DNA of 64,000 nucleotides from Knoellia subterranea KCTC 19937. GTDB taxonomy: Bacteria; Actinomycetota; Actinomycetes; Actinomycetales; Dermatophilaceae. Both the position numbers and the translations under genes were made by a program. Every line of letters starts with the position of its first letter. The first letter of the stretch is position 1. The notes under the pieces are model-generated. The model ran no database searches, had not been told where the DNA came from, and saw only the letters and a list, made by a program, of their open reading frames with translations. The stretch covers positions 496,001 through 560,000 of the forward strand of contig NZ_AVPK01000001.1 in the NCBI RefSeq assembly GCF_000768685.1. Reading direction: 5' to 3'. Shown one piece after another: positions 1-64,000 of the stretch.

Positions 1-642
1 GCTCACGAAGAGCACAATGAGCATGTGGCCGGCGAACATGTTGCCGAAGAGTCGCAGGGCCAGCGTGAGCGGGCGGGTGATGAAGTAGGTGATCAACTCG
101 AGGAAGAAGATCGCCGGCTTGATCCAGCCCGGGAGGCCGTCGGGGACCATGTGGGCGAAGTAGCCCTTGACGCCGTGCTTCTTGATGCCGATCCAGTGGT
201 AGACGACGTAGACGACGAGGACCAGCGCGATCGGGAAGCCGATCTTGCCCATCGTCGGGTTCATGACCGGCGGGATGATGCCCATCCAGTTGTTCAGCAG
301 GATCAGGGAGAAGAGGCTGAACAGCAGCGGCACGAACTTGAGGAAGTGCTTCGTGCCGATCATGTCGCGGGCGATGCCGTTGCGCGCGAAGTTGTAGAAG
401 CCCTCCATGAGCCACTGGCCCTTGGACGGGACGATCGCCGCGTTCTTGGACAGCGCGATCATCGCGATGCTCAGGACGATGACGGAGACGCCACCCCACA
501 CCATCTGCTCGGTGATGGCCCACTGCCCGTCACCAATGAGCGGGAGCCAGAAGATGTCCGGGCTCGGGGTGTGGAACTCACCACCGCCCTCTTCGGCGAC
601 GACGGCGGTCGTGGTCCCTGCAGCCAGCGCAGTCAGGATCAC
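1..642 (-). CDS. atpB: ATP synthase F0 subunit a (partial, 3' end beyond window)
   Basis: Subunit a of the membrane F0 sector forms the proton half-channels beside the c-ring. 214 residues are visible and the gene runs off the left edge. The diagnostic segment RPLTLALRLFGNMFAGH, with the essential channel arginine, lies about residues 190-206, and several hydrophobic helices precede it (for example around LLFSLFSLILLNNWMG). The start is taken as GTG at 642 because a GGAG lies 8 nt upstream. The nearest upstream ATG (662) opens a frame that stops after seven codons. It is the third gene of an operon with the two small membrane proteins upstream. The family assignment is secure; only the start codon is inferred. 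Confidence 0.95.
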   Translation of the reverse strand, partial: MILTALAAGTTTAVVAEEGGGEFHTPSPDIFWLPLIGDGQWAITEQMVWGGVSVIVLSIAMIALSKNAAIVPSKGQWLMEGFYNFARNGIARDMIGTKHFLKFVPLLFSLFSLILLNNWMGIIPPVMNPTMGKIGFPIALVLVVYVVYHWIGIKKHGVKGYFAHMVPDGLPGWIKPAIFFLELITYFITRPLTLALRLFGNMFAGHMLIVLFVS

Positions 643-727
643 AGGTGGTTCTCCTCGTTCATGGTGATGGCGGCACCCTGCAATCGCGGCTCGTGCGCGA
701 GTCGCTTGCGGCCGTTGGTCAGGGGCG

Positions 728-1000
728 TCACGACGTACCGTACCGGAGCCAGATGGTGTACAGCGACAGTGCCATCCCGGCCAGGATCCCGAGCACCACG
801 ATGAAGCCGGTGCCGAGAAGCTTGTCGAGTCCGAAACCGATCGCGCCGAAGACAGCGGGGCCGGTGATGAGGTAGGCGATGACGGTCGCACCGAGGGCGT
901 CGGCACGCGCGGTGGCGCTGGGCTTCTCGGGGTCGTCGTGCCAGGTCGAGAACGGCTCGTGGCCCTCGACACCCCTGGGGATCTTGCGCTCGTCGCTCAT
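728..1000 (-). CDS. AtpZ/AtpI-like small membrane protein of the ATP synthase operon
   Basis: A 90-residue protein with a charged N-terminus and two predicted membrane helices (about residues 38-57 and 62-84: ATVIAYLITGPAVFGAIGFG, then a second hydrophobic run). Size, two-helix layout and position directly before atpB match the AtpZ/AtpI family of small proteins accompanying F0F1 operons, which are thought to help c-ring assembly or cation supply. Its ATG overlaps the TGA of the upstream gene (ATGA), so translation is probably coupled. 85 nt separate it from atpB. Function is by family and position only. Confidence 0.75.
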   Translation of the reverse strand: MSDERKIPRGVEGHEPFSTWHDDPEKPSATARADALGATVIAYLITGPAVFGAIGFGLDKLLGTGFIVVLGILAGMALSLYTIWLRYGTS

Positions 1001-1443
1001 GACCGCACTCCCCCGTCGAGCGAACCGGGGTGGATCTCGTGGCGCGCGCGGACGTAGCCCGCGATCTGGCCGACCTGCATGAGGACGGTCTGCACGATGG
1101 CCGACAGGGCGAACGAGCGCCCGTCCAGCCAGTCCACACCGCGCAGCGCAAGCACGATGGCCACGATGACGATGAGCTGCCCGAGGTAGACGACGCCCGC
1201 TCCCGCCATCGACGTCGCGGCCGGTCCCATGACCACCGCGGTGATGCCGAGGAGCCCCACGATGAGGACCACGAAGACGGTCGCGGCACCCGCGAGAGCC
1301 GAGAGCGCACCGCGCTCACCGGCATACGCCCAGAAGATTCCGGCCAACACCGGAAGGGCGATCATCCCGGGGACGAGAGCACCGCGCAGCATCATCCGGA
1401 CCGGGGTCCGTGGCGCGCGATTCGTGGTCACTGGGCTCTCCAT
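997..1443 (-). CDS. ATP synthase protein I-like membrane protein
   Basis: 148 residues with about four hydrophobic segments (near residues 24-42, 48-70, 84-102 and 109-128) and a short basic N-terminus. As the first gene of the atp operon it corresponds to the AtpI-type protein found before atpB in actinobacteria, an accessory factor for c-ring assembly rather than a catalytic subunit. Sequence conservation in this family is weak, so the call rests on size, topology and gene order. A perfect TGTGA-N6-TCACA palindrome lies 20 nt upstream of its start. Confidence 0.7.
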   Translation of the reverse strand: MESPVTTNRAPRTPVRMMLRGALVPGMIALPVLAGIFWAYAGERGALSALAGAATVFVVLIVGLLGITAVVMGPAATSMAGAGVVYLGQLIVIVAIVLALRGVDWLDGRSFALSAIVQTVLMQVGQIAGYVRARHEIHPGSLDGGVRS

Positions 1444-1462
1444 CGAGGTCGTTCCGGGTGCT

Positions 1463-1478
1463 TGTGAAAACTATCACA
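1463..1478. promoter_or_regulatory. Crp/GlxR-type operator upstream of the atp operon
   Basis: TGTGA-AAACTA-TCACA, a perfect 5-bp inverted repeat with 6-nt spacer (7 bp if the flanking CT/AG is included). This equals the classical Crp/GlxR half-site arrangement. It lies in the 114-bp divergent region between the atp operon (minus) and the sugar transferase gene (plus), nearer the atp start. Regulation of F0F1 genes by GlxR is known in Corynebacterium; here the link is inferred. Confidence 0.65.
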
Positions 1479-1544
1479 AGCGTCCGGACGGGGACAAATG
1501 GGCACTCCCCGATGGGCGTCCCCGAGGGCGGCACCGGGTCCGCA

Positions 1545-1550
1545 TACACT
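1545..1550 (+). promoter_or_regulatory. -10 box, leaderless transcript of the sugar transferase gene
   Basis: TACACT ends 7 nt before the ATG at 1558, so transcription would begin at or next to the start codon. No Shine-Dalgarno sequence is visible, which supports a leaderless mRNA. Confidence 0.5.
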
Positions 1551-1557
1551 CACGGCC

Positions 1558-2955
1558 ATGAGACAGCGGCTCCTCGTCGGCATGGCCTGCGCAGACGCCG
1601 CACTCCTCTTCATTGCCTTCGTCATCGGGACTTACGTGCAGTTCGGGGGCCACCCGTTCGGCGATGAGGTCTTCATCGACACCCAGGCACGCGGGCTGCT
1701 CCAGATCCTGCTCATCTGCCTTGGCGGGTCACTCGTGGGCAGCGCCCTCGTGGCCGCGGTGATGCCGCACGGACCGCCCCGCCCGACCTACAGCCGCGGC
1801 TCGCTCGGTGCGCTCTTTGCCTTCTTCGTGATCACGGCCGTCATCGTGCTCGTCCGTCCGTACTACTCGCGGCCGCAGCTCTTCACGACCCTCGTCGTCT
1901 GGATCGTCCTCGTGCTGCTGTTGCGTGCGGCGCTGCGACTGCGCCCGTGGACCGAGCGCCTCGTGATCGTCACGAACTCCGACGCCATCGTGCGCGCGCT
2001 CGACGAGACGCCGCACATCACCGTGGTCGGCGTCATCGACCCGAACGCGACCGGTCCGCTGTCGGCTCCGCCGCTCGACACAGTCCTCACCGTCGACCTC
2101 AGCGCGCCGTGGTCACGGGAGGTCACCCGCTACGTCTCGGCCACGTCCGTCGCCGGACGGGAGGTGCGGCCCCTCAACGAGGTCTACGAACAGCACACCG
2201 GCCGCGTCCCGCTCGGGCACCTGTCGGAGGGATGGGAGATCGAGACCTCACTCCTGCGCAAGCTGCCCTTCCTGCCGTTCAAGCACGCCGTCGACCTCCT
2301 CCTCGTGATCCTCACGCTGCCCCTCTGGCTGCCCCTCATCGCCCTCGTCGCCGTCGTCGTGCGCGTGGCCGACGGCAGCCCGGTGATCTTCCGGCAGGTG
2401 CGCGTGGGACGCCGCGGCGAACTCGTCGAGCTCTTCAAGTTCCGCACCATGCGCGCCGACGCCGAGGAGCAGGGGGCGCGCCAGGCCACCGGTGACGACC
2501 CGCGCATCACGCCGATCGGCCACTTCCTGCGCAGCGTCCGCCTCGACGAACTCCCCCAGTTCTTCAACATCCTGCGCGGCGAGCTGTCGCTCATCGGCCC
2601 TCGGCCCGAGCAGGTGAGCTTCGTGGAGAAGTATCGCGAGGCGATCCCCTTCTACGACCAGCGCCACCTCGTCCGTCCCGGCATCACCGGCTGGGCCCAG
2701 GTGCGTCACGGCTATGCCGCGTCGGAGGAGGAGACGATCGAGAAGCTCTCCTACGACTTCTACTACCTCAAGCACATGTCGCCGCTCCTCGACCTCGAGG
2801 TGCTTGCCCGAAGCGTGTGGACGGTGGTGTCCGCATCGGGCACCAAGCCCAAGGCTCAGCCGTCTGCGGAGGAGGCCGCCGAGCTCGAGGTCGAGGCCCG
2901 GGAACAGCGCGTCGACGACGAACTCCACCCGAGGCGCGAGCGCCCCACCGGCTGA
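1558..2955 (+). CDS. polyprenyl-phosphate sugar-1-phosphate transferase (WbaP/CpsE type)
   Basis: 465 residues. The N-terminal half carries several membrane helices (about 5-25, 45-65, 80-100, 105-125). The C-terminal ~220 residues are a bacterial sugar transferase domain, with a further helix near 245, the segment KFRTMRADAEEQ near residue 295, then DDPRITPIGHFLRSVRLDELP, the core LSLIGPRPE and the final RPGITGWAQV block. Such enzymes move a sugar-1-phosphate from a nucleotide sugar to undecaprenyl phosphate, starting exopolysaccharide or glycoprotein synthesis at the inner membrane face. The in-frame ATG at 1498 is rejected because TACACT lies 7 nt before the ATG at 1558. The sugar specificity cannot be read from the sequence; the rhamnose genes at 35.8-39.2 kb may feed the same polymer. 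Confidence 0.9.
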   Translation: MRQRLLVGMACADAALLFIAFVIGTYVQFGGHPFGDEVFIDTQARGLLQILLICLGGSLVGSALVAAVMPHGPPRPTYSRGSLGALFAFFVITAVIVLVRPYYSRPQLFTTLVVWIVLVLLLRAALRLRPWTERLVIVTNSDAIVRALDETPHITVVGVIDPNATGPLSAPPLDTVLTVDLSAPWSREVTRYVSATSVAGREVRPLNEVYEQHTGRVPLGHLSEGWEIETSLLRKLPFLPFKHAVDLLLVILTLPLWLPLIALVAVVVRVADGSPVIFRQVRVGRRGELVELFKFRTMRADAEEQGARQATGDDPRITPIGHFLRSVRLDELPQFFNILRGELSLIGPRPEQVSFVEKYREAIPFYDQRHLVRPGITGWAQVRHGYAASEEETIEKLSYDFYYLKHMSPLLDLEVLARSVWTVVSASGTKPKAQPSAEEAAELEVEAREQRVDDELHPRRERPTG

Positions 2956-2970
2956 CCGGCCGCGAACAGA

Positions 2971-3005
2971 CGATTGCCCGCCGCCGGTGTGGCGACGGGC
3001 AATCG
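2971..3005. terminator. bidirectional hairpin terminator
   Basis: Arms 2971-2985 and 2991-3005 pair at 14 of 15 positions around a 5-nt loop. It lies between the convergent sugar transferase gene (plus) and glyA (minus) and can serve both. Confidence 0.75.
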
Positions 3006-3016
3006 GTCCTGAATCG

Positions 3017-4291
3017 TCAGCGCTGGTATGCCGGGAAGCGCGTCACGAGATCGGTCACCTCCGCGCGCACCTCCTTGGAGACTGCATGCTCCGGGTCCGC
3101 GTCGCCGTCGACGACAGCGCGAGCGATGAGGCCGCCGATGGTGCGCATCTCGTCCTCGCCCATCCCCTGCGTCGTCACGCACGGGGTGCCGACGCGGATA
3201 CCGCTCGCGATGTTGGGCTTCTGCGGGTCGAACGGGATGGCGTTCTTGTTGAGCGTGATCCCGGCCGCGTCGCAACGGGCCTCGGCGTCGGCGCCGGTGA
3301 CGAGCACCTGCTGGAGGTCGTGGAGCGACAGATGGGTGTCGGTGCCACCGGTCGTCGGGCGAATGCCCTTCTCCCCCAACGTCTCCGCGAGAACCTTGGC
3401 GTTGGCGATGACCTGCTTCGCGTAGGCCTGGTACTCCGGCGTCGCGCACTCCTTGAAGTTCGTCGCCTTGGCAGCGATCGTGTGCATCTGCGGACCGCCC
3501 TGCATCATCGGGAAGACGGCCTTGTCGATGGCCGCCTGGTGCTCGGCCTTGCAGACGATGGCGCCGGAGCGCGGGCCACGCAGGACCTTGTGCGTCGTGA
3601 AGCTCACGACGTCGGCGTGCGGCACCGGGCTCGGGATGGCCTTGCCGGCGACCAGACCGATGAAGTGCGCGGCGTCGACCCAGAAGATCGCACCGATCTC
3701 GTCGGCGACCCGACGGAAGAACTCGAAGTCGATGAGGCGCGGGATCGCGGAGCCGCCCGCGAGGATGACCTTGGGCTTGTGCTCCTTGGCCAGACGCTCG
3801 ACCTCGTCGTAGTCGATGTCCTCGGTGTCCTTGTCGACGCCGTAGTGCACCGCGTTGAACCACTTGCCGGAGAACGACATCTTCGTGCCGTGGGTCAGGT
3901 GGCCACCGTGCGGGAGGCTCATCGCGAGGATCGTGTCGCCGGGCGACATGAAGGCGCCGTAGACCGCCTGGTTGGCGCTCGCACCCGAGTGCGGCTGGAC
4001 GTTGGCGTGGTCGGCCTCGAAGAGCGCCTTGGCCCGCTCGATGGCCAGCGACTCGGCCTTGTCGACCTCGGAGCAGCCACCGTAGTAGCGGCGACCCGGG
4101 TAGCCCTCGGCGTACTTGTTGGACAGCGTCGAGCCCAGCGAGGTGAGGACGGCGGGCGAGGACATGTTCTCGCTCGCGATGAGCTGCAGGCCGCCACGCA
4201 GGCGGTCCAGCTCGGACACCAGCACTCCGGCAATCTCGGGGTCGAAGGCCTCCAACGCCCCGAAGTCCGAACCGTAGAACGTCTCACTCAT
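3017..4291 (-). CDS. glyA: serine hydroxymethyltransferase
   Basis: 424 residues. PLP enzyme interconverting serine plus tetrahydrofolate and glycine plus 5,10-methylene-THF, the main source of one-carbon units. Family landmarks: LIASENMSSPAVL near residue 40, YAEGYPGRRYYGGC near 60, HSGASANQAVYGAF near 100, and the PLP-lysine segment SFTTHKVLRGPRSG near 230. The start is ATG 4291 (MSETFYGSD), preceded by GAGGAGAG inside the end of the upstream Sua5 gene; the two coding regions overlap by 8 nt, so they are translationally coupled. The last codons contain a copy of the GTATGCCG word (3026-3033). Confidence 0.96.
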   Translation of the reverse strand: MSETFYGSDFGALEAFDPEIAGVLVSELDRLRGGLQLIASENMSSPAVLTSLGSTLSNKYAEGYPGRRYYGGCSEVDKAESLAIERAKALFEADHANVQPHSGASANQAVYGAFMSPGDTILAMSLPHGGHLTHGTKMSFSGKWFNAVHYGVDKDTEDIDYDEVERLAKEHKPKVILAGGSAIPRLIDFEFFRRVADEIGAIFWVDAAHFIGLVAGKAIPSPVPHADVVSFTTHKVLRGPRSGAIVCKAEHQAAIDKAVFPMMQGGPQMHTIAAKATNFKECATPEYQAYAKQVIANAKVLAETLGEKGIRPTTGGTDTHLSLHDLQQVLVTGADAEARCDAAGITLNKNAIPFDPQKPNIASGIRVGTPCVTTQGMGEDEMRTIGGLIARAVVDGDADPEHAVSKEVRAEVTDLVTRFPAYQR

Positions 4292-5006
4292 CGTTGTTGC
4301 TCTCCTCGGGTTGGGATGTCGAGTCGACAGGACTTGTCGGCTCGGCAGGCTGCTCGGCTTCGGGCTCAGGCTGGTGCTCGGCCGCGAGGGCCAGGATCTC
4401 GTCGGCGTCGATGGCGCCGCGACGCAGGATGGTCGGCTCGTCGTGCGTGCAGTCCACGATCGTCGACGGCAACCCACCCGTCACCGGTCCGCCGTCGAGA
4501 TAGAACTCGACGGATGCCCCGAGCTGGGTCGCGGCGTCGATGACGGTGCGGGAGGCCGGGTGCCCCGTGCGGTTGGCGCTGCTCACGGCCATCGGACCCA
4601 CTTCGCGCAGGAGCTCGAGCGCGACCTCGTTGTCCGGCATGCGGATTGCCACGGTCCCTCCGGTCTCACCGAGGTCCCACATGAGCGAGGGCTGCGCCTT
4701 GAGGACCAGCGTGAGCGGCCCGGGCCAATAGCGCTCGATGAGGGCGCGCGCATAGTCGGGGACGTCGGTCGCCAGTCCATCAACGGTGCGGACCTCGGCG
4801 ACGAGCACCGGTGGCGGCATCTCTCGTCCACGCCCCTTGGCGTCGAGGAGCCGCTGCACAGCATCCGGCGAGAACGCATCGGCGCCGATGCCATAGAGAG
4901 TGTCGGTGGGCAGGACCACGAGGTCCCCCTGCCGCACACCAGCGGTCGCCTTGGCGATGCCGTCCTGGCGCCCCTCGGGTGTCGTGCAGTCGAAGACCGG
5001 GCTCAT
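4284..5006 (-). CDS. L-threonylcarbamoyladenylate synthase (Sua5/YciO/YrdC family)
   Basis: 240 residues. Makes threonylcarbamoyl-AMP from threonine, bicarbonate and ATP, the first step of t6A37 tRNA modification. The YrdC domain covers about residues 10-200, with VVLPTDTLYGIGADAFS, then YWPGPLTLVLK, and the C-terminal SSANRTGHPASRT. The last 35 residues are an acidic, Pro/Glu-rich tail. ATG 5006 is preferred over the in-frame ATG 5012 because TAGGCT lies exactly 7 nt upstream (leaderless pattern). Being next to prmC/prfA is the usual actinobacterial arrangement. Confidence 0.93.
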   Translation of the reverse strand: MSPVFDCTTPEGRQDGIAKATAGVRQGDLVVLPTDTLYGIGADAFSPDAVQRLLDAKGRGREMPPPVLVAEVRTVDGLATDVPDYARALIERYWPGPLTLVLKAQPSLMWDLGETGGTVAIRMPDNEVALELLREVGPMAVSSANRTGHPASRTVIDAATQLGASVEFYLDGGPVTGGLPSTIVDCTHDEPTILRRGAIDADEILALAAEHQPEPEAEQPAEPTSPVDSTSQPEESNNDE

Positions 5007-5013
5007 GGGCATC

Positions 5014-5019
5014 AGCCTA
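5014..5019 (-). promoter_or_regulatory. -10 box, leaderless transcript of the Sua5-glyA pair
   Basis: TAGGCT on the minus strand, 7 nt before ATG 5006. Confidence 0.45.
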
Positions 5020-5156
5020 GGACCGCGGGGACACCCACCAGAGGGCAGGCCCGGAGATCGGGCTGATCTTGTCGCTGACCTGCGTGTTCACTGCGCGGGA
5101 AAGCCCCGATTGCGTAGTGTCGGGCCGTTCGTCTCTCCGAGAGAAAGAGGTGCAAC

Positions 5157-5231
5157 ATGCGTGGTTCCGGACTCATCTGGACGATCGTCGGTGTTCTTCT
5201 GATCATCGCTCTGTTGATGTACATCCTTTGA
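5157..5231 (+). CDS. 24-residue membrane microprotein (hypothetical)
   Basis: A complete small gene with its own signals: AGAAAGAGGTG ends 5 nt before ATG 5157, the frame runs 24 codons to TGA, and a strong terminator hairpin follows 16 nt later. The product starts MRGSGLIW and continues as one hydrophobic segment (TIVGVLLIIALLMYIL) long enough to cross the membrane once. It is the only plus-strand gene between the Sua5 and prmC genes. I do not recognise a named family. Short single-pass proteins of this kind often bind and tune larger membrane complexes, but nothing here shows the partner. The ribosome site and dedicated terminator are the reasons to treat it as real. Confidence 0.6.
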   Translation: MRGSGLIWTIVGVLLIIALLMYIL

Positions 5232-5247
5232 CCGACTGACGACACGG

Positions 5248-5280
5248 CTGCGGCCCCGACCTTCGTGGTCGGGGCCGCAG
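5248..5280. terminator. hairpin terminator
   Basis: Perfect 13-bp GC-rich stem (5248-5260 with 5268-5280), 7-nt loop, followed by TGTTTG. Ends the microprotein gene and, in reverse, prmC. Confidence 0.85.
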
Positions 5281-5298
5281 TGTTTGCCGGGCGAATCG

Positions 5299-6159
5299 TC
5301 AGGCGCGGACGGCGACGGTTGCGCGTGGGCGACCGGTCAGGTCGAGGCGGTCCTCGACGTGGGACCACGATCCGGTGGCTCGCAACGCGGCCGGCAATGA
5401 CTCGCCCTGGCTGTCGGCATGTTCCATGACGAGCAGACCACCCGGCCTCAGCAGCCCGGCAGCCCGTGCGGCGACGAGTCGGGGAATCGCCAATCCGTCC
5501 TCACTGCCGCCATAGAGCGCGACGTGCGGGTCGTGGTCGCGGACCTCCGGGTCGATGGGCTCGGCGGTGGTCGGAATGTACGGCGGGTTGGACACGACGA
5601 CGTCGACGTCACCGACGAGGTCCTCGAAGGACACGATCGCGTCCCCCTGCACGAGGTCGATGTCGAGACCGAGCCGCTCACGGTTGCGTTGCGCCCACGC
5701 AACGGCGAGCTCGCTCAGCTCGACGGCATGGACTTCGGCCCCGGCAACCTCCGCCTTGATCGACAGCGCGATGGCGCCGGACCCGGTGCAGAGGTCGACG
5801 ACGACAGGCCTCTCGACGCCCGACTGGACGCAGCCACGCACCGCGTCGATCGCCCAGCCCGCGACGACCTCCGTCTCGGGTCGGGGCACGAAGACACCGG
5901 GACCCACCTCGAGCTCCAGACCACGGAACCAAGCCCTCCCCGTGAGGTGCTGGAGCGGAACGCGAGCTGCGCGCTCGGCCACGAGACCGGCATACCCCTC
6001 TGGTTCGGAACCACCGACGATCATGCGTCGCCGCACCTCACTGGCGTCCACGCCGAGGGCGTGCGCGGCGAGCGCGACCGCATCGTGGTCGGGCGAGGCG
6101 ACCCCGGCGTCGGCAAGCCGGCGCGACGCTTCGCGCACGGCCTCCCGCAGGTCGCTCAC
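5299..6159 (-). CDS. prmC: peptide chain release factor N5-glutamine methyltransferase
   Basis: 286 residues. Methylates the glutamine of the GGQ motif of release factors with S-adenosylmethionine. An N-terminal helical domain (about 1-75) is followed by a class I methyltransferase fold with [19 protein letters not shown] near residue 120 and the catalytic NPPYIP near 193. GTG 6159 overlaps the prfA stop (GTGA), so the enzyme is made coupled to its own substrate, the usual prfA-prmC arrangement. Confidence 0.95.
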
Positions 6160-7235
6160 GCGCCCTCGCCCAGCGCGGCCAGCCGGGCAGCCTCGTCGGC
6201 CGACATCGCCGACTCCACGACGGGGTCGAGCTCGCCGCCGAGGACGGTGTCGAGGTTGTAGGCCTTGAAACCGGTGCGGTGGTCGCTGATCCGGTTCTCG
6301 GGGAAGTTGTAGGTGCGGATGCGCTCGCTGCGGTCGACCGTGCGGACCTGGCTCGCCCTGATGTCGGCGCTGGCCGCGTTGGCCTCATCGACCGCCAGCT
6401 GGTGGAGGCGCGCCCGGAGCACACGCATCGCCGACTCCTTGTTCTGGAGCTGGCTCTTCTCGTTCTGGCAGGAGACGACCGTGCCCGTCGGGAGGTGGGT
6501 GATGCGCACCGCCGAGTCGGTCGTGTTGACGCTCTGACCGCCGGGACCGGACGAGCGGTAGACGTCGATCTTGAGGTCGTTCGGGTCGATCGTCACCTCG
6601 ACCTCCTCGGCCTCGGGCATGACCCAGACGCCGGCCGCGCTCGTGTGGATGCGACCCTGCGTCTCGGTCACGGGGACACGCTGCACGCGGTGGACCCCAC
6701 CTTCGTACTTGAGGCGGGCCCACGGTCCCTCGCCCGGCATCGGGTGGCCGCGACTCTTGACGCTCACCTGCACGTCTTTGTAGCCGCCGAGGTCGGTCTC
6801 GGTGACGTCGAGGACCTCGGTGCGCCAGCCGCGCTGCTCGGCGTAGCGGAGATACATCCGCAGGAGGTCGCCGGCGAAGAGCGCTGACTCGTCGCCGCCC
6901 TCACCCGCCTTGACCTCGAGGATGACGTCGCGGTCGTCGTCCGGGTCACGCGGGATGAGGAGTCGACGCAGGTGCTCGGCGGCGTCGTTCGCCGCCTGCT
7001 CGAGGGCGGGGACCTCCGTTGCGAAGGTCGCATCCTCCGCCGCAAGCTCGCGGGCCGCGTCCAGGTCGTCGGTCGCGGACTTCCATGCGGCGTATGCCGT
7101 CACGGTCGGTCCCAGCGCGGCGTACCTCTTGTTGATCTCACGGAGACGGTCCGGGTCGGACGCGACCGCCGGGTCGGCCATCTGCAGTTCGAGCTCGGCG
7201 TGCTCGTCGGCCTGGGCCTGGGCTGACTCGAACAT
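6156..7235 (-). CDS. prfA: peptide chain release factor 1
   Basis: 359 residues. Recognises UAA/UAG stop codons and triggers peptidyl-tRNA hydrolysis. The catalytic GGQ is in [20 protein letters not shown] (near 230), and the codon-recognition loop carries [10 protein letters not shown] (PVT, the RF1 type, rather than the SPF of RF2) with the HTSAA segment after it. Length is normal. It lies downstream of rpmE but is separated by a terminator, so it probably has its own promoter in the 128-bp gap. Confidence 0.97.
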
Positions 7236-7313
7236 CGATGGCCTCTCGGGGTGAGGTGTTGCTTCGGGGGCGGCTCAGCGGCCGCGGGTGGAACGTCGTG
7301 GGTGGAAACACGA

Positions 7314-7355
7314 ATGCGCCGACCCGGATCCTTGCGGATCGACGGGTCGGCGCAT
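7314..7355. terminator. terminator downstream of rpmE
   Basis: Outer 12-bp stem (7314-7325 with 7344-7355) enclosing a second short GATCC/GGATC stem. Located directly after rpmE (minus) and before prfA. Confidence 0.75.
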
Positions 7356-7363
7356 CGAGAGTG

Positions 7364-7579
7364 CTACGCGTCGGCCTTCTTGCCGTAGCGAGCCTGGAAG
7401 CGCGCAACGCGGCCACCGGTGTCGAGGATCTTCTGCTTGCCCGTGTAGAACGGGTGGCACTGGCTGCAGACCTCGGCGTGGATGACGCCGTTCTCGGCGG
7501 TGCTGCGCGTGGTGAACGTCGCGCCACAGGTGCAGGTGACCGTGGTCTCCGCGTAGTTCGGGTGGATGTCCTTCTTCAC
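7364..7579 (-). CDS. rpmE: 50S ribosomal protein bL31 (zinc-binding form)
   Basis: 71 residues. Component of the large subunit at the inter-subunit bridge. The four zinc ligands of the C+ form are present: C16 and C18 (TCTCGAT), and C38 and C41 (CSQCHPFY). The start is GTG 7579 (VKKDIHPNY), with AAGGAG 9 nt upstream. Longer in-frame starts lack a ribosome site and would add non-family sequence. Confidence 0.97.
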
Positions 7580-7833
7580 GATGTGTCTCCTTGGATGTCT
7601 CCGGGTCGGCGAGCCCATCACGGTGATGCAAGCCCTCTGGCGCCCCGCCTGCACCCACTCGTGAGGGTGGTGCTCAGGAAACGCGTCTGTGCCGTGAACC
7701 GGTCCAGCGATCAAGTGTGCCAGAGCAGGCACACGGAGACCTAAACGACGGCACCTCCCCCGGCATTCCCGCCACGCGCTGGCTCGGGCTTCATGGGGCC
7801 AAAGGCGCGGCTGAGCGCGCGTTTGGCCCCCTC
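7580..7833. other. intergenic region with rpmE promoter and hairpin
   Basis: No credible gene. It should hold the rpmE promoter, but I see no clear -35/-10 pair. Its distal part contains palindrome copy 1 at 7795-7830. Confidence 0.4.
7795..7830. repeat. 36-bp palindrome, copy 1 (terminator-like)
   Basis: GGGGCCAAAGGCGCG and CGCGCGTTTGGCCCC pair at 14 of 15 positions around a 6-nt loop. It starts 3 nt beyond the stop of the DUF559-like gene. An almost identical copy lies at 8713-8748, one base different. Confidence 0.8.
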
Positions 7834-8616
7834 TCACGACGCGGCTTGGAGGGTCAGTCGTTCGTGGGCCATAACGACCTGAGCCATGAAGCGGTCCTGC
7901 GCCAGCCGAAGGCCCAGAACCGGCACCCGCAGCACATGTTCCCCCGCCGCCACGAGGTCGTTCTGACGCAGGGCGTCGTCCACCGGGTTGAGCGCCCACT
8001 GGTGGTGACCCCCGTCGATCTCCACGAACAGGCCGATGTCCTCCCAGCCAGCGTCGAGGTAGACCCGCCCACCGTTCCCGTGACGCACTACCTGCGGTGA
8101 CGTGAGCCTCTGCGGGACGACAAGGCACAGGACCAGCGCTGCTTCACGATCTGTCCGGGTCCAGCATGCTGCTCGGATCGCCGCGTTCTCGACGCACACT
8201 CGAGGGAGCCCTCCACCCGCCAGAGGCGGTAGGGCGACAACCCTGTGCAGACGCATGCCCTCAAGCTGGTGATGACGATTGGCATGCCGGATGGTGACGT
8301 CGATCCGCCACGGAGTGAAGCCCTTGAGGCCGGCCGCACAGAGTGCCACCGCGCCGTCGAGTGCAGCTCCGGCCCCGCTCTCCCACACCGCTTGCCACCA
8401 CAGTGCTTCACCTGTCGGCGCGGCAGACCCGATGCCAACGGTGTGCTTCCCGAGAACGTGCCACCGTCCAGCCGTGATCTCGGTGCGGATGTCGGCACGA
8501 GTAATCCCGACCTCACGCAGTTGCTTGCGGTGTGCCACCCCGCCCTGATCAGCCGCGATGCCGCGAGCACGCACCTCCCGCTCGTGGCGGCTGAGGCGGA
8601 GGCGTGGCTGTGGCAT
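7834..8616 (-). CDS. DUF559-type (VSR-like) endonuclease-fold protein with AbiEi-like N-terminus
   Basis: About 260 residues. The N-terminus ([20 protein letters not shown], near residue 20) resembles the winged-helix domain at the start of AbiEi-type antitoxins. The C-terminus has the DUF559 pattern of a restriction-endonuclease-like fold: [20 protein letters not shown], then a charged RQND, then VLRV. Proteins of this design are numerous and variable in actinobacteria and their function is unproven. ATG 8616 (MPQPRLRL) fits the family N-terminus; upstream in-frame codons would translate through the hairpin. The gene sits between two matching palindromes, and its codons look less biased than those of its neighbours, suggesting an inserted cassette. 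Confidence 0.65.
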
Positions 8617-8712
8617 GAAGCCATGCTTGGGATCAGGAGCGCCGAAGGACAGATCGGAGCACGAATCTGTGGACAGGTCGGCCCAGAAGCAACGCCTGTG
8701 GACAGTCGACAT

Positions 8713-8748
8713 GGGGCCAAAGGCGCGACTGAGCGCGCGTTTGGCCCC
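8713..8748. repeat. 36-bp palindrome, copy 2 (terminator-like)
   Basis: Same palindrome as 7795-7830 with one substitution next to the loop; symmetry extends to 8711-8750 (AT...AT). It lies 22 nt beyond the stop of the PLP-enzyme gene and upstream of the DUF559-like gene. Confidence 0.8.
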
Positions 8749-8769
8749 ATGAGGCCACAAGCCGAGGGG

Positions 8770-9957
8770 TCACGGGAGGTTGGCGAAGGCCTTGTCGAGA
8801 TCGGCGAGGACGTCGTCCACGCACTCGAGCCCCAGCGAGAGCCGCAACAGGTCGGCGTCCGGGCGAGCATCGTCGGCGACAAGGCGGTGGGTGAGGCTCG
8901 CCGGGTGCTGGATGAGGCTGTCCACACCGCCGAGGGACACGGCGTGGGTCACGAGCTCGAGGCGTTCGAGCAGTGCCGACGCCGCGGCATACCCTCCGGC
9001 GAGGCGGAAGGCGACGAGGGCACCCGCCCCGGCCATCTGCCGTCCCAGCAGACCGAGCGGGTCGCCTCCGGGCAGCCCGGCATAGTGCACACGACTCACC
9101 TCGGGCCGCTCCGCAAGCCACGCGGCCACCGTGGCCGCCGACTCCTGCTGCGCCCGCACCCGCACGTGGATCGTCTGGAGTCCGCGGTGCAGCTCGTACG
9201 CCGCCAGCGGATGCAGCACCGCCCCGGTGATGGCGCGGATCTGACGCAGCAGCGCAGTCCACTCGTGGTCGGCGGCGACGACGCCGCCCATGACGTCACC
9301 GTGCCCGCCCATGAACTTCGTGGCCGAGTGCAGCACGAGCGTGGCGCCGTGCACCGCCGGCTGCTGGAGCACCGGGGTGGCGAAGGTGTTGTCGACCGCG
9401 ACCGGCACGTCACCTGCCTGCGCGACGATCGCTGCGATGTCGACGAGGTCGAGCGACGGGTTCGCCGGCGTCTCGACGAGGACGAGTCCGGTGTCGGGTC
9501 GGATCGCCCCACGCACCGTCCCTGGCTCGGCCCACGTGACCTCGGTCCCGAGGAGACCTGTGGCGAGCAGATGGTCGGACCCTCCATAGAGGGGCCGGAC
9601 GGCCACGACGTGCGGCTTGCCCGCTGCGACGGCCGCGAGCAGCGCGGCGGTGAGGGCCGCCATCCCACTCGCGAACGCCACGGCACCGTGCGTCTGCTCG
9701 AGGGTGGCGACGGCGCGCTCGAACCGGTCGACCCCGGGGTTCCACAGCCGTTGGTAGACATACGTCGCTTCACCGTCCGGCCGCTCCCCCGCACCGATCG
9801 TGTCGTATGCCGTCCCGCCGGCTTCGATGGTCGGCATCGGATACGTCGTGGCCAGGTCGATGAGGGGCACGTGCAGCCCGAGCGCGGTGAGGTCCTCGCG
9901 ACCGGCGTGGACGGCGAGAGTGGCGTGGTCGGGGCGCGGGTACGACGTCGTTGTCAT
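8770..9957 (-). CDS. Cys/Met-metabolism PLP-dependent enzyme (cystathionine/methionine gamma-lyase or synthase)
   Basis: 395 residues, the normal length. PLP lysine in HSATKFMGGHGDVMGG (near residue 213), preceded by VDNTFATPVLQQP, and PLP-phosphate contacts in FASGMAALTAALLA near 100. The family covers cystathionine gamma-synthase, cystathionine and methionine gamma-lyases and O-acetylhomoserine sulfhydrylase; the sequence does not settle which. The divergent Lrp/AsnC gene, with a palindrome between them, is the arrangement seen for amino-acid-induced catabolic lyases, which favours a lyase. ATG 9957 (MTTTSYPRPDH) was chosen because the upstream extension runs through the putative operator. 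Confidence 0.85.
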   Translation of the reverse strand: MTTTSYPRPDHATLAVHAGREDLTALGLHVPLIDLATTYPMPTIEAGGTAYDTIGAGERPDGEATYVYQRLWNPGVDRFERAVATLEQTHGAVAFASGMAALTAALLAAVAAGKPHVVAVRPLYGGSDHLLATGLLGTEVTWAEPGTVRGAIRPDTGLVLVETPANPSLDLVDIAAIVAQAGDVPVAVDNTFATPVLQQPAVHGATLVLHSATKFMGGHGDVMGGVVAADHEWTALLRQIRAITGAVLHPLAAYELHRGLQTIHVRVRAQQESAATVAAWLAERPEVSRVHYAGLPGGDPLGLLGRQMAGAGALVAFRLAGGYAAASALLERLELVTHAVSLGGVDSLIQHPASLTHRLVADDARPDADLLRLSLGLECVDDVLADLDKAFANLP

Positions 9958-10003
9958 GAGGCGATCGTCCGCAGGATCGGTGGATGGGCGAAAGAGTCCC
10001 GCG

Positions 10004-10027
10004 GATTCTTCGCCAAGTCCAAGAATC
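10004..10027. promoter_or_regulatory. inverted-repeat operator candidate for the Lrp/AsnC regulator
   Basis: GATTCTT (10004-10010), 10-nt spacer, AAGAATC (10021-10027): a perfect 7-bp inverted repeat in the divergent region between the PLP enzyme and the regulator. Position and symmetry fit Lrp-type autoregulation plus control of the divergent gene. Inferred. Confidence 0.5.
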
Positions 10028-10054
10028 ACCGAGGAATGCAAGCGCTCGCGCGGC

Positions 10055-10060
10055 TAGCGT
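10055..10060 (+). promoter_or_regulatory. -10 box, leaderless transcript of the Lrp/AsnC gene
   Basis: TAGCGT, 7 nt before GTG 10068. Confidence 0.5.
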
Positions 10061-10067
10061 GAGGGCT

Positions 10068-10574
10068 GTGCCGCAGAAACCTCACCCCCTCACTCCCGGC
10101 CCCGCACCCACGTCGCCCCCGACCCTCGACGACATCGACCGCGCGATCGTCTCGGCCCTGCTCGCGGACGCCCGCGTCTCCAACGCCGTCCTTGCCCGCA
10201 CCGTCGGCATCGCCGAGTCGACCTGCCTGGGCCGGGTCCGGTCGCTGCGCGAGCGCGGCGTGATCACGGGGTTTCGCGCGGTGGTCGACCCGGCTCAGGT
10301 CGGTCGGCCCATCCAGGCGATCATCGCCATCCGGCTCGCGGGCCACGACCGGGCCCAGGTGGAGGCGTTCGGCAACGAGATCGCCGCGCTGCCCGGAGTG
10401 GTGTCGGCGTTCAACATCAGTGGCGCCGACGACTTCCTCGTCCACGTGACGTCGCCCTCCCCCGACGACCTGCGCGACTTCGTCCTCGACAACGTCTCGA
10501 GCAGGCCCGGTGTCTCCAACGTCCAGACCTCGCTGGTCTTCCGCGGTCACGAGGGCGTGGGGCCCCTCGCCTGA
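10068..10574 (+). CDS. Lrp/AsnC family transcriptional regulator
   Basis: 168 residues. A helix-turn-helix domain follows a Pro-rich N-terminal tail: LDDIDRAIVSALLADARVSN, then LARTVGIAESTCLGRVRSL. A RAM ligand-binding domain follows from about residue 85 to 155. Lrp-type proteins sense amino acids and usually act on adjacent genes, here the PLP enzyme on one side and possibly the amino-acid permease downstream. GTG 10068 is chosen because the upstream in-frame extension would cross the putative operator and TAGCGT lies 7 nt before this GTG. Confidence 0.9.
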   Translation: MPQKPHPLTPGPAPTSPPTLDDIDRAIVSALLADARVSNAVLARTVGIAESTCLGRVRSLRERGVITGFRAVVDPAQVGRPIQAIIAIRLAGHDRAQVEAFGNEIAALPGVVSAFNISGADDFLVHVTSPSPDDLRDFVLDNVSSRPGVSNVQTSLVFRGHEGVGPLA

Positions 10575-10627
10575 CTCGCACCGTGGACGGTCGACTCGCT
10601 CACCGAGCGAACAACCCGATCCGGTTC

Positions 10628-10633
10628 TAGCCT
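10628..10633 (+). promoter_or_regulatory. -10 box, leaderless transcript of the permease gene
   Basis: TAGCCT, 6 nt before ATG 10640. Confidence 0.45.
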
Positions 10634-10639
10634 GCAGAG

Positions 10640-12172
10640 ATGGACGACAACAGCATCGTGCGGACGAAGGACGTCGAGACCGTCATCCACCAGGGCGACG
10701 ACCTCGGCGAGGAGCATGCCGGTCTGAGCAGGACGCTCACGGCCAAGGACCTCATGGGCTTCGGCATCGGGATCGTCATCGGCACCGGCATCTTCACCCT
10801 CACCGGGACGGGCGCCAAGAACTACGCGGGGCCGGGCATCGTCCTCTCGTTCGTCATCGCCGGCTTCGTCAGCCTGCTCGCTGCCCTCTGCTACGCCGAG
10901 CTGGCGGCCGCCGTCCCTACCGCCGGCAGCTCCTACACCTACGCCTACACGACGATCGGCGAGATCTTCGCGTGGATCATCGCGTGGGACCTCATCCTCG
11001 AGTTCGCCCTCGGGGCTGCCGTCGTCGCACGCGGCTGGTCCGGGTATCTCCAGGAGGCCTTCGACCTGCCGACCCAGTTCTTCGGCGAGGAGTCGAGCAT
11101 CAACCTCGGAGCCCTCGGGATCGCCCTCGTGCTCGGCATCGTCGCGGCGGTCGGCATCAAGGAGTCCAAGTGGGTGACCAACGCCCTCGTCGCCATCAAG
11201 GTCTCCGTCTGCATCTTCGTCGTCGTAGTCGGCATCTTCTTCGTCAAGCTCGCGAACCTGGCACCGTTCATCCCGCCGGCCCAGCCGATGCGTGAGGACC
11301 TGCGCACCAGCGGACTCGAGCAGCCCTTCTGGCAGTGGGTCACCGGTGCCACCCCGACCGCCTTCGGCGTCACCGGTGTCTTCGTCGCGGCCGCGATCGT
11401 CTTCTTCGCCTACAGCGGCTTCGAGGCCGTGGCCAATCTCGGCGAGGAGACCAAGGACCCGGCCAAGGACATGCCGCGCGGCCTCATCGGCACGCTCCTC
11501 ATCTGCACCGTCCTCTACCTCGCGGTGTGCCTCGTCATCACCGGCATGGTGAAGTACACGAACATCTCGGAGGGCGCCCCCATCTCCGACGCCTTCGACC
11601 AGGTCGGCATGGGTTGGGCGTCGGTGCTCATCGGGATTGCCGCCGTCGCCGGCCTCAGTTCGGTGATCCTCGTCGACATCATCGCGATGGGCCGCATCGG
11701 CTACGCGCTGTGCCGCGACGGGCTCCTGCCGGCGTCGGTCGGCAAGGTCTCCGAACGCTTCCACACGCCGCTGCGCATCACCATCGCCACCACCGCCGTG
11801 GTCTGCGTCCTCGCGGCCTTCGTCCCACTCCACACCCTCGCCGAGATGGTGAGCATCGGAACGCTGTTCGCCTTCCTCGTCGTCTCCATCGCGGTCGCCG
11901 TCCTGCGCCGCACCAACCCCCGGATGAAGCGTCCCTTCCGGACCCCGTGGGTTCCAGCGCTGCCCATCGTGTCCGCGCTGGCCTGCCTGGGTCTCATGGC
12001 GAGCCTCGCCGTCGGCACATGGCTGCGCTTCCTCGTGTGGCTCGGCATCGGCCTCATCGTCTACTTCGCCTACGGCAAGAGTCACTCGAATCTCGCGCCC
12101 GGCAACCTCGTCGCCACCGGCTACGGCCGACGCACCGAACCGCCGGACGGCGAAACCCCCGCGCGCGACTGA
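10640..12172 (+). CDS. APC-superfamily amino-acid permease (cationic amino-acid transporter type)
   Basis: 510 residues with about twelve to fourteen hydrophobic segments. The first helix carries the unwound substrate motif GFGIGIVIGTGIFTLTGTGA (near 38-57), followed by AGFVSLLAALCYAELAAAVP, both characteristic of the APC family. YSGFEAVANLGEETKDPAKD (near 258) is typical of the YfnA/CAT subgroup. It imports amino acids across the plasma membrane; the specific substrate is not readable. Having its own leaderless promoter just after the Lrp gene suggests amino-acid-linked control. Confidence 0.9.
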   Translation: MDDNSIVRTKDVETVIHQGDDLGEEHAGLSRTLTAKDLMGFGIGIVIGTGIFTLTGTGAKNYAGPGIVLSFVIAGFVSLLAALCYAELAAAVPTAGSSYTYAYTTIGEIFAWIIAWDLILEFALGAAVVARGWSGYLQEAFDLPTQFFGEESSINLGALGIALVLGIVAAVGIKESKWVTNALVAIKVSVCIFVVVVGIFFVKLANLAPFIPPAQPMREDLRTSGLEQPFWQWVTGATPTAFGVTGVFVAAAIVFFAYSGFEAVANLGEETKDPAKDMPRGLIGTLLICTVLYLAVCLVITGMVKYTNISEGAPISDAFDQVGMGWASVLIGIAAVAGLSSVILVDIIAMGRIGYALCRDGLLPASVGKVSERFHTPLRITIATTAVVCVLAAFVPLHTLAEMVSIGTLFAFLVVSIAVAVLRRTNPRMKRPFRTPWVPALPIVSALACLGLMASLAVGTWLRFLVWLGIGLIVYFAYGKSHSNLAPGNLVATGYGRRTEPPDGETPARD

Positions 12173-12184
12173 CCCACGCTCACC

Positions 12185-12190
12185 TAGCGT
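12185..12190 (+). promoter_or_regulatory. -10 box, leaderless transcript of the GNAT gene
   Basis: TAGCGT, 6 nt before ATG 12197. Confidence 0.5.
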
Positions 12191-12196
12191 CGGGGA

Positions 12197-12682
12197 ATGC
12201 AGCCGACCCCGCGTCCAGCGACCGCTGGCGACATCGACGACCTCATGACCCTGCGCGTGCTCATGTTCGAGGCCATGGGGACGCCCGCCGCCCAGCTCGA
12301 GTCCGCTGCCTGGCTCGGTGCTGCGCGGGACTGGTTCACGTCGCGGATCGACCACCCCACGACCCGGGTCCTCGTCGTGGAGGACGGCGGCGACATCGTC
12401 GCAGGCGGCCTCGCCGAGGTGCTTTCCTCGATCCCGGCCCCGTCGATGCCACGCGGACGGCTCGGCTTCGTCTCCAACATCGCCACGCTCCCCCACGCCC
12501 GCGGCCGTGGTCTCGCCCGACTCGTCATGACCGAACTCGTGCGTTGGCTCGACGAGGAGACCGACGCCGACCGCATCGACCTCGCAGCCACGGCAGAGGG
12601 CGCACCGCTCTATCGATCACTCGGCTTCCAGCTGGCTGCCTTCCCGACCATGCGCCGTCTCGCGCCGGTCCCGGGAAGCTGA
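12197..12682 (+). CDS. GNAT family N-acetyltransferase
   Basis: 161 residues. The acetyl-CoA binding motif A is visible as SNIATLPHARGRGLARLVM (near residue 95), with the RGRGLA pyrophosphate loop, followed by the motif-B region with LYRSLGF near 138. Substrate unknown. It stands alone, convergent with rho, and is followed by a hairpin built from an inverted pair of the GTATGCCG word. Confidence 0.88.
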   Translation: MQPTPRPATAGDIDDLMTLRVLMFEAMGTPAAQLESAAWLGAARDWFTSRIDHPTTRVLVVEDGGDIVAGGLAEVLSSIPAPSMPRGRLGFVSNIATLPHARGRGLARLVMTELVRWLDEETDADRIDLAATAEGAPLYRSLGFQLAAFPTMRRLAPVPGS

Positions 12683-12687
12683 GCGGA

Positions 12688-12719
12688 CGGCATACCCGAA
12701 AAAACGGTGATGTATGCCG
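12688..12719. terminator. hairpin made of an inverted GTATGCCG pair
   Basis: CGGCATAC (12688-12695) and GTATGCCG (12712-12719) pair perfectly (9 bp with the flanking A/T) around a 16-nt loop containing AAAAAA. It lies 5 nt after the GNAT stop. First of three such paired copies. Confidence 0.7.
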
Positions 12720-12720
12720 T

Positions 12721-12750
12721 GAGGCGGCCTCCCGTTCGGGAGACCGCCTC
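12721..12750. terminator. terminator downstream of rho
   Basis: GAGGCGG and CCGCCTC arms plus an inner CTCCC/GGGAG; 13 of 14 positions pair. It directly abuts the preceding hairpin and faces the rho stop at 12771. Confidence 0.75.
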
Positions 12751-12770
12751 ACGACGTGGTGGACGCGCGA

Positions 12771-14696
12771 TCAGGCGTCGTCGTCCTCGTCCTCGAGTCG
12801 GATCGAGCTGTTCTGCTGGACCTGCACGAGGAACTCGTAGTTCGTCTTCGTCTTGCGGAGGCGGTCGAGGAGCAGCTCGATCGCCTGCTGGCTGTCGAGC
12901 GCACCGAGCACGCGACGGAGCTTCCACATGATCTTGAGTTCCTCCGGTGCGAGGAGGATCTCCTCACGGCGGGTGCCCGAGTTGTTGACGTCGACGGCCG
13001 GGAAGATGCGCCGGTTCGAGAGGCCACGGTCGAGCTTGAGCTCCATGTTGCCGGTGCCCTTGAACTCCTCGAAGATCACCTCGTCCATGCGCGAACCGGT
13101 CTCGACGAGCGCGGTCGCGAGGATGGTGAGCGAGCCACCGTCCTCGATGTTGCGCGCGGCACCGAAGAACTTCTTGGGCGGGTAGAGCGCTGCGGAGTCG
13201 ACTCCACCGGACAGGATGCGCCCGCTGGCGGGGGCCGACAGGTTGTAGGCACGACCCAGCTTGGTGATCGAGTCGAGCAACACCACGACGTCGTGACCCA
13301 TCTCGACGAGTCGCTTGGCGCGCTCGATGGCGAGCTCGGCGACCGTCGTGTGGTCCTCGGCGGGGCGGTCGAAGGTCGAGGCGATGACCTCACCCTTGAC
13401 GGCGCGCTGCATGTCGGTGACCTCTTCGGGGCGCTCGTCGACGAGCACGACCATGAGGTGGACCTCGGGGTTGTTCGTCGTGATCGCGTTGGCCACGGCC
13501 TGCATGACCATCGTCTTGCCGGCCTTGGCCGGGGCGACGATGAGGCCGCGCTGGCCCTTGCCGATGGGGGCGACGAGGTCGATGATCCGCGTCGTCAGGA
13601 GGCCGGGGTCGGTCTCGAGGCGGAGGCGGTCCTGCGGGTACAGCGGAGTCAGCTTGCCGAACTCCGCGCGCTTGCGGGCGTCGTCCGCGGTCATCCCGTT
13701 GATGCTGTCGAGGCGCGCAAGCGGCGTGTACTTCTGCCGGTTGTTGCGCGAGCCCACGCTCTGCTGCTGGATCTCCTCGCCCTCGCGGGGAGCCTTGGTC
13801 GCGCCGACGACGGCGTCGCCCTTGCGCAGGCCGTGGCGCTTGACCATGCCGAGCGGGACGTAGACGTCGTTGGTGCCCGGCAGGTAGCCGGACGTGCGGA
13901 CGAACGCGTAGTTGTCGAGGATGTCGAGGATGCCCGCGACCGGGACGAGGATGTCGTCCTCGGCGATCTGCGGCTCGTTCTCGTGCTGGGTCTCGCCGCC
14001 CTGACCGACGGGGCGGCGCTTGTCGCGGTCACGGTTGCGGTTGCGGTTGCGACGGCGGCGGCCGCTGCGGCCCGTCTCGTCGTCCTCACCGGTGCCGTCA
14101 CCAGACTGCTGGGCCTGCTGGCCCTGCTGCCCCTGCTGGGACTGGTTGCGATCGCCCTGTGCGCCGTCGCGGGGGCCACGGTCGCCCTGGTTGCGGTCGC
14201 CCTGGTTGCTATCTCCCTGCTCGCGGTCGCGACGCTCGGCGCGAGCGCGGTCGGTGCGCGCGTCGCCCGTGTCGTTGGCGTTGGTCTTGGCGGACTCGTT
14301 CGCGGCGTCGTCACGACGCTCCGGGCGGTCCTGCTGGTCCTTGCGCTCCGCACGCGCGTCGTCCTGCGCGCGCTGCGGCGCGCCCTGTCCGGAGGACGAG
14401 GCTCGACGGCTGCGGGTCCGAGCGGGGGCCTGCGACTCCGACGTCGACGACTCAGCCGACTCAGCCGACGCGGGCGCCTCGGCCGGGGCCGGCTCCGAGG
14501 CGGCAGCCGGGCCGCTCTCGCCGTTCTGACGGGCCTTGATGGCGGCGACGAGGTCGCCCTTGCGCATCTTGGCGGTGCCGGAGATGCCCATGCTCGACGC
14601 GAGGCCCTGGAGTTCAGCGAGGCGCATGGCCGTCAGCGAACCGGACCGACGCGGGGTTGTCGCCGCGGGTGCGTCAAGGGTGGTGGTGTCTGTCAC
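12771..14696 (-). CDS. rho: transcription termination factor Rho (actinobacterial long form)
   Basis: 641 residues, well above the ~420 of E. coli Rho. Order: N-terminal Rho/SAP-like domain (about 22-57, MRLAELQGLASSMGISGTAK), a ~160-residue low-complexity insert rich in R, N, Q, D, G, S (repeats such as NQGDRNQGDRGPRDG), the cold-shock-like RNA-binding domain (near 228-290, GILDILDNYAFVRTSGYLPG), and the RecA-type motor with Walker A APAKAGKT (near 393) and Walker B VVVLLDSITKL. The insert is typical of actinobacterial Rho and is thought to add RNA contacts. GTG 14696 is preceded by AAGGATC. A ~250-nt leader separates it from thrB. Confidence 0.97.
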   Translation of the reverse strand: MTDTTTLDAPAATTPRRSGSLTAMRLAELQGLASSMGISGTAKMRKGDLVAAIKARQNGESGPAAASEPAPAEAPASAESAESSTSESQAPARTRSRRASSSGQGAPQRAQDDARAERKDQQDRPERRDDAANESAKTNANDTGDARTDRARAERRDREQGDSNQGDRNQGDRGPRDGAQGDRNQSQQGQQGQQAQQSGDGTGEDDETGRSGRRRRNRNRNRDRDKRRPVGQGGETQHENEPQIAEDDILVPVAGILDILDNYAFVRTSGYLPGTNDVYVPLGMVKRHGLRKGDAVVGATKAPREGEEIQQQSVGSRNNRQKYTPLARLDSINGMTADDARKRAEFGKLTPLYPQDRLRLETDPGLLTTRIIDLVAPIGKGQRGLIVAPAKAGKTMVMQAVANAITTNNPEVHLMVVLVDERPEEVTDMQRAVKGEVIASTFDRPAEDHTTVAELAIERAKRLVEMGHDVVVLLDSITKLGRAYNLSAPASGRILSGGVDSAALYPPKKFFGAARNIEDGGSLTILATALVETGSRMDEVIFEEFKGTGNMELKLDRGLSNRRIFPAVDVNNSGTRREEILLAPEELKIMWKLRRVLGALDSQQAIELLLDRLRKTKTNYEFLVQVQQNSSIRLEDEDDDA

Positions 14697-14948
14697 GAAG
14701 GATCCTTCCCCTCGTCAGTGGGCCCCAGCCCGCACGAGCGGGGCCGAAGTGGGTGCCAGGGATCTGGCGGGTGTGATCCACGGGGGCTGCCGACGTCGGC
14801 GCGTGACAGAGCACGACTGGCCCATGCAGTGGAGGGTGCGATTCGCGGTAGGCATCGGGTGAGCAGAACGCTTGCCCGGCATCAATTGCGACCGCGTGAC
14901 CACGATAACACCCTGAACCTCACGTGGTCCGTTGCCGTGCCGGCTCGC
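14697..14948. other. thrB-rho intergenic region, probable rho leader
   Basis: About 250 bp without a credible gene. A GC-rich partial hairpin (GGCCCC.. / ..GGGGCC around 14720-14745) sits just before the rho ribosome site. A GTATGCCG copy lies just past it, inside the thrB end (14981). Rho genes are commonly autoregulated through their leader, so this may be such a leader; no clear -10 is visible. Confidence 0.4.
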
Positions 14949-15878
14949 TCACGAGGTGAGGACTTCAACTCCGTGGTCGGGTATGCCGGGTTGCAGCACC
15001 CGCCACCCCTCACCTCCGTGGCCGACGACGTCACCTGCGGTCGACGTCGTCGCGAGCACGAGAACGGAGGGACCCGCACCCGAGATCACGGCGGCGTGGC
15101 CAGCCGCCCGCAACGAGTCCACGAGCGCCATCGAATCGGGGTACGACGGCCGGCGAGGCTCCTGGTGGAGCCATTCGCGCGTGCCCGCGAGCAGGTGCTC
15201 GGGCGCGTCAGTGACCGCCCGGACGAGGAGCGCCGCCCGAGCGGAGTTGGCGGCTGCGTCACCGAGCCGGACCTGGGCCGGGAGAACTGCGCGCGCCGTC
15301 GCGGTCGACAGCTGGGTCGCAGGACTGAACACGACCGGGACGACGTCGGGGTGCGGGGTGAGCCGCAGCGTTGACGTGCCCAGGGCCGGATCGTCGGACC
15401 ACGACAGGGTCAGTCCGCCGAAGACGCTGGCCGAGGAGTTGTCCGGGTGTCCCTCCAGCCGCGCGGCAAGGTCATTGATGCGGTTCAGGTCGATGACTCC
15501 GGGCGTACCGTCCTGCTGGCCTGCCAGGGCGTGCGCCAGCGCGATGCCCGTCACGATGGCCGTCGCCGACGAACCCATGCCTCGCCCGTGCGGGACCTCG
15601 TTGTGGCACTCGATCCTCAGCCCGGTGGGTGCGCTCCGGCCCAGGTCCTCGAAGGCGTGCACGAAACTCCGGTGGACGAGGTGGGACTCGTCCTGCGGCA
15701 CCGCACCGGCGCCTTCACCGGCAACCGTGACCTCGAGACCCGGAGTGTCGAGAACCGTTGCGCGACAACGGTCCCAGACGCCGAGGGCGATGCCGATCGA
15801 GTCGAATCCGGGACCCAGGTTGGCGCTGCTCGCGGGGACACGCACACCCGCGCTGGTGCCGGGCCGCCACTCCCCCAC
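14949..15878 (-). CDS. thrB: homoserine kinase
   Basis: 309 residues, GHMP kinase family. Phosphorylates homoserine for threonine synthesis. Landmarks: VPASSANLGPGFDSIGIALG near residue 12, the ATP-binding HGRGMGSSATAIVTG near 90-105, and the C-terminal ISGAGPSVLVLA. The start is GTG 15878, which begins 2 nt after the thrC stop; the in-frame sequence further upstream reads through thrC antiparallel to its frame. Last of the thr genes before rho. Confidence 0.94.
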   Translation of the reverse strand: MGEWRPGTSAGVRVPASSANLGPGFDSIGIALGVWDRCRATVLDTPGLEVTVAGEGAGAVPQDESHLVHRSFVHAFEDLGRSAPTGLRIECHNEVPHGRGMGSSATAIVTGIALAHALAGQQDGTPGVIDLNRINDLAARLEGHPDNSSASVFGGLTLSWSDDPALGTSTLRLTPHPDVVPVVFSPATQLSTATARAVLPAQVRLGDAAANSARAALLVRAVTDAPEHLLAGTREWLHQEPRRPSYPDSMALVDSLRAAGHAAVISGAGPSVLVLATTSTAGDVVGHGGEGWRVLQPGIPDHGVEVLTS

Positions 15879-15880
15879 GA

Positions 15881-16969
15881 TCAGCTCTCGAAGCCGAGGA
15901 CCTCGGCGACGGCCTGCGCCTCGGCAGTGACGCGGACCGGCTCGATGTCGGTGCCGTCGGCGGTGCGCAACGCCCATTGCGGGTCCTTGAGCCCGTGGCC
16001 CGTGACGGTGCAGACGATGGTGGCATCGCGGGGCACCTCACCACGCTCACTCGCCTGAAGCAGTCCGGCGATGCTCGCCGCCGATCCGGGCTCGACGAAG
16101 ACGCCCTCGGTGGACGACAGGAGGCGGTGCGCCGCCAGGATCTGCTCGTCCGTGACCGACTCGATGCGCCCACCGGACTGGTCGCGGGCCTCCTCGGCCT
16201 GGCGCCACGACGCGGGGTTGCCGATGCGGATCGCCGTCGCGATGGTCTCGGGATCGTCGATGGGGTGGCCGAGGACGATCGGGGCGGCCCCAGCCGCCTG
16301 GAACCCCCACATCTGCGGCGTGCGGGTCGCGACCGGTGCCAGGCCCCACGTCTCGGTGGCGTACTCGGTGTAGCCGCGCCAGTAGGCGGTGATGTTGCCG
16401 GCGTTCCCGACGGGCAGCACGTGGATGTCCGGAGCGTCACCGAGCGCGTCCACGACCTCGAAGGCCGCGGTCTTCTGGCCCTCGATGCGGGCTGGGTTGA
16501 CCGAGTTCACGAGCTCGACCGGGTGGACCTCGGCGAGCTTGCGGGCCACGGTCAGGCAGTTGTCGAAGTTGCCGTCGACCTGGATCAGGGTGGCGCCGTG
16601 GGCGATGGCCTGACTCAGCTTGCCCATGGCGATCTTGCCCTCGGGCACGAGAACCGCGCAGGTCATGCCGGCCTTCGTGGCGTAGGCCGCGGCGGACGCG
16701 CTCGTGTTGCCGGTGCTCGCACAGATCACGGCCTTGGCACCGCGACCCTTGGCATAGGAGATGGCGGTGGTCATCCCTCGATCCTTGAACGACCCGGTCG
16801 GGTTGAGGCCTTCGTACTTCACGAAGACGTTCGCGCCGACGAGCTCGGAGAGGTGCTGGGCCTCGATGAGGGGCGTCCCTCCCTCGTGCAGGGTCACGAC
16901 CGGCGACTCGGCCAGCATCGGCAGGCGGTCGGCATACTCGCGGATCACTCCGCGCCACTGGTGTGCCAT
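15881..16969 (-). CDS. thrC: threonine synthase
   Basis: 362 residues. PLP enzyme converting O-phosphohomoserine to threonine. PLP lysine in [13 protein letters not shown] (near 60) and the cofactor-phosphate loop GNAGNIT (near 190). ATG 16969 comes 1 nt after the hom stop, so hom-thrC-thrB form one coupled operon. The short form (about 360 residues) is the type found in actinobacteria and Bacillus. Confidence 0.96.
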
Positions 16970-16970
16970 G

Positions 16971-18356
16971 TCAGGCCCCTTCCACGCGCATCCAGGACAC
17001 GACGGCGTCGACCGTGTCCAGGCCAGTCAGGGCATCGACCGTGGCGGCCAGTGCCGAATCCGTAGCCCGGTGGGTCACGATGACGAGGGACGCCCGGGAC
17101 TCGTCGTCGTCCGTGAGCATCCGCTGACGAACCGTCTCGATCGAGACACCGTGGTCGGCGAACGCCGAAGCCACCTGAGCGAGGACACCCGGTCGGTCCG
17201 CCACGGCGAGGCTGATGTGATACCTCGTCGTGGCGAGCCCCATGTCGACGACCGGCAGGTCTGCGTAGGCCGACTCCTTGGGCCCGTGTCCTCCCGCCAG
17301 GCGGTGGCGGGCGACGGCGACGACGTCGCCAAGGATGGCCGACGAGGTGGGATCGCCGCCGGCACCCTTGCCATAGAACATCAGCTCCCCAGCGGCCGAC
17401 GCCTCGACGAAGACGGCGTTGTAGGCGTCTCGGACGGAGGCGAGCGGGTGGGTGCGCGCGATCATCGCGGGGTGGACGCGGACGCTCACACCTGTCGGCG
17501 CTCCCTCGTCGTCGCGCACGAGCTCGCAGATGGCGAGGAGCTTGACGACGGCATCCATGTCGCGGGCGGCCTGGATGTCGGCCGCCGTGACCTCGGTGAT
17601 GCCCTCACGGTGCACATCGTCGCTGGACACGCGCGTGTGGAAGGCGAGGGATGCAAGGATCGCGGCCTTGGCTGCGGCGTCGAAGCCCTCGACGTCAGCG
17701 GTCGGGTCGGCCTCGGCATAACCGAGAGCCTGCGCCTGCTCGACGGTCTCGGCGAAGCCGGCGCCCGTGGAGTCCATCTTGTCGAGGACGAAGTTGGTCG
17801 TGCCGTTGACGATGCCGAGGACTCGCTGCACGTCATCGCCCACGAGCGACTCGCGCATGGGCCGGACGATCGGGATGGCACCAGCGACAGCGGCCTCGTA
17901 ATAGAGGTCGACGCCGTGCTCACCGGCGGCCGAGTAGAGCGTCGGGCCGTCCTCGGCGAGCAGAGCCTTGTTGGCGGTGACGACCGAGGCACCGTGCTCC
18001 ATGGCCGTGAGGATCAAGCCCCGCGCCGGGTCGATGCCACCGATGACCTCGATGACGATGTCGGCGGCGCGCACGAGCGTGTCGGCGTCGGCGGTGAAGA
18101 GAGCAGGGTCGACCGGCACGTCCGGACGCGCCCGCTCGGGCCGCCGCACGGCGATGCCGATGAGCTCCAGTCGGGCACCCACGCGGGCAGCCAGGTCGTC
18201 GGCGTTCTCGACGAGCATCGTGGCCACGGACGACCCCACGACGCCGCACCCGAGCAGGGCGACCTTGAGGGTGGGCACGCTTTCGGCAGGGATGGAAGCC
18301 ATCTCGGCTGGGTTCTCCTCGGTCACGGGCTCGACGTCCCCTCGCTGCGACATCAC
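16971..18356 (-). CDS. hom: homoserine dehydrogenase
   Basis: 461 residues. NAD(P)-binding [10 protein letters not shown] near residue 36, catalytic region with NGTTNFVL near 210, and a C-terminal ACT domain (about 380-450, [20 protein letters not shown]) that normally confers threonine feedback inhibition. Reduces aspartate semialdehyde to homoserine. Starts with GTG 18356 overlapping the lysA stop (GTGA); the next codon is ATG and could also start. Confidence 0.96.
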
Positions 18357-19792
18357 GACTCCCCGACGTCGAGAGCGAGCAGGTCGTCGATGGTCTCACG
18401 GCGCACGATGACCCGTGCCTTGCCGTCTCGGACCGCGAGCACCGGTGGTCGCGGGGTGTGGTTGTACTGGCTCGACAGGGCCCGGCAGTAGGCACCCGTG
18501 CCCGGCACCGCGATGAGGTCGCCGGGCTGCGTGTCCGCCGGAAGCCACTCGTCCTGGACGACGATGTCGCCGCTCTCGCAGTGCTTGCCCACGACGCGGG
18601 CCAGCATCGGCTCGGCATCGGAGTAGCGGTTCGCGAGGGTGCACGAGTAGTCGGCCTCGTAGAGGGCCGGGCGCACGTTGTCGCTCATCCCGCCGTCGAC
18701 GGAGACGTAGGCACGGGCGTGGTTGTCGCCGAGATCGACCTGCTTCACGGTGCCGACCTCGTAGAGCGTGAACGTCGATGGACCGACGATGGCACGACCG
18801 GGCTCGATGGACACACGAGGCACCTTCGCGAGGTCACCGTCACCGATCGCTTTGAACTCACGCCCCACGATGTCCGCGAGCTGCTCACCGAGCAGCGCGG
18901 GCGAGAGCGGGGTGTGCTGGGAGGTGTAGGCCATGCCGAAGCCACCGCCGAGATCGATCTCGGGACTGTGGTGGCCCAACTCATCGGCGATCTGCGCGTG
19001 CAGGCCGATCAAGCGGCGGGCGCTCATCTCGAAGCCGCCCGTGTCGAAGATCTGACTACCGATGTGGGAGTGCAGACCGCGCAGCTCGAGGCTGTCGTGG
19101 GAAAGCACGGCCCGGGCCGCATCGAGGGCCTGACCACCGGAGAGGCTGAAGCCGAACTTCTGGTCCTCATGACCCGTGGCGATGAACTCGTGCGTGTGCG
19201 CCTCGACGCCGACAGTCACGCGGATCATCACCGGTGCGACGACGCCCAACTCTGCGGCGATAGCCGCCACTCGCTCGATCTCGATGAACGAGTCGACGAC
19301 GATCCGGCCCACGCCGTAGTCCAGAGCCGCCCGGATCTCGTCGAGCGACTTGTTGTTGCCATGGAAGCCGATGCGCTCCGCCGGGAAGCCCGCTCTGCGC
19401 GCGACGGCGAGCTCGCCGCCACTGCACACATCGAGCGAAAGTCCTTCTTCTGCAACCCATTTCGCGACGGCGGTGCACAGGAAGGCCTTGCCGGCGTAGT
19501 AGACGTCCGCTCCTCCGCACACCGTGTCGAACGCGCCCGCGAAGTCGTCGCGGAACGCTCTCGCCCGCGCGCGGAAGTCGCCCTCGTCGAGCACATAGGC
19601 GGCCGTCCCGAACTCCTCCGCGATCGCAACCACGTCGAGTCCCGCAACCTGCACGCGGCCCTCGGCGTCACGGCATACGGAATCCGGCCACAGCTGCGGA
19701 AGCAGCGCGTTGACGTCGCTCGGGAAGGGCAGATAGAGCGGCGGGCCGCCATAACCCTCGGCGTGGAGCGCCCCGGCCTCGTGCGAACGCAT
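18353..19792 (-). CDS. lysA: diaminopimelate decarboxylase
   Basis: 479 residues. Fold-III PLP enzyme converting meso-diaminopimelate to lysine. PLP lysine K102 in DVYYAGKAFL, HGNNKS near 165, HSHIGSQIFD near 243, and the GGGFG phosphate loop near 290. Located between argS and hom, the arrangement known from corynebacteria and other actinobacteria. The distance to the argS stop is 11 nt. Confidence 0.96.
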   Translation of the reverse strand: MRSHEAGALHAEGYGGPPLYLPFPSDVNALLPQLWPDSVCRDAEGRVQVAGLDVVAIAEEFGTAAYVLDEGDFRARARAFRDDFAGAFDTVCGGADVYYAGKAFLCTAVAKWVAEEGLSLDVCSGGELAVARRAGFPAERIGFHGNNKSLDEIRAALDYGVGRIVVDSFIEIERVAAIAAELGVVAPVMIRVTVGVEAHTHEFIATGHEDQKFGFSLSGGQALDAARAVLSHDSLELRGLHSHIGSQIFDTGGFEMSARRLIGLHAQIADELGHHSPEIDLGGGFGMAYTSQHTPLSPALLGEQLADIVGREFKAIGDGDLAKVPRVSIEPGRAIVGPSTFTLYEVGTVKQVDLGDNHARAYVSVDGGMSDNVRPALYEADYSCTLANRYSDAEPMLARVVGKHCESGDIVVQDEWLPADTQPGDLIAVPGTGAYCRALSSQYNHTPRPPVLAVRDGKARVIVRRETIDDLLALDVGES

Positions 19793-19803
19793 CGGTCAGC
19801 GCC

Positions 19804-21450
19804 TCACATGCGCTCGGGCGCGCTGACGCCGAGCAGGTCGAGGCCGTTGGCGAGCACCTGACGGGTGGCGTCGTTGAGCCAGAGCCGCGTGCGGTGCAGG
19901 TCGGTGACCTCCTCCTCGGCGTTCATCGGCCGGACGCGGCAGGTGTCGTACCACTTGTGGTAGCGACCGGCAAGGTCCTCGAGGTAGCGCGCGACGCGGT
20001 GCGGCTCGCGCAGGTGCGCGGCCTGTGCCACGACGCGCGGGAAGTCACCCAGGGTCGCGAGCAGCGTCGCCTCGGTGGGGTCGGAGAGCAGCGAGGGGTC
20101 GAAACCGTCCTCACGACGCACGCCGTCCTCCCCCGCGAGGCGCGACACGTTGGCCGTGCGGGCGTGGGCGTACTGCACGTAGAAAACGGGGTTGTCGTTG
20201 GTCTGCTTGCGCAGCTCCTCACCGTCGAGCGACAGCGGGCTGTCAGCCGGGTATCGCGCCAGGGAGTAGCGCACCGCGTCGGACCCGATCCAGTTGAGCA
20301 GGTCGCTCAGCTCGATGATGTTGCCGGCGCGCTTGGACAGCTTGGCGCCGCCCAGGTTGACCAGCTGCCCGATGCGGACGTCGATGTTGACGTCGGCGTC
20401 GTCGCCGGCCGCCGACGCGATCGCCTTGAGCCGCCCGATGTAGCCGTGATGGTCGGCACCGAGGAGGTAGATCTTCTCGGTGAACCCACGGTCCTTCTTG
20501 CTCAGGTAGTAGGCCGCGTCCGCCGCGAAGTAGGTCGGGACACCGTCGGCGCGGATCAGCACGCGGTCCTTGTCGTCGGTGAAGTCGGTCGTGCGGAGCC
20601 AGACGGCGCCGTCCTTGTCGTAGACATGCCCCTGCTCGCGCAGCCGCGCCACGGCCTGCTCCACGGCGCCACCCTCATGCAGCTCGGTCTCGGAGAACCA
20701 CACGTCGAAGAAGACGCCGAACCGCTCGAGCGTCGACCGGATCTCGGCCAGCTGGGCCTGGTAGGCCAGCGGGCGCGCGACGGCGACAGCCTCGTCCTCG
20801 GGCAGGTCGACGACGTCGGGGCGTTGTGCCACAACGGTTTCGGCGAGTTCGCCGATGTAGGCGCCGGGGTAGCCGCCCTCGGGAGTCGGCTCACCCTTCG
20901 CGGCGGCGACGACGCTCAGCGCGAACTTGTCCATCTGCGCGCCCGCGTCGTTGATGTAGTACTCCGCCGTGACGTCGGCACCGGAGGCGGTGAGGAGTCG
21001 CCGCATCGAATCGCCGAGCGCGGCCCACCGCGTGTGCCCGATGTGCAACGGACCCGTGGGGTTGGCCGAGATGAACTCGAGATTGATCGTGTGGCCGGCT
21101 TCCGCATCGTTCTTCCCGTATGCCGTCCCGCTCTCGACGATGCTGCGCGCCAGTTCGCCGGCGCTCGCCGCGTCGAGGGTGATGTTGAGGAAGCCGGGTC
21201 CGGCGATGTCGACGCGGGCAATGCCGTGGATCTCACCGAGACGGGTGGCGAGGGACGTCGCGAGGTCGCGGGGCGGCATACCAGCGGGCTTGGCCAACTG
21301 GAGCGCGATGTTGGTCGACCAGTCCCCGTGGTCACGGTTCTTGGGTCGCTCCACGCGAACCTCGGCGGGGACGTCGACGGCGAAGTCGCCGGCAGCAGTG
21401 GCCTCGAGCAGGGCAGCCCGGATCGCGGACGAGAGTTCTTCGGGAGTCAC
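19804..21450 (-). CDS. argS: arginyl-tRNA synthetase
   Basis: 548 residues, class I synthetase. HIGH at residues 136-139 (ANPTGPLHIGHTRWAALGD), a KMSKS-equivalent KLSKRAGN near 375, and the C-terminal DALR anticodon-binding domain. Heads the argS-lysA-hom-thrC-thrB block, a clustering whose co-regulation by arginine/lysine is known in Corynebacterium. Two copies of the GTATGCCG word lie within it (21118, 21274); the second is read as Gly-Met-Pro. Confidence 0.96.
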   Translation of the reverse strand: MTPEELSSAIRAALLEATAAGDFAVDVPAEVRVERPKNRDHGDWSTNIALQLAKPAGMPPRDLATSLATRLGEIHGIARVDIAGPGFLNITLDAASAGELARSIVESGTAYGKNDAEAGHTINLEFISANPTGPLHIGHTRWAALGDSMRRLLTASGADVTAEYYINDAGAQMDKFALSVVAAAKGEPTPEGGYPGAYIGELAETVVAQRPDVVDLPEDEAVAVARPLAYQAQLAEIRSTLERFGVFFDVWFSETELHEGGAVEQAVARLREQGHVYDKDGAVWLRTTDFTDDKDRVLIRADGVPTYFAADAAYYLSKKDRGFTEKIYLLGADHHGYIGRLKAIASAAGDDADVNIDVRIGQLVNLGGAKLSKRAGNIIELSDLLNWIGSDAVRYSLARYPADSPLSLDGEELRKQTNDNPVFYVQYAHARTANVSRLAGEDGVRREDGFDPSLLSDPTEATLLATLGDFPRVVAQAAHLREPHRVARYLEDLAGRYHKWYDTCRVRPMNAEEEVTDLHRTRLWLNDATRQVLANGLDLLGVSAPERM

Positions 21451-21459
21451 CCGGGAAGT

Positions 21460-21894
21460 CTATTGGCCCGGAATTGCCGGGCGTCCGTCGGCTGCGAGGC
21501 GTGAGATGACCTCGACGAGCTCCACCGGATCGAAGGGCTTCCCGACGAAGGCGTCGAAGCCGGCGAGGGCCGCCTCACTGCGGTCGTGGGCCGTCGTCGA
21601 GGCCGTGACGAGGATCGTCGGGACGTCGGCGAGACGCGGGTGGGAACGGATGGCCGCGATCGCCCACCAGCCGTCGCGACGCGGGGTCTGGGCGTCGAGG
21701 ACGATGACGTCAGGGACCTGCGCAGCCGGATCGATGAGCTGGCTCATCGCCTCGTGGCCGTCGGCCGCCTCGAGGACGTCGAACCCCTCGAGCTCGAGGT
21801 TGATGCGGATGATCGCCCGGATCGAGTCGATGTCGTCGCAGACGAGGACCAGTGGGCGCGGCGTGACAGCCACGACGCCAGCACCGGATTCCAT
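21460..21894 (-). CDS. single-domain response regulator
   Basis: 144 residues, a CheY-like receiver with no output domain. Acidic pocket D20/D21, phospho-acceptor D67 (VIVLDAQTP), the conserved Thr/Ser near 97-99 (LVTAST) and Lys near 118 (FVGKPFD). It must signal through another protein. No histidine kinase is adjacent. ATG 21894 is preceded by TAGAGT at 7 nt, giving a leaderless start. Confidence 0.9.
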   Translation of the reverse strand: MESGAGVVAVTPRPLVLVCDDIDSIRAIIRINLELEGFDVLEAADGHEAMSQLIDPAAQVPDVIVLDAQTPRRDGWWAIAAIRSHPRLADVPTILVTASTTAHDRSEAALAGFDAFVGKPFDPVELVEVISRLAADGRPAIPGQ

Positions 21895-21901
21895 GGAGCG
21901 A

Positions 21902-21907
21902 ACTCTA
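21902..21907 (-). promoter_or_regulatory. -10 box, leaderless transcript of the response regulator
   Basis: TAGAGT on the minus strand, 7 nt before ATG 21894. Confidence 0.45.
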
Positions 21908-21971
21908 GGCTGCTACCCTCCCTGAGCAGCCCGGAACGGCGGACAACGTTCATCATTCGAAACCGTTCCGA

Positions 21972-22043
21972 GCCCCCGTAGCTCAGGGGATAGAGCACCG
22001 CCCTCCGGAGGCGGGAGCGCAGGTTCGAATCCTGCCGGGGGCA
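21972..22043 (+). tRNA. tRNA-Arg (anticodon CCG)
   Basis: Full cloverleaf: acceptor GCCCCCG/CGGGGGC, D arm GCTC..GAGC, anticodon stem CCGCC/GGCGG with loop CTCCGGA (anticodon CCG), T arm GCAGG-TTCGAAT-CCTGC, discriminator A. CCA is not encoded (CCC follows). A terminator hairpin begins 3 nt downstream. Confidence 0.96.
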
Positions 22044-22048
22044 CCCAA
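22030..22048 (+). repeat. 19-bp direct repeat, copy within tRNA-Arg 3' end
   Basis: TCCTGCCGGGGGCACCCAA, covering the T-stem/acceptor end of the tRNA; repeated exactly at 22164-22182, 134 bp away. Confidence 0.85.
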
Positions 22049-22095
22049 CGACGCAGACCTGGATTGCGCGGAGCGCTTTCCAGGTCTGCGTCGTT
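22047..22095. terminator. terminator of tRNA-Arg
   Basis: Perfect 17-bp stem (22047-22063 with 22079-22095), 15-nt loop, followed by TTTGCG. Confidence 0.85.
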
Positions 22096-22163
22096 TGCGT
22101 GCCCCGGCGGGATGACGGGAGCGGGTGTCGGACACCGAGGTACGAGGTGACTGACCCCGCGGC

Positions 22164-22182
22164 TCCTGCCGGGGGCACCCAA
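22164..22182 (+). repeat. 19-bp direct repeat, detached copy of the tRNA 3' end
   Basis: Exact repeat of 22030-22048 without a tRNA body upstream. Like the first copy, it runs straight into a hairpin. It looks like an attachment-site duplication or a decayed second tRNA. Confidence 0.75.
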
Positions 22183-22218
22183 GGCCAGTCCACGCGCGAA
22201 GCGCGTTCGACTGGCCTT
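22181..22218. terminator. second hairpin terminator after the tRNA remnant
   Basis: Outer stem AAGGCCAGTC/GACTGGCCTT (22181-22190 with 22209-22218) with an inner ACGCGC/GCGCGT stem. It also faces the stop of the CNNM/CBS gene at 22238. Confidence 0.8.
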
Positions 22219-22237
22219 TGTGCTCCCCGGCGCGACT

Positions 22238-23275
22238 TCAGCCGCGCTGGCTCGAGTCCGTCACCTCGCCGACGAGCTCCTCGATCACGTCCTCGAGGAA
22301 GACGACGCCCAGAATCTCGCCGTCATCGGCCACGACCCGGGCCAGGTGGGAACCCGTGCGCTGCATCGTGGCGAGCACCGATTCGACCTCGTCGCTCCGG
22401 CGCACGTTGGCCATCCTCCGGATCCGCTTCGACGGCACCGGCTGGAGGCGCTCCTCCTCGTCCGCGAAGAGCACGTCCTTGAGGTGGAGGTAGCCCGACA
22501 GCGTCCCTCCGGCGTCGACCACGGGGAATCGGGAGAAGCCGTGGCGGGCCACGAGTCGCTCGATGGCGTCCGGCGTCGTCTCGGTGTCGACGGTGATGAG
22601 TTGGTCGACCGGCACGCCGACGTCGCCGGCGTCCTTGTCGCTGAACTCGAGGGCTGCGCCGAGCAGGCCGTACTGCTCCGGTTCGACGAGTCCCTCCTTG
22701 TGCGACTCGGACACGATCTGTGCCACTTCCTCCGCCGTGAACGCGGAGCCCAACTCGTCCTTGGGGTCGACCCCGAAAGCTCGCACGAACATCTTGGACA
22801 CCCAGTCCATGACGCTGATGACGGGCTTGACGATGCGGGACACGACCACGAGGGCCGGGACCAACGCGATGGCGGCGCGTTCTGGCGTCGCGATGGAGAG
22901 GTTCTTCGGGATCATCTCGCCGACGACGACGTGGAGGAAGACGACCACGAGGAGGGCGAGGACGAGCGCGAGCACGTCGGCGACGGCCTCGGGAGCACCC
23001 AACGCCTCGACCGGCCCCACGAGCGCGTGGTGCAGAGCCGCCTCGGACACCGCACCGAGCAGCACCGAACAGACAGTGATCCCGAGCTGGGCCGTCGCGA
23101 GCAGGATTCCGGTGCGAGACATGGCGTCGAGGGCCTTCTGCGCCCGCTTGTTGCCCTCATCGGCGAGGGGTTCGAGCTGACTGCGGCGTGCCGACATTGC
23201 TGCGAACTCGGCCCCGACGAAGAAGGCATTGGCGAGGAGCAGGACGACCGTGATGAGGATGGTTCCGACACTCAT
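22238..23275 (-). CDS. CNNM-transmembrane/CBS-domain protein (no CorC domain)
   Basis: 345 residues. CNNM (DUF21) membrane domain about residues 1-180 with MSVGTILITVVLLLANAFFV, GITVCSVLLGAVSEAA and GEMIPKNLSIATPE, then a CBS pair (about 205-330, FSRFPVVDAGGTLSGYLHLKD ending VFLEDVIEELVGEV). The C-terminal CorC/HlyC domain of its upstream paralogue is missing and the protein ends just after the CBS pair. The family is linked to Mg/Co efflux; older annotations as hemolysin are misleading. Its ATG overlaps the stop of the upstream paralogue (ATGA). Confidence 0.9.
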   Translation of the reverse strand: MSVGTILITVVLLLANAFFVGAEFAAMSARRSQLEPLADEGNKRAQKALDAMSRTGILLATAQLGITVCSVLLGAVSEAALHHALVGPVEALGAPEAVADVLALVLALLVVVFLHVVVGEMIPKNLSIATPERAAIALVPALVVVSRIVKPVISVMDWVSKMFVRAFGVDPKDELGSAFTAEEVAQIVSESHKEGLVEPEQYGLLGAALEFSDKDAGDVGVPVDQLITVDTETTPDAIERLVARHGFSRFPVVDAGGTLSGYLHLKDVLFADEEERLQPVPSKRIRRMANVRRSDEVESVLATMQRTGSHLARVVADDGEILGVVFLEDVIEELVGEVTDSSQRG

Positions 23276-24630
23276 GCGGGCGCTCCTTCCTCGTTCGGCT
23301 CACCGGGACCGGCGTCGCGCAGGCCCTCACCGTCAGCGGGGGTCGGGGTGAAACGCAACCGATCGACGCGCCGCGCCTCCATGTCGATGACCGTGATCCG
23401 CCAGCCCGGGAGCTCGACGACCTCGCCAACGGACGGCACGTGTCCCAGCTCGGCCATGACGAATCCGGCGACTGTCTCGTATGCCGGCCCCTCGGGGATC
23501 TCGATCCCGGTGCGCCTGAGCACTTCGTCGGGTCGCCAGAGCCCGGGCACCGTCCAGGAACCGTCGGTCATCTTGCGGCCGGTCGTCTGACTGCGGTCGT
23601 GCTCGTCGGACACCTCACCGACGATCTCCTCGACGAGGTCCTCGAGGGTGACGACACCGGACGTGCCGCCGTACTCGTCCACGACGATGGCGAACTGCTG
23701 GCCGCTGTCGCGGAGGTGGATGAGCAGCGGGTCGAGCCGGATGGTCTCCGGCACCACGAGCGGCGGGGTCATGAGGGCCGAGACGGGCACGTCGTCGCGA
23801 CGCTCGTGCGGGACGGCGATGGCCTTCTTGACGTGGACGACCCCGTCGACGTCGTCCCAGTCGTCGTCGATGACAGGGAAGCGTGAGTGGCCGGTGTTGC
23901 GGGCCAGTTCCACGCACTCACGGGCCGACGCCGAGCGGTCGATGGCCGTCGCCCGCGAGCGCGGCGTCATGACGTCGGCGGCAGTCTGCTCGCCGAACGT
24001 CAGGGAGGCCGTGACGAGCCGCGCCGTGCCGAGGTCGAGAGTTCCGGCCTCGGCAGAGGTCCGGACCAGGGACGCCAACTCAGCGGGGCTGCGCGCCGCG
24101 GAGAGCTCCTCCTGCGGTTCGACACCCATGGCGCGCAGGGCGGAGTTCGCGGTCCCGTTGAGGACGTGGATGAAGGGCTTGAACGCCAGGGCGAACCAGC
24201 GCACCGGACCCGCAACCCACTTCGCCGTCGCGAGCGGCGCGGAGATGGCCAGCGTCTTGGGCACCATCTCGCCGACGATCATCGAGAACACGGTCGCGAT
24301 GACCATGGCGAGCACCGAGGCCACGCGCTCTGCCGAGGACTCCCCCAGCCCCAGCGACTCGAGCGGACCGAGGAGGAGGGCGCCGATCGACGGGTTGGCG
24401 AGGAAGCCCAGCACGAGCGTCGTGAGGGTGATGCCGACCTGCGAGGCGGACAGCTGCGTCGACAGTGCGCGCAGCGAGGTCAGAACGGAGCGGGCGCCCC
24501 CTTCGCCGCGCTCGACGGCCTTCTCGACGGTGGGCCGGTCGAGTGCGACGAGCGCGAACTCCGCGGCAACGAACAATGCGGTCCCCAGCGTCAGCGCGAT
24601 GCCGGCGAGGACGAGTAACCACTCGGTCAT
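23272..24630 (-). CDS. CNNM/CBS/CorC_HlyC family transporter-associated protein
   Basis: 452 residues. CNNM domain (residues ~1-190, ending GEMVPKTLAISAPLATAKW), CBS pair (~205-335, ending VTLEDLVEEIVGEV) and a C-terminal CorC_HlyC domain (~355-440, AYETVAGFVMAELGHVPSVG then VIDM). It forms a tandem pair with the shorter downstream protein; the two probably work as a heteromeric membrane complex for divalent-cation efflux (inferred). The start at ATG 24630 matches the family N-terminus (MTEWLLVLAGIAL); the longer frame upstream has no membrane-protein character. Confidence 0.9.
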   Translation of the reverse strand: MTEWLLVLAGIALTLGTALFVAAEFALVALDRPTVEKAVERGEGGARSVLTSLRALSTQLSASQVGITLTTLVLGFLANPSIGALLLGPLESLGLGESSAERVASVLAMVIATVFSMIVGEMVPKTLAISAPLATAKWVAGPVRWFALAFKPFIHVLNGTANSALRAMGVEPQEELSAARSPAELASLVRTSAEAGTLDLGTARLVTASLTFGEQTAADVMTPRSRATAIDRSASARECVELARNTGHSRFPVIDDDWDDVDGVVHVKKAIAVPHERRDDVPVSALMTPPLVVPETIRLDPLLIHLRDSGQQFAIVVDEYGGTSGVVTLEDLVEEIVGEVSDEHDRSQTTGRKMTDGSWTVPGLWRPDEVLRRTGIEIPEGPAYETVAGFVMAELGHVPSVGEVVELPGWRITVIDMEARRVDRLRFTPTPADGEGLRDAGPGEPNEEGAPA

Positions 24631-24772
24631 AGTGCGCACCATCCTAGGAGCAGAGCGGCCACGTCCCCCTCCGGGCGGAGCCCGGTTCCACCATGAGGTT
24701 GACCCTGACGCCACGTGAGCCTGCGAGACTCGGGGGCATGGCCAGCCTCCAGCACCCACCGGGTGTCGTCCG

Positions 24773-25792
24773 ATGACCACCGCCCAGACCACCACCTCGA
24801 CGCGAGGCGCTCGCATCGAGGCACGAGACCTCACCAAGACCTTCGGCGCCTTCAAGGCGGTCGACACCCTGAGCTTCGAGGTCGAGCCCGGTCGGATCAC
24901 CGGCTTCCTCGGCCCGAATGGCGCCGGCAAGACGACGACGCTGCGCATGCTCCTCGGGTTGATCCACCCTACCGCGGGGTCCGCGACGATCGACGGGCAG
25001 AAGTACCACGACCTCGATCACCCGCAGTCGATCGTCGGGTCGGCCCTCGAGGCCACGAACTTCCACCCCGGACGCAGCGGCCGTGACCACCTGCGCGTCC
25101 TGGCCGCCGCAGGCGGCCTGCCTGACAGCCGCGTCGACGAACTCCTCGAGCTGACCGGCATACCCGCTGCCGCGCGCAAGCGCGCCGGTGAGTACTCCAT
25201 GGGCATGCGACAGCGCCTCGGCCTCGCCGCCGCACTCCTCGGCGACCCGCGCGTCCTGATCCTCGACGAACCGTCGAACGGCCTCGACCCCGAGGGCATC
25301 CGGTGGCTGCGCGGCTTCCTCCGGCACCTGAGCAACGAGGGCAAGACGATCCTCGTCTCGAGCCACCTCCTGCAGGAGGTCGAGCAGACCGTCGACGACG
25401 TCGTCATCATCGCCAACGGTCGGATGGTGCGCTCCGGCGCCATGTCCGAACTGCGTGGCGCCCCCTCGACCATCGTCCGGACGTCCGACCCGGCCCAGCT
25501 CGCCGGCGCCCTCCGCGTCGCAGATGTCCTGGCCCAGCCGGGCGATGACGGCGAGCTCATCGTCGAGACGACCGACAAGCGCCTCGTCGGCGACGTCGCT
25601 CTCCGCGCGGGGCTGCCGATCTGGGAGCTGCGCGACCGCAAGGCCGACCTCGAGGCGCTGTTCTTCGAACTCACCGAAGGCACGAACCGCAACCTCGGCG
25701 ACGGCAACGCTGTCCCCACAGCGACCGCTCCGACAACCCACGCACCTCACGAGACCGATGCCATTTCCGGCCAGGAAGGGGCGAACGAGTGA
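24773..25792 (+). CDS. ABC transporter ATP-binding protein (exporter type)
   Basis: 339 residues. Walker A GPNGAGKTT (47-55), signature GEYSMGMRQRLGLAAALLGD (a non-canonical MGMRQR in place of SGGQ), Walker B VLILDEPSNGLDPEG, then the H-loop SSHLL. This is the drug/bacitracin-type exporter subfamily (CcmA-like). A ~100-residue C-terminal extension follows the ATPase core. The permease follows with a TGATG overlap. The ATG at 24773 overlaps the stop of a 12-codon ORF (24738-24776). Confidence 0.93.
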   Translation: MTTAQTTTSTRGARIEARDLTKTFGAFKAVDTLSFEVEPGRITGFLGPNGAGKTTTLRMLLGLIHPTAGSATIDGQKYHDLDHPQSIVGSALEATNFHPGRSGRDHLRVLAAAGGLPDSRVDELLELTGIPAAARKRAGEYSMGMRQRLGLAAALLGDPRVLILDEPSNGLDPEGIRWLRGFLRHLSNEGKTILVSSHLLQEVEQTVDDVVIIANGRMVRSGAMSELRGAPSTIVRTSDPAQLAGALRVADVLAQPGDDGELIVETTDKRLVGDVALRAGLPIWELRDRKADLEALFFELTEGTNRNLGDGNAVPTATAPTTHAPHETDAISGQEGANE

Positions 25793-26586
25793 TGGGCGCC
25801 GCCATCAAGTCCGAGTTCCGCAAGTTCTTCACGACCCGCCTCTGGTGGGGCATGGCCATCGGCATCTTCGTGTCTGCCGCGCTCTTCTCCGGCTTCTTCG
25901 GCTGGGCCCTCACCTCCGACGACATCACGGCCGACCAGACCGGTGTCGAGGGCAGCGCGACCCAGATCGTCAACTCCGTCTACACCGGAGGGCTCAGCGT
26001 CGGCTACCTGCTGATGCTGACGGTGGGGATCATGCAGATCGGCTCCGAGTACCGCCACAAGACGATCACGTCGACCTTCCTGTCGACACCGAAGCGGGTC
26101 ACGGCCATGTTCGCCAAGATCGTGGCGCTGCTCGGCATCGGCGCGGTCTACGGTCTGATCAGCCTGCTCGGCTCCGTCTCCGTCGGTGCCATGGTCCTCT
26201 CGCTTCGCGACATCGACCCGTTCCCGTCGACAGAGGTCCTTCGAACGCTCGCTCTGAGCCTTCTCGCACTGGGACTGTGGGCGCTCATCGGTCTGGGCGT
26301 CGGCATCCTCATCCCCAACCAGGTTGCCGCCATCCTCGTCGGGGTCGGCGTGGCCTGGATCATCGAGCCGCTCCTCGGGTTCGGACTCAGTTTCGTCGAC
26401 GCGCTCCAGGGAGTCGTGCCGTACCTCCCGAGCCAGGCGACCAACGCGATGGTCAACGGGGTGACCCAGAGCGGAGTCGAGGTCAAGCCTCTGTCGTGGT
26501 GGGCGGCGGCCCTCGTCCTCGCCGCCTACGCCGCGGCGCTCAGTGCCTTCGGCACCTGGCGCACCGTTCGTCAGGACATCTCGTAG
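25792..26586 (+). CDS. ABC transporter permease (ABC-2 type)
   Basis: 264 residues with six hydrophobic segments (near 20-42, 62-82, 108-130, 150-172, 180-200, 236-255) and the N-terminal IKSEFRKFFTTRLWWGM amphipathic segment typical of ABC-2 permeases. It forms a pump with the ATPase encoded immediately upstream (start codon overlaps its stop by one base). The exported substrate is unknown. Confidence 0.88.
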   Translation: MGAAIKSEFRKFFTTRLWWGMAIGIFVSAALFSGFFGWALTSDDITADQTGVEGSATQIVNSVYTGGLSVGYLLMLTVGIMQIGSEYRHKTITSTFLSTPKRVTAMFAKIVALLGIGAVYGLISLLGSVSVGAMVLSLRDIDPFPSTEVLRTLALSLLALGLWALIGLGVGILIPNQVAAILVGVGVAWIIEPLLGFGLSFVDALQGVVPYLPSQATNAMVNGVTQSGVEVKPLSWWAAALVLAAYAAALSAFGTWRTVRQDIS

Positions 26587-26655
26587 GGACCGCCTCACCG
26601 CGGGCGCGGAGCCGGATTCAGGGGCCGGTTCCCACCGCGGTGAGGACACGAAAAG

Positions 26656-26700
26656 ACGAGCCGGTATGCCGGGTGCGAGCCACCCGGCATACCGGCTCGT
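26656..26700. terminator. strong hairpin containing an inverted GTATGCCG pair
   Basis: Perfect 20-bp stem (26656-26675 with 26681-26700) and 5-nt loop, followed by TTCGTT. The stem holds GTATGCCG (26664-26671) and CGGCATAC (26685-26692). It separates the ABC operon from kgd. Confidence 0.88.
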
Positions 26701-26821
26701 TTCGTTCCGCGGGACGACCCCGCCGACCTGACCGACCCACGCTCGCGCGAACCGCACGGAGAGATAGGCTGACCGCACACGTGAACCCGCGAGTCAACAC
26801 GCAGAAAGAGGCGTAACCGCC

Positions 26822-29800
26822 GTGCCTGACCAGCCCGCTTCGAGCGATCCCCTGCAAGCCTTCGGCCCCAACGAGTGGCTGGTGGATGAGCTCTACGAGC
26901 AGTACAAGAACGACAAGAACTCTGTCGACAAGGCGTGGTGGGACTTCTTCGCTGACTACGACCCGGCCTCCGGACACGCCGGCAGCGGCAATGGTGTGAC
27001 CCAGGACGGCACGGCTCCCGCCGCCGGCTCCGCCCCCGCGCCGGCTGCCGTTCCCGCGGCTCCCGCTCCCGCCCCGGCTCCCGCTGCGCCCGCGCCCGCC
27101 GCCGCTGCGCCCGCGCCCGCTGCTCCTGCAGCAACTCCTGCACCTGTAGCAACTCCTGCACCTGCCGCAGCTCCCGCACCTGCTGCTGCGCCCGCGCCCG
27201 TGCCCGCGAACGCCCCGGCCACCAGCGCGACCCCGACCGAGGCCCCCACGCCCCGGGACGCCAAGCCCACCAAGTCGGAGGGTGCCGTGAACGAGCCGGA
27301 GAACACCCCGATCCGCGGGGCCAGCGCGCGCGTCGTGACCAACATGGAGGCGTCGCTCGCCGTCCCGACCGCGACGAGCGTGCGCGCGGTCCCGGCGAAG
27401 CTCCTCGTCGACAACCGCATCGTCATCAACAACCACCTCGCGCGCTCGCGTGGCGGCAAGGTGAGCTTCACCCACCTCATCGGCTACGCCGTGGTCAAGG
27501 CCCTCGGTGTCATGCCGGCCATGAACACCGGCTTCACGACCGACGAGAAGGGCAAGCCCGTCCTCGTCACACCGGCCCACGTGAACTTCGGTCTCGCCAT
27601 CGACCTCGAGAAGCCGGACGGCACCCGCCAGCTGCTCGTGCCGTCGATCAAGGCCGCGGAGACGATGGACTTCGCGCACTTCTGGACCGCCTACGAGGAC
27701 ATGGTCAAGAAGGCCCGCGGCGGCAAGCTCACCGTCGAGGACTTCCAGGGCACGTCGATCTCGCTCACCAACCCCGGCGGCATCGGCACCGTCCACTCCG
27801 TGCCGCGCCTCATGGCCGGTCAGGGCGCCATCATCGGCGTCGGCGCGATGGACTACCCCGCCGAGTGGCAGGGCGCCAGCGACGAGACCCTCAACCGCAA
27901 CGCCGTCTCCAAGATCCTCACCCTGACGAGCACCTACGACCACCGCATCATCCAGGGCGCCCAGTCCGGCGAGTTCCTGCGGGTCATCCACCAGCTACTC
28001 CTTGGCGAGAACGGCTTCTACGACGAGATCTTCGAGAGCCTGCGCATCCCCTACGAGCCGGTGCGCTGGGTCCAGGACATCTCCGCCACGCACGACGACG
28101 ACATCAACAAGGTCGCGCGCGTCCAGGAGCTCATCCACGCCTACCGCGTGCGTGGCCACCTCATGGCCGACACCGACCCGCTCGAATACAAGCAGCGTCG
28201 CCACCAGGACCTCGACGTCACGAGCCACGGCCTGACGCTCTGGGACCTCGACCGCTACTTCGCCACGGGCGGCTTCGGCGGCGAGCCGTTCCTCAAGCTC
28301 CGCAAGATCCTCGGCATCCTGCGCGACAGCTACTGCCGCAGCATCGGCGTCGAGTACATGCACATCCAGGACCCCGAGCAGCGCGAGTGGATCCAGTCCA
28401 AGATCGAAGTCGGCTACGCCAAGACGACCCGCGAGGAGCAGCTGCGCATCCTCCGTCGCCTCAACGCCGCCGAGGCCTTCGAGACGTTCCTCCAGACGAA
28501 GTTCGTCGGCCAGAAGCGCTTCTCGCTCGAGGGTGGCGAGTCGGTCATCGCCCTGCTCGACCGCGTCCTGTCCCGGGCTGCCGAGGACGAGCTCGACGAG
28601 GTCTGCATCGGCATGCCGCACCGTGGTCGTCTCAACGTGCTCGCCAACATCGCGGGCAAGTCCTACGGCCAGATCTTCCGCGAGTTCGAGGGCAAGCAGG
28701 ACCCGAAGTCGGTCCAGGGTTCCGGTGACGTGAAGTACCACCTCGGCACCGAGGGCACCTTCACCGCCGAGGGCGGTGCGACGACGAAGGTCTATCTCGC
28801 CGCCAACCCCTCGCACCTCGAGGCCGTCAACCCCGTGCTCGAGGGCATCGTGCGCGCCAAGCAGGACCGCCTCAACCTCGCCGGCGAGGACTTCACCGTC
28901 CTGCCCGTGCTCCTCCACGGTGACGCGGCGTTCGCTGGCCAGGGTGTCGTCGCCGAGACGCTCAACCTGTCGCAGCTGCGCGGCTACCGCACCGGCGGAA
29001 CCGTCCACGTCGTCATCAACAACCAGGTCGGCTTCACGACGTCGCCGAGCTCGTCGCGCTCCTCGACGTACTCGACGGACGTCGCGCGGATGATCCAGGC
29101 GCCGATCTTCCACGTCAACGGTGACGACCCGGAGGCGTGCGTGCGCGTCGCCGAACTCGCCTACGAGTTCCGGCAGGAGTTCGCCAAGGACGTCGTCATC
29201 GACATGGTGTGCTACCGCCGTCGCGGACACAACGAGGGCGACGACCCGTCGATGACGCAGCCGCTCATGTACAACCTCATCGAGGCCAAGCGCAGCGTCC
29301 GCAAGCTCTACACCGAGTCCCTCATCGGTCGCGGAGACATCACGGTCGAGGACGCCGAGGCCGCGCTGCGCGACTACCAGCAGCAGCTCGAGCGAGTCTT
29401 CGTCGAGACCAAGGAGGCCCTCAAGCAGAACGAGGCCGACGCGGCGCAGGCAGCGGACGACAACTACACCGGCACGGACGTCGAGGGCCACACCGGCCTC
29501 GAGCCGCCCACCGCGCAGACCGCCGACGCGGCAACCCGGTCCGCCACCGACACGGCGATCTCCCCCGAGGAGCTCAAGGCGATCGGCGAGGTCTTCGCCA
29601 ACCCGCCGCACGGCTTCACGGTGCACCCCAAGCTCCAGCAGATGCTCGACAAGCGCGTCGGCAGCATCAGCCAGGGCGGAATCGACTGGGCCACCGGTGA
29701 GCTCCTGGCCTTCGGGTCGCTCCTCAAGGAGGGCACCCCGGTGCGCCTCGCCGGTCAGGACAGCCGTCGCGGCACGTTCGTGCAGCGCCACGCCGTCCTC

Positions 29801-30715
29801 ATCGACAAGGAGACCGCTCTCGAGTGGACGCCGCTCCTCTACCTCGGTGAGGGGCAGGCGCGCTTCTGGGTCTACGACTCGCTGCTGTCGGAGTTCGCCG
29901 CGATGGGCTTCGAGTACGGCTACTCCGTCGAGCGGCCGGATGCGCTCGTCCTCTGGGAGGCGCAGTTCGGCGATTTCTTCAACGGCGCCCAGACGATCGT
30001 CGACGAGTTCATCTCCTCGTCCGAGCAGAAGTGGGGCCAGCGGTCCTCCGTCGTCCTGCTCCTGCCCCACGGCTACGAGGGACAGGGACCGGACCACTCC
30101 TCCGCCCGCATCGAGCGCTTCCTCACCATGTGCGCCGAGGACAACATGACGGTGGCCTACCCGTCGACGCCGGCGAGCTACTTCCACCTGCTGCGTCGCC
30201 AGGCCTACGCCCGACCGCGTCGTCCGCTCATCGTGTTCACGCCGAAGTCGATGCTGCGCCTCAAGGCGGCGTCGAGCATGCCCGAGGACTTCACCACCGG
30301 AACGTTCCGACCCGTCCTGCCCGACCGCGACGGGGCCACGAGCGGCACCGTCGACCGCGTCCTCCTGGCCGCGGGCAAGGCCGTGCACGAACTCGAGGCC
30401 GAGCGCGCCAAGCGTGGTGACACGAGCACCGCCATCCTTCGCCTGGAGCAGTACTACCCGCTCCCCGGCAAGGAACTGGCTGACGAACTGGCGAAGTACC
30501 CCGAGGCCGAGATCGTCGTCGTCCAGGACGAGCCGGCCAACCAGGGTGCGTGGCCGTTCCTCGCGCTCAACCTGCCGCAGGCTCTCGCCGAGCACGGCGT
30601 CCAGCGTCCGCTGCGCGCCATCTCCCGCAAGGCGTCGGCCTCCCCGGCCACCGGCTCCAACAAGAAGCACCAGGAGGAGCAGGCCGAGCTCATCGCGGCG
30701 GCCTTCAACCGCTGA
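26822..30715 (+). CDS. kgd: multifunctional 2-oxoglutarate decarboxylase/dehydrogenase E1 with E2-type succinyltransferase domain
   Basis: 1297 residues, the actinobacterial fusion (Kgd/OdhA) instead of separate E1o and E2o. Order: N-terminal E1 segment (1-45, [19 protein letters not shown]), an Ala/Pro linker (about 58-145, with tandem 18-nt DNA repeats near 27124-27165), an E2-type acyltransferase catalytic domain (about 165-400, with [14 protein letters not shown] near 374), then the ThDP-dependent E1o region ([18 protein letters not shown] near 600, [14 protein letters not shown] near 700) and the C-terminal E1 domain. No lipoyl domain is present, as usual for this fusion. It works in the TCA cycle with separate E2p and E3. 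GTG 26822. Confidence 0.96.
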
Positions 30716-30730
30716 CCCGACCTTCGGCAG

Positions 30731-30774
30731 ACAACAGCGTGGCCCCGGCAATCCTGCCGGGGCCACGCTGTTGT
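30731..30774. terminator. terminator after kgd
   Basis: Perfect 20-bp stem (30731-30750 with 30755-30774), loop ATCC. It also faces the convergent secreted-protein gene. Confidence 0.92.
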
Positions 30775-30805
30775 GTTGTCCTCGTGCGGAAACGTCTCTC
30801 GCTGA

Positions 30806-32875
30806 TCAGCGCCGGTAGTAACCGGCCACATCGACTATCAGGTGGGCCTGAACCCCTTCGGGGACGCTGAATCGCACTACCCCCCGTGCATCGACCGGCA
30901 CGACCGTCGAGTTTCCGACGGTTTGCTGCGCCCTGAAGTTCAAGGTTGAGGCGCCGCTCAGGCTGAACTCCGGGTGCGTCTGCATGTACCCGCTGCGGTT
31001 GGCACCTGTCACTGTCGTTCGAAGCATCACGGCACGAGCACCGAGCGGCACGTCAGGGAGCGCAAGGCTGACCGGGGTGCTCCCCACTGCGCCCGGTGCG
31101 CCCAATCCGATTCTGGTATCCATGGCCCGGGTGGGTGCCGTGGCGATGAAGCCTGCTCCCGTGTCGACCGCATACACCGCCACCAGGTCGATGATGACGT
31201 GTGTCTCACCCGCGAAGTTGGTCAGGTCCGCGTGGCCCCGATCATCCAGTCGGACGACCGCGAGGTTCGCCACCGTTTCGCCAGCCGCAACGTTGAGATT
31301 CGACGCGGTGGGTTGCGTGGCATTGCTCGGGTAGGCGGTGAGGTGAGTTCGCGACGTCGCTCCCGTCGCCGTGATGTTGACGATCACCGCCGTGGGTTCT
31401 GGGTACCCTGCCTCCGACTGAGCGCCGAAGCTGAGGGTGCCGCCGGCACGCAACTTTCCGGGAAGGGTACCGATGCCGGTTCGGGTGTCCACGAGGCGCG
31501 TCCCGGGGTGTGCCACGGCTACGGACCCTCCGGTGGGCGTGGTGTACCCAGCGAGGTCTGCGATGACCTGCACGAAACCTGTGTTGTTGCGCAGGAGGAT
31601 GCGACCGTCAGAACCGACCGGAACAGTCACGAGGCTCGCGACCGTCTGTCCCGGTGCAACGTTGAGGTTCGACGCTGCGGGGCGCACGGAACCGGAGGCC
31701 CATGCCTGCAGGTAGGTGGATGCAGTCGAGCCAGTGGCCGTCAGGTTCAGGGTGACTGTTCGCGTTCCTGCAGGCAGCGACGGCACGAGAAGATTCACGA
31801 TCTCACCGGGCCCCACAGCACGCTTCGGGGCACCCGTTCCGTACCGGGTGTCGAGCACACGTCGCGGGGTGACGGGGTGGTATCCGCTTCCGAATCCCGT
31901 GGATGTCGTGAGCCTGATCTCTTGCGACACCGGCCCGAAGCCCAACTCCCCGCTGGCGCGCACCGTGTAACCGAACGTCTGGCCCGCGCGAGAGTCCGTG
32001 AAAGTCCAGTCTCCGTACCGAGTTCTCTGGCAGCGCACCGTGGCGCCGTCAAGACGGTGCTGGCACACCTCATACAGGTCGATCCGGTCGTACCCCAGAG
32101 GCCGCAGCCACGAGACGAATACGTCACCATTCGGACGAATCTCACCCGTGATCACAGGTGCCTGCGGCTCCGTGGTGACGTAGACGGTTTCGGAGGGCCC
32201 CGAGGTGTCAGAGGAACCCACGACGTTGCGGGCCGTGACGACGAAGCTATGGCCGATGGTCGGATCCATGCTGTCGAAGAGCACGGTCGCCGTTCTGCCT
32301 TGGGCTGGTCGCGGCACGATCAGGCTTCGACGCGTCGAAAGGTCCGTGACGACGAAGTCGTCGATCGGACTCGACGTCGAAGTCCAGTACCACTCGACGT
32401 TCACGGTCGTTCGGTAGGCCGTGACCCGACCCACCGCTGGGGTGGCAGGAAGCCCCCACGTCCTCGTGGGCCAGTAGTACTCGTAGGGGACACCTTGGCC
32501 CAACGAGTTCGCTGCCGTCACGCTGAAGGTGTACTCGCTGTCGTCCGCCAGGCCGGTGAAGGTGTAGGTCCGCGCATCAGGACCCACCAGAACCGAGCGT
32601 GCGCCGGGATTGAGTACGAGCCTGTAACCGGTAACGGGCGCTCCGCCATCGTCCTCTGGACTCGCCCACCGTACTGTGAGCGCCCCGCGCGCCGTGGCCT
32701 CGATCCCAACCTCCCGAGGCGCACTGGGGGTTCCCACAAGGGCCTCGGACCGAACGCCCGTGGCCGCGAGACCGTCCCCGGGACCAGCGGCTGTGGCTGC
32801 GTGCGGCTGGCCCCATGCCAGCAGGGACATCAGCACCGTCGCCATCCAGATCGTCCGCGTCGTGCGCTCCAGCAT
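30806..32875 (-). CDS. secreted fibronectin type III protein with three LDTR-type C-terminal repeats
   Basis: 689 residues. Sec signal peptide at the N-terminus (MLERTTRTIWMATVLMSLLAWG, cut near ATAAG). Three fibronectin III-like domains follow, about residues 50-140 (GALTVRWASPEDDGGAPVTG), 145-240 and 245-330. Then come three ~115-residue repeats, each opening with a DTR motif (RRVLDTRYGTG, TRLVDTRTGIG, TRAMDTRIGLG), containing NLNV or TLNF near the middle and ending with an IxDLAGY-like segment. The repeat is common in actinobacterial exported proteins and is thought to be a carbohydrate- or wall-binding beta structure; no catalytic domain is present. AAGGAG lies 5 nt before ATG 32875. Codon use looks less GC-biased than in the neighbours, and no GTATGCCG word occurs. 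Confidence 0.8.
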   Translation of the reverse strand: MLERTTRTIWMATVLMSLLAWGQPHAATAAGPGDGLAATGVRSEALVGTPSAPREVGIEATARGALTVRWASPEDDGGAPVTGYRLVLNPGARSVLVGPDARTYTFTGLADDSEYTFSVTAANSLGQGVPYEYYWPTRTWGLPATPAVGRVTAYRTTVNVEWYWTSTSSPIDDFVVTDLSTRRSLIVPRPAQGRTATVLFDSMDPTIGHSFVVTARNVVGSSDTSGPSETVYVTTEPQAPVITGEIRPNGDVFVSWLRPLGYDRIDLYEVCQHRLDGATVRCQRTRYGDWTFTDSRAGQTFGYTVRASGELGFGPVSQEIRLTTSTGFGSGYHPVTPRRVLDTRYGTGAPKRAVGPGEIVNLLVPSLPAGTRTVTLNLTATGSTASTYLQAWASGSVRPAASNLNVAPGQTVASLVTVPVGSDGRILLRNNTGFVQVIADLAGYTTPTGGSVAVAHPGTRLVDTRTGIGTLPGKLRAGGTLSFGAQSEAGYPEPTAVIVNITATGATSRTHLTAYPSNATQPTASNLNVAAGETVANLAVVRLDDRGHADLTNFAGETHVIIDLVAVYAVDTGAGFIATAPTRAMDTRIGLGAPGAVGSTPVSLALPDVPLGARAVMLRTTVTGANRSGYMQTHPEFSLSGASTLNFRAQQTVGNSTVVPVDARGVVRFSVPEGVQAHLIVDVAGYYRR

Positions 32876-32996
32876 GAGTTCTCCTTCGAACACCCGGCCA
32901 CATCGCCGCCGAGGGAGTATGGCAGATCCGGCGACCCGCTCGCGCATTTTCGCCGGAGTACGGCACGGCCTTCAGCCTCCCGTAGGGCCCGCCACA

Positions 32997-33002
32997 TAGG
33001 GT
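32997..33002 (+). promoter_or_regulatory. -10 box, leaderless transcript of the DUF6104-like gene
   Basis: TAGGGT, 6 nt before GTG 33009. Confidence 0.5.
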
Positions 33003-33008
33003 GGATCC

Positions 33009-33185
33009 GTGTACTTCACTGACCGAGGGATCGAGGAACTCGAGTCGCGACGTGGCGACGAGGAAGTCACCTTCGCGTGGCTCGCCGAGCAGCTGCGCAC
33101 CTTCGTGGACCTCAACCCCGACTTCGAGACCCCCGTCGAACGGCTCGCCACCTGGCTGGCCCGCCTCGACGACGAGGACGACTGA
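33009..33185 (+). CDS. DUF6104-like small conserved protein
   Basis: 58 residues starting at GTG 33009 (VYFTDRGIEELESRRGDEEV), then WLAEQLRTFVDLNPDFE and a C-terminal LATWLARLDDEDD. The pattern is what I recall of the DUF6104 family of short acidic actinobacterial proteins; its role is unknown. No signal peptide or membrane segment. TAGGGT lies 6 nt upstream (leaderless). The next gene begins 2 nt after its stop, so the two are cotranscribed. Confidence 0.75.
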   Translation: MYFTDRGIEELESRRGDEEVTFAWLAEQLRTFVDLNPDFETPVERLATWLARLDDEDD

Positions 33186-33187
33186 CG

Positions 33188-33883
33188 ATGACCGACCACA
33201 CCACCACGACGGACGACCCGAGCCACGCGAGCGACGAGGCCGCGGGGGACATCGAGTTCCGCCCGAGTGCGGAGTTCACCGTGCCCACTGAGGGCCCGCG
33301 CGACGTGGCCGTCGTCTTCATCGGCGACTCCATGGTGGCCGGTGTCGGCGATCCCAAGGGGCAGGGTTGGGTGACCCGCGTGGTCGGCCGTACGCACCAC
33401 CCCGAGGTGGAGTTCACGTCCTACAACCTCGGTGTCCGCGGCCAGACCAGCGGTGACATCCTCGCCCGGTGGCACACCGAGTGCCCGCCGCGGTGGAAGT
33501 CACGCGGCGAACGGCGTCTCGTCATCTCGTGCGGGGCGAACGACATCGCCGCAGGCGTCACCCTCGCGAGGCACCGCCTCAATCTCGCCAACATCCTCGA
33601 CGAGGCCGCGAGCAACGGCGTCTCCACGTTCGTGGTGAGCAACCCGCCCACGAGCGATCAGGCGTTCAACGACAAGCTCGCCGTCCTCGTCGACGCGCAG
33701 GCAGACGTCTGCGCCCGCCGTGGCGTCCCGTTCGTCGACTGCTTCCGACCGCTGCTCGGTCACGACCAGTGGAGCTCGGAGCTGGCCGCCAGCCGCGACG
33801 GGCACCACCCGGGTCAAGCCGGCTACGGCCTCATCGCGTGGCTCGTCCTCCACAACGGCTGGAACGAGTGGCTCCGGATCTGA
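33188..33883 (+). CDS. SGNH/GDSL-family hydrolase
   Basis: 231 residues. SGNH blocks: I, VFIGDSMVAGVG with nucleophile S48; II, LGVRGQTSGDI (Gly); III, CGANDIAAG (Asn); V, DGHHPGQAGY with the Asp-x-x-His pair. Likely an esterase/lipase or acetylhydrolase; the substrate is unknown. No signal peptide is evident: the first 35 residues are polar and acidic. ATG 33188 begins 2 nt after the DUF6104-like stop. Confidence 0.9.
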   Translation: MTDHTTTTDDPSHASDEAAGDIEFRPSAEFTVPTEGPRDVAVVFIGDSMVAGVGDPKGQGWVTRVVGRTHHPEVEFTSYNLGVRGQTSGDILARWHTECPPRWKSRGERRLVISCGANDIAAGVTLARHRLNLANILDEAASNGVSTFVVSNPPTSDQAFNDKLAVLVDAQADVCARRGVPFVDCFRPLLGHDQWSSELAASRDGHHPGQAGYGLIAWLVLHNGWNEWLRI

Positions 33884-33890
33884 CCCGCAG

Positions 33891-34859
33891 TCAGCTCGTG
33901 AAGACGATCTTTCCGGTCACCTGACCGTCGACCATCTTCGCGAAGCCGTCGCGGGCGTCGGCGAGAGGGATCACCGAGTCGACGAGCGGCTCGATCCGCT
34001 GGTTCACCACGAAGTTGGCGAGGAGCTGGAGTTCTGCACGACTGCCCATCGTGGAACCCACGACCCGCAGCTGCTTGAAGAAGATCTTCGTCAACTCCGC
34101 CTTGGCCGGTGCGTCGCCCGAGGTCGCACCCGAGATGACGATCGTGCCGCCGGGTCGCAGGGAATTCACGGAGTGCGACCACGTGGCCGCTCCGACGGTC
34201 TCGAGCACGGCGTCGACCCGCTCGGGGAGGCGCTCCCCGGAGCCGAACGCGCGGTCGGCCCCCAGCGCCACGGCCTGCTCGCCCTTGGCTGCGTCGCGCG
34301 TCGTCACCCACACGCGGATCCCGGCGGCCGCGCCGAGCTGCACCAGTGCGGTCGCGACACCACCGCCGGCACCCTGCACGAGGACCGTGCTTCCGGGCTG
34401 GACTCCCGCGTTCGTGAAAAGCATCCGGTATGCCGTGAGCCAGGCTGTCGGGAGGCATGCGGCCTGCTCCCAGCTGAGTTCCGCCGGCTTGGGCACGACG
34501 TTCGCCCGGGGCACGGCGACCTTGGTCGCGAGGGTTCCGTCGTGGAGTTCCGAGAGCAGGGTGCGCCGCGGATCGAGCGTCTCGTCGCCGCTCCAGCCCT
34601 CGGACGGAATGACGGCGTGGACCATGACCTCGTTGCCGTCGGGGTCGATTCCTGCGGCGTCGCAGCCGAGGACCATGGGCAGCCGGTCGGCCGGCAGTCC
34701 GACTCCGCGCAGTGACCAGACGTCGTGGTGGTTCAGGGCACTGGCCTTGACGTCGACCACCACCCAGCCGTCACGGGCCTGCGGATCGGGCCGCTCCCCC
34801 ACCTCGAGGCCGGCGAGCGGGTCGGTCTGGGACTGGGCGACGGCGGCGACTGCGAGCAT
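33891..34859 (-). CDS. zinc-binding-dehydrogenase/quinone-oxidoreductase-like MDR protein
   Basis: 322 residues, medium-chain dehydrogenase/reductase fold: N-terminal GroES-like domain (ASALNHHDVWSLRG near 42), nucleotide-binding VLVQGAGGGVATALVQLGAA near 150-170, and the C-terminal GKIVFTS. The structural-zinc cysteines are absent, as in the quinone oxidoreductase branch. It likely reduces quinones or enones with NADPH; the substrate is unknown. TAGGGT lies 7 nt before ATG 34859, which decided against the longer frame from 34877. Confidence 0.88.
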   Translation of the reverse strand: MLAVAAVAQSQTDPLAGLEVGERPDPQARDGWVVVDVKASALNHHDVWSLRGVGLPADRLPMVLGCDAAGIDPDGNEVMVHAVIPSEGWSGDETLDPRRTLLSELHDGTLATKVAVPRANVVPKPAELSWEQAACLPTAWLTAYRMLFTNAGVQPGSTVLVQGAGGGVATALVQLGAAAGIRVWVTTRDAAKGEQAVALGADRAFGSGERLPERVDAVLETVGAATWSHSVNSLRPGGTIVISGATSGDAPAKAELTKIFFKQLRVVGSTMGSRAELQLLANFVVNQRIEPLVDSVIPLADARDGFAKMVDGQVTGKIVFTS

Positions 34860-34866
34860 GAATCCG

Positions 34867-34872
34867 ACCCTA
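34867..34872 (-). promoter_or_regulatory. -10 box, leaderless transcript of the MDR gene
   Basis: TAGGGT on the minus strand, 7 nt before ATG 34859. Confidence 0.5.
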
Positions 34873-34907
34873 CCCAAACGGATTCGCCGCAGTGCGACGA
34901 TGTGACC

Positions 34908-35792
34908 ATGACCCCTGACGCACTCCTCGGGAGTGGTCCCATCGTCGTGGACGGTGGTCTGTCCACGGCGCTGGAGTCACGCGGCCACGATCTGTCGGGC
35001 CGGCTCTGGTCCGCCCGGCTGCTGCACGACGCACCCTCGGAAATCGTCGCGGCGCACCGTTCCTTCGTCGCTGCCGGGGCGGCCATCGTGATCTCGGCGT
35101 CCTATCAGGTGAGCCATGCCGGATACGCAGACGTCGGCCTGACCGCGGAGCAGTGCGACGCCGATCTCGAGACGTCGATCCGGCTGGCCCGCGAGGCTGC
35201 TGGCGATCGCGCCCTGGTCGCCGCCTCGGTTGGCCCCTACGGGGCACACCGAGCCGACGGCTCCGAGTACACCGGCTATCCCGACGCCGGGCGAGCCACT
35301 CTGCGCGACTTCCATGCCCGGCGTCTTGAGCGCCTGGTCGCGGCCGGACCGGACCTCGTCGCGGTCGAGACCCTCCCCGAACTCCTCGAGGCCGAGGTCG
35401 TCGTCGACCTCCTGTCCGAGGTCGCGCCCGATCTTCCGTACTGGGTCTCCTACTCCGCCACCGACGGTGGACGGCTCACCGGCGGAGCGCCGTTCGCCGA
35501 GGCCGTCGACGTCGTGCGGGGCCCGGCCGTGGCTGTCGGCGTGAACTGCACGGCGCCCCGCCACCTCGACACCCTCCTCGAGTCGGCGACGCCGAACCTC
35601 CCCTTCGTCGTCTACCCCAATGCGGGGGCGACCTACGACCCGGTCGACAAGACCTGGTCGGACGACGGGCGGGGCGAGTTCAGTGCGGCGTCCGTGCAGC
35701 GATGGCGGGACCACGGCGCACGGTTCATCGGCGGCTGTTGCGGCATCGATGCTGCCGGGATCCGCGCGCTCTCCGCCGTGCTCGCGGCCTGA
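34908..35792 (+). CDS. mmuM: homocysteine S-methyltransferase
   Basis: 294 residues. Uses S-methylmethionine or SAM to methylate homocysteine. The three zinc-binding cysteines are present: one in GVNCTAP (near 213) and the pair C277/C278 in GGCCGID near the C-terminus. The N-terminal VVDGGLSTALESRGHDLSG is the family start. The domain belongs to the S-methyltrans family; the standalone size fits MmuM rather than cobalamin-dependent MetH. ATG 34908 lies 48 nt from the divergent MDR gene. The symbol follows the family; substrate preference is not proven. Confidence 0.88.
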   Translation: MTPDALLGSGPIVVDGGLSTALESRGHDLSGRLWSARLLHDAPSEIVAAHRSFVAAGAAIVISASYQVSHAGYADVGLTAEQCDADLETSIRLAREAAGDRALVAASVGPYGAHRADGSEYTGYPDAGRATLRDFHARRLERLVAAGPDLVAVETLPELLEAEVVVDLLSEVAPDLPYWVSYSATDGGRLTGGAPFAEAVDVVRGPAVAVGVNCTAPRHLDTLLESATPNLPFVVYPNAGATYDPVDKTWSDDGRGEFSAASVQRWRDHGARFIGGCCGIDAAGIRALSAVLAA

Positions 35793-35793
35793 G

Positions 35794-37664
<1,871 letters not shown>

Positions 37665-37700
37665 GCCCGAGCGCCCACTGCGCACGTTCGTGCCGATCGC

Positions 37701-37706
37701 TAGGGT
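37701..37706 (+). promoter_or_regulatory. -10 box, leaderless transcript of rfbA-rfbC
   Basis: TAGGGT, 7 nt before ATG 37714. Confidence 0.55.
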
Positions 37707-37713
37707 TGCCGCC

Positions 37714-38592
37714 ATGAAGGGCATCATCCTCGCTGGGGGTTCCGGCACGCGTCTCCACCCCATCACTCGTGGAATCAGCAAGCAGCTGATGCCGATCTAC
37801 GACAAGCCGATGGTCTACTACCCGCTGGCCACCCTGATGATGGCGGGGATCCGCGAGATCCTCATCATCACGACCCCTCAGGACCGGGAACAGTTCGAGC
37901 GCCTCCTCGGCGACGGTCGCGAGTGGGGCATCGAGATCTCGTATGCCGTCCAGCCCAGTCCCGACGGACTTGCCCAGGCGTTCATCATCGGAGCCGACTT
38001 CATCGGCGACGAGTCGGTGGCCCTGGTCCTGGGCGACAACATCTTCTACGGCTCCGGCCTGGGTCGGTCCCTGCGCAACCTCACCGACGTGCGTGGCGGG
38101 CACGTCTTCGCCCACCACGTGAGTGAACCCTCGGCCTACGGCGTCGTCGAGTTCGACGAGGACGGGACGGTCCTCTCGATCGAGGAGAAGCCGGCGTCGC
38201 CGAAGTCGAGCTACGCCGTCCCCGGGCTCTACTTCTACGACAACGACGTCATCCAGATCGCCCGCGACCTCAAGCCCAGTGCGCGCGGAGAGCTCGAGAT
38301 CACCGGGGTCAACGACGCCTACCTCCGCCGCGGCGACCTGACCGTGACGGTCCTCCCCCGTGGCACGGCGTGGTTCGACACCGGCACCTTCGAGGGCCTC
38401 ATGGACGCGAGCCAGTTCGTGCACGTCGTGGAGGCACGGCAGGGCACCAAGATCGGCTGTGTCGAGGAGATCGCGTGGCGCGCCGGCTGGATCGACGACA
38501 CCGAGTTCTCCGCCCTGGGCGACGCACTCGTCAAGAGCGGCTACGGCGACTACATCCATGCTTGCCTGGCCGAGGGACGAGGACAGAACTGA
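37714..38592 (+). CDS. rfbA: glucose-1-phosphate thymidylyltransferase
   Basis: 292 residues. First step of dTDP-rhamnose synthesis. Nucleotidyltransferase signature [20 protein letters not shown] at residues 3-22, followed by [16 protein letters not shown], with LGDNIFYG near 108. ATG 37714 is set by the TAGGGT element 7 nt upstream. Its stop overlaps the rfbC start by one base (TGATG). Divergent from rfbB-rfbD with 61 bp between start codons. Confidence 0.96.
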
Positions 38593-39185
38593 TGCAGATC
38601 GAACCCCTGGGCATCGAGGGCGCCTTCGTCGTCACTCCCCGCCAGTTCTCGGACGACCGTGGCGTCTTCCTCGAGTCGTTCCGCGGCGACCGTCTGGCGG
38701 AACACCTCGGCCACCGACCCAACATCGTGCAGACCAACATCTCGGTGTCCTCGCGGGGCACCGTGCGCGGCATCCACTTCGCCGACATCCCGCCGGGACA
38801 GGGCAAATACATCACCGCCCTGAGCGGCAGCCTCCTCGATTTCATCGTCGACCTGCGGGTGGGCTCGCCGACGTTCGGGGCCGTCGAGCAGGTGCTCCTC
38901 GACACGGCCGACCGGCGCGCGGTCTATCTCACCGAGGGACTGGGCCACGCGTTCTGCGCCCTGGAGGACGACACCACGGCCATGTATCTCTGCACGGCGG
39001 CCTACAACCCCACGGGCGAACACGGCATCCACCCGCTCGATCCCGAGGTCGGACTCGCGATCCCCGCGGATCTGGCGGTCACGCTCTCACCCAAGGACGA
39101 GCAGGCACCGTCCCTCGCCGAGGCGCGGGAGTCCGGTCTCCTGCCCACGTATGCCGCGTGGCAGGACTTCGTCTCCCGCGCCTGA
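38592..39185 (+). CDS. rfbC: dTDP-4-dehydrorhamnose 3,5-epimerase
   Basis: 197 residues, cupin fold. Family features: FSDDRGVFLESFRGD near residue 18, VSSRGTVRGIHFADIP (catalytic His in RGIH, near 62), and LGHAFCALEDDT near 118. Converts dTDP-4-keto-6-deoxyglucose to dTDP-4-keto-L-rhamnose. It completes the four-gene rhamnose set. Start ATG 38592, coupled to rfbA. Confidence 0.95.
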   Translation: MQIEPLGIEGAFVVTPRQFSDDRGVFLESFRGDRLAEHLGHRPNIVQTNISVSSRGTVRGIHFADIPPGQGKYITALSGSLLDFIVDLRVGSPTFGAVEQVLLDTADRRAVYLTEGLGHAFCALEDDTTAMYLCTAAYNPTGEHGIHPLDPEVGLAIPADLAVTLSPKDEQAPSLAEARESGLLPTYAAWQDFVSRA

Positions 39186-39215
39186 GCGCGGGCCGGTCCG
39201 GAGTCAGACCCGGAT

Positions 39216-40373
39216 TCAGGCGAGTCGGGCGACTGCCGCAGCCACGGTGTCCGCGACACCGGGCGCGAACACGCTCGGGACGATCTCCTCGGCCGTCGGC
39301 TCGGGCACCATCGCGGCGATCGCCTCGGCGGCGGCGAGCTTCATCGCCTCGGTGATCTGGGCGGCGCCCGAATCGAGAGCGCCCCGGAAGATGCCCGGGA
39401 ACGCCAGCACGTTGTTGATCTGGTTCGGGAAGTCGGACCGACCGGTCGCGACGACCGCGGCGTGCCGGTGGGCGACGTCGGGGTGCACCTCGGGGTCCGG
39501 GTTCGCGAGCGCGAAGATGATGGCGTTCTCCGCCATCAGGGCGACCTCGGACTCGGGGACCGTGCCACCCGAGACACCGATGTAGACATCGGAGCCGTCG
39601 AGGGCCACGGCGAGCTGACCGGACAGTCCCCGCGGGTTCGTCGACGCGGCAATGCGGTGCTTGTGACCGGTGAGGTCGCTCCGCGACGGCGAGATGATGC
39701 CCCGCGAGTCACAGACGACGACGTCGCGCACTCCGGCCCGCTGGAGGAGCTGGGTCACGGCGACGCCGGCAGCACCGGCACCGGACACGACGACCCGGAG
39801 GTCCTCGAGGGCCCGGTCCACGACCTTGGCGGCGTTGATGAGCCCGGCGAGCACGACGATCGCGGTGCCGTGCTGGTCGTCGTGGAAGACCGGAATGTCG
39901 AGGCGCTCCTTGAGCTGTGCCTCGATCTCGAAGCACCGGGGGGCCGAGATGTCCTCGAGGTTGATGCCGCCGTAGGACGGTGCGATCCGCGCGATGGCAT
40001 CGACGAGTTCATCGATGGAACCGGTCTCCATGCACACGGGCACTGCGTCGATGTCACCGAAATGCTTGAAGAGGATCGCCTTGCCCTCCATGACCGGCAT
40101 CGCGGCCAGCGGACCGATGTCACCCAGGCCGAGCACCGCCGTGCCGTCGGTGATCACGGCGACGGTGTTGCGCCGGGCGGTGTAGCGAGCGGAGAGCGAG
40201 GCGTCCTCCGCGATGGCGCGGCACACGTCGGCGACACCGGGCGTGTAGAGGAGGGAGAGGTCGTCCCGGTCCCGAAGCGGCTGCGTCGCGTGTACGCCGA
40301 GCTTGCCGCCCTCGTGGGCACGGAACACCGGACCCTCGAAGTCAAAGCTCGAGTACAGCGGGGACGCGGACAT
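39216..40373 (-). CDS. NAD(P)-dependent malic enzyme
   Basis: 385 residues, the short bacterial form without the C-terminal phosphotransacetylase-like domain. Landmarks: [15 protein letters not shown] near 43, [20 protein letters not shown] near 68, the metal-binding [11 protein letters not shown] near 160, and the nucleotide-binding [16 protein letters not shown] near 190. Decarboxylates malate to pyruvate; cofactor preference is not readable. ATG 40373 has GGGAG upstream and fits the family N-terminus. Convergent with rfbC. Confidence 0.94.
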
Positions 40374-40545
40374 GACGGGAACTCCCAACGTGGAGATGGT
40401 GGGGCAACCGAACGATCGGTGCCGGTGGCCGAATCCCAGGTGCGGGTCGGCGGAGGGCGGGAGGTGTGCCGCGCCCGGCCATCCTCGCACGTCTTCGACG
40501 GCTGCGTCTGCGACTCTCGAGCGTGCTCAATGCCACAATCGGCTC

Positions 40546-40905
40546 GTGCCGCTCCCCCACCTGCCCCGTCCCCGGGTCGTGCGGGTGCGGGGTCGCTCCA
40601 TGGAGCCGACCCTCGCCGAGGGCGACCTCCTCCTGACGTGGTGGGGCCGACGAGCGCGCCCGGGCCGTATCGCCGTGGTCCGCCTCCCGCCGGACGCCGA
40701 TGGACGGCCGCGCCCCCTCTCGATCAAGCGGGTGTCGCGCCGCGACCCCGCCGCACCGGAGCGGTGGTGGATCGACTCGGACAATCCCCGGGAGGGCGTC
40801 ACTTCCTTCGAGGTCGGCTCACTCACGGACGACGACGTCCTGGCGACCGCCCCCGCACGGCTCTGGCCGCGACCCCGAATCCTCACCACGCGGCATACCC
40901 GCTGA
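40546..40905 (+). CDS. sodX: nickel-SOD maturation protease (S26 signal-peptidase-like)
   Basis: 119 residues with the signal-peptidase core: serine S18 in VRVRGRSMEPTLAEGD and lysine K61 in LSIKRVS. There is no membrane anchor, unlike general signal peptidase I. Position directly before sodN is the sodX-sodN arrangement of Streptomyces and relatives, where this enzyme removes the short leader of the SOD precursor. GTG 40546 is preferred (CACAAT, a weak -10, lies 6 nt upstream); longer frames overlap the malic-enzyme promoter. Confidence 0.85.
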   Translation: MPLPHLPRPRVVRVRGRSMEPTLAEGDLLLTWWGRRARPGRIAVVRLPPDADGRPRPLSIKRVSRRDPAAPERWWIDSDNPREGVTSFEVGSLTDDDVLATAPARLWPRPRILTTRHTR

Positions 40906-40968
40906 ACGGCCGCAGGCCGCGTTGTAAGTTGGGACCGGCCGACTATCCGCCCAACGAAAGGGACGTTC

Positions 40969-41370
40969 ATGCGCCTCCCCGCTCTGTTCAGCGTCACCGA
41001 TGTCAGCGCCCACTGCGACCTGCCCTGCGGCGTCTACGACCCCGCCCAGGCCCGGATCGAGGCGGAGTCGATCAAGGCGATCATCGCCAAGGTCGCGGAC
41101 AACGACGACCCGGACTTCCGCACCCGCGCGGTCGTCATCAAGGAGCAGCGCTCGCAGCTCGTCAAGGAGCACCTGTGGGTGCTCTGGACCGACTACTTCA
41201 AGCCGCCGCACTTCGAGAAGTTCCCGAACCTTCACACCCTGATCAACGAGGCGACCAAGCTCGCCGGCGCATCGGGCACCAAGGGTGAGTTCGATGCCGC
41301 GAAGGCGGACGAGCTGCTCGCGAAGATCGACGAGATCGACGCGATCTTCAAGGAGACCAAGAAGGCCTGA
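40969..41370 (+). CDS. sodN: nickel superoxide dismutase
   Basis: 133-residue precursor. The nickel hook HCDLPCGVYDP begins at H15, so a 14-residue leader (MRLPALFSVTDVSA) must be cut to expose His1, Cys2 and Cys6, the nickel ligands. The rest is the four-helix bundle of the family (EHLWVLWTDYFKPPHF near 68). Detoxifies superoxide in the cytoplasm. AAAGGGA lies 6-7 nt before the ATG. The 63-bp gap after sodX may contain a promoter (TTGTAA...), but I do not see a clear Nur box. Confidence 0.97.
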   Translation: MRLPALFSVTDVSAHCDLPCGVYDPAQARIEAESIKAIIAKVADNDDPDFRTRAVVIKEQRSQLVKEHLWVLWTDYFKPPHFEKFPNLHTLINEATKLAGASGTKGEFDAAKADELLAKIDEIDAIFKETKKA

Positions 41371-41386
41371 CCTTCCTGTCACCCAT

Positions 41387-41424
41387 GACGCAGCCCCCGG
41401 AGCAGAGGCTCCGGGGGCTGCGTC
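41387..41424. terminator. terminator after sodN
   Basis: Perfect 17-bp stem (41387-41403 with 41408-41424), 4-nt loop. Shared with the convergent HD-protein gene. Confidence 0.9.
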
Positions 41425-41433
41425 GTGCTCGGG

Positions 41434-42723
41434 TCAGATCCGCTGCTCCTGAACGGTCCTGATGAGGGCCTCGACGACCTCGGGGTCGTACTCATAGCCC
41501 AGTCCGAGGTGAATCCGTTCGAGCGCCGCGTCGACCGAGGCCTGATCGGCGCGCCCGTGCGAGTAGTCGTCGAACGCGTTGGCCACCTTGATGATCCGGC
41601 TCTCCACGGGGATCTGCTCCCCCCACTCGCGCACGTGCCGGAACGGTGTCGTCTGGCGCTCCATCAGGTCGGCCACGTGGTCCAGGACTTCGGTGCGCCG
41701 CACGATCCGAGCGCCCTCGGACGCAATCCGACGCTGGTCGTCCGGTGAGGTCATGACCGTCGCCCCCTCGGGGATGGGCGACCGCAAACCCACCTGCCCG
41801 AGGTCGTGGAGGAGGGCGGCGTACTCGAGGTCCTGGATCTCCTGGGCGTGCATCCCGAGGACTCGGGCAATGGTCACGGACCTCGCTGCGACTCGGGCCG
41901 CATGACCGGTCGGGGTGTAGCCGGCGACCTCGGTGAGCCGCGAAAGGGTGCCGATGGTCTGGCGATAGGTGGCGCGATTGTTCGTGTAGCGACGCACCGC
42001 CACATAGGTGAGCACCATGGGAAGCAGGCCCAGGGGAAGGGCCGCCAACCCGATTACCGGGGCCAGGAAGGCGACGAGCGGACCGGCCGCGAGCACTCCC
42101 AGGGTGAGCGCCTGGGCCTCCCCCAACTCGTCACGCAATGTGACGGCACCCGGCAGACCCTTGCGGCGCGCGCGGACGAGGGCCGTGAGCACGAGGTCGA
42201 TGTAGAGCCCGACTGCGGCGGCCAGCAGCATGACGACGGCGACGAGCCAGGACGGGCGTTCCGCATTCACCTGCCAGGCCCAGACTCCGTGCCCTCCGTC
42301 CGACCCGATCCGCACCAGCCACGCCGTGACCGTCGCACCGATGGTCCGCGCCGCGACCAAGTACCACTCAGTGGACCGCTTCAGGGCCTTGCGGATGACC
42401 ATGGCGAGCACGAGAGCCGCCGCCAGGACGAGCGTGACGACGCCCGAGGAGACGTCGAGGTCTGCGCGGTTGTAGACCGGCCCGAGGAGCGCGAGCGCCA
42501 GCGCCGACCCCGTGGCGACGGGCGCGGCGACTCGACCCGACGGCATACGCACTCGGAACAGCTCCCCCACCGCGATGACGACCAGGAAGGAGCCCAACAC
42601 GACACTGTGGTCGCCGACCGCGGCGAGGAGACCGTCGTAGCCGGACACGACGGCCCAGACGACCATCGCGATCGCGATCGCGAGGACGAGTCGCTCGACC
42701 CGGCTGGTGGACTTCGAGGTCAT
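41434..42723 (-). CDS. membrane HD-domain protein (second of the pair)
   Basis: 429 residues. The N-terminal two thirds hold seven to eight hydrophobic segments (residues ~10-245). The C-terminal HD phosphohydrolase domain has HAARVAARSVTIARVLGM (near 276) and the metal-binding YAALLHDLGQVG (near 305). The HHExxDGxGYP motif that defines active HD-GYP c-di-GMP phosphodiesterases is absent, so the substrate may be a different nucleotide or the domain may be regulatory. Its ATG overlaps the stop of the upstream HD gene (ATGA). Confidence 0.82.
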   Translation of the reverse strand: MTSKSTSRVERLVLAIAIAMVVWAVVSGYDGLLAAVGDHSVVLGSFLVVIAVGELFRVRMPSGRVAAPVATGSALALALLGPVYNRADLDVSSGVVTLVLAAALVLAMVIRKALKRSTEWYLVAARTIGATVTAWLVRIGSDGGHGVWAWQVNAERPSWLVAVVMLLAAAVGLYIDLVLTALVRARRKGLPGAVTLRDELGEAQALTLGVLAAGPLVAFLAPVIGLAALPLGLLPMVLTYVAVRRYTNNRATYRQTIGTLSRLTEVAGYTPTGHAARVAARSVTIARVLGMHAQEIQDLEYAALLHDLGQVGLRSPIPEGATVMTSPDDQRRIASEGARIVRRTEVLDHVADLMERQTTPFRHVREWGEQIPVESRIIKVANAFDDYSHGRADQASVDAALERIHLGLGYEYDPEVVEALIRTVQEQRI

Positions 42724-43964
42724 GGCGCGAAGGACCCCCCGGCGTCGTATCCGTCCTGCACCCGCACTGCTCTCGTCAGCGCTGCGAGGACTCGGCCACC
42801 CGACTCCCCGTGCAGGGTCGACCGTAGCGAGTCCAGCGCGGCGGCGGCGTCAACGTCCTCGTCGCCGTGGAGCAGCAGGTCGTACTCGTCGGCGGCCCTC
42901 ACGATCTCCGAGGCGATCGACACCTCGTCGCCCGACCCGACTCTCAGCGCGCCCTCCATGACTGCGGTGGCACCCGCGAGGAAGGGCAGCCCCTGCAACA
43001 TGGCGGCGCCGCGAGGGGCGAACGCGCCGGGTGCCTCGTCGCGCTGACGTGGAGCGACCGCCACCCGACCCAGATCGTGGAGCAGGCCGGCCGTTCGGAC
43101 GTCCGCGACCACCATCGGGCCCAGCCCGAGGTCCTGAGCCATCCGGGCGGCCAGCACCGAGACACGTTCACTGTGGCCCTCGAGCGCCGGTTCGCGGGTC
43201 TCGATGGCCGTCACGAGGGCCCCGAGGGCCCGTTCCCGGGCTGCGCGCTCATCGCCGTACTGGAGCAGCGCCCACCGCGCCCCGGCCAGCGGGGCCAGGG
43301 CGACGAGCACCGACACGGCGCCCAGCTGTCCCGGCAGCCACATGACGACCACGAGGAAGGCGATGATGCCGTAGGCGAACTGGGTCAGCCCCGAACTCGT
43401 CAACATGTCCACGACCTGGAGCCGGACCGGCACGCCGGCCGACAGGCGGATCACGATGGCGACCAGCACCGCGTTCGTGACGAGGAGTACCAGGTCGGCC
43501 ACGACGATGGGTGCACCCACGTGCCACATGAGTTCCAGCGGCCCCTTGAGCGAGGCAGCCTCGAATGACCCCTGGGCGAGGTCATAGGCGACCGCACTGA
43601 GCATCGTCGAGGCAGACACCGCGGCCGTGTTGAAGATCCGGCGCTGCAGCGCCATGCTGCGCCTCGTGGTCGCGGCCATGATGAGGCTCACCAGGCCGGT
43701 CCCCAGCGGGCCGATGATGGGGATCGCGGCCAGGATCACCACGTTGTCGGCGGTGAAGTGGACCCTGCCATCACTGGAGGTCGCGGGCAGCCACCAGGTC
43801 AGGGCACCGAGCAGCGCCAGAATTCCCAGCGCCCACCAGTTTTCAGGAAGGCCGTACCGCCGATGGCAGAGGAGTGCCAGCCCGACCGCGAGGACGACAA
43901 CGCCAGCGATGTAGAGCGGGGTGCCGTGCTTCGTGAACCGCGGTGAGAGGGCCCTGCGACTCAA
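42720..43964 (-). CDS. membrane HD-domain protein (first of the pair)
   Basis: About 414 residues from a TTG start at 43964 (LSRRALSPRF); the start is uncertain because no ATG or GTG occurs in frame until well inside the membrane domain. Seven to eight hydrophobic segments up to residue ~235, then a cytoplasmic HD domain: EGHSERVSVLAARMAQDLGL and AGLLHDLGRVAV. Like its partner it lacks the GYP extension. The order peptide gene, HD1, HD2 on one strand, with overlapping or very close ends, suggests a single operon. Possible membrane sensor with phosphohydrolase output (inferred). Confidence 0.75.
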   Translation of the reverse strand: MSRRALSPRFTKHGTPLYIAGVVVLAVGLALLCHRRYGLPENWWALGILALLGALTWWLPATSSDGRVHFTADNVVILAAIPIIGPLGTGLVSLIMAATTRRSMALQRRIFNTAAVSASTMLSAVAYDLAQGSFEAASLKGPLELMWHVGAPIVVADLVLLVTNAVLVAIVIRLSAGVPVRLQVVDMLTSSGLTQFAYGIIAFLVVVMWLPGQLGAVSVLVALAPLAGARWALLQYGDERAARERALGALVTAIETREPALEGHSERVSVLAARMAQDLGLGPMVVADVRTAGLLHDLGRVAVAPRQRDEAPGAFAPRGAAMLQGLPFLAGATAVMEGALRVGSGDEVSIASEIVRAADEYDLLLHGDEDVDAAAALDSLRSTLHGESGGRVLAALTRAVRVQDGYDAGGSFAP

Positions 43965-43980
43965 AGTGTTGAGGGTGTGG

Positions 43981-44118
43981 TCACCACTGCCAGGTGTCGC
44001 CCTGCACGACGTAACGTGCCGACGCACCGTCAGCGGGGGCGGCGGAGGCCGAGGAAGCACCGAGGGCGGACAGGGCAGCCAGCACGATTGCTGCGGCGAG
44101 GGTGCGGATGGCGCGCAT
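43981..44118 (-). CDS. 45-residue exported peptide precursor (hypothetical)
   Basis: Small gene with a ribosome site (GAAAGG, 9 nt before ATG 44118) and 45 codons. The product has a textbook Sec signal: basic MRAIR, hydrophobic TLAAAIVLAALSALG, then ASSASA as a cleavage site. The predicted mature part is about 19 residues, APADGASARYVVQGDTWQW, ending in an aromatic GDTWQW. The stop lies 16 nt before the start of the membrane HD gene. I recognise no named family. It could be a secreted signal sensed by the adjacent membrane HD proteins or a small envelope component; both are inference. Confidence 0.6.
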   Translation of the reverse strand: MRAIRTLAAAIVLAALSALGASSASAAPADGASARYVVQGDTWQW

Positions 44119-44283
44119 GGAGTTGAACCTTTCACGGGCCCCAGCCAGGGAAGCTGGGGGTCAGTTGCTCCATACTTCCACGGTTTTTGCGTGTGCGACA
44201 ATGTAGAGGACGAGTGATCTGCGAAGCCCTGGGCAACGTGCAGGGCACCGGTCACTGTTCATTCCCGACCTCAAGGAGTCCCC

Positions 44284-44358
44284 ATGAGCAAGCGCGCCCG
44301 CAAGCGCCGCTCGCGCAAGGGCAACAAGGCCAACCACGGCCGCAAGCCCAACGCCTGA
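44284..44358 (+). CDS. bL37-like ribosomal protein (AURKAIP1/COX24-type, 24 residues)
   Basis: 24 codons from ATG 44284, with AAGGAG 5-6 nt upstream. The product is almost entirely basic (MSKRARKRRSRKGNKANHGR, then KPNA), matching the very short AURKAIP1/COX24-domain proteins of actinobacteria shown in mycobacterial ribosomes as bL37. A strong terminator follows 18 nt after the stop. Annotation pipelines often miss it because of its length. Confidence 0.9.
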   Translation: MSKRARKRRSRKGNKANHGRKPNA

Positions 44359-44376
44359 GCACTGCGCAGCAGACGT

Positions 44377-44412
44377 CGAAGGGCCGATCACCTCACGGTG
44401 ATCGGCCCTTCG
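44377..44412. terminator. terminator between bL37 and rsrA
   Basis: Perfect 16-bp stem (44377-44392 with 44397-44412), loop TCAC. Serves the convergent genes on both sides. Confidence 0.9.
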
Positions 44413-44440
44413 CTGTGTCCGTCGGTCCAGTCGCGGCTGC

Positions 44441-44710
44441 TCAGCCGTCGAGTTCGAGTCGGACCATCGTGATGCGCTGCATGATCTGGACGCGGAGCTG
44501 GTCGGGGCAGGCCTGCTGCTCCTCCGAACGGCGGACGGCAGCCTTCACGGCGCGGTCGAGGTCGTGCTCGTCGAGGCACGGGCCACAGGCCTCGAGGTGC
44601 TGGGCCACCCGAGCCACATCCGAGGGCTGCATTTCGCCGTCGAGGTACTCGTAGATCCGGTGGAGGACCTCGGAGCAGTCCGCGTGGTCCTGGTTGTGCA
44701 TCTCGTTCAC
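44441..44710 (-). CDS. rsrA: zinc-containing anti-sigma factor (RsrA type)
   Basis: 89 residues. ZAS motif [16 protein letters not shown] (HxxxCxxC, near 38-45), plus an upstream Cys in [19 protein letters not shown], together giving the thiol/zinc redox switch. It binds and inhibits the SigR-like factor encoded upstream and releases it when oxidised. GTG 44710 overlaps the sigR stop (GTGA), which keeps the two products in balance. Assignment by motif and pairing. Confidence 0.92.
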
Positions 44711-45333
44711 GACGAGACCTCCTTGCCGAAGCCGCGCTCGGCGGCATACTCCGTCAGCATTTCGCGGAGCTGGCGCCGTCCGCGGTGCAGGCGCGACATC
44801 ACGGTGCCAATGGGCGTGCCCATGATGTCGGCGATCTCCTTGTAGGCGAAGCCCTCGATGTCCGCGAGGTAGACCGCCATCCGGAAGTCCTCCGGCAGTT
44901 CCTGGAGCGCACGCTTGATCTCGGTGTCCGGCAGGTGATCGAGCGCCTGGGCCTCGGCCGACTTCAGTCCGGTGCTGGTGTGCGACTCCGCGCGGGCCAG
45001 CTGGTAGTCCTCGACCTCGGCGGCATCGGACTGGAGCGGCTCGCGCTGCTTCTTGCGGTAGCTGTTGATGTAGGTGTTGGTGAGGATCCGGTACATCCAC
45101 GCACGCAGGTTGGTGCCGGGCTTGTACTGGTGGAACGCCGCGAAGGCCTTGGCGTAGGTCTCCTGCAGCAGGTCCTCGGCATCGGCCGGGTTGCGCGTCG
45201 TGCGCATCGCGGCGGCGTAGAGCTGGTCGAGCAGGGGCAGCGCCTCGGCCTCGAACCGGGCCTGCCGCTCGGCGGGGGTCTCGGTGGCGACGTCCACGGT
45301 CGGCTCGTCGCTGGTGGTCTGTGGAGTGGTCAT
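44707..45333 (-). CDS. sigR: ECF sigma factor, SigR/SigH type
   Basis: 208 residues. Region 2 with [17 protein letters not shown] (near 48) and [20 protein letters not shown] (near 78), and region 4 with [18 protein letters not shown] (near 155) and [15 protein letters not shown]. This is the thiol-oxidative-stress sigma factor of actinobacteria, controlled by the downstream anti-sigma factor. TAGGGT lies 8 nt before ATG 45333. The regulon neighbourhood (SRAP, aroA, rsgA, hisN-type) is the usual context. Confidence 0.93.
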
Positions 45334-45341
45334 CGCACTCC

Positions 45342-45347
45342 ACCCTA
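45342..45347 (-). promoter_or_regulatory. -10 box for sigR
   Basis: TAGGGT on the minus strand, 8 nt before ATG 45333, near-leaderless. Confidence 0.4.
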
Positions 45348-45480
45348 GACCTGTCTCTGCAGGCGATGTCGTGTGCAGAACGAGCACGGGCCAGACCTCT
45401 CGGTGACGCGGATGCACCGGGCTGCCGGCGCGTGGGACATGGGAGTCAACGTGTCGGGTGGGGGCGTCATTCCCCGCGTG

Positions 45481-45486
45481 TAGCGT
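45481..45486 (+). promoter_or_regulatory. -10 box, leaderless transcript of the ferritin gene
   Basis: TAGCGT, 6 nt before ATG 45493. Confidence 0.5.
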
Positions 45487-45492
45487 TTGGCC

Positions 45493-46032
45493 ATGACCAC
45501 GTCGACCCCCTCCAACTTCGTCAGGCTGCTTGGCGAGCAGGTCCGCCACGAGTTCACGGCGAGCCAGCAATACATCGCGATCGCCATCTGGTTCGACGAC
45601 CAGGACCTCCCCCGGCTGGCCGAGCGCTTCTACGCCCAGAGCGTCGAGGAGCGCAACCACGCGATGATGATGGTCCGCTACATGCTCGACCGTGACTGGG
45701 GCGTCGAGATTCCGGGCGTCGACGCCGTGCGCAACGCCTTCGACAAGCCGGCCGAGCCGATCTCGCTCGCTCTCGCGCAGGAGAAGAACGTCACCGAGCA
45801 GTGCGAGGCGCTCTTCCGTGCCGCTCGTGACGAGGGCGACGTCCTCAGCGAGCAGTTCATGCTCTGGTTCCTCAAGGAGCAGGTCGAGGAGGTCTCGTCC
45901 ATGAACTCGCTGCTCACGATCACCGAGCGCGCCGGAGAGGACTGGTTCCAGATCGAGGAGCACCTCGCCCGCGAGAACCAGTCCGAGCCGGCCGACAGCT
46001 CCGCGCCGGAGGCAGCGGGCGGCGCGCTCTGA
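45493..46032 (+). CDS. ferritin (non-heme, BfrB/Ftn type)
   Basis: 179 residues, four-helix ferritin. Ferroxidase ligands are visible in [16 protein letters not shown] (first helix Glu), [16 protein letters not shown] (Glu and His, near 50) and [12 protein letters not shown] (near 97), then the helix-4 Glu in [14 protein letters not shown] ~20-residue acidic/Ala-rich tail follows. Stores iron and limits Fenton chemistry, fitting its place beside sigR. ATG 45493 is chosen over 45487 by the TAGCGT spacing. No DtxR/IdeR box recognised upstream. Confidence 0.92.
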
Positions 46033-46042
46033 GCACCGCCCG

Positions 46043-46675
46043 CTAGAGCAGCGACTCGACGAAAGCCACCGCCGCCTCGGCGAGTGGACCCGTCGCCCTG
46101 ATCGTGTGCTCACCCTTCACTGCGGTGACGTATGCCGGGTCGGCCAGTTCCGCGCGCACCTCACCGGGCGTGCCGAACGGGTCCCGCTCCCCCTGGATCA
46201 CGTGCAGCGGGATCTCGGCCGCGACCGGAAGACGCAGTTCGTCGGCGCGGGACACCTCCGGCTTGCCCGGCGGGTGCAGCGGGAACGACAGGCACAGGAC
46301 CCCGTCGGCCCCGAGGTTGGCAGCAGTCCGGCAGGCCACACGCGCTCCGTTGCTCTTGCCCGAGAGCACGAGCGGACCGGGGAGCTTGCCGCGGCCGCTA
46401 CGCAACGTCTCCACGATCGGCAGCCAGGCCTCGTCCTGCGGAACGGGACGCGGCGGCATACGCCGTCCTGCGACGCCCCACGCCTGCTGCACGAACGCGA
46501 CGGCCCAGCCGGCACCCACGAGTCCGTCCCTGGCGGCGAGGAGGTCGGCGCCGGAGAGGCGGCCGCTTGCTCCGTGGGTGAGCACGACGGTGCCTCGGGC
46601 ACGCGGCGGGCGTGAAACGTGGGCGTGGGCCGGCCCCAGTGGGGTGTCGATCTCGACGAGCCGTGCCGCGGTCAT
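46043..46675 (-). CDS. alpha/beta hydrolase (dienelactone-hydrolase/KANL3-Tex30-like)
   Basis: 210 residues. Oxyanion-loop region [13 protein letters not shown] near 32, nucleophile in [14 protein letters not shown] (Ser near 108), acid in IQGERDPFG (near 164) and catalytic His in GEHTIR (near 190). A cytoplasmic serine hydrolase of unknown substrate. ATG 46675 overlaps the SRAP stop (ATGA), so the pair is cotranscribed. Confidence 0.85.
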
Positions 46676-47514
46676 GCCGGCGACCCGATGATCTCGCCGG
46701 TCATGGGATCGACCACTCCGTGCAACTCGCTGGCGGGCAGGGGGTCGAGGAGCTGGGGGCCGTTGGATCGGTTGCTGCTCACCGCCCGAGAGACGGGGTA
46801 TGCCGTGAAGCGCCCCGCCGCGTGGGGCTCGAGCAGGGCCGCGATCCGGTCGAGGTCGGTCAGCCCCGGGTCGAGCCACGAGGACCACTCGTCCGCCTCG
46901 AGGACGAGCGGCTGGCGGTCGTGGATGCGATCCAGCCCGGGCTCGGCCTCTGTCGTGATGATGGTGAAGGTCGTGAGCCAGGCGGCCGGATCGTCGTTGT
47001 CGGCGACGGCGGGGTCGCGCCAGAACTCGTAGAGCCCGGCGAAGGCGCAGCTCGCTCCATCGGCTCGCGAGGTGAAGAAGGGCTGCTTGAGCGGCTTGCC
47101 CTTGGCGTCGGTCGCCGTGGGCGACACCTGCCACTCGTACCACCCCTGAGCCGGGACGATGCAGCGCCGACGCGCGGCGGCCTTGGCGTATGCCGGTTTG
47201 TCCAGCACCGATTCGGCGCGGGCGTTGATCATCCGCACCCCTGACTTCGGGTCCTTGGCCCAACTCGGGACGAGGCCCCAGGTGAGCAGCCGCAATTGAC
47301 GCGTGGGGTCCGCGGAGTCGTCGCCGCGTGGGGTGCGCGTCAGCACGACCGGCGCCTGCTTGGTCGGTGCCATGTTGTGGTCGGGCGTGGCCGGAGGGGG
47401 CGACTGCGGGTTGACGAGGACGCTCCGCGTCGGATCGGTCGTGCGGTCGTCGTCCACCTCGAACTCGAGGGTCAACTCGTCAGGGTTGGCCGTGGCCGCG
47501 TATCGCCCGCACAT
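46672..47514 (-). CDS. SRAP-family protein (HMCES/YedK, abasic-site DNA-protein crosslinker)
   Basis: 280 residues. Catalytic Cys2 after Met removal (MCGRYAATA), the Asn/Arg segment RMINARAESV (near 95), WYEW (near 125) and the conserved His in RIHDRQPLVLE (near 208). SRAP proteins bind single-stranded DNA and form a thiazolidine crosslink with abasic sites, shielding them. The start is fixed by the required Cys2 and by TAGATT 7 nt upstream. Confidence 0.94.
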   Translation of the reverse strand: MCGRYAATANPDELTLEFEVDDDRTTDPTRSVLVNPQSPPPATPDHNMAPTKQAPVVLTRTPRGDDSADPTRQLRLLTWGLVPSWAKDPKSGVRMINARAESVLDKPAYAKAAARRRCIVPAQGWYEWQVSPTATDAKGKPLKQPFFTSRADGASCAFAGLYEFWRDPAVADNDDPAAWLTTFTIITTEAEPGLDRIHDRQPLVLEADEWSSWLDPGLTDLDRIAALLEPHAAGRFTAYPVSRAVSSNRSNGPQLLDPLPASELHGVVDPMTGEIIGSPA

Positions 47515-47521
47515 AGGGCCA

Positions 47522-47527
47522 AATCTA
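47522..47527 (-). promoter_or_regulatory. -10 box, leaderless transcript of the SRAP gene
   Basis: TAGATT on the minus strand, 7 nt before ATG 47514. Confidence 0.5.
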
Positions 47528-47628
47528 CGCACGGCCGCCGACAGCCTGCGACACTCGCGAACACGGATGTGGCCCCTCCGACTACGGTAGGAGAAGGTCC
47601 ACGATCCGTTCGACCCAGAGGAGAACGC

Positions 47629-48168
47629 ATGTCCTTGGTGCGTCGCGTTGCCCGTCCGATGCTCGCCGCGATGTTCGTCGTGGGAGGGCTCGACCAACTC
47701 AAGCACCCGGGGGCCAAGGCCAAGGCCGCTCGCCCCGTGCTCGATCAGGCGGCCAAGGTCGGCCTGCCGGACGACCCCGAGCTGTTGGTCCGCGCCAACG
47801 GCGTGGCCATGGTGGGCGGCGGCGCGCTCCTCGCCACGGGCCGGGTCCCCCGCATCGCGTCGACCGTCCTCGCCGGAGCCCTGGTTCCCACCACCCTGGC
47901 CGCCCACCCGTTCTGGAACGAGTCCGACCCACAGGTCCGGGCCCAGCAGAAGGTCCAGTTCCTCAAGAACCTCGGCCTCCTCGGCGGACTGCTGCTCGCA
48001 GCCGTCGACACGGATGGCAAGCCGAGCCTGGCCTATCGCGCGCGGCTGGCCGGTGAGAGCGCCCAGCGCACCGCCCGCACCACCCGTCGCGAGGCCAAGC
48101 ACGCCGCGAAGGCCGCACGGCGCGAGGCCCGTCTGAAGGCCGCACAGGCGCAGAATGCCCTCACCTGA
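47629..48168 (+). CDS. DoxX-family membrane protein
   Basis: 179 residues with four hydrophobic segments in the first ~135 ([36 protein letters not shown] and two more), the DoxX layout, followed by a strongly basic, Ala-rich C-terminal helix ([20 protein letters not shown]). AGAGGAG lies 5 nt before ATG 47629, and TACGGT at 47583-47588 is a possible -10. In mycobacteria a DoxX protein works with a thiol/oxidative-stress complex, fitting its place near sigR. It overlaps aroA by 14 nt. Confidence 0.85.
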
Positions 48169-49450
48169 CTGGACCAGCCCCGCGGCCGAGGGACCCGTCG
48201 ATGCGACGGTCGAACTCCCCGGCAGCAAGTCTCTGACCAACCGCTTCCTCATCCTGGCGGCCCGGGCCGGCGGTGTCTCGCGGCTGCGGGCGCCGCTGCG
48301 TTCGCGTGACTCCCTGCTCATGGTCGAGGCCCTCAAGGGTCTGGGCACGGGGATCGAGGACGACGGCGACGATTGGCTCGTGACCCCGGGGCAGGGATTC
48401 GGACCGGCCCGCATCGACTGCGGTCTGGCCGGAACGGTCATGCGGTTCATGCCCCCACTCGCGGCCCTGGCATCCGGAGAGGTGCATTTCGACGGGGATC
48501 CTCACGCCCGCACGCGGCCGATGGGTCCAGCTCTCGAAGCACTGCGCTCGCTGGGCGTCGTCATTGATGACGGCGGCCGTGGCTCACTCCCCTTCTCGGT
48601 CACGGGCTCCGGCTCTGTCCGGGGAGGTTCGGTCACGCTCGACGCTTCGGCATCGTCCCAGTTCATCTCCGCCCTCCTGCTGTCGGGTGCCCACTACGAC
48701 GACGGCGTCACCGTGCACCACGAGGGCCCGCCGGTCCCGAGCCAGCCGCACCTCGACATGACCGTCGAGGCCCTGCGTGACGCCGGAGCCGACGTCGACG
48801 ACAGCGAACCGGACACGTGGCGTGTCGAACCCGGCCCGCTCAATCCGCTCGACGTCCAGATCGAACCGGACCTCTCCAACGCCGCCCCCTTCCTCGCCGC
48901 CGCCCTGGTCACGCGAGGTCGAGTGCGCGTGCCCGGGTGGCCACAGCACACGACCCAGGCCGGGGACGCCATCCGTGGCGTGCTCGACGAGATGGGCGCA
49001 GACGTCATCCTGGGGCGGGACGGACTCACGGTCAGCGCCGTCGACGGCTTCACCGGCATCGACGTCGACCTCCACGACGCCAGCGAACTCACACCGGTCG
49101 TCGCCGCGTTGGCCGCCCTCGCCGACGGGCCGACCCTCATCCGGGGCGTCGCGCACATCCGAGGACACGAGACCGACCGGCTCGCCGCGTTGGCCCACGA
49201 GCTGGGCGCGCTCGGCTCCGACGTGACCGAGACCGAGGATGGTCTGCACATCGTGCCGCGCCGCCTCTCCCCCACGACCTTCCACACCTATGCCGACCAC
49301 CGGATGGTGATGGCCGCGGCGGTTCTCGGCCTCGCCGTCCCCGGTCTGGTCATCGAGGACGTCGGCACGGTCGCCAAGACCCTGCCTACCTTCACCGAGC
49401 TGTGGACCGCCATGCTCGGCCAACGCCCATCCGAGGGACGCACCGCCTGA
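48155..49450 (+). CDS. aroA: 3-phosphoshikimate 1-carboxyvinyltransferase (EPSP synthase)
   Basis: 431 residues. Shikimate-pathway enzyme joining PEP and shikimate-3-phosphate. Motifs: [16 protein letters not shown] (near 22), [16 protein letters not shown] (near 92; the class I/II-defining LxxGNAGTA-type segment is divergent), [16 protein letters not shown] (near 168) and [13 protein letters not shown] (near 330) with a C-terminal [14 protein letters not shown]. The start lies inside the end of the DoxX gene. Followed by rsgA with a TGATG overlap. Confidence 0.96.
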
Positions 49451-50481
49451 TGGCCCGCTCGGCGAGCGACTACGACGAGTCCGATGTCAGGATCCGCCCC
49501 AACAAGCGCGGCAGCCGGCCGCGGTCCAAGGACCGCCCGGCGCACCTCGATGCCGTGCCCGGCATGGTCATCGGTGTCGACCGCGGCCGCTACACCGTAC
49601 TCATGGAGCCCGGCAGCAGGGCCGAACGCACCGTCCTCGCCATGCGGGCGCGCGAGCTCGGGCGCAAGGGGATCGTCGTCGGGGATCACGTCTTCCTCGT
49701 CGGCGACGTGTCCGGCAGCCCGGACGCGCTCGCGCGGATCGTGCGGATCGACGAGCGCACCACCCTGCTGCGCCGGACCGCCGACGACACCGACCCCGTC
49801 GAGCGCGTCATCGTCGCCAACGCCGACCAGCTCGTCGTCGTGTCGGCGCTCGCCAACCCCGAACCCCGGCCCCGCCTCATCGACCGGTGCCTCGTCGCCG
49901 CCTATGACGCGGGGATGTCCCCCCTGCTCGCCCTGACCAAGGCCGACCTCGCCGACCCCGGCCCTTTCCTCGAGAACTACGCCCCGCTCGAAGTGCCTGC
50001 GGTCATCACCGCCACCCCCGAAGCGGGCGGCACCGACGGGCTCGACGCCGTCCGCGACGCCCTCCGCGGGCATGTGAGCGTCCTCGTCGGCCACTCCGGC
50101 GTCGGCAAGTCAACCCTCGTCAATGCCCTTGTCCCGGGGGCCTATCGGGCCACCGGCGTGGTCAACGACGTCACCGGTCGAGGGCGGCACACGTCCACCT
50201 CCGCCGTCGCCCTGCAGTTGCCCGACGGTGATGGCTGGGTCATCGACACCCCGGGCATCCGCTCGTTCGGCCTCGCGCACGTCCACCCCGAGCGGATCAT
50301 CACGCACTTCCCCGACCTCGAGGAAGGCACGGACGAGTGCCCCCGTGGGTGCAGCCACGACGAAGAGGAGTGCGCCCTCGACGAGTGGGTGGCCCAGGGC
50401 CACGCCGGGCCGGCCGGACCGTCCCGACTCGAGTCACTCCGACGCCTCCTGCGGACGAGGCAGACCCAGGCCGGCGACTGA
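49450..50481 (+). CDS. rsgA: ribosome small-subunit-dependent GTPase A
   Basis: 343 residues. Circularly permuted GTPase that checks 30S maturation. N-terminal OB fold (about 30-110), then G4 LALTKADL before G1 GHSGVGKSTLVNAL (near 218), G3 DTPGIRSFGL, and the C-terminal zinc motif CPRGCSHDEEEC. It lies immediately after aroA, as in other actinobacteria. Two hairpins follow. Confidence 0.95.
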   Translation: MARSASDYDESDVRIRPNKRGSRPRSKDRPAHLDAVPGMVIGVDRGRYTVLMEPGSRAERTVLAMRARELGRKGIVVGDHVFLVGDVSGSPDALARIVRIDERTTLLRRTADDTDPVERVIVANADQLVVVSALANPEPRPRLIDRCLVAAYDAGMSPLLALTKADLADPGPFLENYAPLEVPAVITATPEAGGTDGLDAVRDALRGHVSVLVGHSGVGKSTLVNALVPGAYRATGVVNDVTGRGRHTSTSAVALQLPDGDGWVIDTPGIRSFGLAHVHPERIITHFPDLEEGTDECPRGCSHDEEECALDEWVAQGHAGPAGPSRLESLRRLLRTRQTQAGD

Positions 50482-50486
50482 CCTCT

Positions 50487-50562
50487 CCGTCTTTGTGCCC
50501 GGCACGGACACACTGAAGGGGCCTCGGCCGACGGATCAGGTCCGTGCAGGGCACAAAGACGG
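50487..50562. repeat. 23-bp inverted repeat with 30-nt loop
   Basis: Arms 50487-50509 and 50540-50562 pair at 22 of 23 positions; the core reads TTTGTGCCC/GGGCACAAA. It begins 5 nt after the rsgA stop. Probably a terminator; long for one, with a large loop that itself contains GGCCTCGGCC. Confidence 0.75.
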
Positions 50563-50576
50563 GCAACGACAAAAAG

Positions 50577-50612
50577 GGTATGCCGCCCGCTCGGGTGAGC
50601 GGACGGCATACC
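50577..50612. terminator. hairpin made of an inverted GTATGCCG pair
   Basis: Arms 50577-50592 and 50597-50612 pair at 15 of 16 positions, preceded by AAAAAG. The outer halves are GTATGCCG (50578-50585) and CGGCATAC (50604-50611). It faces the convergent dppF-type gene. Confidence 0.85.
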
Positions 50613-50634
50613 GGATGGTGCGTGGTGACCCGAA

Positions 50635-51861
50635 TCAGACGCTCGGGTCCCGCTTCTCGGCCGGGTCGTTGTCGATCAGCCGGTGGGTGTCGTTCGGGCG
50701 GTCCAGGGGACCCTCCGACTCGCCCGTGGCGTGCGAGCGCTCCACGACCGACGTGGCGTCGGCCGGCAGGCGACCGTCGCCACCGGCGAACGCGTCTTGG
50801 TCGACCGTCTCGGTCGAGGCGAAGCGCGCGTCCGGCTCCAGGTCGGTGACGTCGATGGTCTCGACGATGACGCGGGGCTCGGCGAAGAGGCACGCGGAGC
50901 GGTGCTCCCCGTGACCGTCCGGGCGCGACAGCAGCTCCGGGTCCTCGGTCTTGCAGCGATCCTGCGCCTTGAAGCAGCGCGTGTGGAAGCGGCAGCCCGA
51001 GGGCGGGTTCGCCGGCGACGGAACGTCACCGGTGAGGACGATCTGCTCACGCTTGCCGCGCATCGTCGGGTCCGGAACCGGAACCGCCGAGAGCAGGGCC
51101 TGCGTGTAGGGGTGCGTCGGACGCTGGTAGATCTCTTCCTCGGTGCCGAGCTCGACCATGCGACCGAGGTACATCACGCCGACACGGTCGGAGATGTGAC
51201 GGACCACGGACAGGTCGTGCGCGATGAAGATGTAGGACAGGCCGAGCTCGTCCTGCAGCTTCTCCATGAGGTTAATGACCTGGGCCTGCACCGACACGTC
51301 GAGCGCGGAGACCGGCTCGTCGCAGATGAGGACCTTGGGCCGCAGCGCGATGCCGCGGGCGATACCGATGCGCTGCCGCTGACCGCCCGAGAACTGGTGC
51401 GGGTAGCGGTTGATGTGCTCCGGGTTGAGGCCCACCAGGTCGAGCAGTTCCTTGACCGCCGCCTTGCGACCGCCCTTGGGCAGGACGTCCGGGTGGATCT
51501 CGAAGGGCTCCCCGATGATGTCGCCGACCGTCTTGCGCGGGTTGAGCGACGTGTAGGGGTCCTGGAACACGATCTGGATGTCGCGACGCATCTTGCGCAT
51601 CGCCGACCCGCTCTGCGAGTACATGTCGACACCGTCGAAGTTCACCGTGCCGGACGTCGGCTCCTCGAGGCGCATGAGGACGCGACCGAGCGTGGACTTG
51701 CCACATCCGGACTCGCCCACGATGCCGAGGGTCTCGCCGCGTTGGAGCTCGAACGAGACCCCGTCGACGGCCTTGACGTGGCCGACCGTGCGGCGCAGCA
51801 CGCCGCCCTTGATCGGGTAGTGCTTGAACAGGTTGTCAGCCTTGAGGATGACGTCAGCCAT
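50635..51861 (-). CDS. oligopeptide/dipeptide ABC transporter ATPase (OppF/DppF type)
   Basis: 408 residues. Walker [13 protein letters not shown] (near 50), signature [18 protein letters not shown] (near 160), Walker [19 protein letters not shown], and the C-terminal oligopeptide-transporter domain with [14 protein letters not shown] (four-Cys region near 297-320). It is followed by a ~70-residue acidic, low-complexity tail not needed for ATPase function. Its start overlaps the upstream ATPase gene by 8 nt. Last gene of the importer operon. Confidence 0.93.
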
Positions 51862-52885
51862 TGAGGACCTCCTCGGCGAAGTGGCATGCGGACTGCTGCT
51901 GGCCTACCTGGCGCAGAGCCGGGAGCTCGGTACGGCAGATGTCCTGGGCCATCCGGCAACGCGGGTTGAAGGCACACCCCTGCGGGATGCGCGTGAGGTT
52001 CGGCGGGAGGCCACCGATGGCCGCCAACGTCTGGCCCTTCTGGTCCAGACGCGGGATCGACTCGAGCAGGCCACGCGTGTAGGGGTGCGCGGGCTGCGCG
52101 TAGAGGTCCTCGATCCCGGCGCGCGCCACGATGCGACCGGCGTACATGACGGCCGCACGGTCGGCGACGTCCGCGACCACACCCAGGTCGTGCGTGATGA
52201 GGATGAGCCCCATCTTCCGCTCTTCCTGGAGCTCGGCGAGCAGGGCCATGATCTGCGCCTGGACGGTCACGTCGAGCGCGGTCGTCGGCTCATCGGCGAT
52301 GAGCACGGCCGGGTCGAGCGCGATCGCCATCGCGATCATGATGCGCTGGCGCATACCGCCCGAGAACTGGTGCGGGTAACTCTTGACCCGCTCCTTGGCC
52401 GCCGGGATGGCGACGCGCTCCATGAGCCGAACAGCCTGGGCGTAGGCGTCGGACTTGTTCATGCCCCGGTGCTGCCGGAACATCTCACCGATCTGCCAGC
52501 CGACCGGGAAGGTCGGGTTGAGGGAGCTGAGGGCGTCCTGGAAGATCATCGAGATCTCCGGTCCGCGAACCTTGCGCCGCTGCTCCTCGGGCATCGTGAG
52601 GAGGTCCTGGCCGCAGTAGCGGATCGATCCGGACGGAATGACAGCCGGGGGCATGTCGAGGATGCCCATGATCGCCTGAGCGGTCACGGACTTGCCCGAC
52701 CCCGACTCGCCGAGAATCGCGAGTGTCTCGCCCTCATGGAGGTCGAACGAGACGCCGTTGATGGCCCTGGCGATGCCATCTGGGGTGTGGAACTCGACGT
52801 GGAGGTCATCCACTTCGAGCAGGCGGCCGTCCGCGTCGGGCTTGTAGCTCGACGCCGGCGCGGCGGACTTGGTGGTGGTGGTCAC
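51854..52885 (-). CDS. oligopeptide/dipeptide ABC transporter ATPase (OppD/DppD type)
   Basis: 343 residues. Walker [17 protein letters not shown] (near 53), signature [19 protein letters not shown], Walker [19 protein letters not shown], and C-terminal [17 protein letters not shown] 52885 follows AGGAGGAG at 7 nt, so the longer frame to 52939 is rejected. It pairs with the OppF-type ATPase as a heterodimer. Confidence 0.93.
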
Positions 52886-52901
52886 TGGTGGCTCCTCCTG
52901 C

Positions 52902-53822
52902 TCATCGGGACTTCGGGTCGAAGGCGTCGCGCACGGCATCGCCGAGCAGGATGAACGCCAGGACCGCGAGGCTGAGGAACAGACTCGGGAAGAAGAGGAC
53001 GTGCGGGTAGGTGCGGATGGCGCTCAACGCATCGCTGATGGCCACACCCCACGAGATCGCCGGCGGCGTGAGCCCGATGCCGAGGAACGACAGAGTCGCC
53101 TCGGCAACGATGAACACACCGAGGTTGATCGTCGCCACCACGATCGCGGGTGCGAGCGCGTTGGGGAGGATGTGTGACCGGATGATCCGCCACGGGCTCG
53201 CACCTAGCGCCCGCGCAGCCAGGACGTACTCGTTGGGCTTGACCTGGAGGACGCTCGATCGCATGAGACGCGCGATCGTCGGCCAGCCGAAGATCGACAG
53301 CACCAGCACGACCTTGGCGACCACGAGGAAATAACTCGAGTTGGGGCCGTTGGGGAAGCTCGCCATGAAGAGGATCCCGCCGAGGAGAAGCGGAATGGCG
53401 TAGAAGATGTCCGTGACCCGTGAGAGGAGGGCGTCGAACCATCCACCGTAGAAGCCCGAGAGGACGCCGATCAGGCCGCCGAGGAGCAGTGTCGTCAGCG
53501 ACGCCATGATGCCGACGATGATCGAGGCGCGTGCTCCGTAGATCGTGCGGGCGTAGATGTCGTAGCCCTGCGTGTCGGTGCCGAACCAGTGGGCGCTGCT
53601 CGGACGCTCACGGACGTTGCTGATGTCACCGAAGCCGGGGTCCTTGTTGGTGAACAGGGACGGCCAGATCGCCATGAGCACGAACAGCCCGATGAGCAGG
53701 ACCGAGAACCAGAAGATCTTGTTCTTGCGCAGCGAACGCCACGCGTCCTGAGTGAGGGAGCGGGCCTCGCCGACGTCGTCCGACGCACCCGGCTGGACGG
53801 TAGCGGCAATGGTCTCAGTCAT
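52902..53822 (-). CDS. oligopeptide/dipeptide ABC transporter permease (OppC/DppC type)
   Basis: 306 residues, six hydrophobic segments. An N-terminal OppC-N helix (KIFWFSVLLIGLFVLMAIWP) is followed by the binding-protein-dependent permease domain with the EAA-like loop EYVLAARALGASPWRIIRSH (near 195). Its start overlaps the end of the OppB-type gene by 8 nt. Confidence 0.93.
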   Translation of the reverse strand: MTETIAATVQPGASDDVGEARSLTQDAWRSLRKNKIFWFSVLLIGLFVLMAIWPSLFTNKDPGFGDISNVRERPSSAHWFGTDTQGYDIYARTIYGARASIIVGIMASLTTLLLGGLIGVLSGFYGGWFDALLSRVTDIFYAIPLLLGGILFMASFPNGPNSSYFLVVAKVVLVLSIFGWPTIARLMRSSVLQVKPNEYVLAARALGASPWRIIRSHILPNALAPAIVVATINLGVFIVAEATLSFLGIGLTPPAISWGVAISDALSAIRTYPHVLFFPSLFLSLAVLAFILLGDAVRDAFDPKSR

Positions 53823-54744
53823 GGCTGATCCTCGGGTCGAGCACGCCGTAGAGCAGGTCCACGAGCAGGTTGACGAGCAGGTACACGATGACGAGCACGG
53901 TCACCGTCGAGACGACGGCCACACCGTCACGGGAGTTGATGCCCTTCCAGATGTAGCCACCCACTCCCTGGATGTTGAAGATGCGCTCCGTGACGATGGC
54001 ACCACCGAGGAGGCCACCGAAGTCGGCGCCGATGAAGGTCACGACGGGGATGAGGGAGTTGCGCAGGGTGTGCACACCCACGGCGCGCTTCTTGGTCAGA
54101 CCCTTGGCGACAGCGGTCCGGACGTAGTCGGCGCGCAGGTTCTCCACGAGGTTGGTTCGCGTCAGGCGGGCCACGTACGCGATCGAGAGCGATCCGAGGA
54201 CGAACGCGGGAAGGATCAGGGAGTAGGTCGAGGCCTCGAGGCTCGGCACGGTGGCGGGGAAGATGCCCCACTTGATCCCGAAGAGGTATTGCATGAACAC
54301 GCCGATGACGAAGACCGGGATGGAGATGACGAAGAGGGTGCTCACCGTGACGAGGTTGTCGATGAACCTTCCCTTTCGGACACCGGCGAGGACACCGGCG
54401 AGGATGCCGATGACCGCCTCGAAGGCAATGGCCATGAGCGCGAGCCGTCCGGTGATCGTGTAGCGCTTGGCAAGGTCTTCCTTGACCGGGATCCCGTAGT
54501 AATTCGTGCCGAGATCACCCTGGACGAACTTGCCGAGGTACTTGCCGTACTGCACGGGCAGCGGGTCGTTGAGGTTGTGCTCCTCGCGGAACTTCGCGAC
54601 GTACTCCGGCGAGCACGGACGCTCACCACACTTTCCGGCTGTTGGGTCTCCGGGCAGGGCGAAGACCATGGCGAAAATGATGAAGGTTGCTCCCAGAACC
54701 ACCGGGATCATCTGCAGCAGTCGCCGGACGATGTACTTGCCCAT
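53815..54744 (-). CDS. oligopeptide/dipeptide ABC transporter permease (OppB/DppB type)
   Basis: 309 residues. N-terminal MGKYIVRRLLQMIPVVLG is the family hallmark; six hydrophobic segments; EAA loop DYVRTAVAKGLTKKRAVGVH (near 215). ATG 54744 has a near-perfect AGGAGGTGA, so the longer frame to 54882 is rejected. First membrane component of the operon, downstream of the binding-protein gene and a hairpin. Confidence 0.94.
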   Translation of the reverse strand: MGKYIVRRLLQMIPVVLGATFIIFAMVFALPGDPTAGKCGERPCSPEYVAKFREEHNLNDPLPVQYGKYLGKFVQGDLGTNYYGIPVKEDLAKRYTITGRLALMAIAFEAVIGILAGVLAGVRKGRFIDNLVTVSTLFVISIPVFVIGVFMQYLFGIKWGIFPATVPSLEASTYSLILPAFVLGSLSIAYVARLTRTNLVENLRADYVRTAVAKGLTKKRAVGVHTLRNSLIPVVTFIGADFGGLLGGAIVTERIFNIQGVGGYIWKGINSRDGVAVVSTVTVLVIVYLLVNLLVDLLYGVLDPRISHD

Positions 54745-55023
54745 GTCACCTCCTGGGTCAGGGTCGGCCCGCATCGTGATGACGAGCGGGCGCCTCGAGA
54801 CGGCAATGGCTCGTCTCGTGAAGTCTGATATGGCCTCGTGGGCCGGGCCAGACTTGCAACATACCTGACCACCGATGGGCAATGAGGCGGGTCACACGTC
54901 TGGGGGGCGAAGGCACCCCTGGGTTGGGGAAGTGCCCCCGGCATGCTGTCGGCCTGCCGGCGAGTGCCGGCAGGCCGACAGCCTGCTCTGTATCGGGTCA
55001 GGTGCTCACCCGACACCGCGGGG
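54745..55023. other. binding-protein/permease intergenic region
   Basis: 279 bp without a gene. It holds the hairpin at 54946-54981 and, closer to the permease start, TATGTT (minus strand, 54858-54863) as a possible -10 for an internal promoter; no convincing -35 accompanies it. Confidence 0.4.
54946..54981. terminator. intra-operon hairpin between binding protein and permease genes
   Basis: Perfect 16-bp stem (54946-54961 with 54966-54981), loop GAGT, no U-run. Such hairpins after the binding-protein gene usually stabilise its mRNA and reduce read-through, giving excess binding protein over membrane parts. Confidence 0.8.
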
Positions 55024-56679
55024 TCACTTCAGCGAGATACCCGCGTAGTGCGGCACACCGAACGGCGTGACCTTGACGTTGGTGACCTTGTCGGACCAAC
55101 CCATGGTGGTGGTGGAGTACCACAGCGGGATCGTCGCCATGTCCTTGGCGAGGATCGCCTCGGCCTCCTGGTAGAGCTTGTTCGACGTGGCGCCGTCCGT
55201 GGCCGCAGCGGCCTCGGCGAGCTTGGCGTCGAACGCCGGGTTGTTGTAGTCACCGTCGTTGGACGAGGCACCCTTGCCGTACAGCGGCGCGAGGAAGTTC
55301 TCGATCGACGGGTAGTCCATCTGCCAACCGGTGCGGAACATGCCCTTCATCTTCCGGTCGTGGATCTGGGTCCGGAAGGTGGAGAAGTCCACGACCCCGG
55401 TGGCGACGCAGTCAACACCGAGAGCGTTCTTGATGCTGTTGCAGGTGGCCTCGGTCCACTCCTTGTGCGACGCGTCAGCGTTGTAGGAGAGGGTGATCTT
55501 GCCGCCCTTGAAGCCGCCAGCGGCAGCGAGCTGCGCCTTGGCCTTGGCCGGGTCGAACTTGCAGAACTCGCCACAGACGTCGGCCTTGTAGCCGTCGACG
55601 ACCGGGGAGACCCAGCCGGTGGCGGGCTCACGCGTGCCGTTGAAGATGGCCTTGATGATGCCCTCGCGGTCGATCGCCATGGAGATGGCCTTGCGGATCT
55701 CGGGACCGTAGTTCGGGTCCACAGCGGCCGGGGCCGTGGTGATCGTCTGGATGACGCCGACAGGCTTCTGGAGGTTGCGGTCCGGAAGGTCCTGCTTGTA
55801 CTTGTCGTCGATCTGGGCGCTGGCCGGGACCTCGTCGGTCACGTCGAGCTGGTTCGCCTGGACGTCGGCGTACGCGGCGCCGCTGTCCTGGTAGATCTTG
55901 AACGTGATGTTGTCGACGTTGCCCTTGTCGGAGCCGCTGTAGTCCGCGAACTTCGAGAGCTTGATCTCGGCGTTCTTGGTCCAGCTGTCCAGCTTGTACG
56001 GGCCGGCAGCGATCGGCTTGTCACCGAAGGCCTTGGGGTCCGCGAAGAACGCGTCCGGCTGCGGGGCGAAGGCCGAGTAGCCAAGGCGCACGGGGAGGTT
56101 CGAGACCTTGCCCGTGGTCTTGATGGTGAAGGTGTTGTCGTCAACGACCTTGAGGCCGGAGAGGGTCTTGGCCTTGGGCTCCGGAGCCTTCTGCGGGCCC
56201 TCTTCGCCGTCCGGGTCCTCCGACTGCAGGTCGGCGTAGCCCTCGATCGGCTCGAAGAAGTAGGAACCGAGCTGGGCGTTGGGGCCGTACGCGGTGTAGT
56301 TCCAGGCGTCAACGAAGTTCTTCGCCTTGACGACGGTGCCGTCGTGGAACTTGTAGTCCTTCTTGAGCTTGACCGTGAAGTTCTGGTTGTCGGTCGTGTC
56401 GATCGACTCGGCGATGTCCATCTCCGGGGCGGCCGTCTCGACGTTGTACTTGATCAGCTTGGCGGTGATGACGTCGAGCACGTTGCCACCACAGGTCTCG
56501 GACGTGTTGCCCGCGACGAGGGGGTTCTCGGGGTTGCAGCCACGAACGGAGATCGAGCCGCCGGTCTTGGCGGCCGAAGTGTCAGTCGTCTCGTCGTCGC
56601 CGCCGCCGCCACAGCCTGCGAGAAGCAGGGCTGCCGCGGAAATACCGGCAACGGCCACCGTGCGAGTGGTTCCTCGCAT
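55024..56679 (-). CDS. oligopeptide-binding lipoprotein (ABC substrate-binding family 5)
   Basis: 551 residues. Lipoprotein signal with lipobox LLLAGCGGGG (Cys near 22), then a family-5 solute-binding fold: MDIAESIDTTDNQNFTVKLK near 90, FHDGTVVKAKNFVDAW near 112, and RKAISMAIDREGI near 340. It captures peptides outside the membrane and delivers them to the OppBC-type permease. AGGAGG lies 6 nt before ATG 56679. The ~200-bp divergent region to the hisN-type gene holds its promoter. Confidence 0.94.
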   Translation of the reverse strand: MRGTTRTVAVAGISAAALLLAGCGGGGDDETTDTSAAKTGGSISVRGCNPENPLVAGNTSETCGGNVLDVITAKLIKYNVETAAPEMDIAESIDTTDNQNFTVKLKKDYKFHDGTVVKAKNFVDAWNYTAYGPNAQLGSYFFEPIEGYADLQSEDPDGEEGPQKAPEPKAKTLSGLKVVDDNTFTIKTTGKVSNLPVRLGYSAFAPQPDAFFADPKAFGDKPIAAGPYKLDSWTKNAEIKLSKFADYSGSDKGNVDNITFKIYQDSGAAYADVQANQLDVTDEVPASAQIDDKYKQDLPDRNLQKPVGVIQTITTAPAAVDPNYGPEIRKAISMAIDREGIIKAIFNGTREPATGWVSPVVDGYKADVCGEFCKFDPAKAKAQLAAAGGFKGGKITLSYNADASHKEWTEATCNSIKNALGVDCVATGVVDFSTFRTQIHDRKMKGMFRTGWQMDYPSIENFLAPLYGKGASSNDGDYNNPAFDAKLAEAAAATDGATSNKLYQEAEAILAKDMATIPLWYSTTTMGWSDKVTNVKVTPFGVPHYAGISLK

Positions 56680-56872
56680 GGATGTCCTCCTACGTGTAAA
56701 AGCCGCCCAGGGAAGTGAACGGACATCAAGTGAGAGCCGATCCCGGTCGGGTGGCCCCCGCATGCCCCGGAAGGGCACGCGACCCCCATGTAAGACCACA
56801 TCGGCGACTCGTGGGAGGTGCGTGACCGACCCGAGACCCGATTGTGACCCTTCCGAGTGGGAGTTGAGAGGC

Positions 56873-56878
56873 TACGGT
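56873..56878 (+). promoter_or_regulatory. -10 box, leaderless transcript of the hisN-type gene
   Basis: TACGGT, 7 nt before GTG 56886. Confidence 0.45.
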
Positions 56879-56885
56879 GACGGAC

Positions 56886-57668
56886 GTGCCGACCTATGAC
56901 GACGACCTGCGCCTCGCCCACGTCCTCGCGGACGCCGTGGAGCGGGTGACCGTCTCTCGCTTCCGTGCCGAGGACCTCCACGTGGAGTCCAAGCCCGATC
57001 TGACGCTGGTCAGCGACGCCGATCGGAGCGCCGAGGAACTCGTCCGGGCCCAGCTCAAGCGCACGCGCCCGCGGGACGCCGTCATCGGTGAGGAGATGGA
57101 GACCACGGGCCACGGTCCGCGCCAGTGGGTCATCGACCCGATCGACGGCACGCACAACTTCGTGCGAGGTGTGCCCGTGTGGGCCACGCTCATCGGCCTC
57201 ATCGATGACGGCAAGCCGGTGCTCGGCCTCGTCGCCGCACCGGCGCTCAACCGTCGCTGGTGGGCCGCGGTGGGCAGTGGCGCGTGGGCCGGTCGCAGCC
57301 TCACCTCCGCCAAGCGGATCTCCGTGTCCAGGGTTGCCAAGGTCTCCGACGCTTCGCTGTCCTACAGCTCCGCGCGGTCGTGGGAGGCCGTCGGTCGCCA
57401 GGAGTCACTGCTCGACCTCGCCCGCGACTGCTGGCGCGAGCGTGCTTTCGGGGATTTCTGGTCCTACATGCTCCTCGCCGAAGGAGCGGTGGACATCGCG
57501 ACCGAGCCGGAGCTCAACCTCCACGACATGGTGGCGCTCGTCCCCATCGTCACGGAGGCGGGCGGCCGCTTCACGTCGCTCAAGGGCGAGGACGGGCCGT
57601 TCGGCGGCAACGCCGTGGCGACCAATGGCCTGCTGCACGACGAGGTCCTGTCCCGCATCGGGCTGTGA
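56886..57668 (+). CDS. hisN: inositol-monophosphatase-family phosphatase, probably histidinol-phosphatase
   Basis: 260 residues. IMPase-family metal site: VIGEEMETT (near 62), WVIDPIDGTHNFVRG (near 82) and the distal Asp in FWSYMLLAEGAVDIATEP (near 200). In actinobacteria the family-member beside aroA/rsgA/sigR is usually HisN (histidine synthesis, histidinol-phosphate to histidinol); the sequence alone does not exclude other sugar phosphates. GTG 56886 is preferred over GTG 56877 because of the TACGGT spacing. Confidence 0.85.
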   Translation: MPTYDDDLRLAHVLADAVERVTVSRFRAEDLHVESKPDLTLVSDADRSAEELVRAQLKRTRPRDAVIGEEMETTGHGPRQWVIDPIDGTHNFVRGVPVWATLIGLIDDGKPVLGLVAAPALNRRWWAAVGSGAWAGRSLTSAKRISVSRVAKVSDASLSYSSARSWEAVGRQESLLDLARDCWRERAFGDFWSYMLLAEGAVDIATEPELNLHDMVALVPIVTEAGGRFTSLKGEDGPFGGNAVATNGLLHDEVLSRIGL

Positions 57669-57677
57669 CGCCGGGGC

Positions 57678-59036
57678 TCAGTTCGGGACGACTGTCACCG
57701 AGCCGAGTTCCAGACCTTCGATGCCGTCGCGCAGCGACGCCGCGTCCCCGACCACGACGATGACCCACTCCCCCGTCACGACTTCGGCGTATGCCGTCCG
57801 CAACCGTTCGTCGTCCAGCTCACCCATGCGTTGCAGCGTCCGTGTCTGGAAGTCGAGGGGAAGGTGCTCGATGGCCAGCGCAGAGGCCTCGTCCGCAACT
57901 GCGTCCGCCGTGGCATAGCGCCCCGGTGCGGTTTGGACGACGAAGTCGATGCCAGAGCGAATCTCCCTGTCCGAGAACCCTTCTCGCGCCTTCGCCAGGA
58001 TGTCCACCAGGAGCCGGAGGGCATCGACGGTGGCATCGGCTCGCACTGAGCCCGAGGTCACGAAGGACCCTCCCCGGGCACGCGGCCGGAACCCCGCACG
58101 GATGCCGTAGGTGTAGCCCTTGTCCTCGCGCAGCACCGCGTCGACACGTGCGCTCGGCGATCCCCCGACGATGAAGGACAAGACGGGGTAGGGCTCCCAG
58201 CCCGACGGCGCGGAACGGTCGGGTCCGGGTGCGGCGACGATGAGTTCGCTCTGGACCGAGCCGGGCCGGTCCACGAGGACGACCCGGGTCCCCCCTCCAG
58301 CCGGGAGCGGCGCCCGAACCGGGGACGGCTCCACGTGCGAGGAGTTGTGCCAGGACCCCAGGCCGGTCTCGACGACGTGCGGGACGTCGAGTCCGGTGAG
58401 ATCCCCGGCCACGACAAGAGTCGCGCCCCGAGGCCCGACGTGGGCCCGGTGGAACTCCACGATGTCGTCGCGGGTCAGGGCCCTGATCGACGCGACCGTT
58501 CCCCCTGTCGGGCGGGATGCCCGTTCGGAGGATGCCCAGAGTTGCGACGTCATCTCGCGGGCTCCACGGTGAGGTGCCGAGGCGCGCTCCTGCTCGATCT
58601 CGGCGAGGCGGCTCCGGAGGATGCGCCGCACCTCCGCCTCGGGGAATGCCGGCTCCGCGAGGGCCTGCCGCATCAGATCGAGCGCCTGCGGCAGGAACCG
58701 CTGTGGCACGTCGACGTCGACGCTCAGCGCGCCATCGGTGACCGATGCCCCGAGGACCATGCCGGTCCGCTCCATCAGCTCGGCGAACTCGTCGCTCGTG
58801 TGCTGAGCCGTGCCCTCGTCGAGCAGTCGCGCCGTCATCACCGCGACACCCTCCCGGTCCAGCGGCTCGTCTGCGAGGGACAGGGGCACGACGAGACGCA
58901 AGGAGATCACGTACTGGCCGGGAACGGCATACGAAAGAACGCGAATTCCGTTGTCCGTCAGGGACTCTGACGGCATCGGGAAGGCCCAGGCCTCGGGAGG
59001 CGTGACGTCCGGGCGGGGCAGTGCGGCGGCGCTCAC
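57678..59036 (-). CDS. M16-family peptidase-like protein, probably inactive subunit
   Basis: 452 residues, two M16 domains. The HxxEH zinc motif is absent; the C-terminal half keeps the YGIRAGFRPR-type R/Y segment (near 330) found in M16 partners. It resembles the regulatory subunit of M16B heterodimers, with the catalytic subunit encoded immediately upstream. GTG 59036 overlaps the partner's stop (GTGA), forcing equal synthesis. Confidence 0.88.
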   Translation of the reverse strand: MSAAALPRPDVTPPEAWAFPMPSESLTDNGIRVLSYAVPGQYVISLRLVVPLSLADEPLDREGVAVMTARLLDEGTAQHTSDEFAELMERTGMVLGASVTDGALSVDVDVPQRFLPQALDLMRQALAEPAFPEAEVRRILRSRLAEIEQERASAPHRGAREMTSQLWASSERASRPTGGTVASIRALTRDDIVEFHRAHVGPRGATLVVAGDLTGLDVPHVVETGLGSWHNSSHVEPSPVRAPLPAGGGTRVVLVDRPGSVQSELIVAAPGPDRSAPSGWEPYPVLSFIVGGSPSARVDAVLREDKGYTYGIRAGFRPRARGGSFVTSGSVRADATVDALRLLVDILAKAREGFSDREIRSGIDFVVQTAPGRYATADAVADEASALAIEHLPLDFQTRTLQRMGELDDERLRTAYAEVVTGEWVIVVVGDAASLRDGIEGLELGSVTVVPN

Positions 59037-60319
59037 GCGACCTCCTCCGTGTCGACTTCGGCGAGATAGGCGACCACGGCTCGACTCTCGGGACGCAGCC
59101 ATTGGGCAGCCGCGGCGCGCACCTGCTCGGGTGTGACCGCGCGGAGTCGGTCGAGGTGTGTGTTGATGAGCTGGGGCTCACCGTGGAGGAGCGCGTAGTG
59201 GGACAGGGCGTCGGCACGCTCCTCCTGACTCGCGAGCATGGACAGCCACGAACGTTCGGCCTGGGCGAGGGCGGCTTCCAGCTCCGCCTCGGTGGGCCCT
59301 TCGACGGCGAAGCGCTCGAACTCCTCGAGCAGGGCGGACTCGACACTGGTGGCATCGGCCTCGGTGGCGACATCGACGACGACGAAGCCGAGCGAGACAC
59401 CGTCGACGAAGCCCCACGACGTGGCGTGCACGCCGAGCGCGGTCTGCTCCTTGCGGACGAGGCGACGCACGAGTCGCGAGGACGCCAGACCGCCGAGTGC
59501 GTCAAGTGCCAGGCTCGCAGCCGCGAACTCCTCGGTCTCGTCGACCGGGAGCCGGAAGGCGATGTGCAGGCGGTCGTTGGGCACCTCTTCGCGGCGCTCC
59601 ACGCGCACCGGTGCGGTGAGCGGCATCAGGGCGTCGACCGGACCGCGACGTGGTTCGGGATGGGGTGCGATCGGGCCGAAATAGCGTTCCACGAGGGCGA
59701 ATCCGTCGTCGGGCGTGATGTCGCCGCACAACGTCAACACCGTGTTGTCCGGCGCGTAGTGACGACGGAAGAAGGCGTGGACGTCCTCAAGGCTGGCTGC
59801 GTCGAGGTCCTCCATCGAACCGATCGTCGAGTGGTGGTAGGGATGCCCCTCGGGGAAGACCGCGGCATAGACGTCGATGAGCGCGTTGCCGTAGGGCTGG
59901 TTGTCGTAGCGCTGCCGCTTCTCCTCCTTCACGACGTCACGCTGGTTGTCCAGGTTGGCCTGGTTCACGGCGTCGAGGAGATGCCCGTGGCGGTCGACCT
60001 CGAGCCAGAGCGCGAGTTCCAGCGCACCCTTGGGCACGGTCTCGAAGTAGTTCGTGCGGTCGAACCACGTCGTCGCGTTGAGGCGTCCACCCTGAGCCAT
60101 GAGCGCCTCGAAGTGTTCACCGCTCGCAACATTGCGCGACCCCTGGAACATGAGGTGTTCGAAGAGGTGCGCGAAGCCGGTCCGCCCCACCACCTCGTGG
60201 CGTGAGCCCACACCCACCCAGATGTTGACCGTGACGTTGGGGACGCTGGTGTCCGGCGAGACGACGACGCGCAGCCCGTTGGGCAGCGTGCGCTCGTGGA
60301 TCGGGTAGTCGAGCGGCAT
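59033..60319 (-). CDS. M16-family zinc metallopeptidase (catalytic subunit)
   Basis: 428 residues. Inverted zinc motif HLFEHLMFQG (HxxEH, near 51) with the downstream glutamate in LDNQRDVVKEEKRQR (near 130). Expected to degrade peptides in the chamber formed with the downstream non-catalytic partner. No signal peptide, so cytoplasmic. TAGGGT lies 6 nt before ATG 60319. Confidence 0.92.
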   Translation of the reverse strand: MPLDYPIHERTLPNGLRVVVSPDTSVPNVTVNIWVGVGSRHEVVGRTGFAHLFEHLMFQGSRNVASGEHFEALMAQGGRLNATTWFDRTNYFETVPKGALELALWLEVDRHGHLLDAVNQANLDNQRDVVKEEKRQRYDNQPYGNALIDVYAAVFPEGHPYHHSTIGSMEDLDAASLEDVHAFFRRHYAPDNTVLTLCGDITPDDGFALVERYFGPIAPHPEPRRGPVDALMPLTAPVRVERREEVPNDRLHIAFRLPVDETEEFAAASLALDALGGLASSRLVRRLVRKEQTALGVHATSWGFVDGVSLGFVVVDVATEADATSVESALLEEFERFAVEGPTEAELEAALAQAERSWLSMLASQEERADALSHYALLHGEPQLINTHLDRLRAVTPEQVRAAAAQWLRPESRAVVAYLAEVDTEEVA

Positions 60320-60325
60320 GCCGCC

Positions 60326-60331
60326 ACCCTA
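60326..60331 (-). promoter_or_regulatory. -10 box, leaderless transcript of the M16 pair
   Basis: TAGGGT on the minus strand, 6 nt before ATG 60319. Confidence 0.5.
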
Positions 60332-60378
60332 CGTGGCGGGTCGGGCGTCGTTGAGAAACCCTCGCGTATGCCGGCCGC

Positions 60379-61788
60379 TCAGCTCGCGCGTTCGGCCTGC
60401 GGTTCCTGCGTCGTGGCCGCCGGGTCCCCTGCCGGGGCCGGGACGTGATCGGCCTCGACGATGGGCAGCTTGGGGAGGTCCTCGGGCGCCATCGCATTGA
60501 TGATGTTGCGCGCGAGGATCTGCTGCGCGGTCACGGTGCGCTCACCACGACCGCGTCCGATGAAGCTCACGGCCCAGTGGAGGAGGGTCGTGACCCGCTG
60601 CTTGAAGCCGATGAGGTAGACGATGTGGATGCCGAGCCAGAGCAGCCAGGCGAGGAAGCCCGAGAAGCGCAGCTTGCCGACGCTGGCCACGGCGCTGAAC
60701 CGGGAGATCGTCGCCATCGACCCCTTGTCGAAGTACGAGAAGGGTGCCGGGTCGGACTTGCCGTCGAGGCGGGCCTTGAGGTGCTTCGCGGCGTAGCGGG
60801 CGCCCTGGATGGCGACCTGCGCGACACCGGGGAGGTTGTCGAGCGCCATCATGTCGCCCACGACGTAGACGTCGGGTCGGCCCGGCAGGGTGAGATCGGG
60901 GTTGACCTTGACCCGACCTGCGCGGTCGAGCTCGGCGTCCGACTGCTCGGCGAGCATCGCGCCCAGCTCCGAACCCTGCACGCCGGCCGCCCAGACCTTG
61001 GTGGCGGCCTCGATGCGGGCGTGGGTGCCATCGGCCTTCTCGATGTTGATTCCGGTGGCGTCGACGCCGACCACCTTGGTCGCGAGCTCCACCTCGACGC
61101 CCATTCGGGTCAGCCGGTCTCGGGCCGCTCCACCCAGACGGTCACCGAAGGACGGCAGGACCTGCGGAGCCGCATCGACGAGGACGATGCGGGCCTGACG
61201 CGTGTCGATCGCGCGGAAGTCGCGCTTGAGGGTGCGGTGGGCGAGTTCGGCGATCTGGCCGGCCATCTCGACACCCGTTGGTCCTGCGCCGACCACGACG
61301 AAGGTGAGGTAGCGGTCGCGCTCGGCCGGCGCCGTCGCGAGCTCGGCCCACTCGAATGCGCCGAAGATGCGGCCGCGCAGTTCGAGGGCATCGTCGATGC
61401 TCTTCATGCCCGGGGCGTACTCGGCGAACTGGTCGTTGCCGAAGTAGGACTGTCCGGCGCCGGCAGCGACGAGGAGCGTGTCGAACTCGGTCACGGACTC
61501 ACGCCCCAGGACTTCGCTGGTCACGGTCTTGGCATCGAGATCGATGTCCGTGACCGTGCCGAGGATGACCCGAGCGTTCTTCTGCCCCGAGAGGATCTCG
61601 CGCGTGCTGGGCGAGATCGCACCCTCGGACAGGATGCCCGTGGCCACCTGGTAGAGCAGCGGCTGGAAAAGGTGGTGCGTCGTCTTGGCGATCAGGGTCA
61701 CCTCGACGTCCTTGCGACGCTTGAGCGCCTGGGTGCCGAACAGGCCTCCAAAGCCGGAGCCGATGACGACGACGCGATGCGGGGCCAT
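60379..61788 (-). CDS. ndh: type II NADH dehydrogenase
   Basis: 469 residues. Two dinucleotide-binding motifs: VVVIGSGFGGLFGTQ (near 6-20, FAD) and FVVVGAGPTGVEMAGQIAEL (near 165, NADH). C-terminal membrane-association region with FLAWLLWLGIHIVYLIGFKQ (near 385). Transfers electrons from NADH to menaquinone without proton pumping. AGGAGG lies 6 nt before ATG 61788. A hairpin and a 37-codon upstream frame precede it. Confidence 0.93.
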   Translation of the reverse strand: MAPHRVVVIGSGFGGLFGTQALKRRKDVEVTLIAKTTHHLFQPLLYQVATGILSEGAISPSTREILSGQKNARVILGTVTDIDLDAKTVTSEVLGRESVTEFDTLLVAAGAGQSYFGNDQFAEYAPGMKSIDDALELRGRIFGAFEWAELATAPAERDRYLTFVVVGAGPTGVEMAGQIAELAHRTLKRDFRAIDTRQARIVLVDAAPQVLPSFGDRLGGAARDRLTRMGVEVELATKVVGVDATGINIEKADGTHARIEAATKVWAAGVQGSELGAMLAEQSDAELDRAGRVKVNPDLTLPGRPDVYVVGDMMALDNLPGVAQVAIQGARYAAKHLKARLDGKSDPAPFSYFDKGSMATISRFSAVASVGKLRFSGFLAWLLWLGIHIVYLIGFKQRVTTLLHWAVSFIGRGRGERTVTAQQILARNIINAMAPEDLPKLPIVEADHVPAPAGDPAATTQEPQAERAS

Positions 61789-61806
61789 GCTGTGCCTCCT
61801 GGGGCA

Positions 61807-61830
61807 TCACCGCGTGTCGTCACGCGGTGA
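61807..61830. promoter_or_regulatory. hairpin in the ndh leader
   Basis: TCACCGCGTG/CACGCGGTGA, perfect 10-bp stem with a 4-nt loop, ending 19 nt before the ndh ATG and just upstream of its ribosome site. It also overlaps the end of the 37-codon upstream frame (61807-61920). Confidence 0.6.
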
Positions 61831-61920
61831 CCGAACGAGAAACGGCGCGCCGTCAGAGTGACGACACGCCGTTGTGGTGTGGTGCGACCAGTGGTGTGGA
61901 GTCCTGATCGGTGCACCCAT
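61807..61920 (-). CDS. possible 37-residue upstream ORF in the ndh leader (hypothetical)
   Basis: ATG 61920 to TGA 61807, same strand as ndh, ending 18 nt before the ndh start. The product is rich in His, Thr and Arg (MGAPIRTPHHWSHHTTTACR, then HSDGAPFL). No ribosome site is visible; TAGCAT overlaps the ATG. It could be a leader peptide acting on the hairpin at its 3' end, or a chance frame. Confidence 0.25.
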   Translation of the reverse strand: MGAPIRTPHHWSHHTTTACRHSDGAPFLVRSPRDDTR

Positions 61921-62017
61921 GCTATCGGATCTGGACCCACGCTCGACACCATCTCCGCCCTTGGAGGGCGTCTGTCTCATCACACTCCCGCACGGCCGGA
62001 TCGGGCGCCGGACACGC

Positions 62018-62809
62018 TCAGCCCAGGCCGGGCCACTGGGGCGGTCGCTTCTCGGCGAAGGCGCGTACCCCTTCGGCCCGGTCGGCGCTGAAAGCCGTGT
62101 CGTGCCAGCGCGCGTCCTCGACGTCGAGACCCTCGTCGAGCGGGAGGTCGAGGCCAACCCTCATGGCGGCCTTCGCGTTGCGCACACCGACCGGAGAGTG
62201 GCCGGCGATCGTGGCGGCCAGCTCGAGCGCAGCCTCCCGGGCGTCGGTCACGAGCCGGTCGGCAAGTCCGATGCGATAGGCCTCCGCCGCGTCCAACCGG
62301 CGTGCTGTGAAGACCACGTCCGCGGCCCGCGACCAGCCGACCCGTCGAGCGAGAAGTTGGGTGCCACCGGCACCGGGGATGACACCCACCGAGACCTCGG
62401 GCAGAGCGAAGACTGCACCCTCCCCCGCGACGATGAGGTCGCAGGTCAACGCAAGTTCGCAGCCGCCACCCATGGCGAACCCACCGACGGCTGCGACCGT
62501 CGGCACCGGCAGGTCGAGCAGTGCCCGGTACGCGACCCGGTTGCCCGGTCGTTGGGCCCGGAGCTCGTCATCGCTGAGACCGTTGCGCTCCTTGAGATCC
62601 GCGCCGACGCAGAAGGCCCTGGGGTGGCTCGAGGTGAGCACGACGGCCCGAACCGACACATCCGCGCGCAGGGTCTCCCCCACCTCCCGCAGCGCCGTGG
62701 CCATGGCCGTCGAAACGGCATTCATCGCCTCCGGTCGATCGAGGACCACCTCGGCCACACCATTGGGGTGACGCTCGAGTCGGATGAGGGATGTCGTCGC
62801 GGTCGTCAT
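62018..62809 (-). CDS. enoyl-CoA hydratase/isomerase family protein
   Basis: 263 residues, crotonase fold. Oxyanion-hole segments SHPRAFCVGADLKERN (near 62) and AAVGGFAMGGGCELALTCDL (near 105), catalytic-region Glu in ALPEVSVGVIPGAGGTQLL (near 135). Hydrates enoyl-CoAs or performs a related crotonase reaction; the specific substrate is unknown. ATG 62809 (MTTATTS) is chosen because AACAAT lies 7 nt upstream; an ATG three codons earlier would overlap that element. Confidence 0.9.
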   Translation of the reverse strand: MTTATTSLIRLERHPNGVAEVVLDRPEAMNAVSTAMATALREVGETLRADVSVRAVVLTSSHPRAFCVGADLKERNGLSDDELRAQRPGNRVAYRALLDLPVPTVAAVGGFAMGGGCELALTCDLIVAGEGAVFALPEVSVGVIPGAGGTQLLARRVGWSRAADVVFTARRLDAAEAYRIGLADRLVTDAREAALELAATIAGHSPVGVRNAKAAMRVGLDLPLDEGLDVEDARWHDTAFSADRAEGVRAFAEKRPPQWPGLG

Positions 62810-62862
62810 GCCGCCCATTGTTCACAAGGGCCTGCCTCATCAAGCACGTCTGCCCCGACAAA

Positions 62863-62898
62863 CGACAAAGGACCTACGTTGCCGTAGGTCCTTTGTCG
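62863..62898. terminator. terminator after the initiator tRNA
   Basis: Perfect 16-bp stem (62863-62878 with 62883-62898), loop TTGC, with AAAG/CTTT near the base. On the minus strand it follows the tRNA by 22 nt. Confidence 0.85.
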
Positions 62899-62920
62899 TC
62901 GATGTCTCGCGACATCACAT

Positions 62921-62997
62921 TGGTAGCGGGGGCAGGATTTGAACCTGCGACCTCCGGGTTATGAGCCCGGCGAGCTACCGAGCTGCTCCACCCCGCG
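62921..62997 (-). tRNA. initiator tRNA-fMet (anticodon CAT)
   Basis: 77 nt including encoded CCA. Acceptor CGCGGGG with an unpaired first base (C1 opposite U72), three consecutive G-C pairs (GGG/CCC) closing the anticodon stem around CTCATAA, and T loop TTCAAAT. These are initiator features. Confidence 0.95.
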
Positions 62998-63067
62998 TCG
63001 GGTGAGTGACCTTGCGGCCTCTCGGTACCCCTAGGTTACGTGACGGTGGCGTGAGCGCCAAATCGGT

Positions 63068-64000
63068 TCAGGGAGAAGGGCTTGGCGTCGGTGTCGGAGT
63101 CGCGCTTCCGGACGGTGCGGGCGTCTGGGTGAGCTGCGGGCTCAGCGCAGCAGCCCTGGCAATGGCGTCCTGGAGATCCTTCTGCGCTTCACCGTATGCC
63201 GCGAAGTCACCCTTCTTGAGTGCCGCCTGACCGGCGGCGTTGGCCGCCTCGATGTCACGGATCACCTCGGCCAACTGGGCGCTCGGTGGCGTGGTCGTGG
63301 GAGTGCCCGGTGTGGTGGGCGTCGGAGTTTCCGTTCCTGTTCCACTGTCGCCCGCGGTCGCTCCCGAGTTGCCACCGAAGAGGCCATCGAGGGCCTGGTC
63401 GAGCGTCTCGCCCCACGCGATGCGCTTGCCGAAGACCGCCACGGTGGCCTTGTTCTGGGGGAACGAACCACCCTCTCGCGACGCCTGCACATACATCGGC
63501 TGGACGTACAGCAGGCCCTCCCCGACGGGCAGGGTGAGGAGGTTGCCGTACGTCAGCTGCTTGCCGGACTGGCGGTTCTGCGCGATGAACTGGCTGAGGT
63601 TGAGCGGTTCGGACGGGCTCTGCGACCGCGCCGTCGAGACCTCGATCTGGTTCTGGACCTGACCCGGGCCGTCGACGGCGGAGTTGCGAGGCAGCTCGAG
63701 CAGCCGCATCTTGCCGTAACTCTCGGCCGGCTTGCCCTCGCTCGATCCGGCGTCGGCATCAACCGCGAGGAAGCCGCGAAGGATCTCTCGACCGCTTCCG
63801 GCCGGGATGAACGTCGAGGTGAGCGAGAACGCCGGCGCCTGCTGGTCCGGCATGGCCAGCGACTGGTAGTAGACCGGCTGGTCCTGCGTCGCGTGCGTCG
63901 GGTCCTTCGGCACGCTCCAGAAGTCGCCACCGCCGTAGAACGAGTCGGCGTCGGTGACGTGGTAGCGGGCGAGCAACTGGCGCTGGACCTTGAAGAGGTC
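63068..64000 (-). CDS. UPF0182-family membrane protein (partial; N-terminus beyond window)
   Basis: C-terminal 310 residues; the frame stays open to the window end (DLFKVQRQLLARYHVTDADS at the edge). Family features: FYGGGDFWSVPKDP, LVPVGEG-like LTLPVGEGLLYVQPMYVQ (near the middle) and KIAWG-type FGKRIAWGETLDQAL. The visible part is the extracytoplasmic region; the several N-terminal membrane helices lie outside. The end is a Thr/Pro-rich linker, a short helical segment (AAGQAALKKGDFAAYGEAQK) and a TPTPTPSPSP tail. Function of the family is unknown. Confidence 0.88.
   Translation of the reverse strand, partial: DLFKVQRQLLARYHVTDADSFYGGGDFWSVPKDPTHATQDQPVYYQSLAMPDQQAPAFSLTSTFIPAGSGREILRGFLAVDADAGSSEGKPAESYGKMRLLELPRNSAVDGPGQVQNQIEVSTARSQSPSEPLNLSQFIAQNRQSGKQLTYGNLLTLPVGEGLLYVQPMYVQASREGGSFPQNKATVAVFGKRIAWGETLDQALDGLFGGNSGATAGDSGTGTETPTPTTPGTPTTTPPSAQLAEVIRDIEAANAAGQAALKKGDFAAYGEAQKDLQDAIARAAALSPQLTQTPAPSGSATPTPTPSPSP

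What the first reader, a model, noticed from the sequence alone, without database searches (positions are those of the whole stretch)
1320..63201. A strongly over-represented octamer, GTATGCCG, behaves like a DNA uptake sequence in an actinobacterium
I count 35 exact copies in 64 kb. With about 70 % GC the expectation is roughly two (0.35^5 x 0.15^3 x 128,000 positions on both strands). The word is non-palindromic and split almost evenly between strands (19 and 16), which argues against strand-biased Chi or KOPS signals. It occurs in several reading frames: Tyr-Ala (TAT GCC, most often), Gly-Met-Pro in argS, Gly-Ile with the very rare ATA codon in the ABC ATPase (25156), Pro-Ala-Tyr in glyA, Arg-His in sodX. 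So the conserved unit is DNA, kept at the cost of rare codons. Near-misses are much rarer than exact copies. Copies are spread over core genes about every 1-2 kb, with two long gaps (26.7-34.4 and 50.6-57.8 kb). Established knowledge: uptake sequences in Neisseriaceae and Pasteurellaceae show exactly these properties (overabundance, no strand bias, inverted pairs in terminators). I know of none reported in Actinobacteria. Alternatives are a nucleoid or segregation motif or a DNA-modification target.
Basis: partly seen in the sequence, partly recalled or inferred. Interest (0 to 1): 0.88.

Follow-up and report, generated by a model that had tools for sequence, protein, structure and literature searches.

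The report
Self-marking DNA word in Knoellia
Thousands of copies of one eight-letter DNA word, with genus-specific dialects, mark the genomes of a family of actinobacteria, and they look like tags that let these bacteria recognise and take up DNA of their own kind, something so far reported only in two families of Gram-negative bacteria.

Summary
GTATGCCG occurs 35 times in the window (shuffles 0.86) and 2,444 times in the genome (reversed word 54). The host is a Knoellia, by ArgS identity. The word is enriched in 83 of 149 sampled genomes of its family and in none of 361 sampled from 18 other families of the order. It shows no strand bias, exceeds codon-corrected expectation in all six frames, forms inverted pairs, and is about tenfold depleted in islands inserted in tad. 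Relatives use dialects: GTATGACG, GAATGCCG, GGATGCCG; the Janibacter/Marihabitans clade uses an unrelated word, CGAAGGGGG, in 11 of 11 genomes. ComEC and TadE are found in 56 of 56 genomes tested. The tad operon is repeatedly split by islands, most with a recombinase; in this genome by a 14-kb island. Best reading: a DNA-uptake sequence working with a Tad/Flp competence pilus. Uptake is untested, no receptor was found, and two Knoellia without TadF still carry about 2,540 copies each.

The parts
1320..1327 (-). GTATGCCG copy
3026..3033 (+).
5988..5995 (-). GTATGCCG copy
7092..7099 (+). GTATGCCG copy
8985..8992 (-). GTATGCCG copy
9805..9812 (+). GTATGCCG copy
12688..12695 (-). GTATGCCG copy, left arm of intergenic inverted pair
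12712..12719 (+). GTATGCCG copy, right arm of intergenic inverted pair
14981..14988 (+). GTATGCCG copy
16930..16937 (-). GTATGCCG copy
19671..19678 (-). GTATGCCG copy
21118..21125 (+). GTATGCCG copy (argS)
21274..21281 (-). GTATGCCG copy (argS)
23479..23486 (+). GTATGCCG copy
25156..25163 (-). GTATGCCG copy (in called gene 24773-25792)
26664..26671 (+). GTATGCCG copy, left arm of a 20-bp perfect intergenic hairpin
26685..26692 (-). GTATGCCG copy, right arm of the hairpin
34428..34435 (+). GTATGCCG copy
35896..35903 (+). GTATGCCG copy
36306..36313 (-). GTATGCCG copy
37941..37948 (+). GTATGCCG copy
39149..39156 (+). GTATGCCG copy
40891..40898 (-). GTATGCCG copy
42541..42548 (-). GTATGCCG copy
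44742..44749 (-). GTATGCCG copy
46130..46137 (+). GTATGCCG copy
46454..46461 (-). GTATGCCG copy
46798..46805 (+). GTATGCCG copy
47188..47195 (+). GTATGCCG copy
50578..50585 (+). GTATGCCG copy, left arm of intergenic hairpin
50604..50611 (-). GTATGCCG copy, right arm of intergenic hairpin
57789..57796 (+). GTATGCCG copy
58925..58932 (-). GTATGCCG copy
60366..60373 (+). GTATGCCG copy (outside called genes)
63194..63201 (+). GTATGCCG copy

Best explanation
GTATGCCG is a DNA-uptake sequence (self-DNA tag) of Knoellia and much of its family (Dermatophilaceae in GTDB; that name is recalled). Shown here: an exact, strand-neutral DNA word, about one per 1.5 kb, enriched beyond codon usage, with genus-level dialects, and nearly missing from mobile islands. 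Inferred: a Tad/Flp competence pilus (tadA-tadB-tadC-flp-tadE-tadF-tadG, beside a prfB-like gene in many relatives) with ComEA/ComEC binds DNA carrying the word through an unidentified surface receptor. Taken-up fragments recombine, so copies accumulate by biased uptake, and receptor changes create dialects or, in the Janibacter/Marihabitans clade, a wholly new word.
For: Count and strand symmetry: (84,630 vs 84,776 copies over the 83 enriched genomes). Codon-controlled excess in all six frames, 4x to 84x. Inverted pairs: 16 of 16 (own sample) and 9 of 10 (G065) neighbour pairs within 60 bp, stems up to 22 bp. Dialects and a word swap, genome-wide; word states follow a tree of the Tad proteins (8 changes vs a shuffled mean of 14.8, 0 of 1000 shuffles as low). 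Window sites kept in congeners more often than other 8-mers, with turnover between genera. Islands in tad: 5 words vs 48.7 expected in 78.4 kb from 9 genomes. Machinery: ComEC 56 of 56, TadE 56 of 56, ComEA at 21 of 22 comEC loci. Absence of TadF goes with absence of a known word (3 of 18 word-positive without TadF, 94 of 131 with). tadA is in two pieces on one contig in 11 of 149 genomes, and islands lie between tadC and flp in 5 more; 9 of 9 scanned recombinase-like genes beside such breaks are 8 large serine recombinases and 1 tyrosine integrase. Competence genes are disrupted this way in other bacteria (PMC4774983, passages). In Micrococcus luteus both tad clusters are needed for transformation (PMC4322843, section 8).
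Against: No uptake or transformation data for any member: one library search on Janibacter found 0 papers, and the 10 rows shown of 111 name neither Knoellia nor Intrasporangiaceae. In this genome tadA is itself split by a 14-kb island. Congeners G017 and G092 lack TadF and an intact tadA but keep 2,535 and 2,541 copies; G047 and G087 lack a TadA match at 1e-80 and are word-rich. Genera with tad and comEC but no known word exist (g2, g11, g24). No Tad pilin tracks the dialects. Conservation of sites is less clear against composition-matched words (13 of 24, 11 of 26, 15 of 22, 4 of 12 kept) and when counted from the congeners' side (9 of 16 for K. locipacati vs 13 of 24 for matched words). Close pairs of CGAAGGGGG are inverted in only 9 of 17. 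Depletion in islands would hold for any host word not yet spread into recent arrivals. The TadF association is not corrected for phylogeny, drafts may miss genes, and G118 (no TadF, 99 words per Mb) falls just under my cut of 100 per Mb.
Confidence: 0.77

Rival explanations
1. A recombination or chromosome-organising site: a Chi-like octamer read by a RecBCD/AdnAB-type enzyme, or a nucleoid-protein site.
For: Chi-like sites are also exact octamers, frequent, and differ between lineages (recalled). The genome-wide spread fits.
Against: No leading/lagging bias: 129 vs 117 in 18 of 20 samples of G065 (summed by hand; p) and 84,630 vs 84,776 overall. No visible rise towards origin or terminus in those samples. 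Close pairs are almost all inverted and can form hairpins. Density is higher between genes.
Confidence: 0.1
2. A DNA-modification target or product of biased mismatch repair (like the cyanobacterial HIP1 word, recalled), kept by a methylase or a Vsr-like enzyme.
For: Explains symmetry and lineage-specific words; methylases vary between genera (recalled).
Against: The word is not a palindrome. Restriction targets are usually avoided, not enriched 28-fold (recalled).
Confidence: 0.07
3. A transcription-terminator or regulatory element.
For: Inverted pairs form strong hairpins between genes (-43 kcal/mol at 26655-26700). Convergent intergenic spaces are densest (2.07 per kb in G000, 1.29 in G065).
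Against: 186 of 254 copies lie in called genes in the own sample, and most copies are single. Copies in genes are enriched whatever the frame.
Confidence: 0.03
4. Codon usage, composition or a dispersed mobile repeat.
For: 156 of 184 copies wholly inside called genes of the own sample use two of the six frames (84 and 72).
Against: Codon-controlled expectation is exceeded 4x to 84x in every frame. Flanks are unrelated. Sites turn over between genera.
Confidence: 0.01

Closest known systems
DNA uptake sequence (DUS) of Neisseriaceae with ComP receptor
   Same: Thousands of copies, inverted pairs acting as terminators, dialects around a conserved core, some genera without it (PMC3630211 and PMC12616744, passages).
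   Different: Unrelated sequence, high-GC Gram-positive host, no type IVa pilus marker (PilM in 2 of 56 genomes, not in this one), receptor unknown, uptake untested.
Uptake signal sequence (USS) of Pasteurellaceae
   Same: Short enriched word, inverted pairs, lineage types (PMC12616744, passages).
   Different: Unrelated sequence and phylum; two types there (same passages), here four related words and one unrelated word.
Tad/Flp-pilus natural transformation of Micrococcus luteus
   Same: [quoted passage not shown] loci here).
   Different: The phrase 'uptake sequence' does not occur in that paper's main text.
Mobile elements that disrupt competence genes (comK, comYC, comFA, comM)
   Same: Islands split a competence-type gene at several sites (PMC4774983, passages).
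   Different: The target is tadA and the rest of a tad operon; 8 of the 9 recombinases scanned are large serine recombinases.
HIP1 of cyanobacteria, Chi, KOPS (recalled)
   Same: Very frequent short genome words.
   Different: HIP1 is palindromic; Chi and KOPS are strand-biased; GTATGCCG is neither.

Membership tests
DNA uptake sequence (DUS/USS) | Strong genome-wide over-representation of one exact word | tested here: met
   2,444 vs 54 reversed control; 236 vs 8.4 Markov in 383.6 kb
DNA uptake sequence (DUS/USS) | No strand or replichore bias | tested here: met
DNA uptake sequence (DUS/USS) | Inverted pairs forming hairpins between genes | tested here: met
   16 of 16 and 9 of 10 pairs within 60 bp inverted; 12 of 18 pairs within 80 bp intergenic in G000. 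For CGAAGGGGG only 9 of 17 inverted
DNA uptake sequence (DUS/USS) | Dialects following phylogeny | tested here: met
   tree of Tad proteins
DNA uptake sequence (DUS/USS) | Depleted in recently acquired DNA | tested here: met
   5 vs 48.7 in 78.4 kb of islands from 9 genomes
DNA uptake sequence (DUS/USS) | Competence machinery encoded in the genome | tested here: inconclusive
   ComEC, ComEA and tad genes present, but tadA is split in the own genome
DNA uptake sequence (DUS/USS) | Preferential uptake or transformation of word-bearing DNA | not testable with these tools
   needs a bench assay
DNA uptake sequence (DUS/USS) | Sequence-specific surface receptor | tested here: inconclusive
   no Tad pilin separates the dialects
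Neisserial DUS with ComP and type IVa pilus | Type IVa pilus present | tested here: not met
   PilM family found in 2 of 56 genomes, not in G000
Chi/KOPS | Leading-strand bias | tested here: not met
   129 vs 117 (summed by hand)
HIP1-like palindromic word | Palindrome | tested here: not met
   GTATGCCG is not self-complementary (reverse complement CGGCATAC)

The most novel reading that the evidence does not exclude
A third, independently evolved self-DNA recognition system, the first in Gram-positive bacteria and the first tied to a Tad pilus, with point-mutated dialects (core ATGNCG) and one complete replacement of the word (CGAAGGGGG in the Janibacter/Marihabitans clade), locked in conflict with mobile elements that disarm it by inserting into the tad operon.
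Probability: 0.62. Interest if true: 0.95.

Novelty: new variant of a known kind. Interest (0 to 1): 0.92.

Why it matters
[quoted passage not shown] A third case in a distant phylum, with another pilus type, would show that sequence-marked bacterial sex evolves repeatedly. Its dialects, and one full word swap within a family, offer a natural experiment for finding receptors and for testing whether such words limit gene flow. The tad insertions would extend the known conflict between mobile elements and competence to actinobacteria.

Tried and rejected
Receptor search: presence/absence of ComEC, PilM, TadE, TadF and TadA, a ComEA alignment and pilin divergence against TadB/TadC divergence gave no candidate; residual differences were small. 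I first took the C28 tad cluster (L095) for the conserved one; the conserved locus of this genome is at C1, about 410-429 kb. A longer repeat was rejected: flanks are not conserved. Word counts pooled over orthologous named loci are confounded by shared genes and served only as a lead (they gave the Janibacter word). Exact direct repeats at island ends were 5-9 bp. One search counted g17, g26, g37 and g38 as word-negative; one search corrects the TadF table (2 of 18 becomes 3 of 18). GTATGACG was counted in 56 genomes and GAATGCCG and GGATGCCG in 47, so the rest are untested for these words. GTACGCCG/GTACGACG in G040 is unconfirmed. One search timed out and was rerun. Alignment A1 held an accidental 3-base row and was replaced by A2. 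Paper searches for an actinobacterial uptake sequence: one search found 0; I saw listings only (20 of 103, 20 of 44, 10 of 111, 15 of 21, 10 of 47 rows) and no title or abstract start reporting such a word; (the word as letters) had 3,142 papers, 20 listed, none on uptake by title.
Full report
1. Observation. GTATGCCG occurs 35 times in the 64-kb window, 19 on + and 16 on -, against a mean of 0.86 and a maximum of 3 in 100 dinucleotide shuffles. In the whole genome (3,566,056 bases, 33 contigs) there are 1,233 + and 1,211 - copies; the same letters read backwards give 22 and 32. In a 383.6-kb sample it is the most over-represented octamer (236 vs 8.4 expected, order-2 Markov). The word is exact: each of its 24 one-mismatch neighbours is rarer, and together they sit at chance, 271 vs 295 expected in G000 and 261 vs 260 in G065. 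Nothing beyond the eight bases is fixed; in the own sample the next base is T in 52% of copies.

2. Host. The window's ArgS is 94% identical to Knoellia locipacati, 92% to Knoellia sp. Soil729 and 84% to K. remsis and K. aerolata (best 80 of 581 relatives kept). Congener G111 has a contig of 221,062 bases like the K. remsis record. The host is therefore a Knoellia; the GTDB family name Dermatophilaceae is recalled.

3. Spread. Of 149 genomes sampled from the family, 83 carry at least 100 copies per Mb (my cut); 26 genera are uniformly enriched, 22 not at all and 5 mixed. Among 396 genomes of the order, 361 belong to 18 other families and none reaches that cut; the highest count, in G426, is 180 against a reversed control of 195. 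In named loci of 12-22 kb, Knoellia (4 of 4) and Pedococcus (2 of 2) have 8-18 copies and two unclassified MAGs 22 and 12. Four Phycicoccus have 5, 0, 0 and 0. Janibacter (6 loci), Marihabitans, Kytococcus, Mobilicoccus, Kribbia and two Nostocoides have 0 or 1, Segeticoccus 2. 55 loci of other families have 21 copies in 1.15 Mb.

4. No strand bias. In G065, a congener with a 4.22-Mb contig and a dnaA-like gene at about 2.75 Mb, 18 of 20 samples of 20 kb give 129 leading-strand and 117 lagging-strand copies. The sums are by hand, with the terminus assumed opposite and the two ori/ter samples left out; p=0.48. Over the 83 enriched genomes forward and reverse totals are 84,630 and 84,776.

5. Selection acts on DNA, not on protein. 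Gene calls come from a simple caller written here. Against an expectation that keeps the amino acids and the genome's codon usage, the word is enriched in all six frames: 4x to 71x in the own sample, 4x to 84x in G065. Density is higher between genes (0.90 vs 0.55 per kb; G065 0.94 vs 0.63). Of neighbouring copies within 60 bp, 16 of 16 and 9 of 10 are inverted, with stems up to 22 bp; the pair at 26664/26685 is a perfect 20-bp hairpin of about -43 kcal/mol.

6. Evolution. In aligned DNA, window copies are kept in four congeners in 9 of 11, 12 of 13, 9 of 10 and 4 of 7 cases, where any 8-mer is kept in 29-34% and words of the same composition with TAT or ATA in 13 of 24, 11 of 26, 15 of 22 and 4 of 12. 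Counted from the congeners' side the shares are lower: 9 of 16, 12 of 14, 9 of 14 and 4 of 8 (matched words 13 of 24, 11 of 19, 15 of 37, 4 of 11). Between genera (two Pedococcus) only 2 of 8 and 2 of 9 are kept, near the 21-22% baseline, although Pedococcus has a similar density. So sites turn over while the word is kept.

7. Dialects. GTATGACG reaches 1,954 copies in G027, 1,557 in G003, 834 in G004 and 597 in G011, but 23 in this genome (56 genomes). GAATGCCG: 3,135 in G012, at most 388 in the other 46 tested. GGATGCCG: 3,816 and 3,838 in the two g17 genomes tested and 3,949 in G026; the other 44 have 260-1,336, so this word has a high background (571 in this genome). These words share ATGNCG. 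A codon-shuffled null supports GAATGCCG (39 vs 2.1) and GGATGCCG (30 vs 6.1; 20 vs 3.0). In genera g37 and g38, which lack GTATGCCG, an unrelated 9-mer, CGAAGGGGG, has 1,265-1,939 copies in 11 of 11 genomes and at most 80 in the other 138. It lies on both strands and is denser between genes (2.16 vs 0.55 per kb, orthologous loci pooled), but only 9 of 17 close pairs are inverted, far less one-sided than GTATGCCG. On a midpoint-rooted tree of TadA/B/C from 34 genomes word states change 8 times; 1,000 shuffles average 14.8 with a minimum of 9.

8. Machinery. I chose 56 of the 149 genomes. ComEC and TadE are found in 56 of 56, word-positive or not; PilM of type IVa pili in 2 of 56, not in this one. 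ComEA was found at 21 of 22 comEC loci, several as truncated calls; the G065 locus gave none. An operon tadA-tadB-tadC-flp-tadE-tadF-tadG is complete in 13 of 19 fetched loci, and a prfB-like gene lies in 12 of the 19, often followed by ftsE/ftsX-like genes (prfB and ftsE/X named by my reading). In this genome TadE, the Tad domain and the TadA piece match Pfam, while flp and tadF do not and are named by likeness to the M. luteus sequences quoted in PMC6370729 (passages). The order matches the M. luteus tad clusters, both of which are needed for transformation (PMC4322843; passages and section 8). TadF is missing in 18 of 149 genomes. 3 of these 18 carry a known word, against 94 of 131 with TadF (Fisher p=1e-5; by genus 1 of 6 against 34 of 47, p=0.014). 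This has no phylogenetic correction, and G118 (no TadF, 99 copies per Mb) sits just below the cut. TadA is absent at 1e-80 in 18 of 149, three of them enriched.

9. Conflict. tadA lies in two pieces on one contig in seven genomes, this one included (residues 1-232 and 225-407, 14 kb apart), and in four more on closer look (G111, G120, G130, G136). In five others (G048, G069, G078, G088, G113) an island lies between tadC and flp or parts tadABC from flp. I scanned nine recombinase-like genes beside such breaks: eight are large serine recombinases, one a tyrosine integrase; a tenth protein, inside the island of this genome, is an IS110 transposase, and I scanned no serine recombinase there. In nine word-positive genomes these islands hold 5 words where 48.7 are expected (78.4 kb, Poisson P=2e-15, genome mean density); the flanks in the same loci hold 35 against about 45 (flank sums by hand). 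The island of G130 was not in that count; by hand it would add 1 against about 4.6. Mobile elements disrupting comK, comYC, comFA and comM are documented (PMC4774983, passages). By analogy this suggests that the pilus serves transformation.

10. What does not fit neatly. The own tad operon is broken, and G017 and G092 lack TadF and an intact tadA yet keep 2,535 and 2,541 words. I read this as recent loss, but another system could use the word. G026 is rich in GGATGCCG, has tadA, but no TadF match. Genera with tad and no known word exist (e.g. g2, g11, g24). No pilin sequence tracks the word. Uptake has not been measured.

11. Verdict. The word behaves like a DNA-uptake sequence in most respects that sequence can test, but the defining assay, preferential uptake, is not available. 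It is not a member of the ComP/type IVa system. If confirmed it would be a new variant of a known kind, independently evolved.

Noticed in passing
Janibacter/Marihabitans loci L162, L165, L166, L169, L170, L171, L173; L036, L037; 11 genomes of g37 and g38: An unrelated 9-mer CGAAGGGGG at 1,265-1,939 copies per genome stands in place of GTATGCCG in this clade.
   Followed up: yes
G000:C1:413538-428775 (L240), and L241-L258: The conserved tad operon is an insertion hot spot for islands, at several positions in tadA and between tadC and flp, most with a large serine recombinase or an integrase beside the break.
   Followed up: partly
L240:8272-13191 (island inside tadA of this genome; methylase also at L007:18275-19942): The island carries an N6/N4 DNA methylase (Pfam) and beside it a 920-residue reading frame with a P-loop-like start (gene call only): possibly a restriction-modification system.
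   Followed up: no
L038, L138 (G040): GTACGCCG and GTACGACG are moderately enriched against a codon-shuffled null (33 vs 6.4, 24 vs 5.7): possible further dialect, not counted genome-wide.
   Followed up: partly
G001 (g2): GGATGCCG has 1,336 copies, the highest of the 44 genomes outside g17 and g26 tested, with a reversed control of 310: possibly a weak or decayed dialect.
   Followed up: no
L095 (G000:C28, about 347-356 kb): A second tad-type cluster with TadA/B/C relatives and a TadE match, not orthologous to the conserved one.
   Followed up: no
L261 (G026:C1:2427001-2433000): TadA, TadB and TadC are present but no Flp, TadE, TadF or TadG relative was called in this 6-kb stretch, although the genome is rich in GGATGCCG.
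   Followed up: no
L031 (G023:C1:1-20000): TCGAACTG and overlapping words occur 21-29 times in 20 kb, probably a local coding repeat.
   Followed up: no
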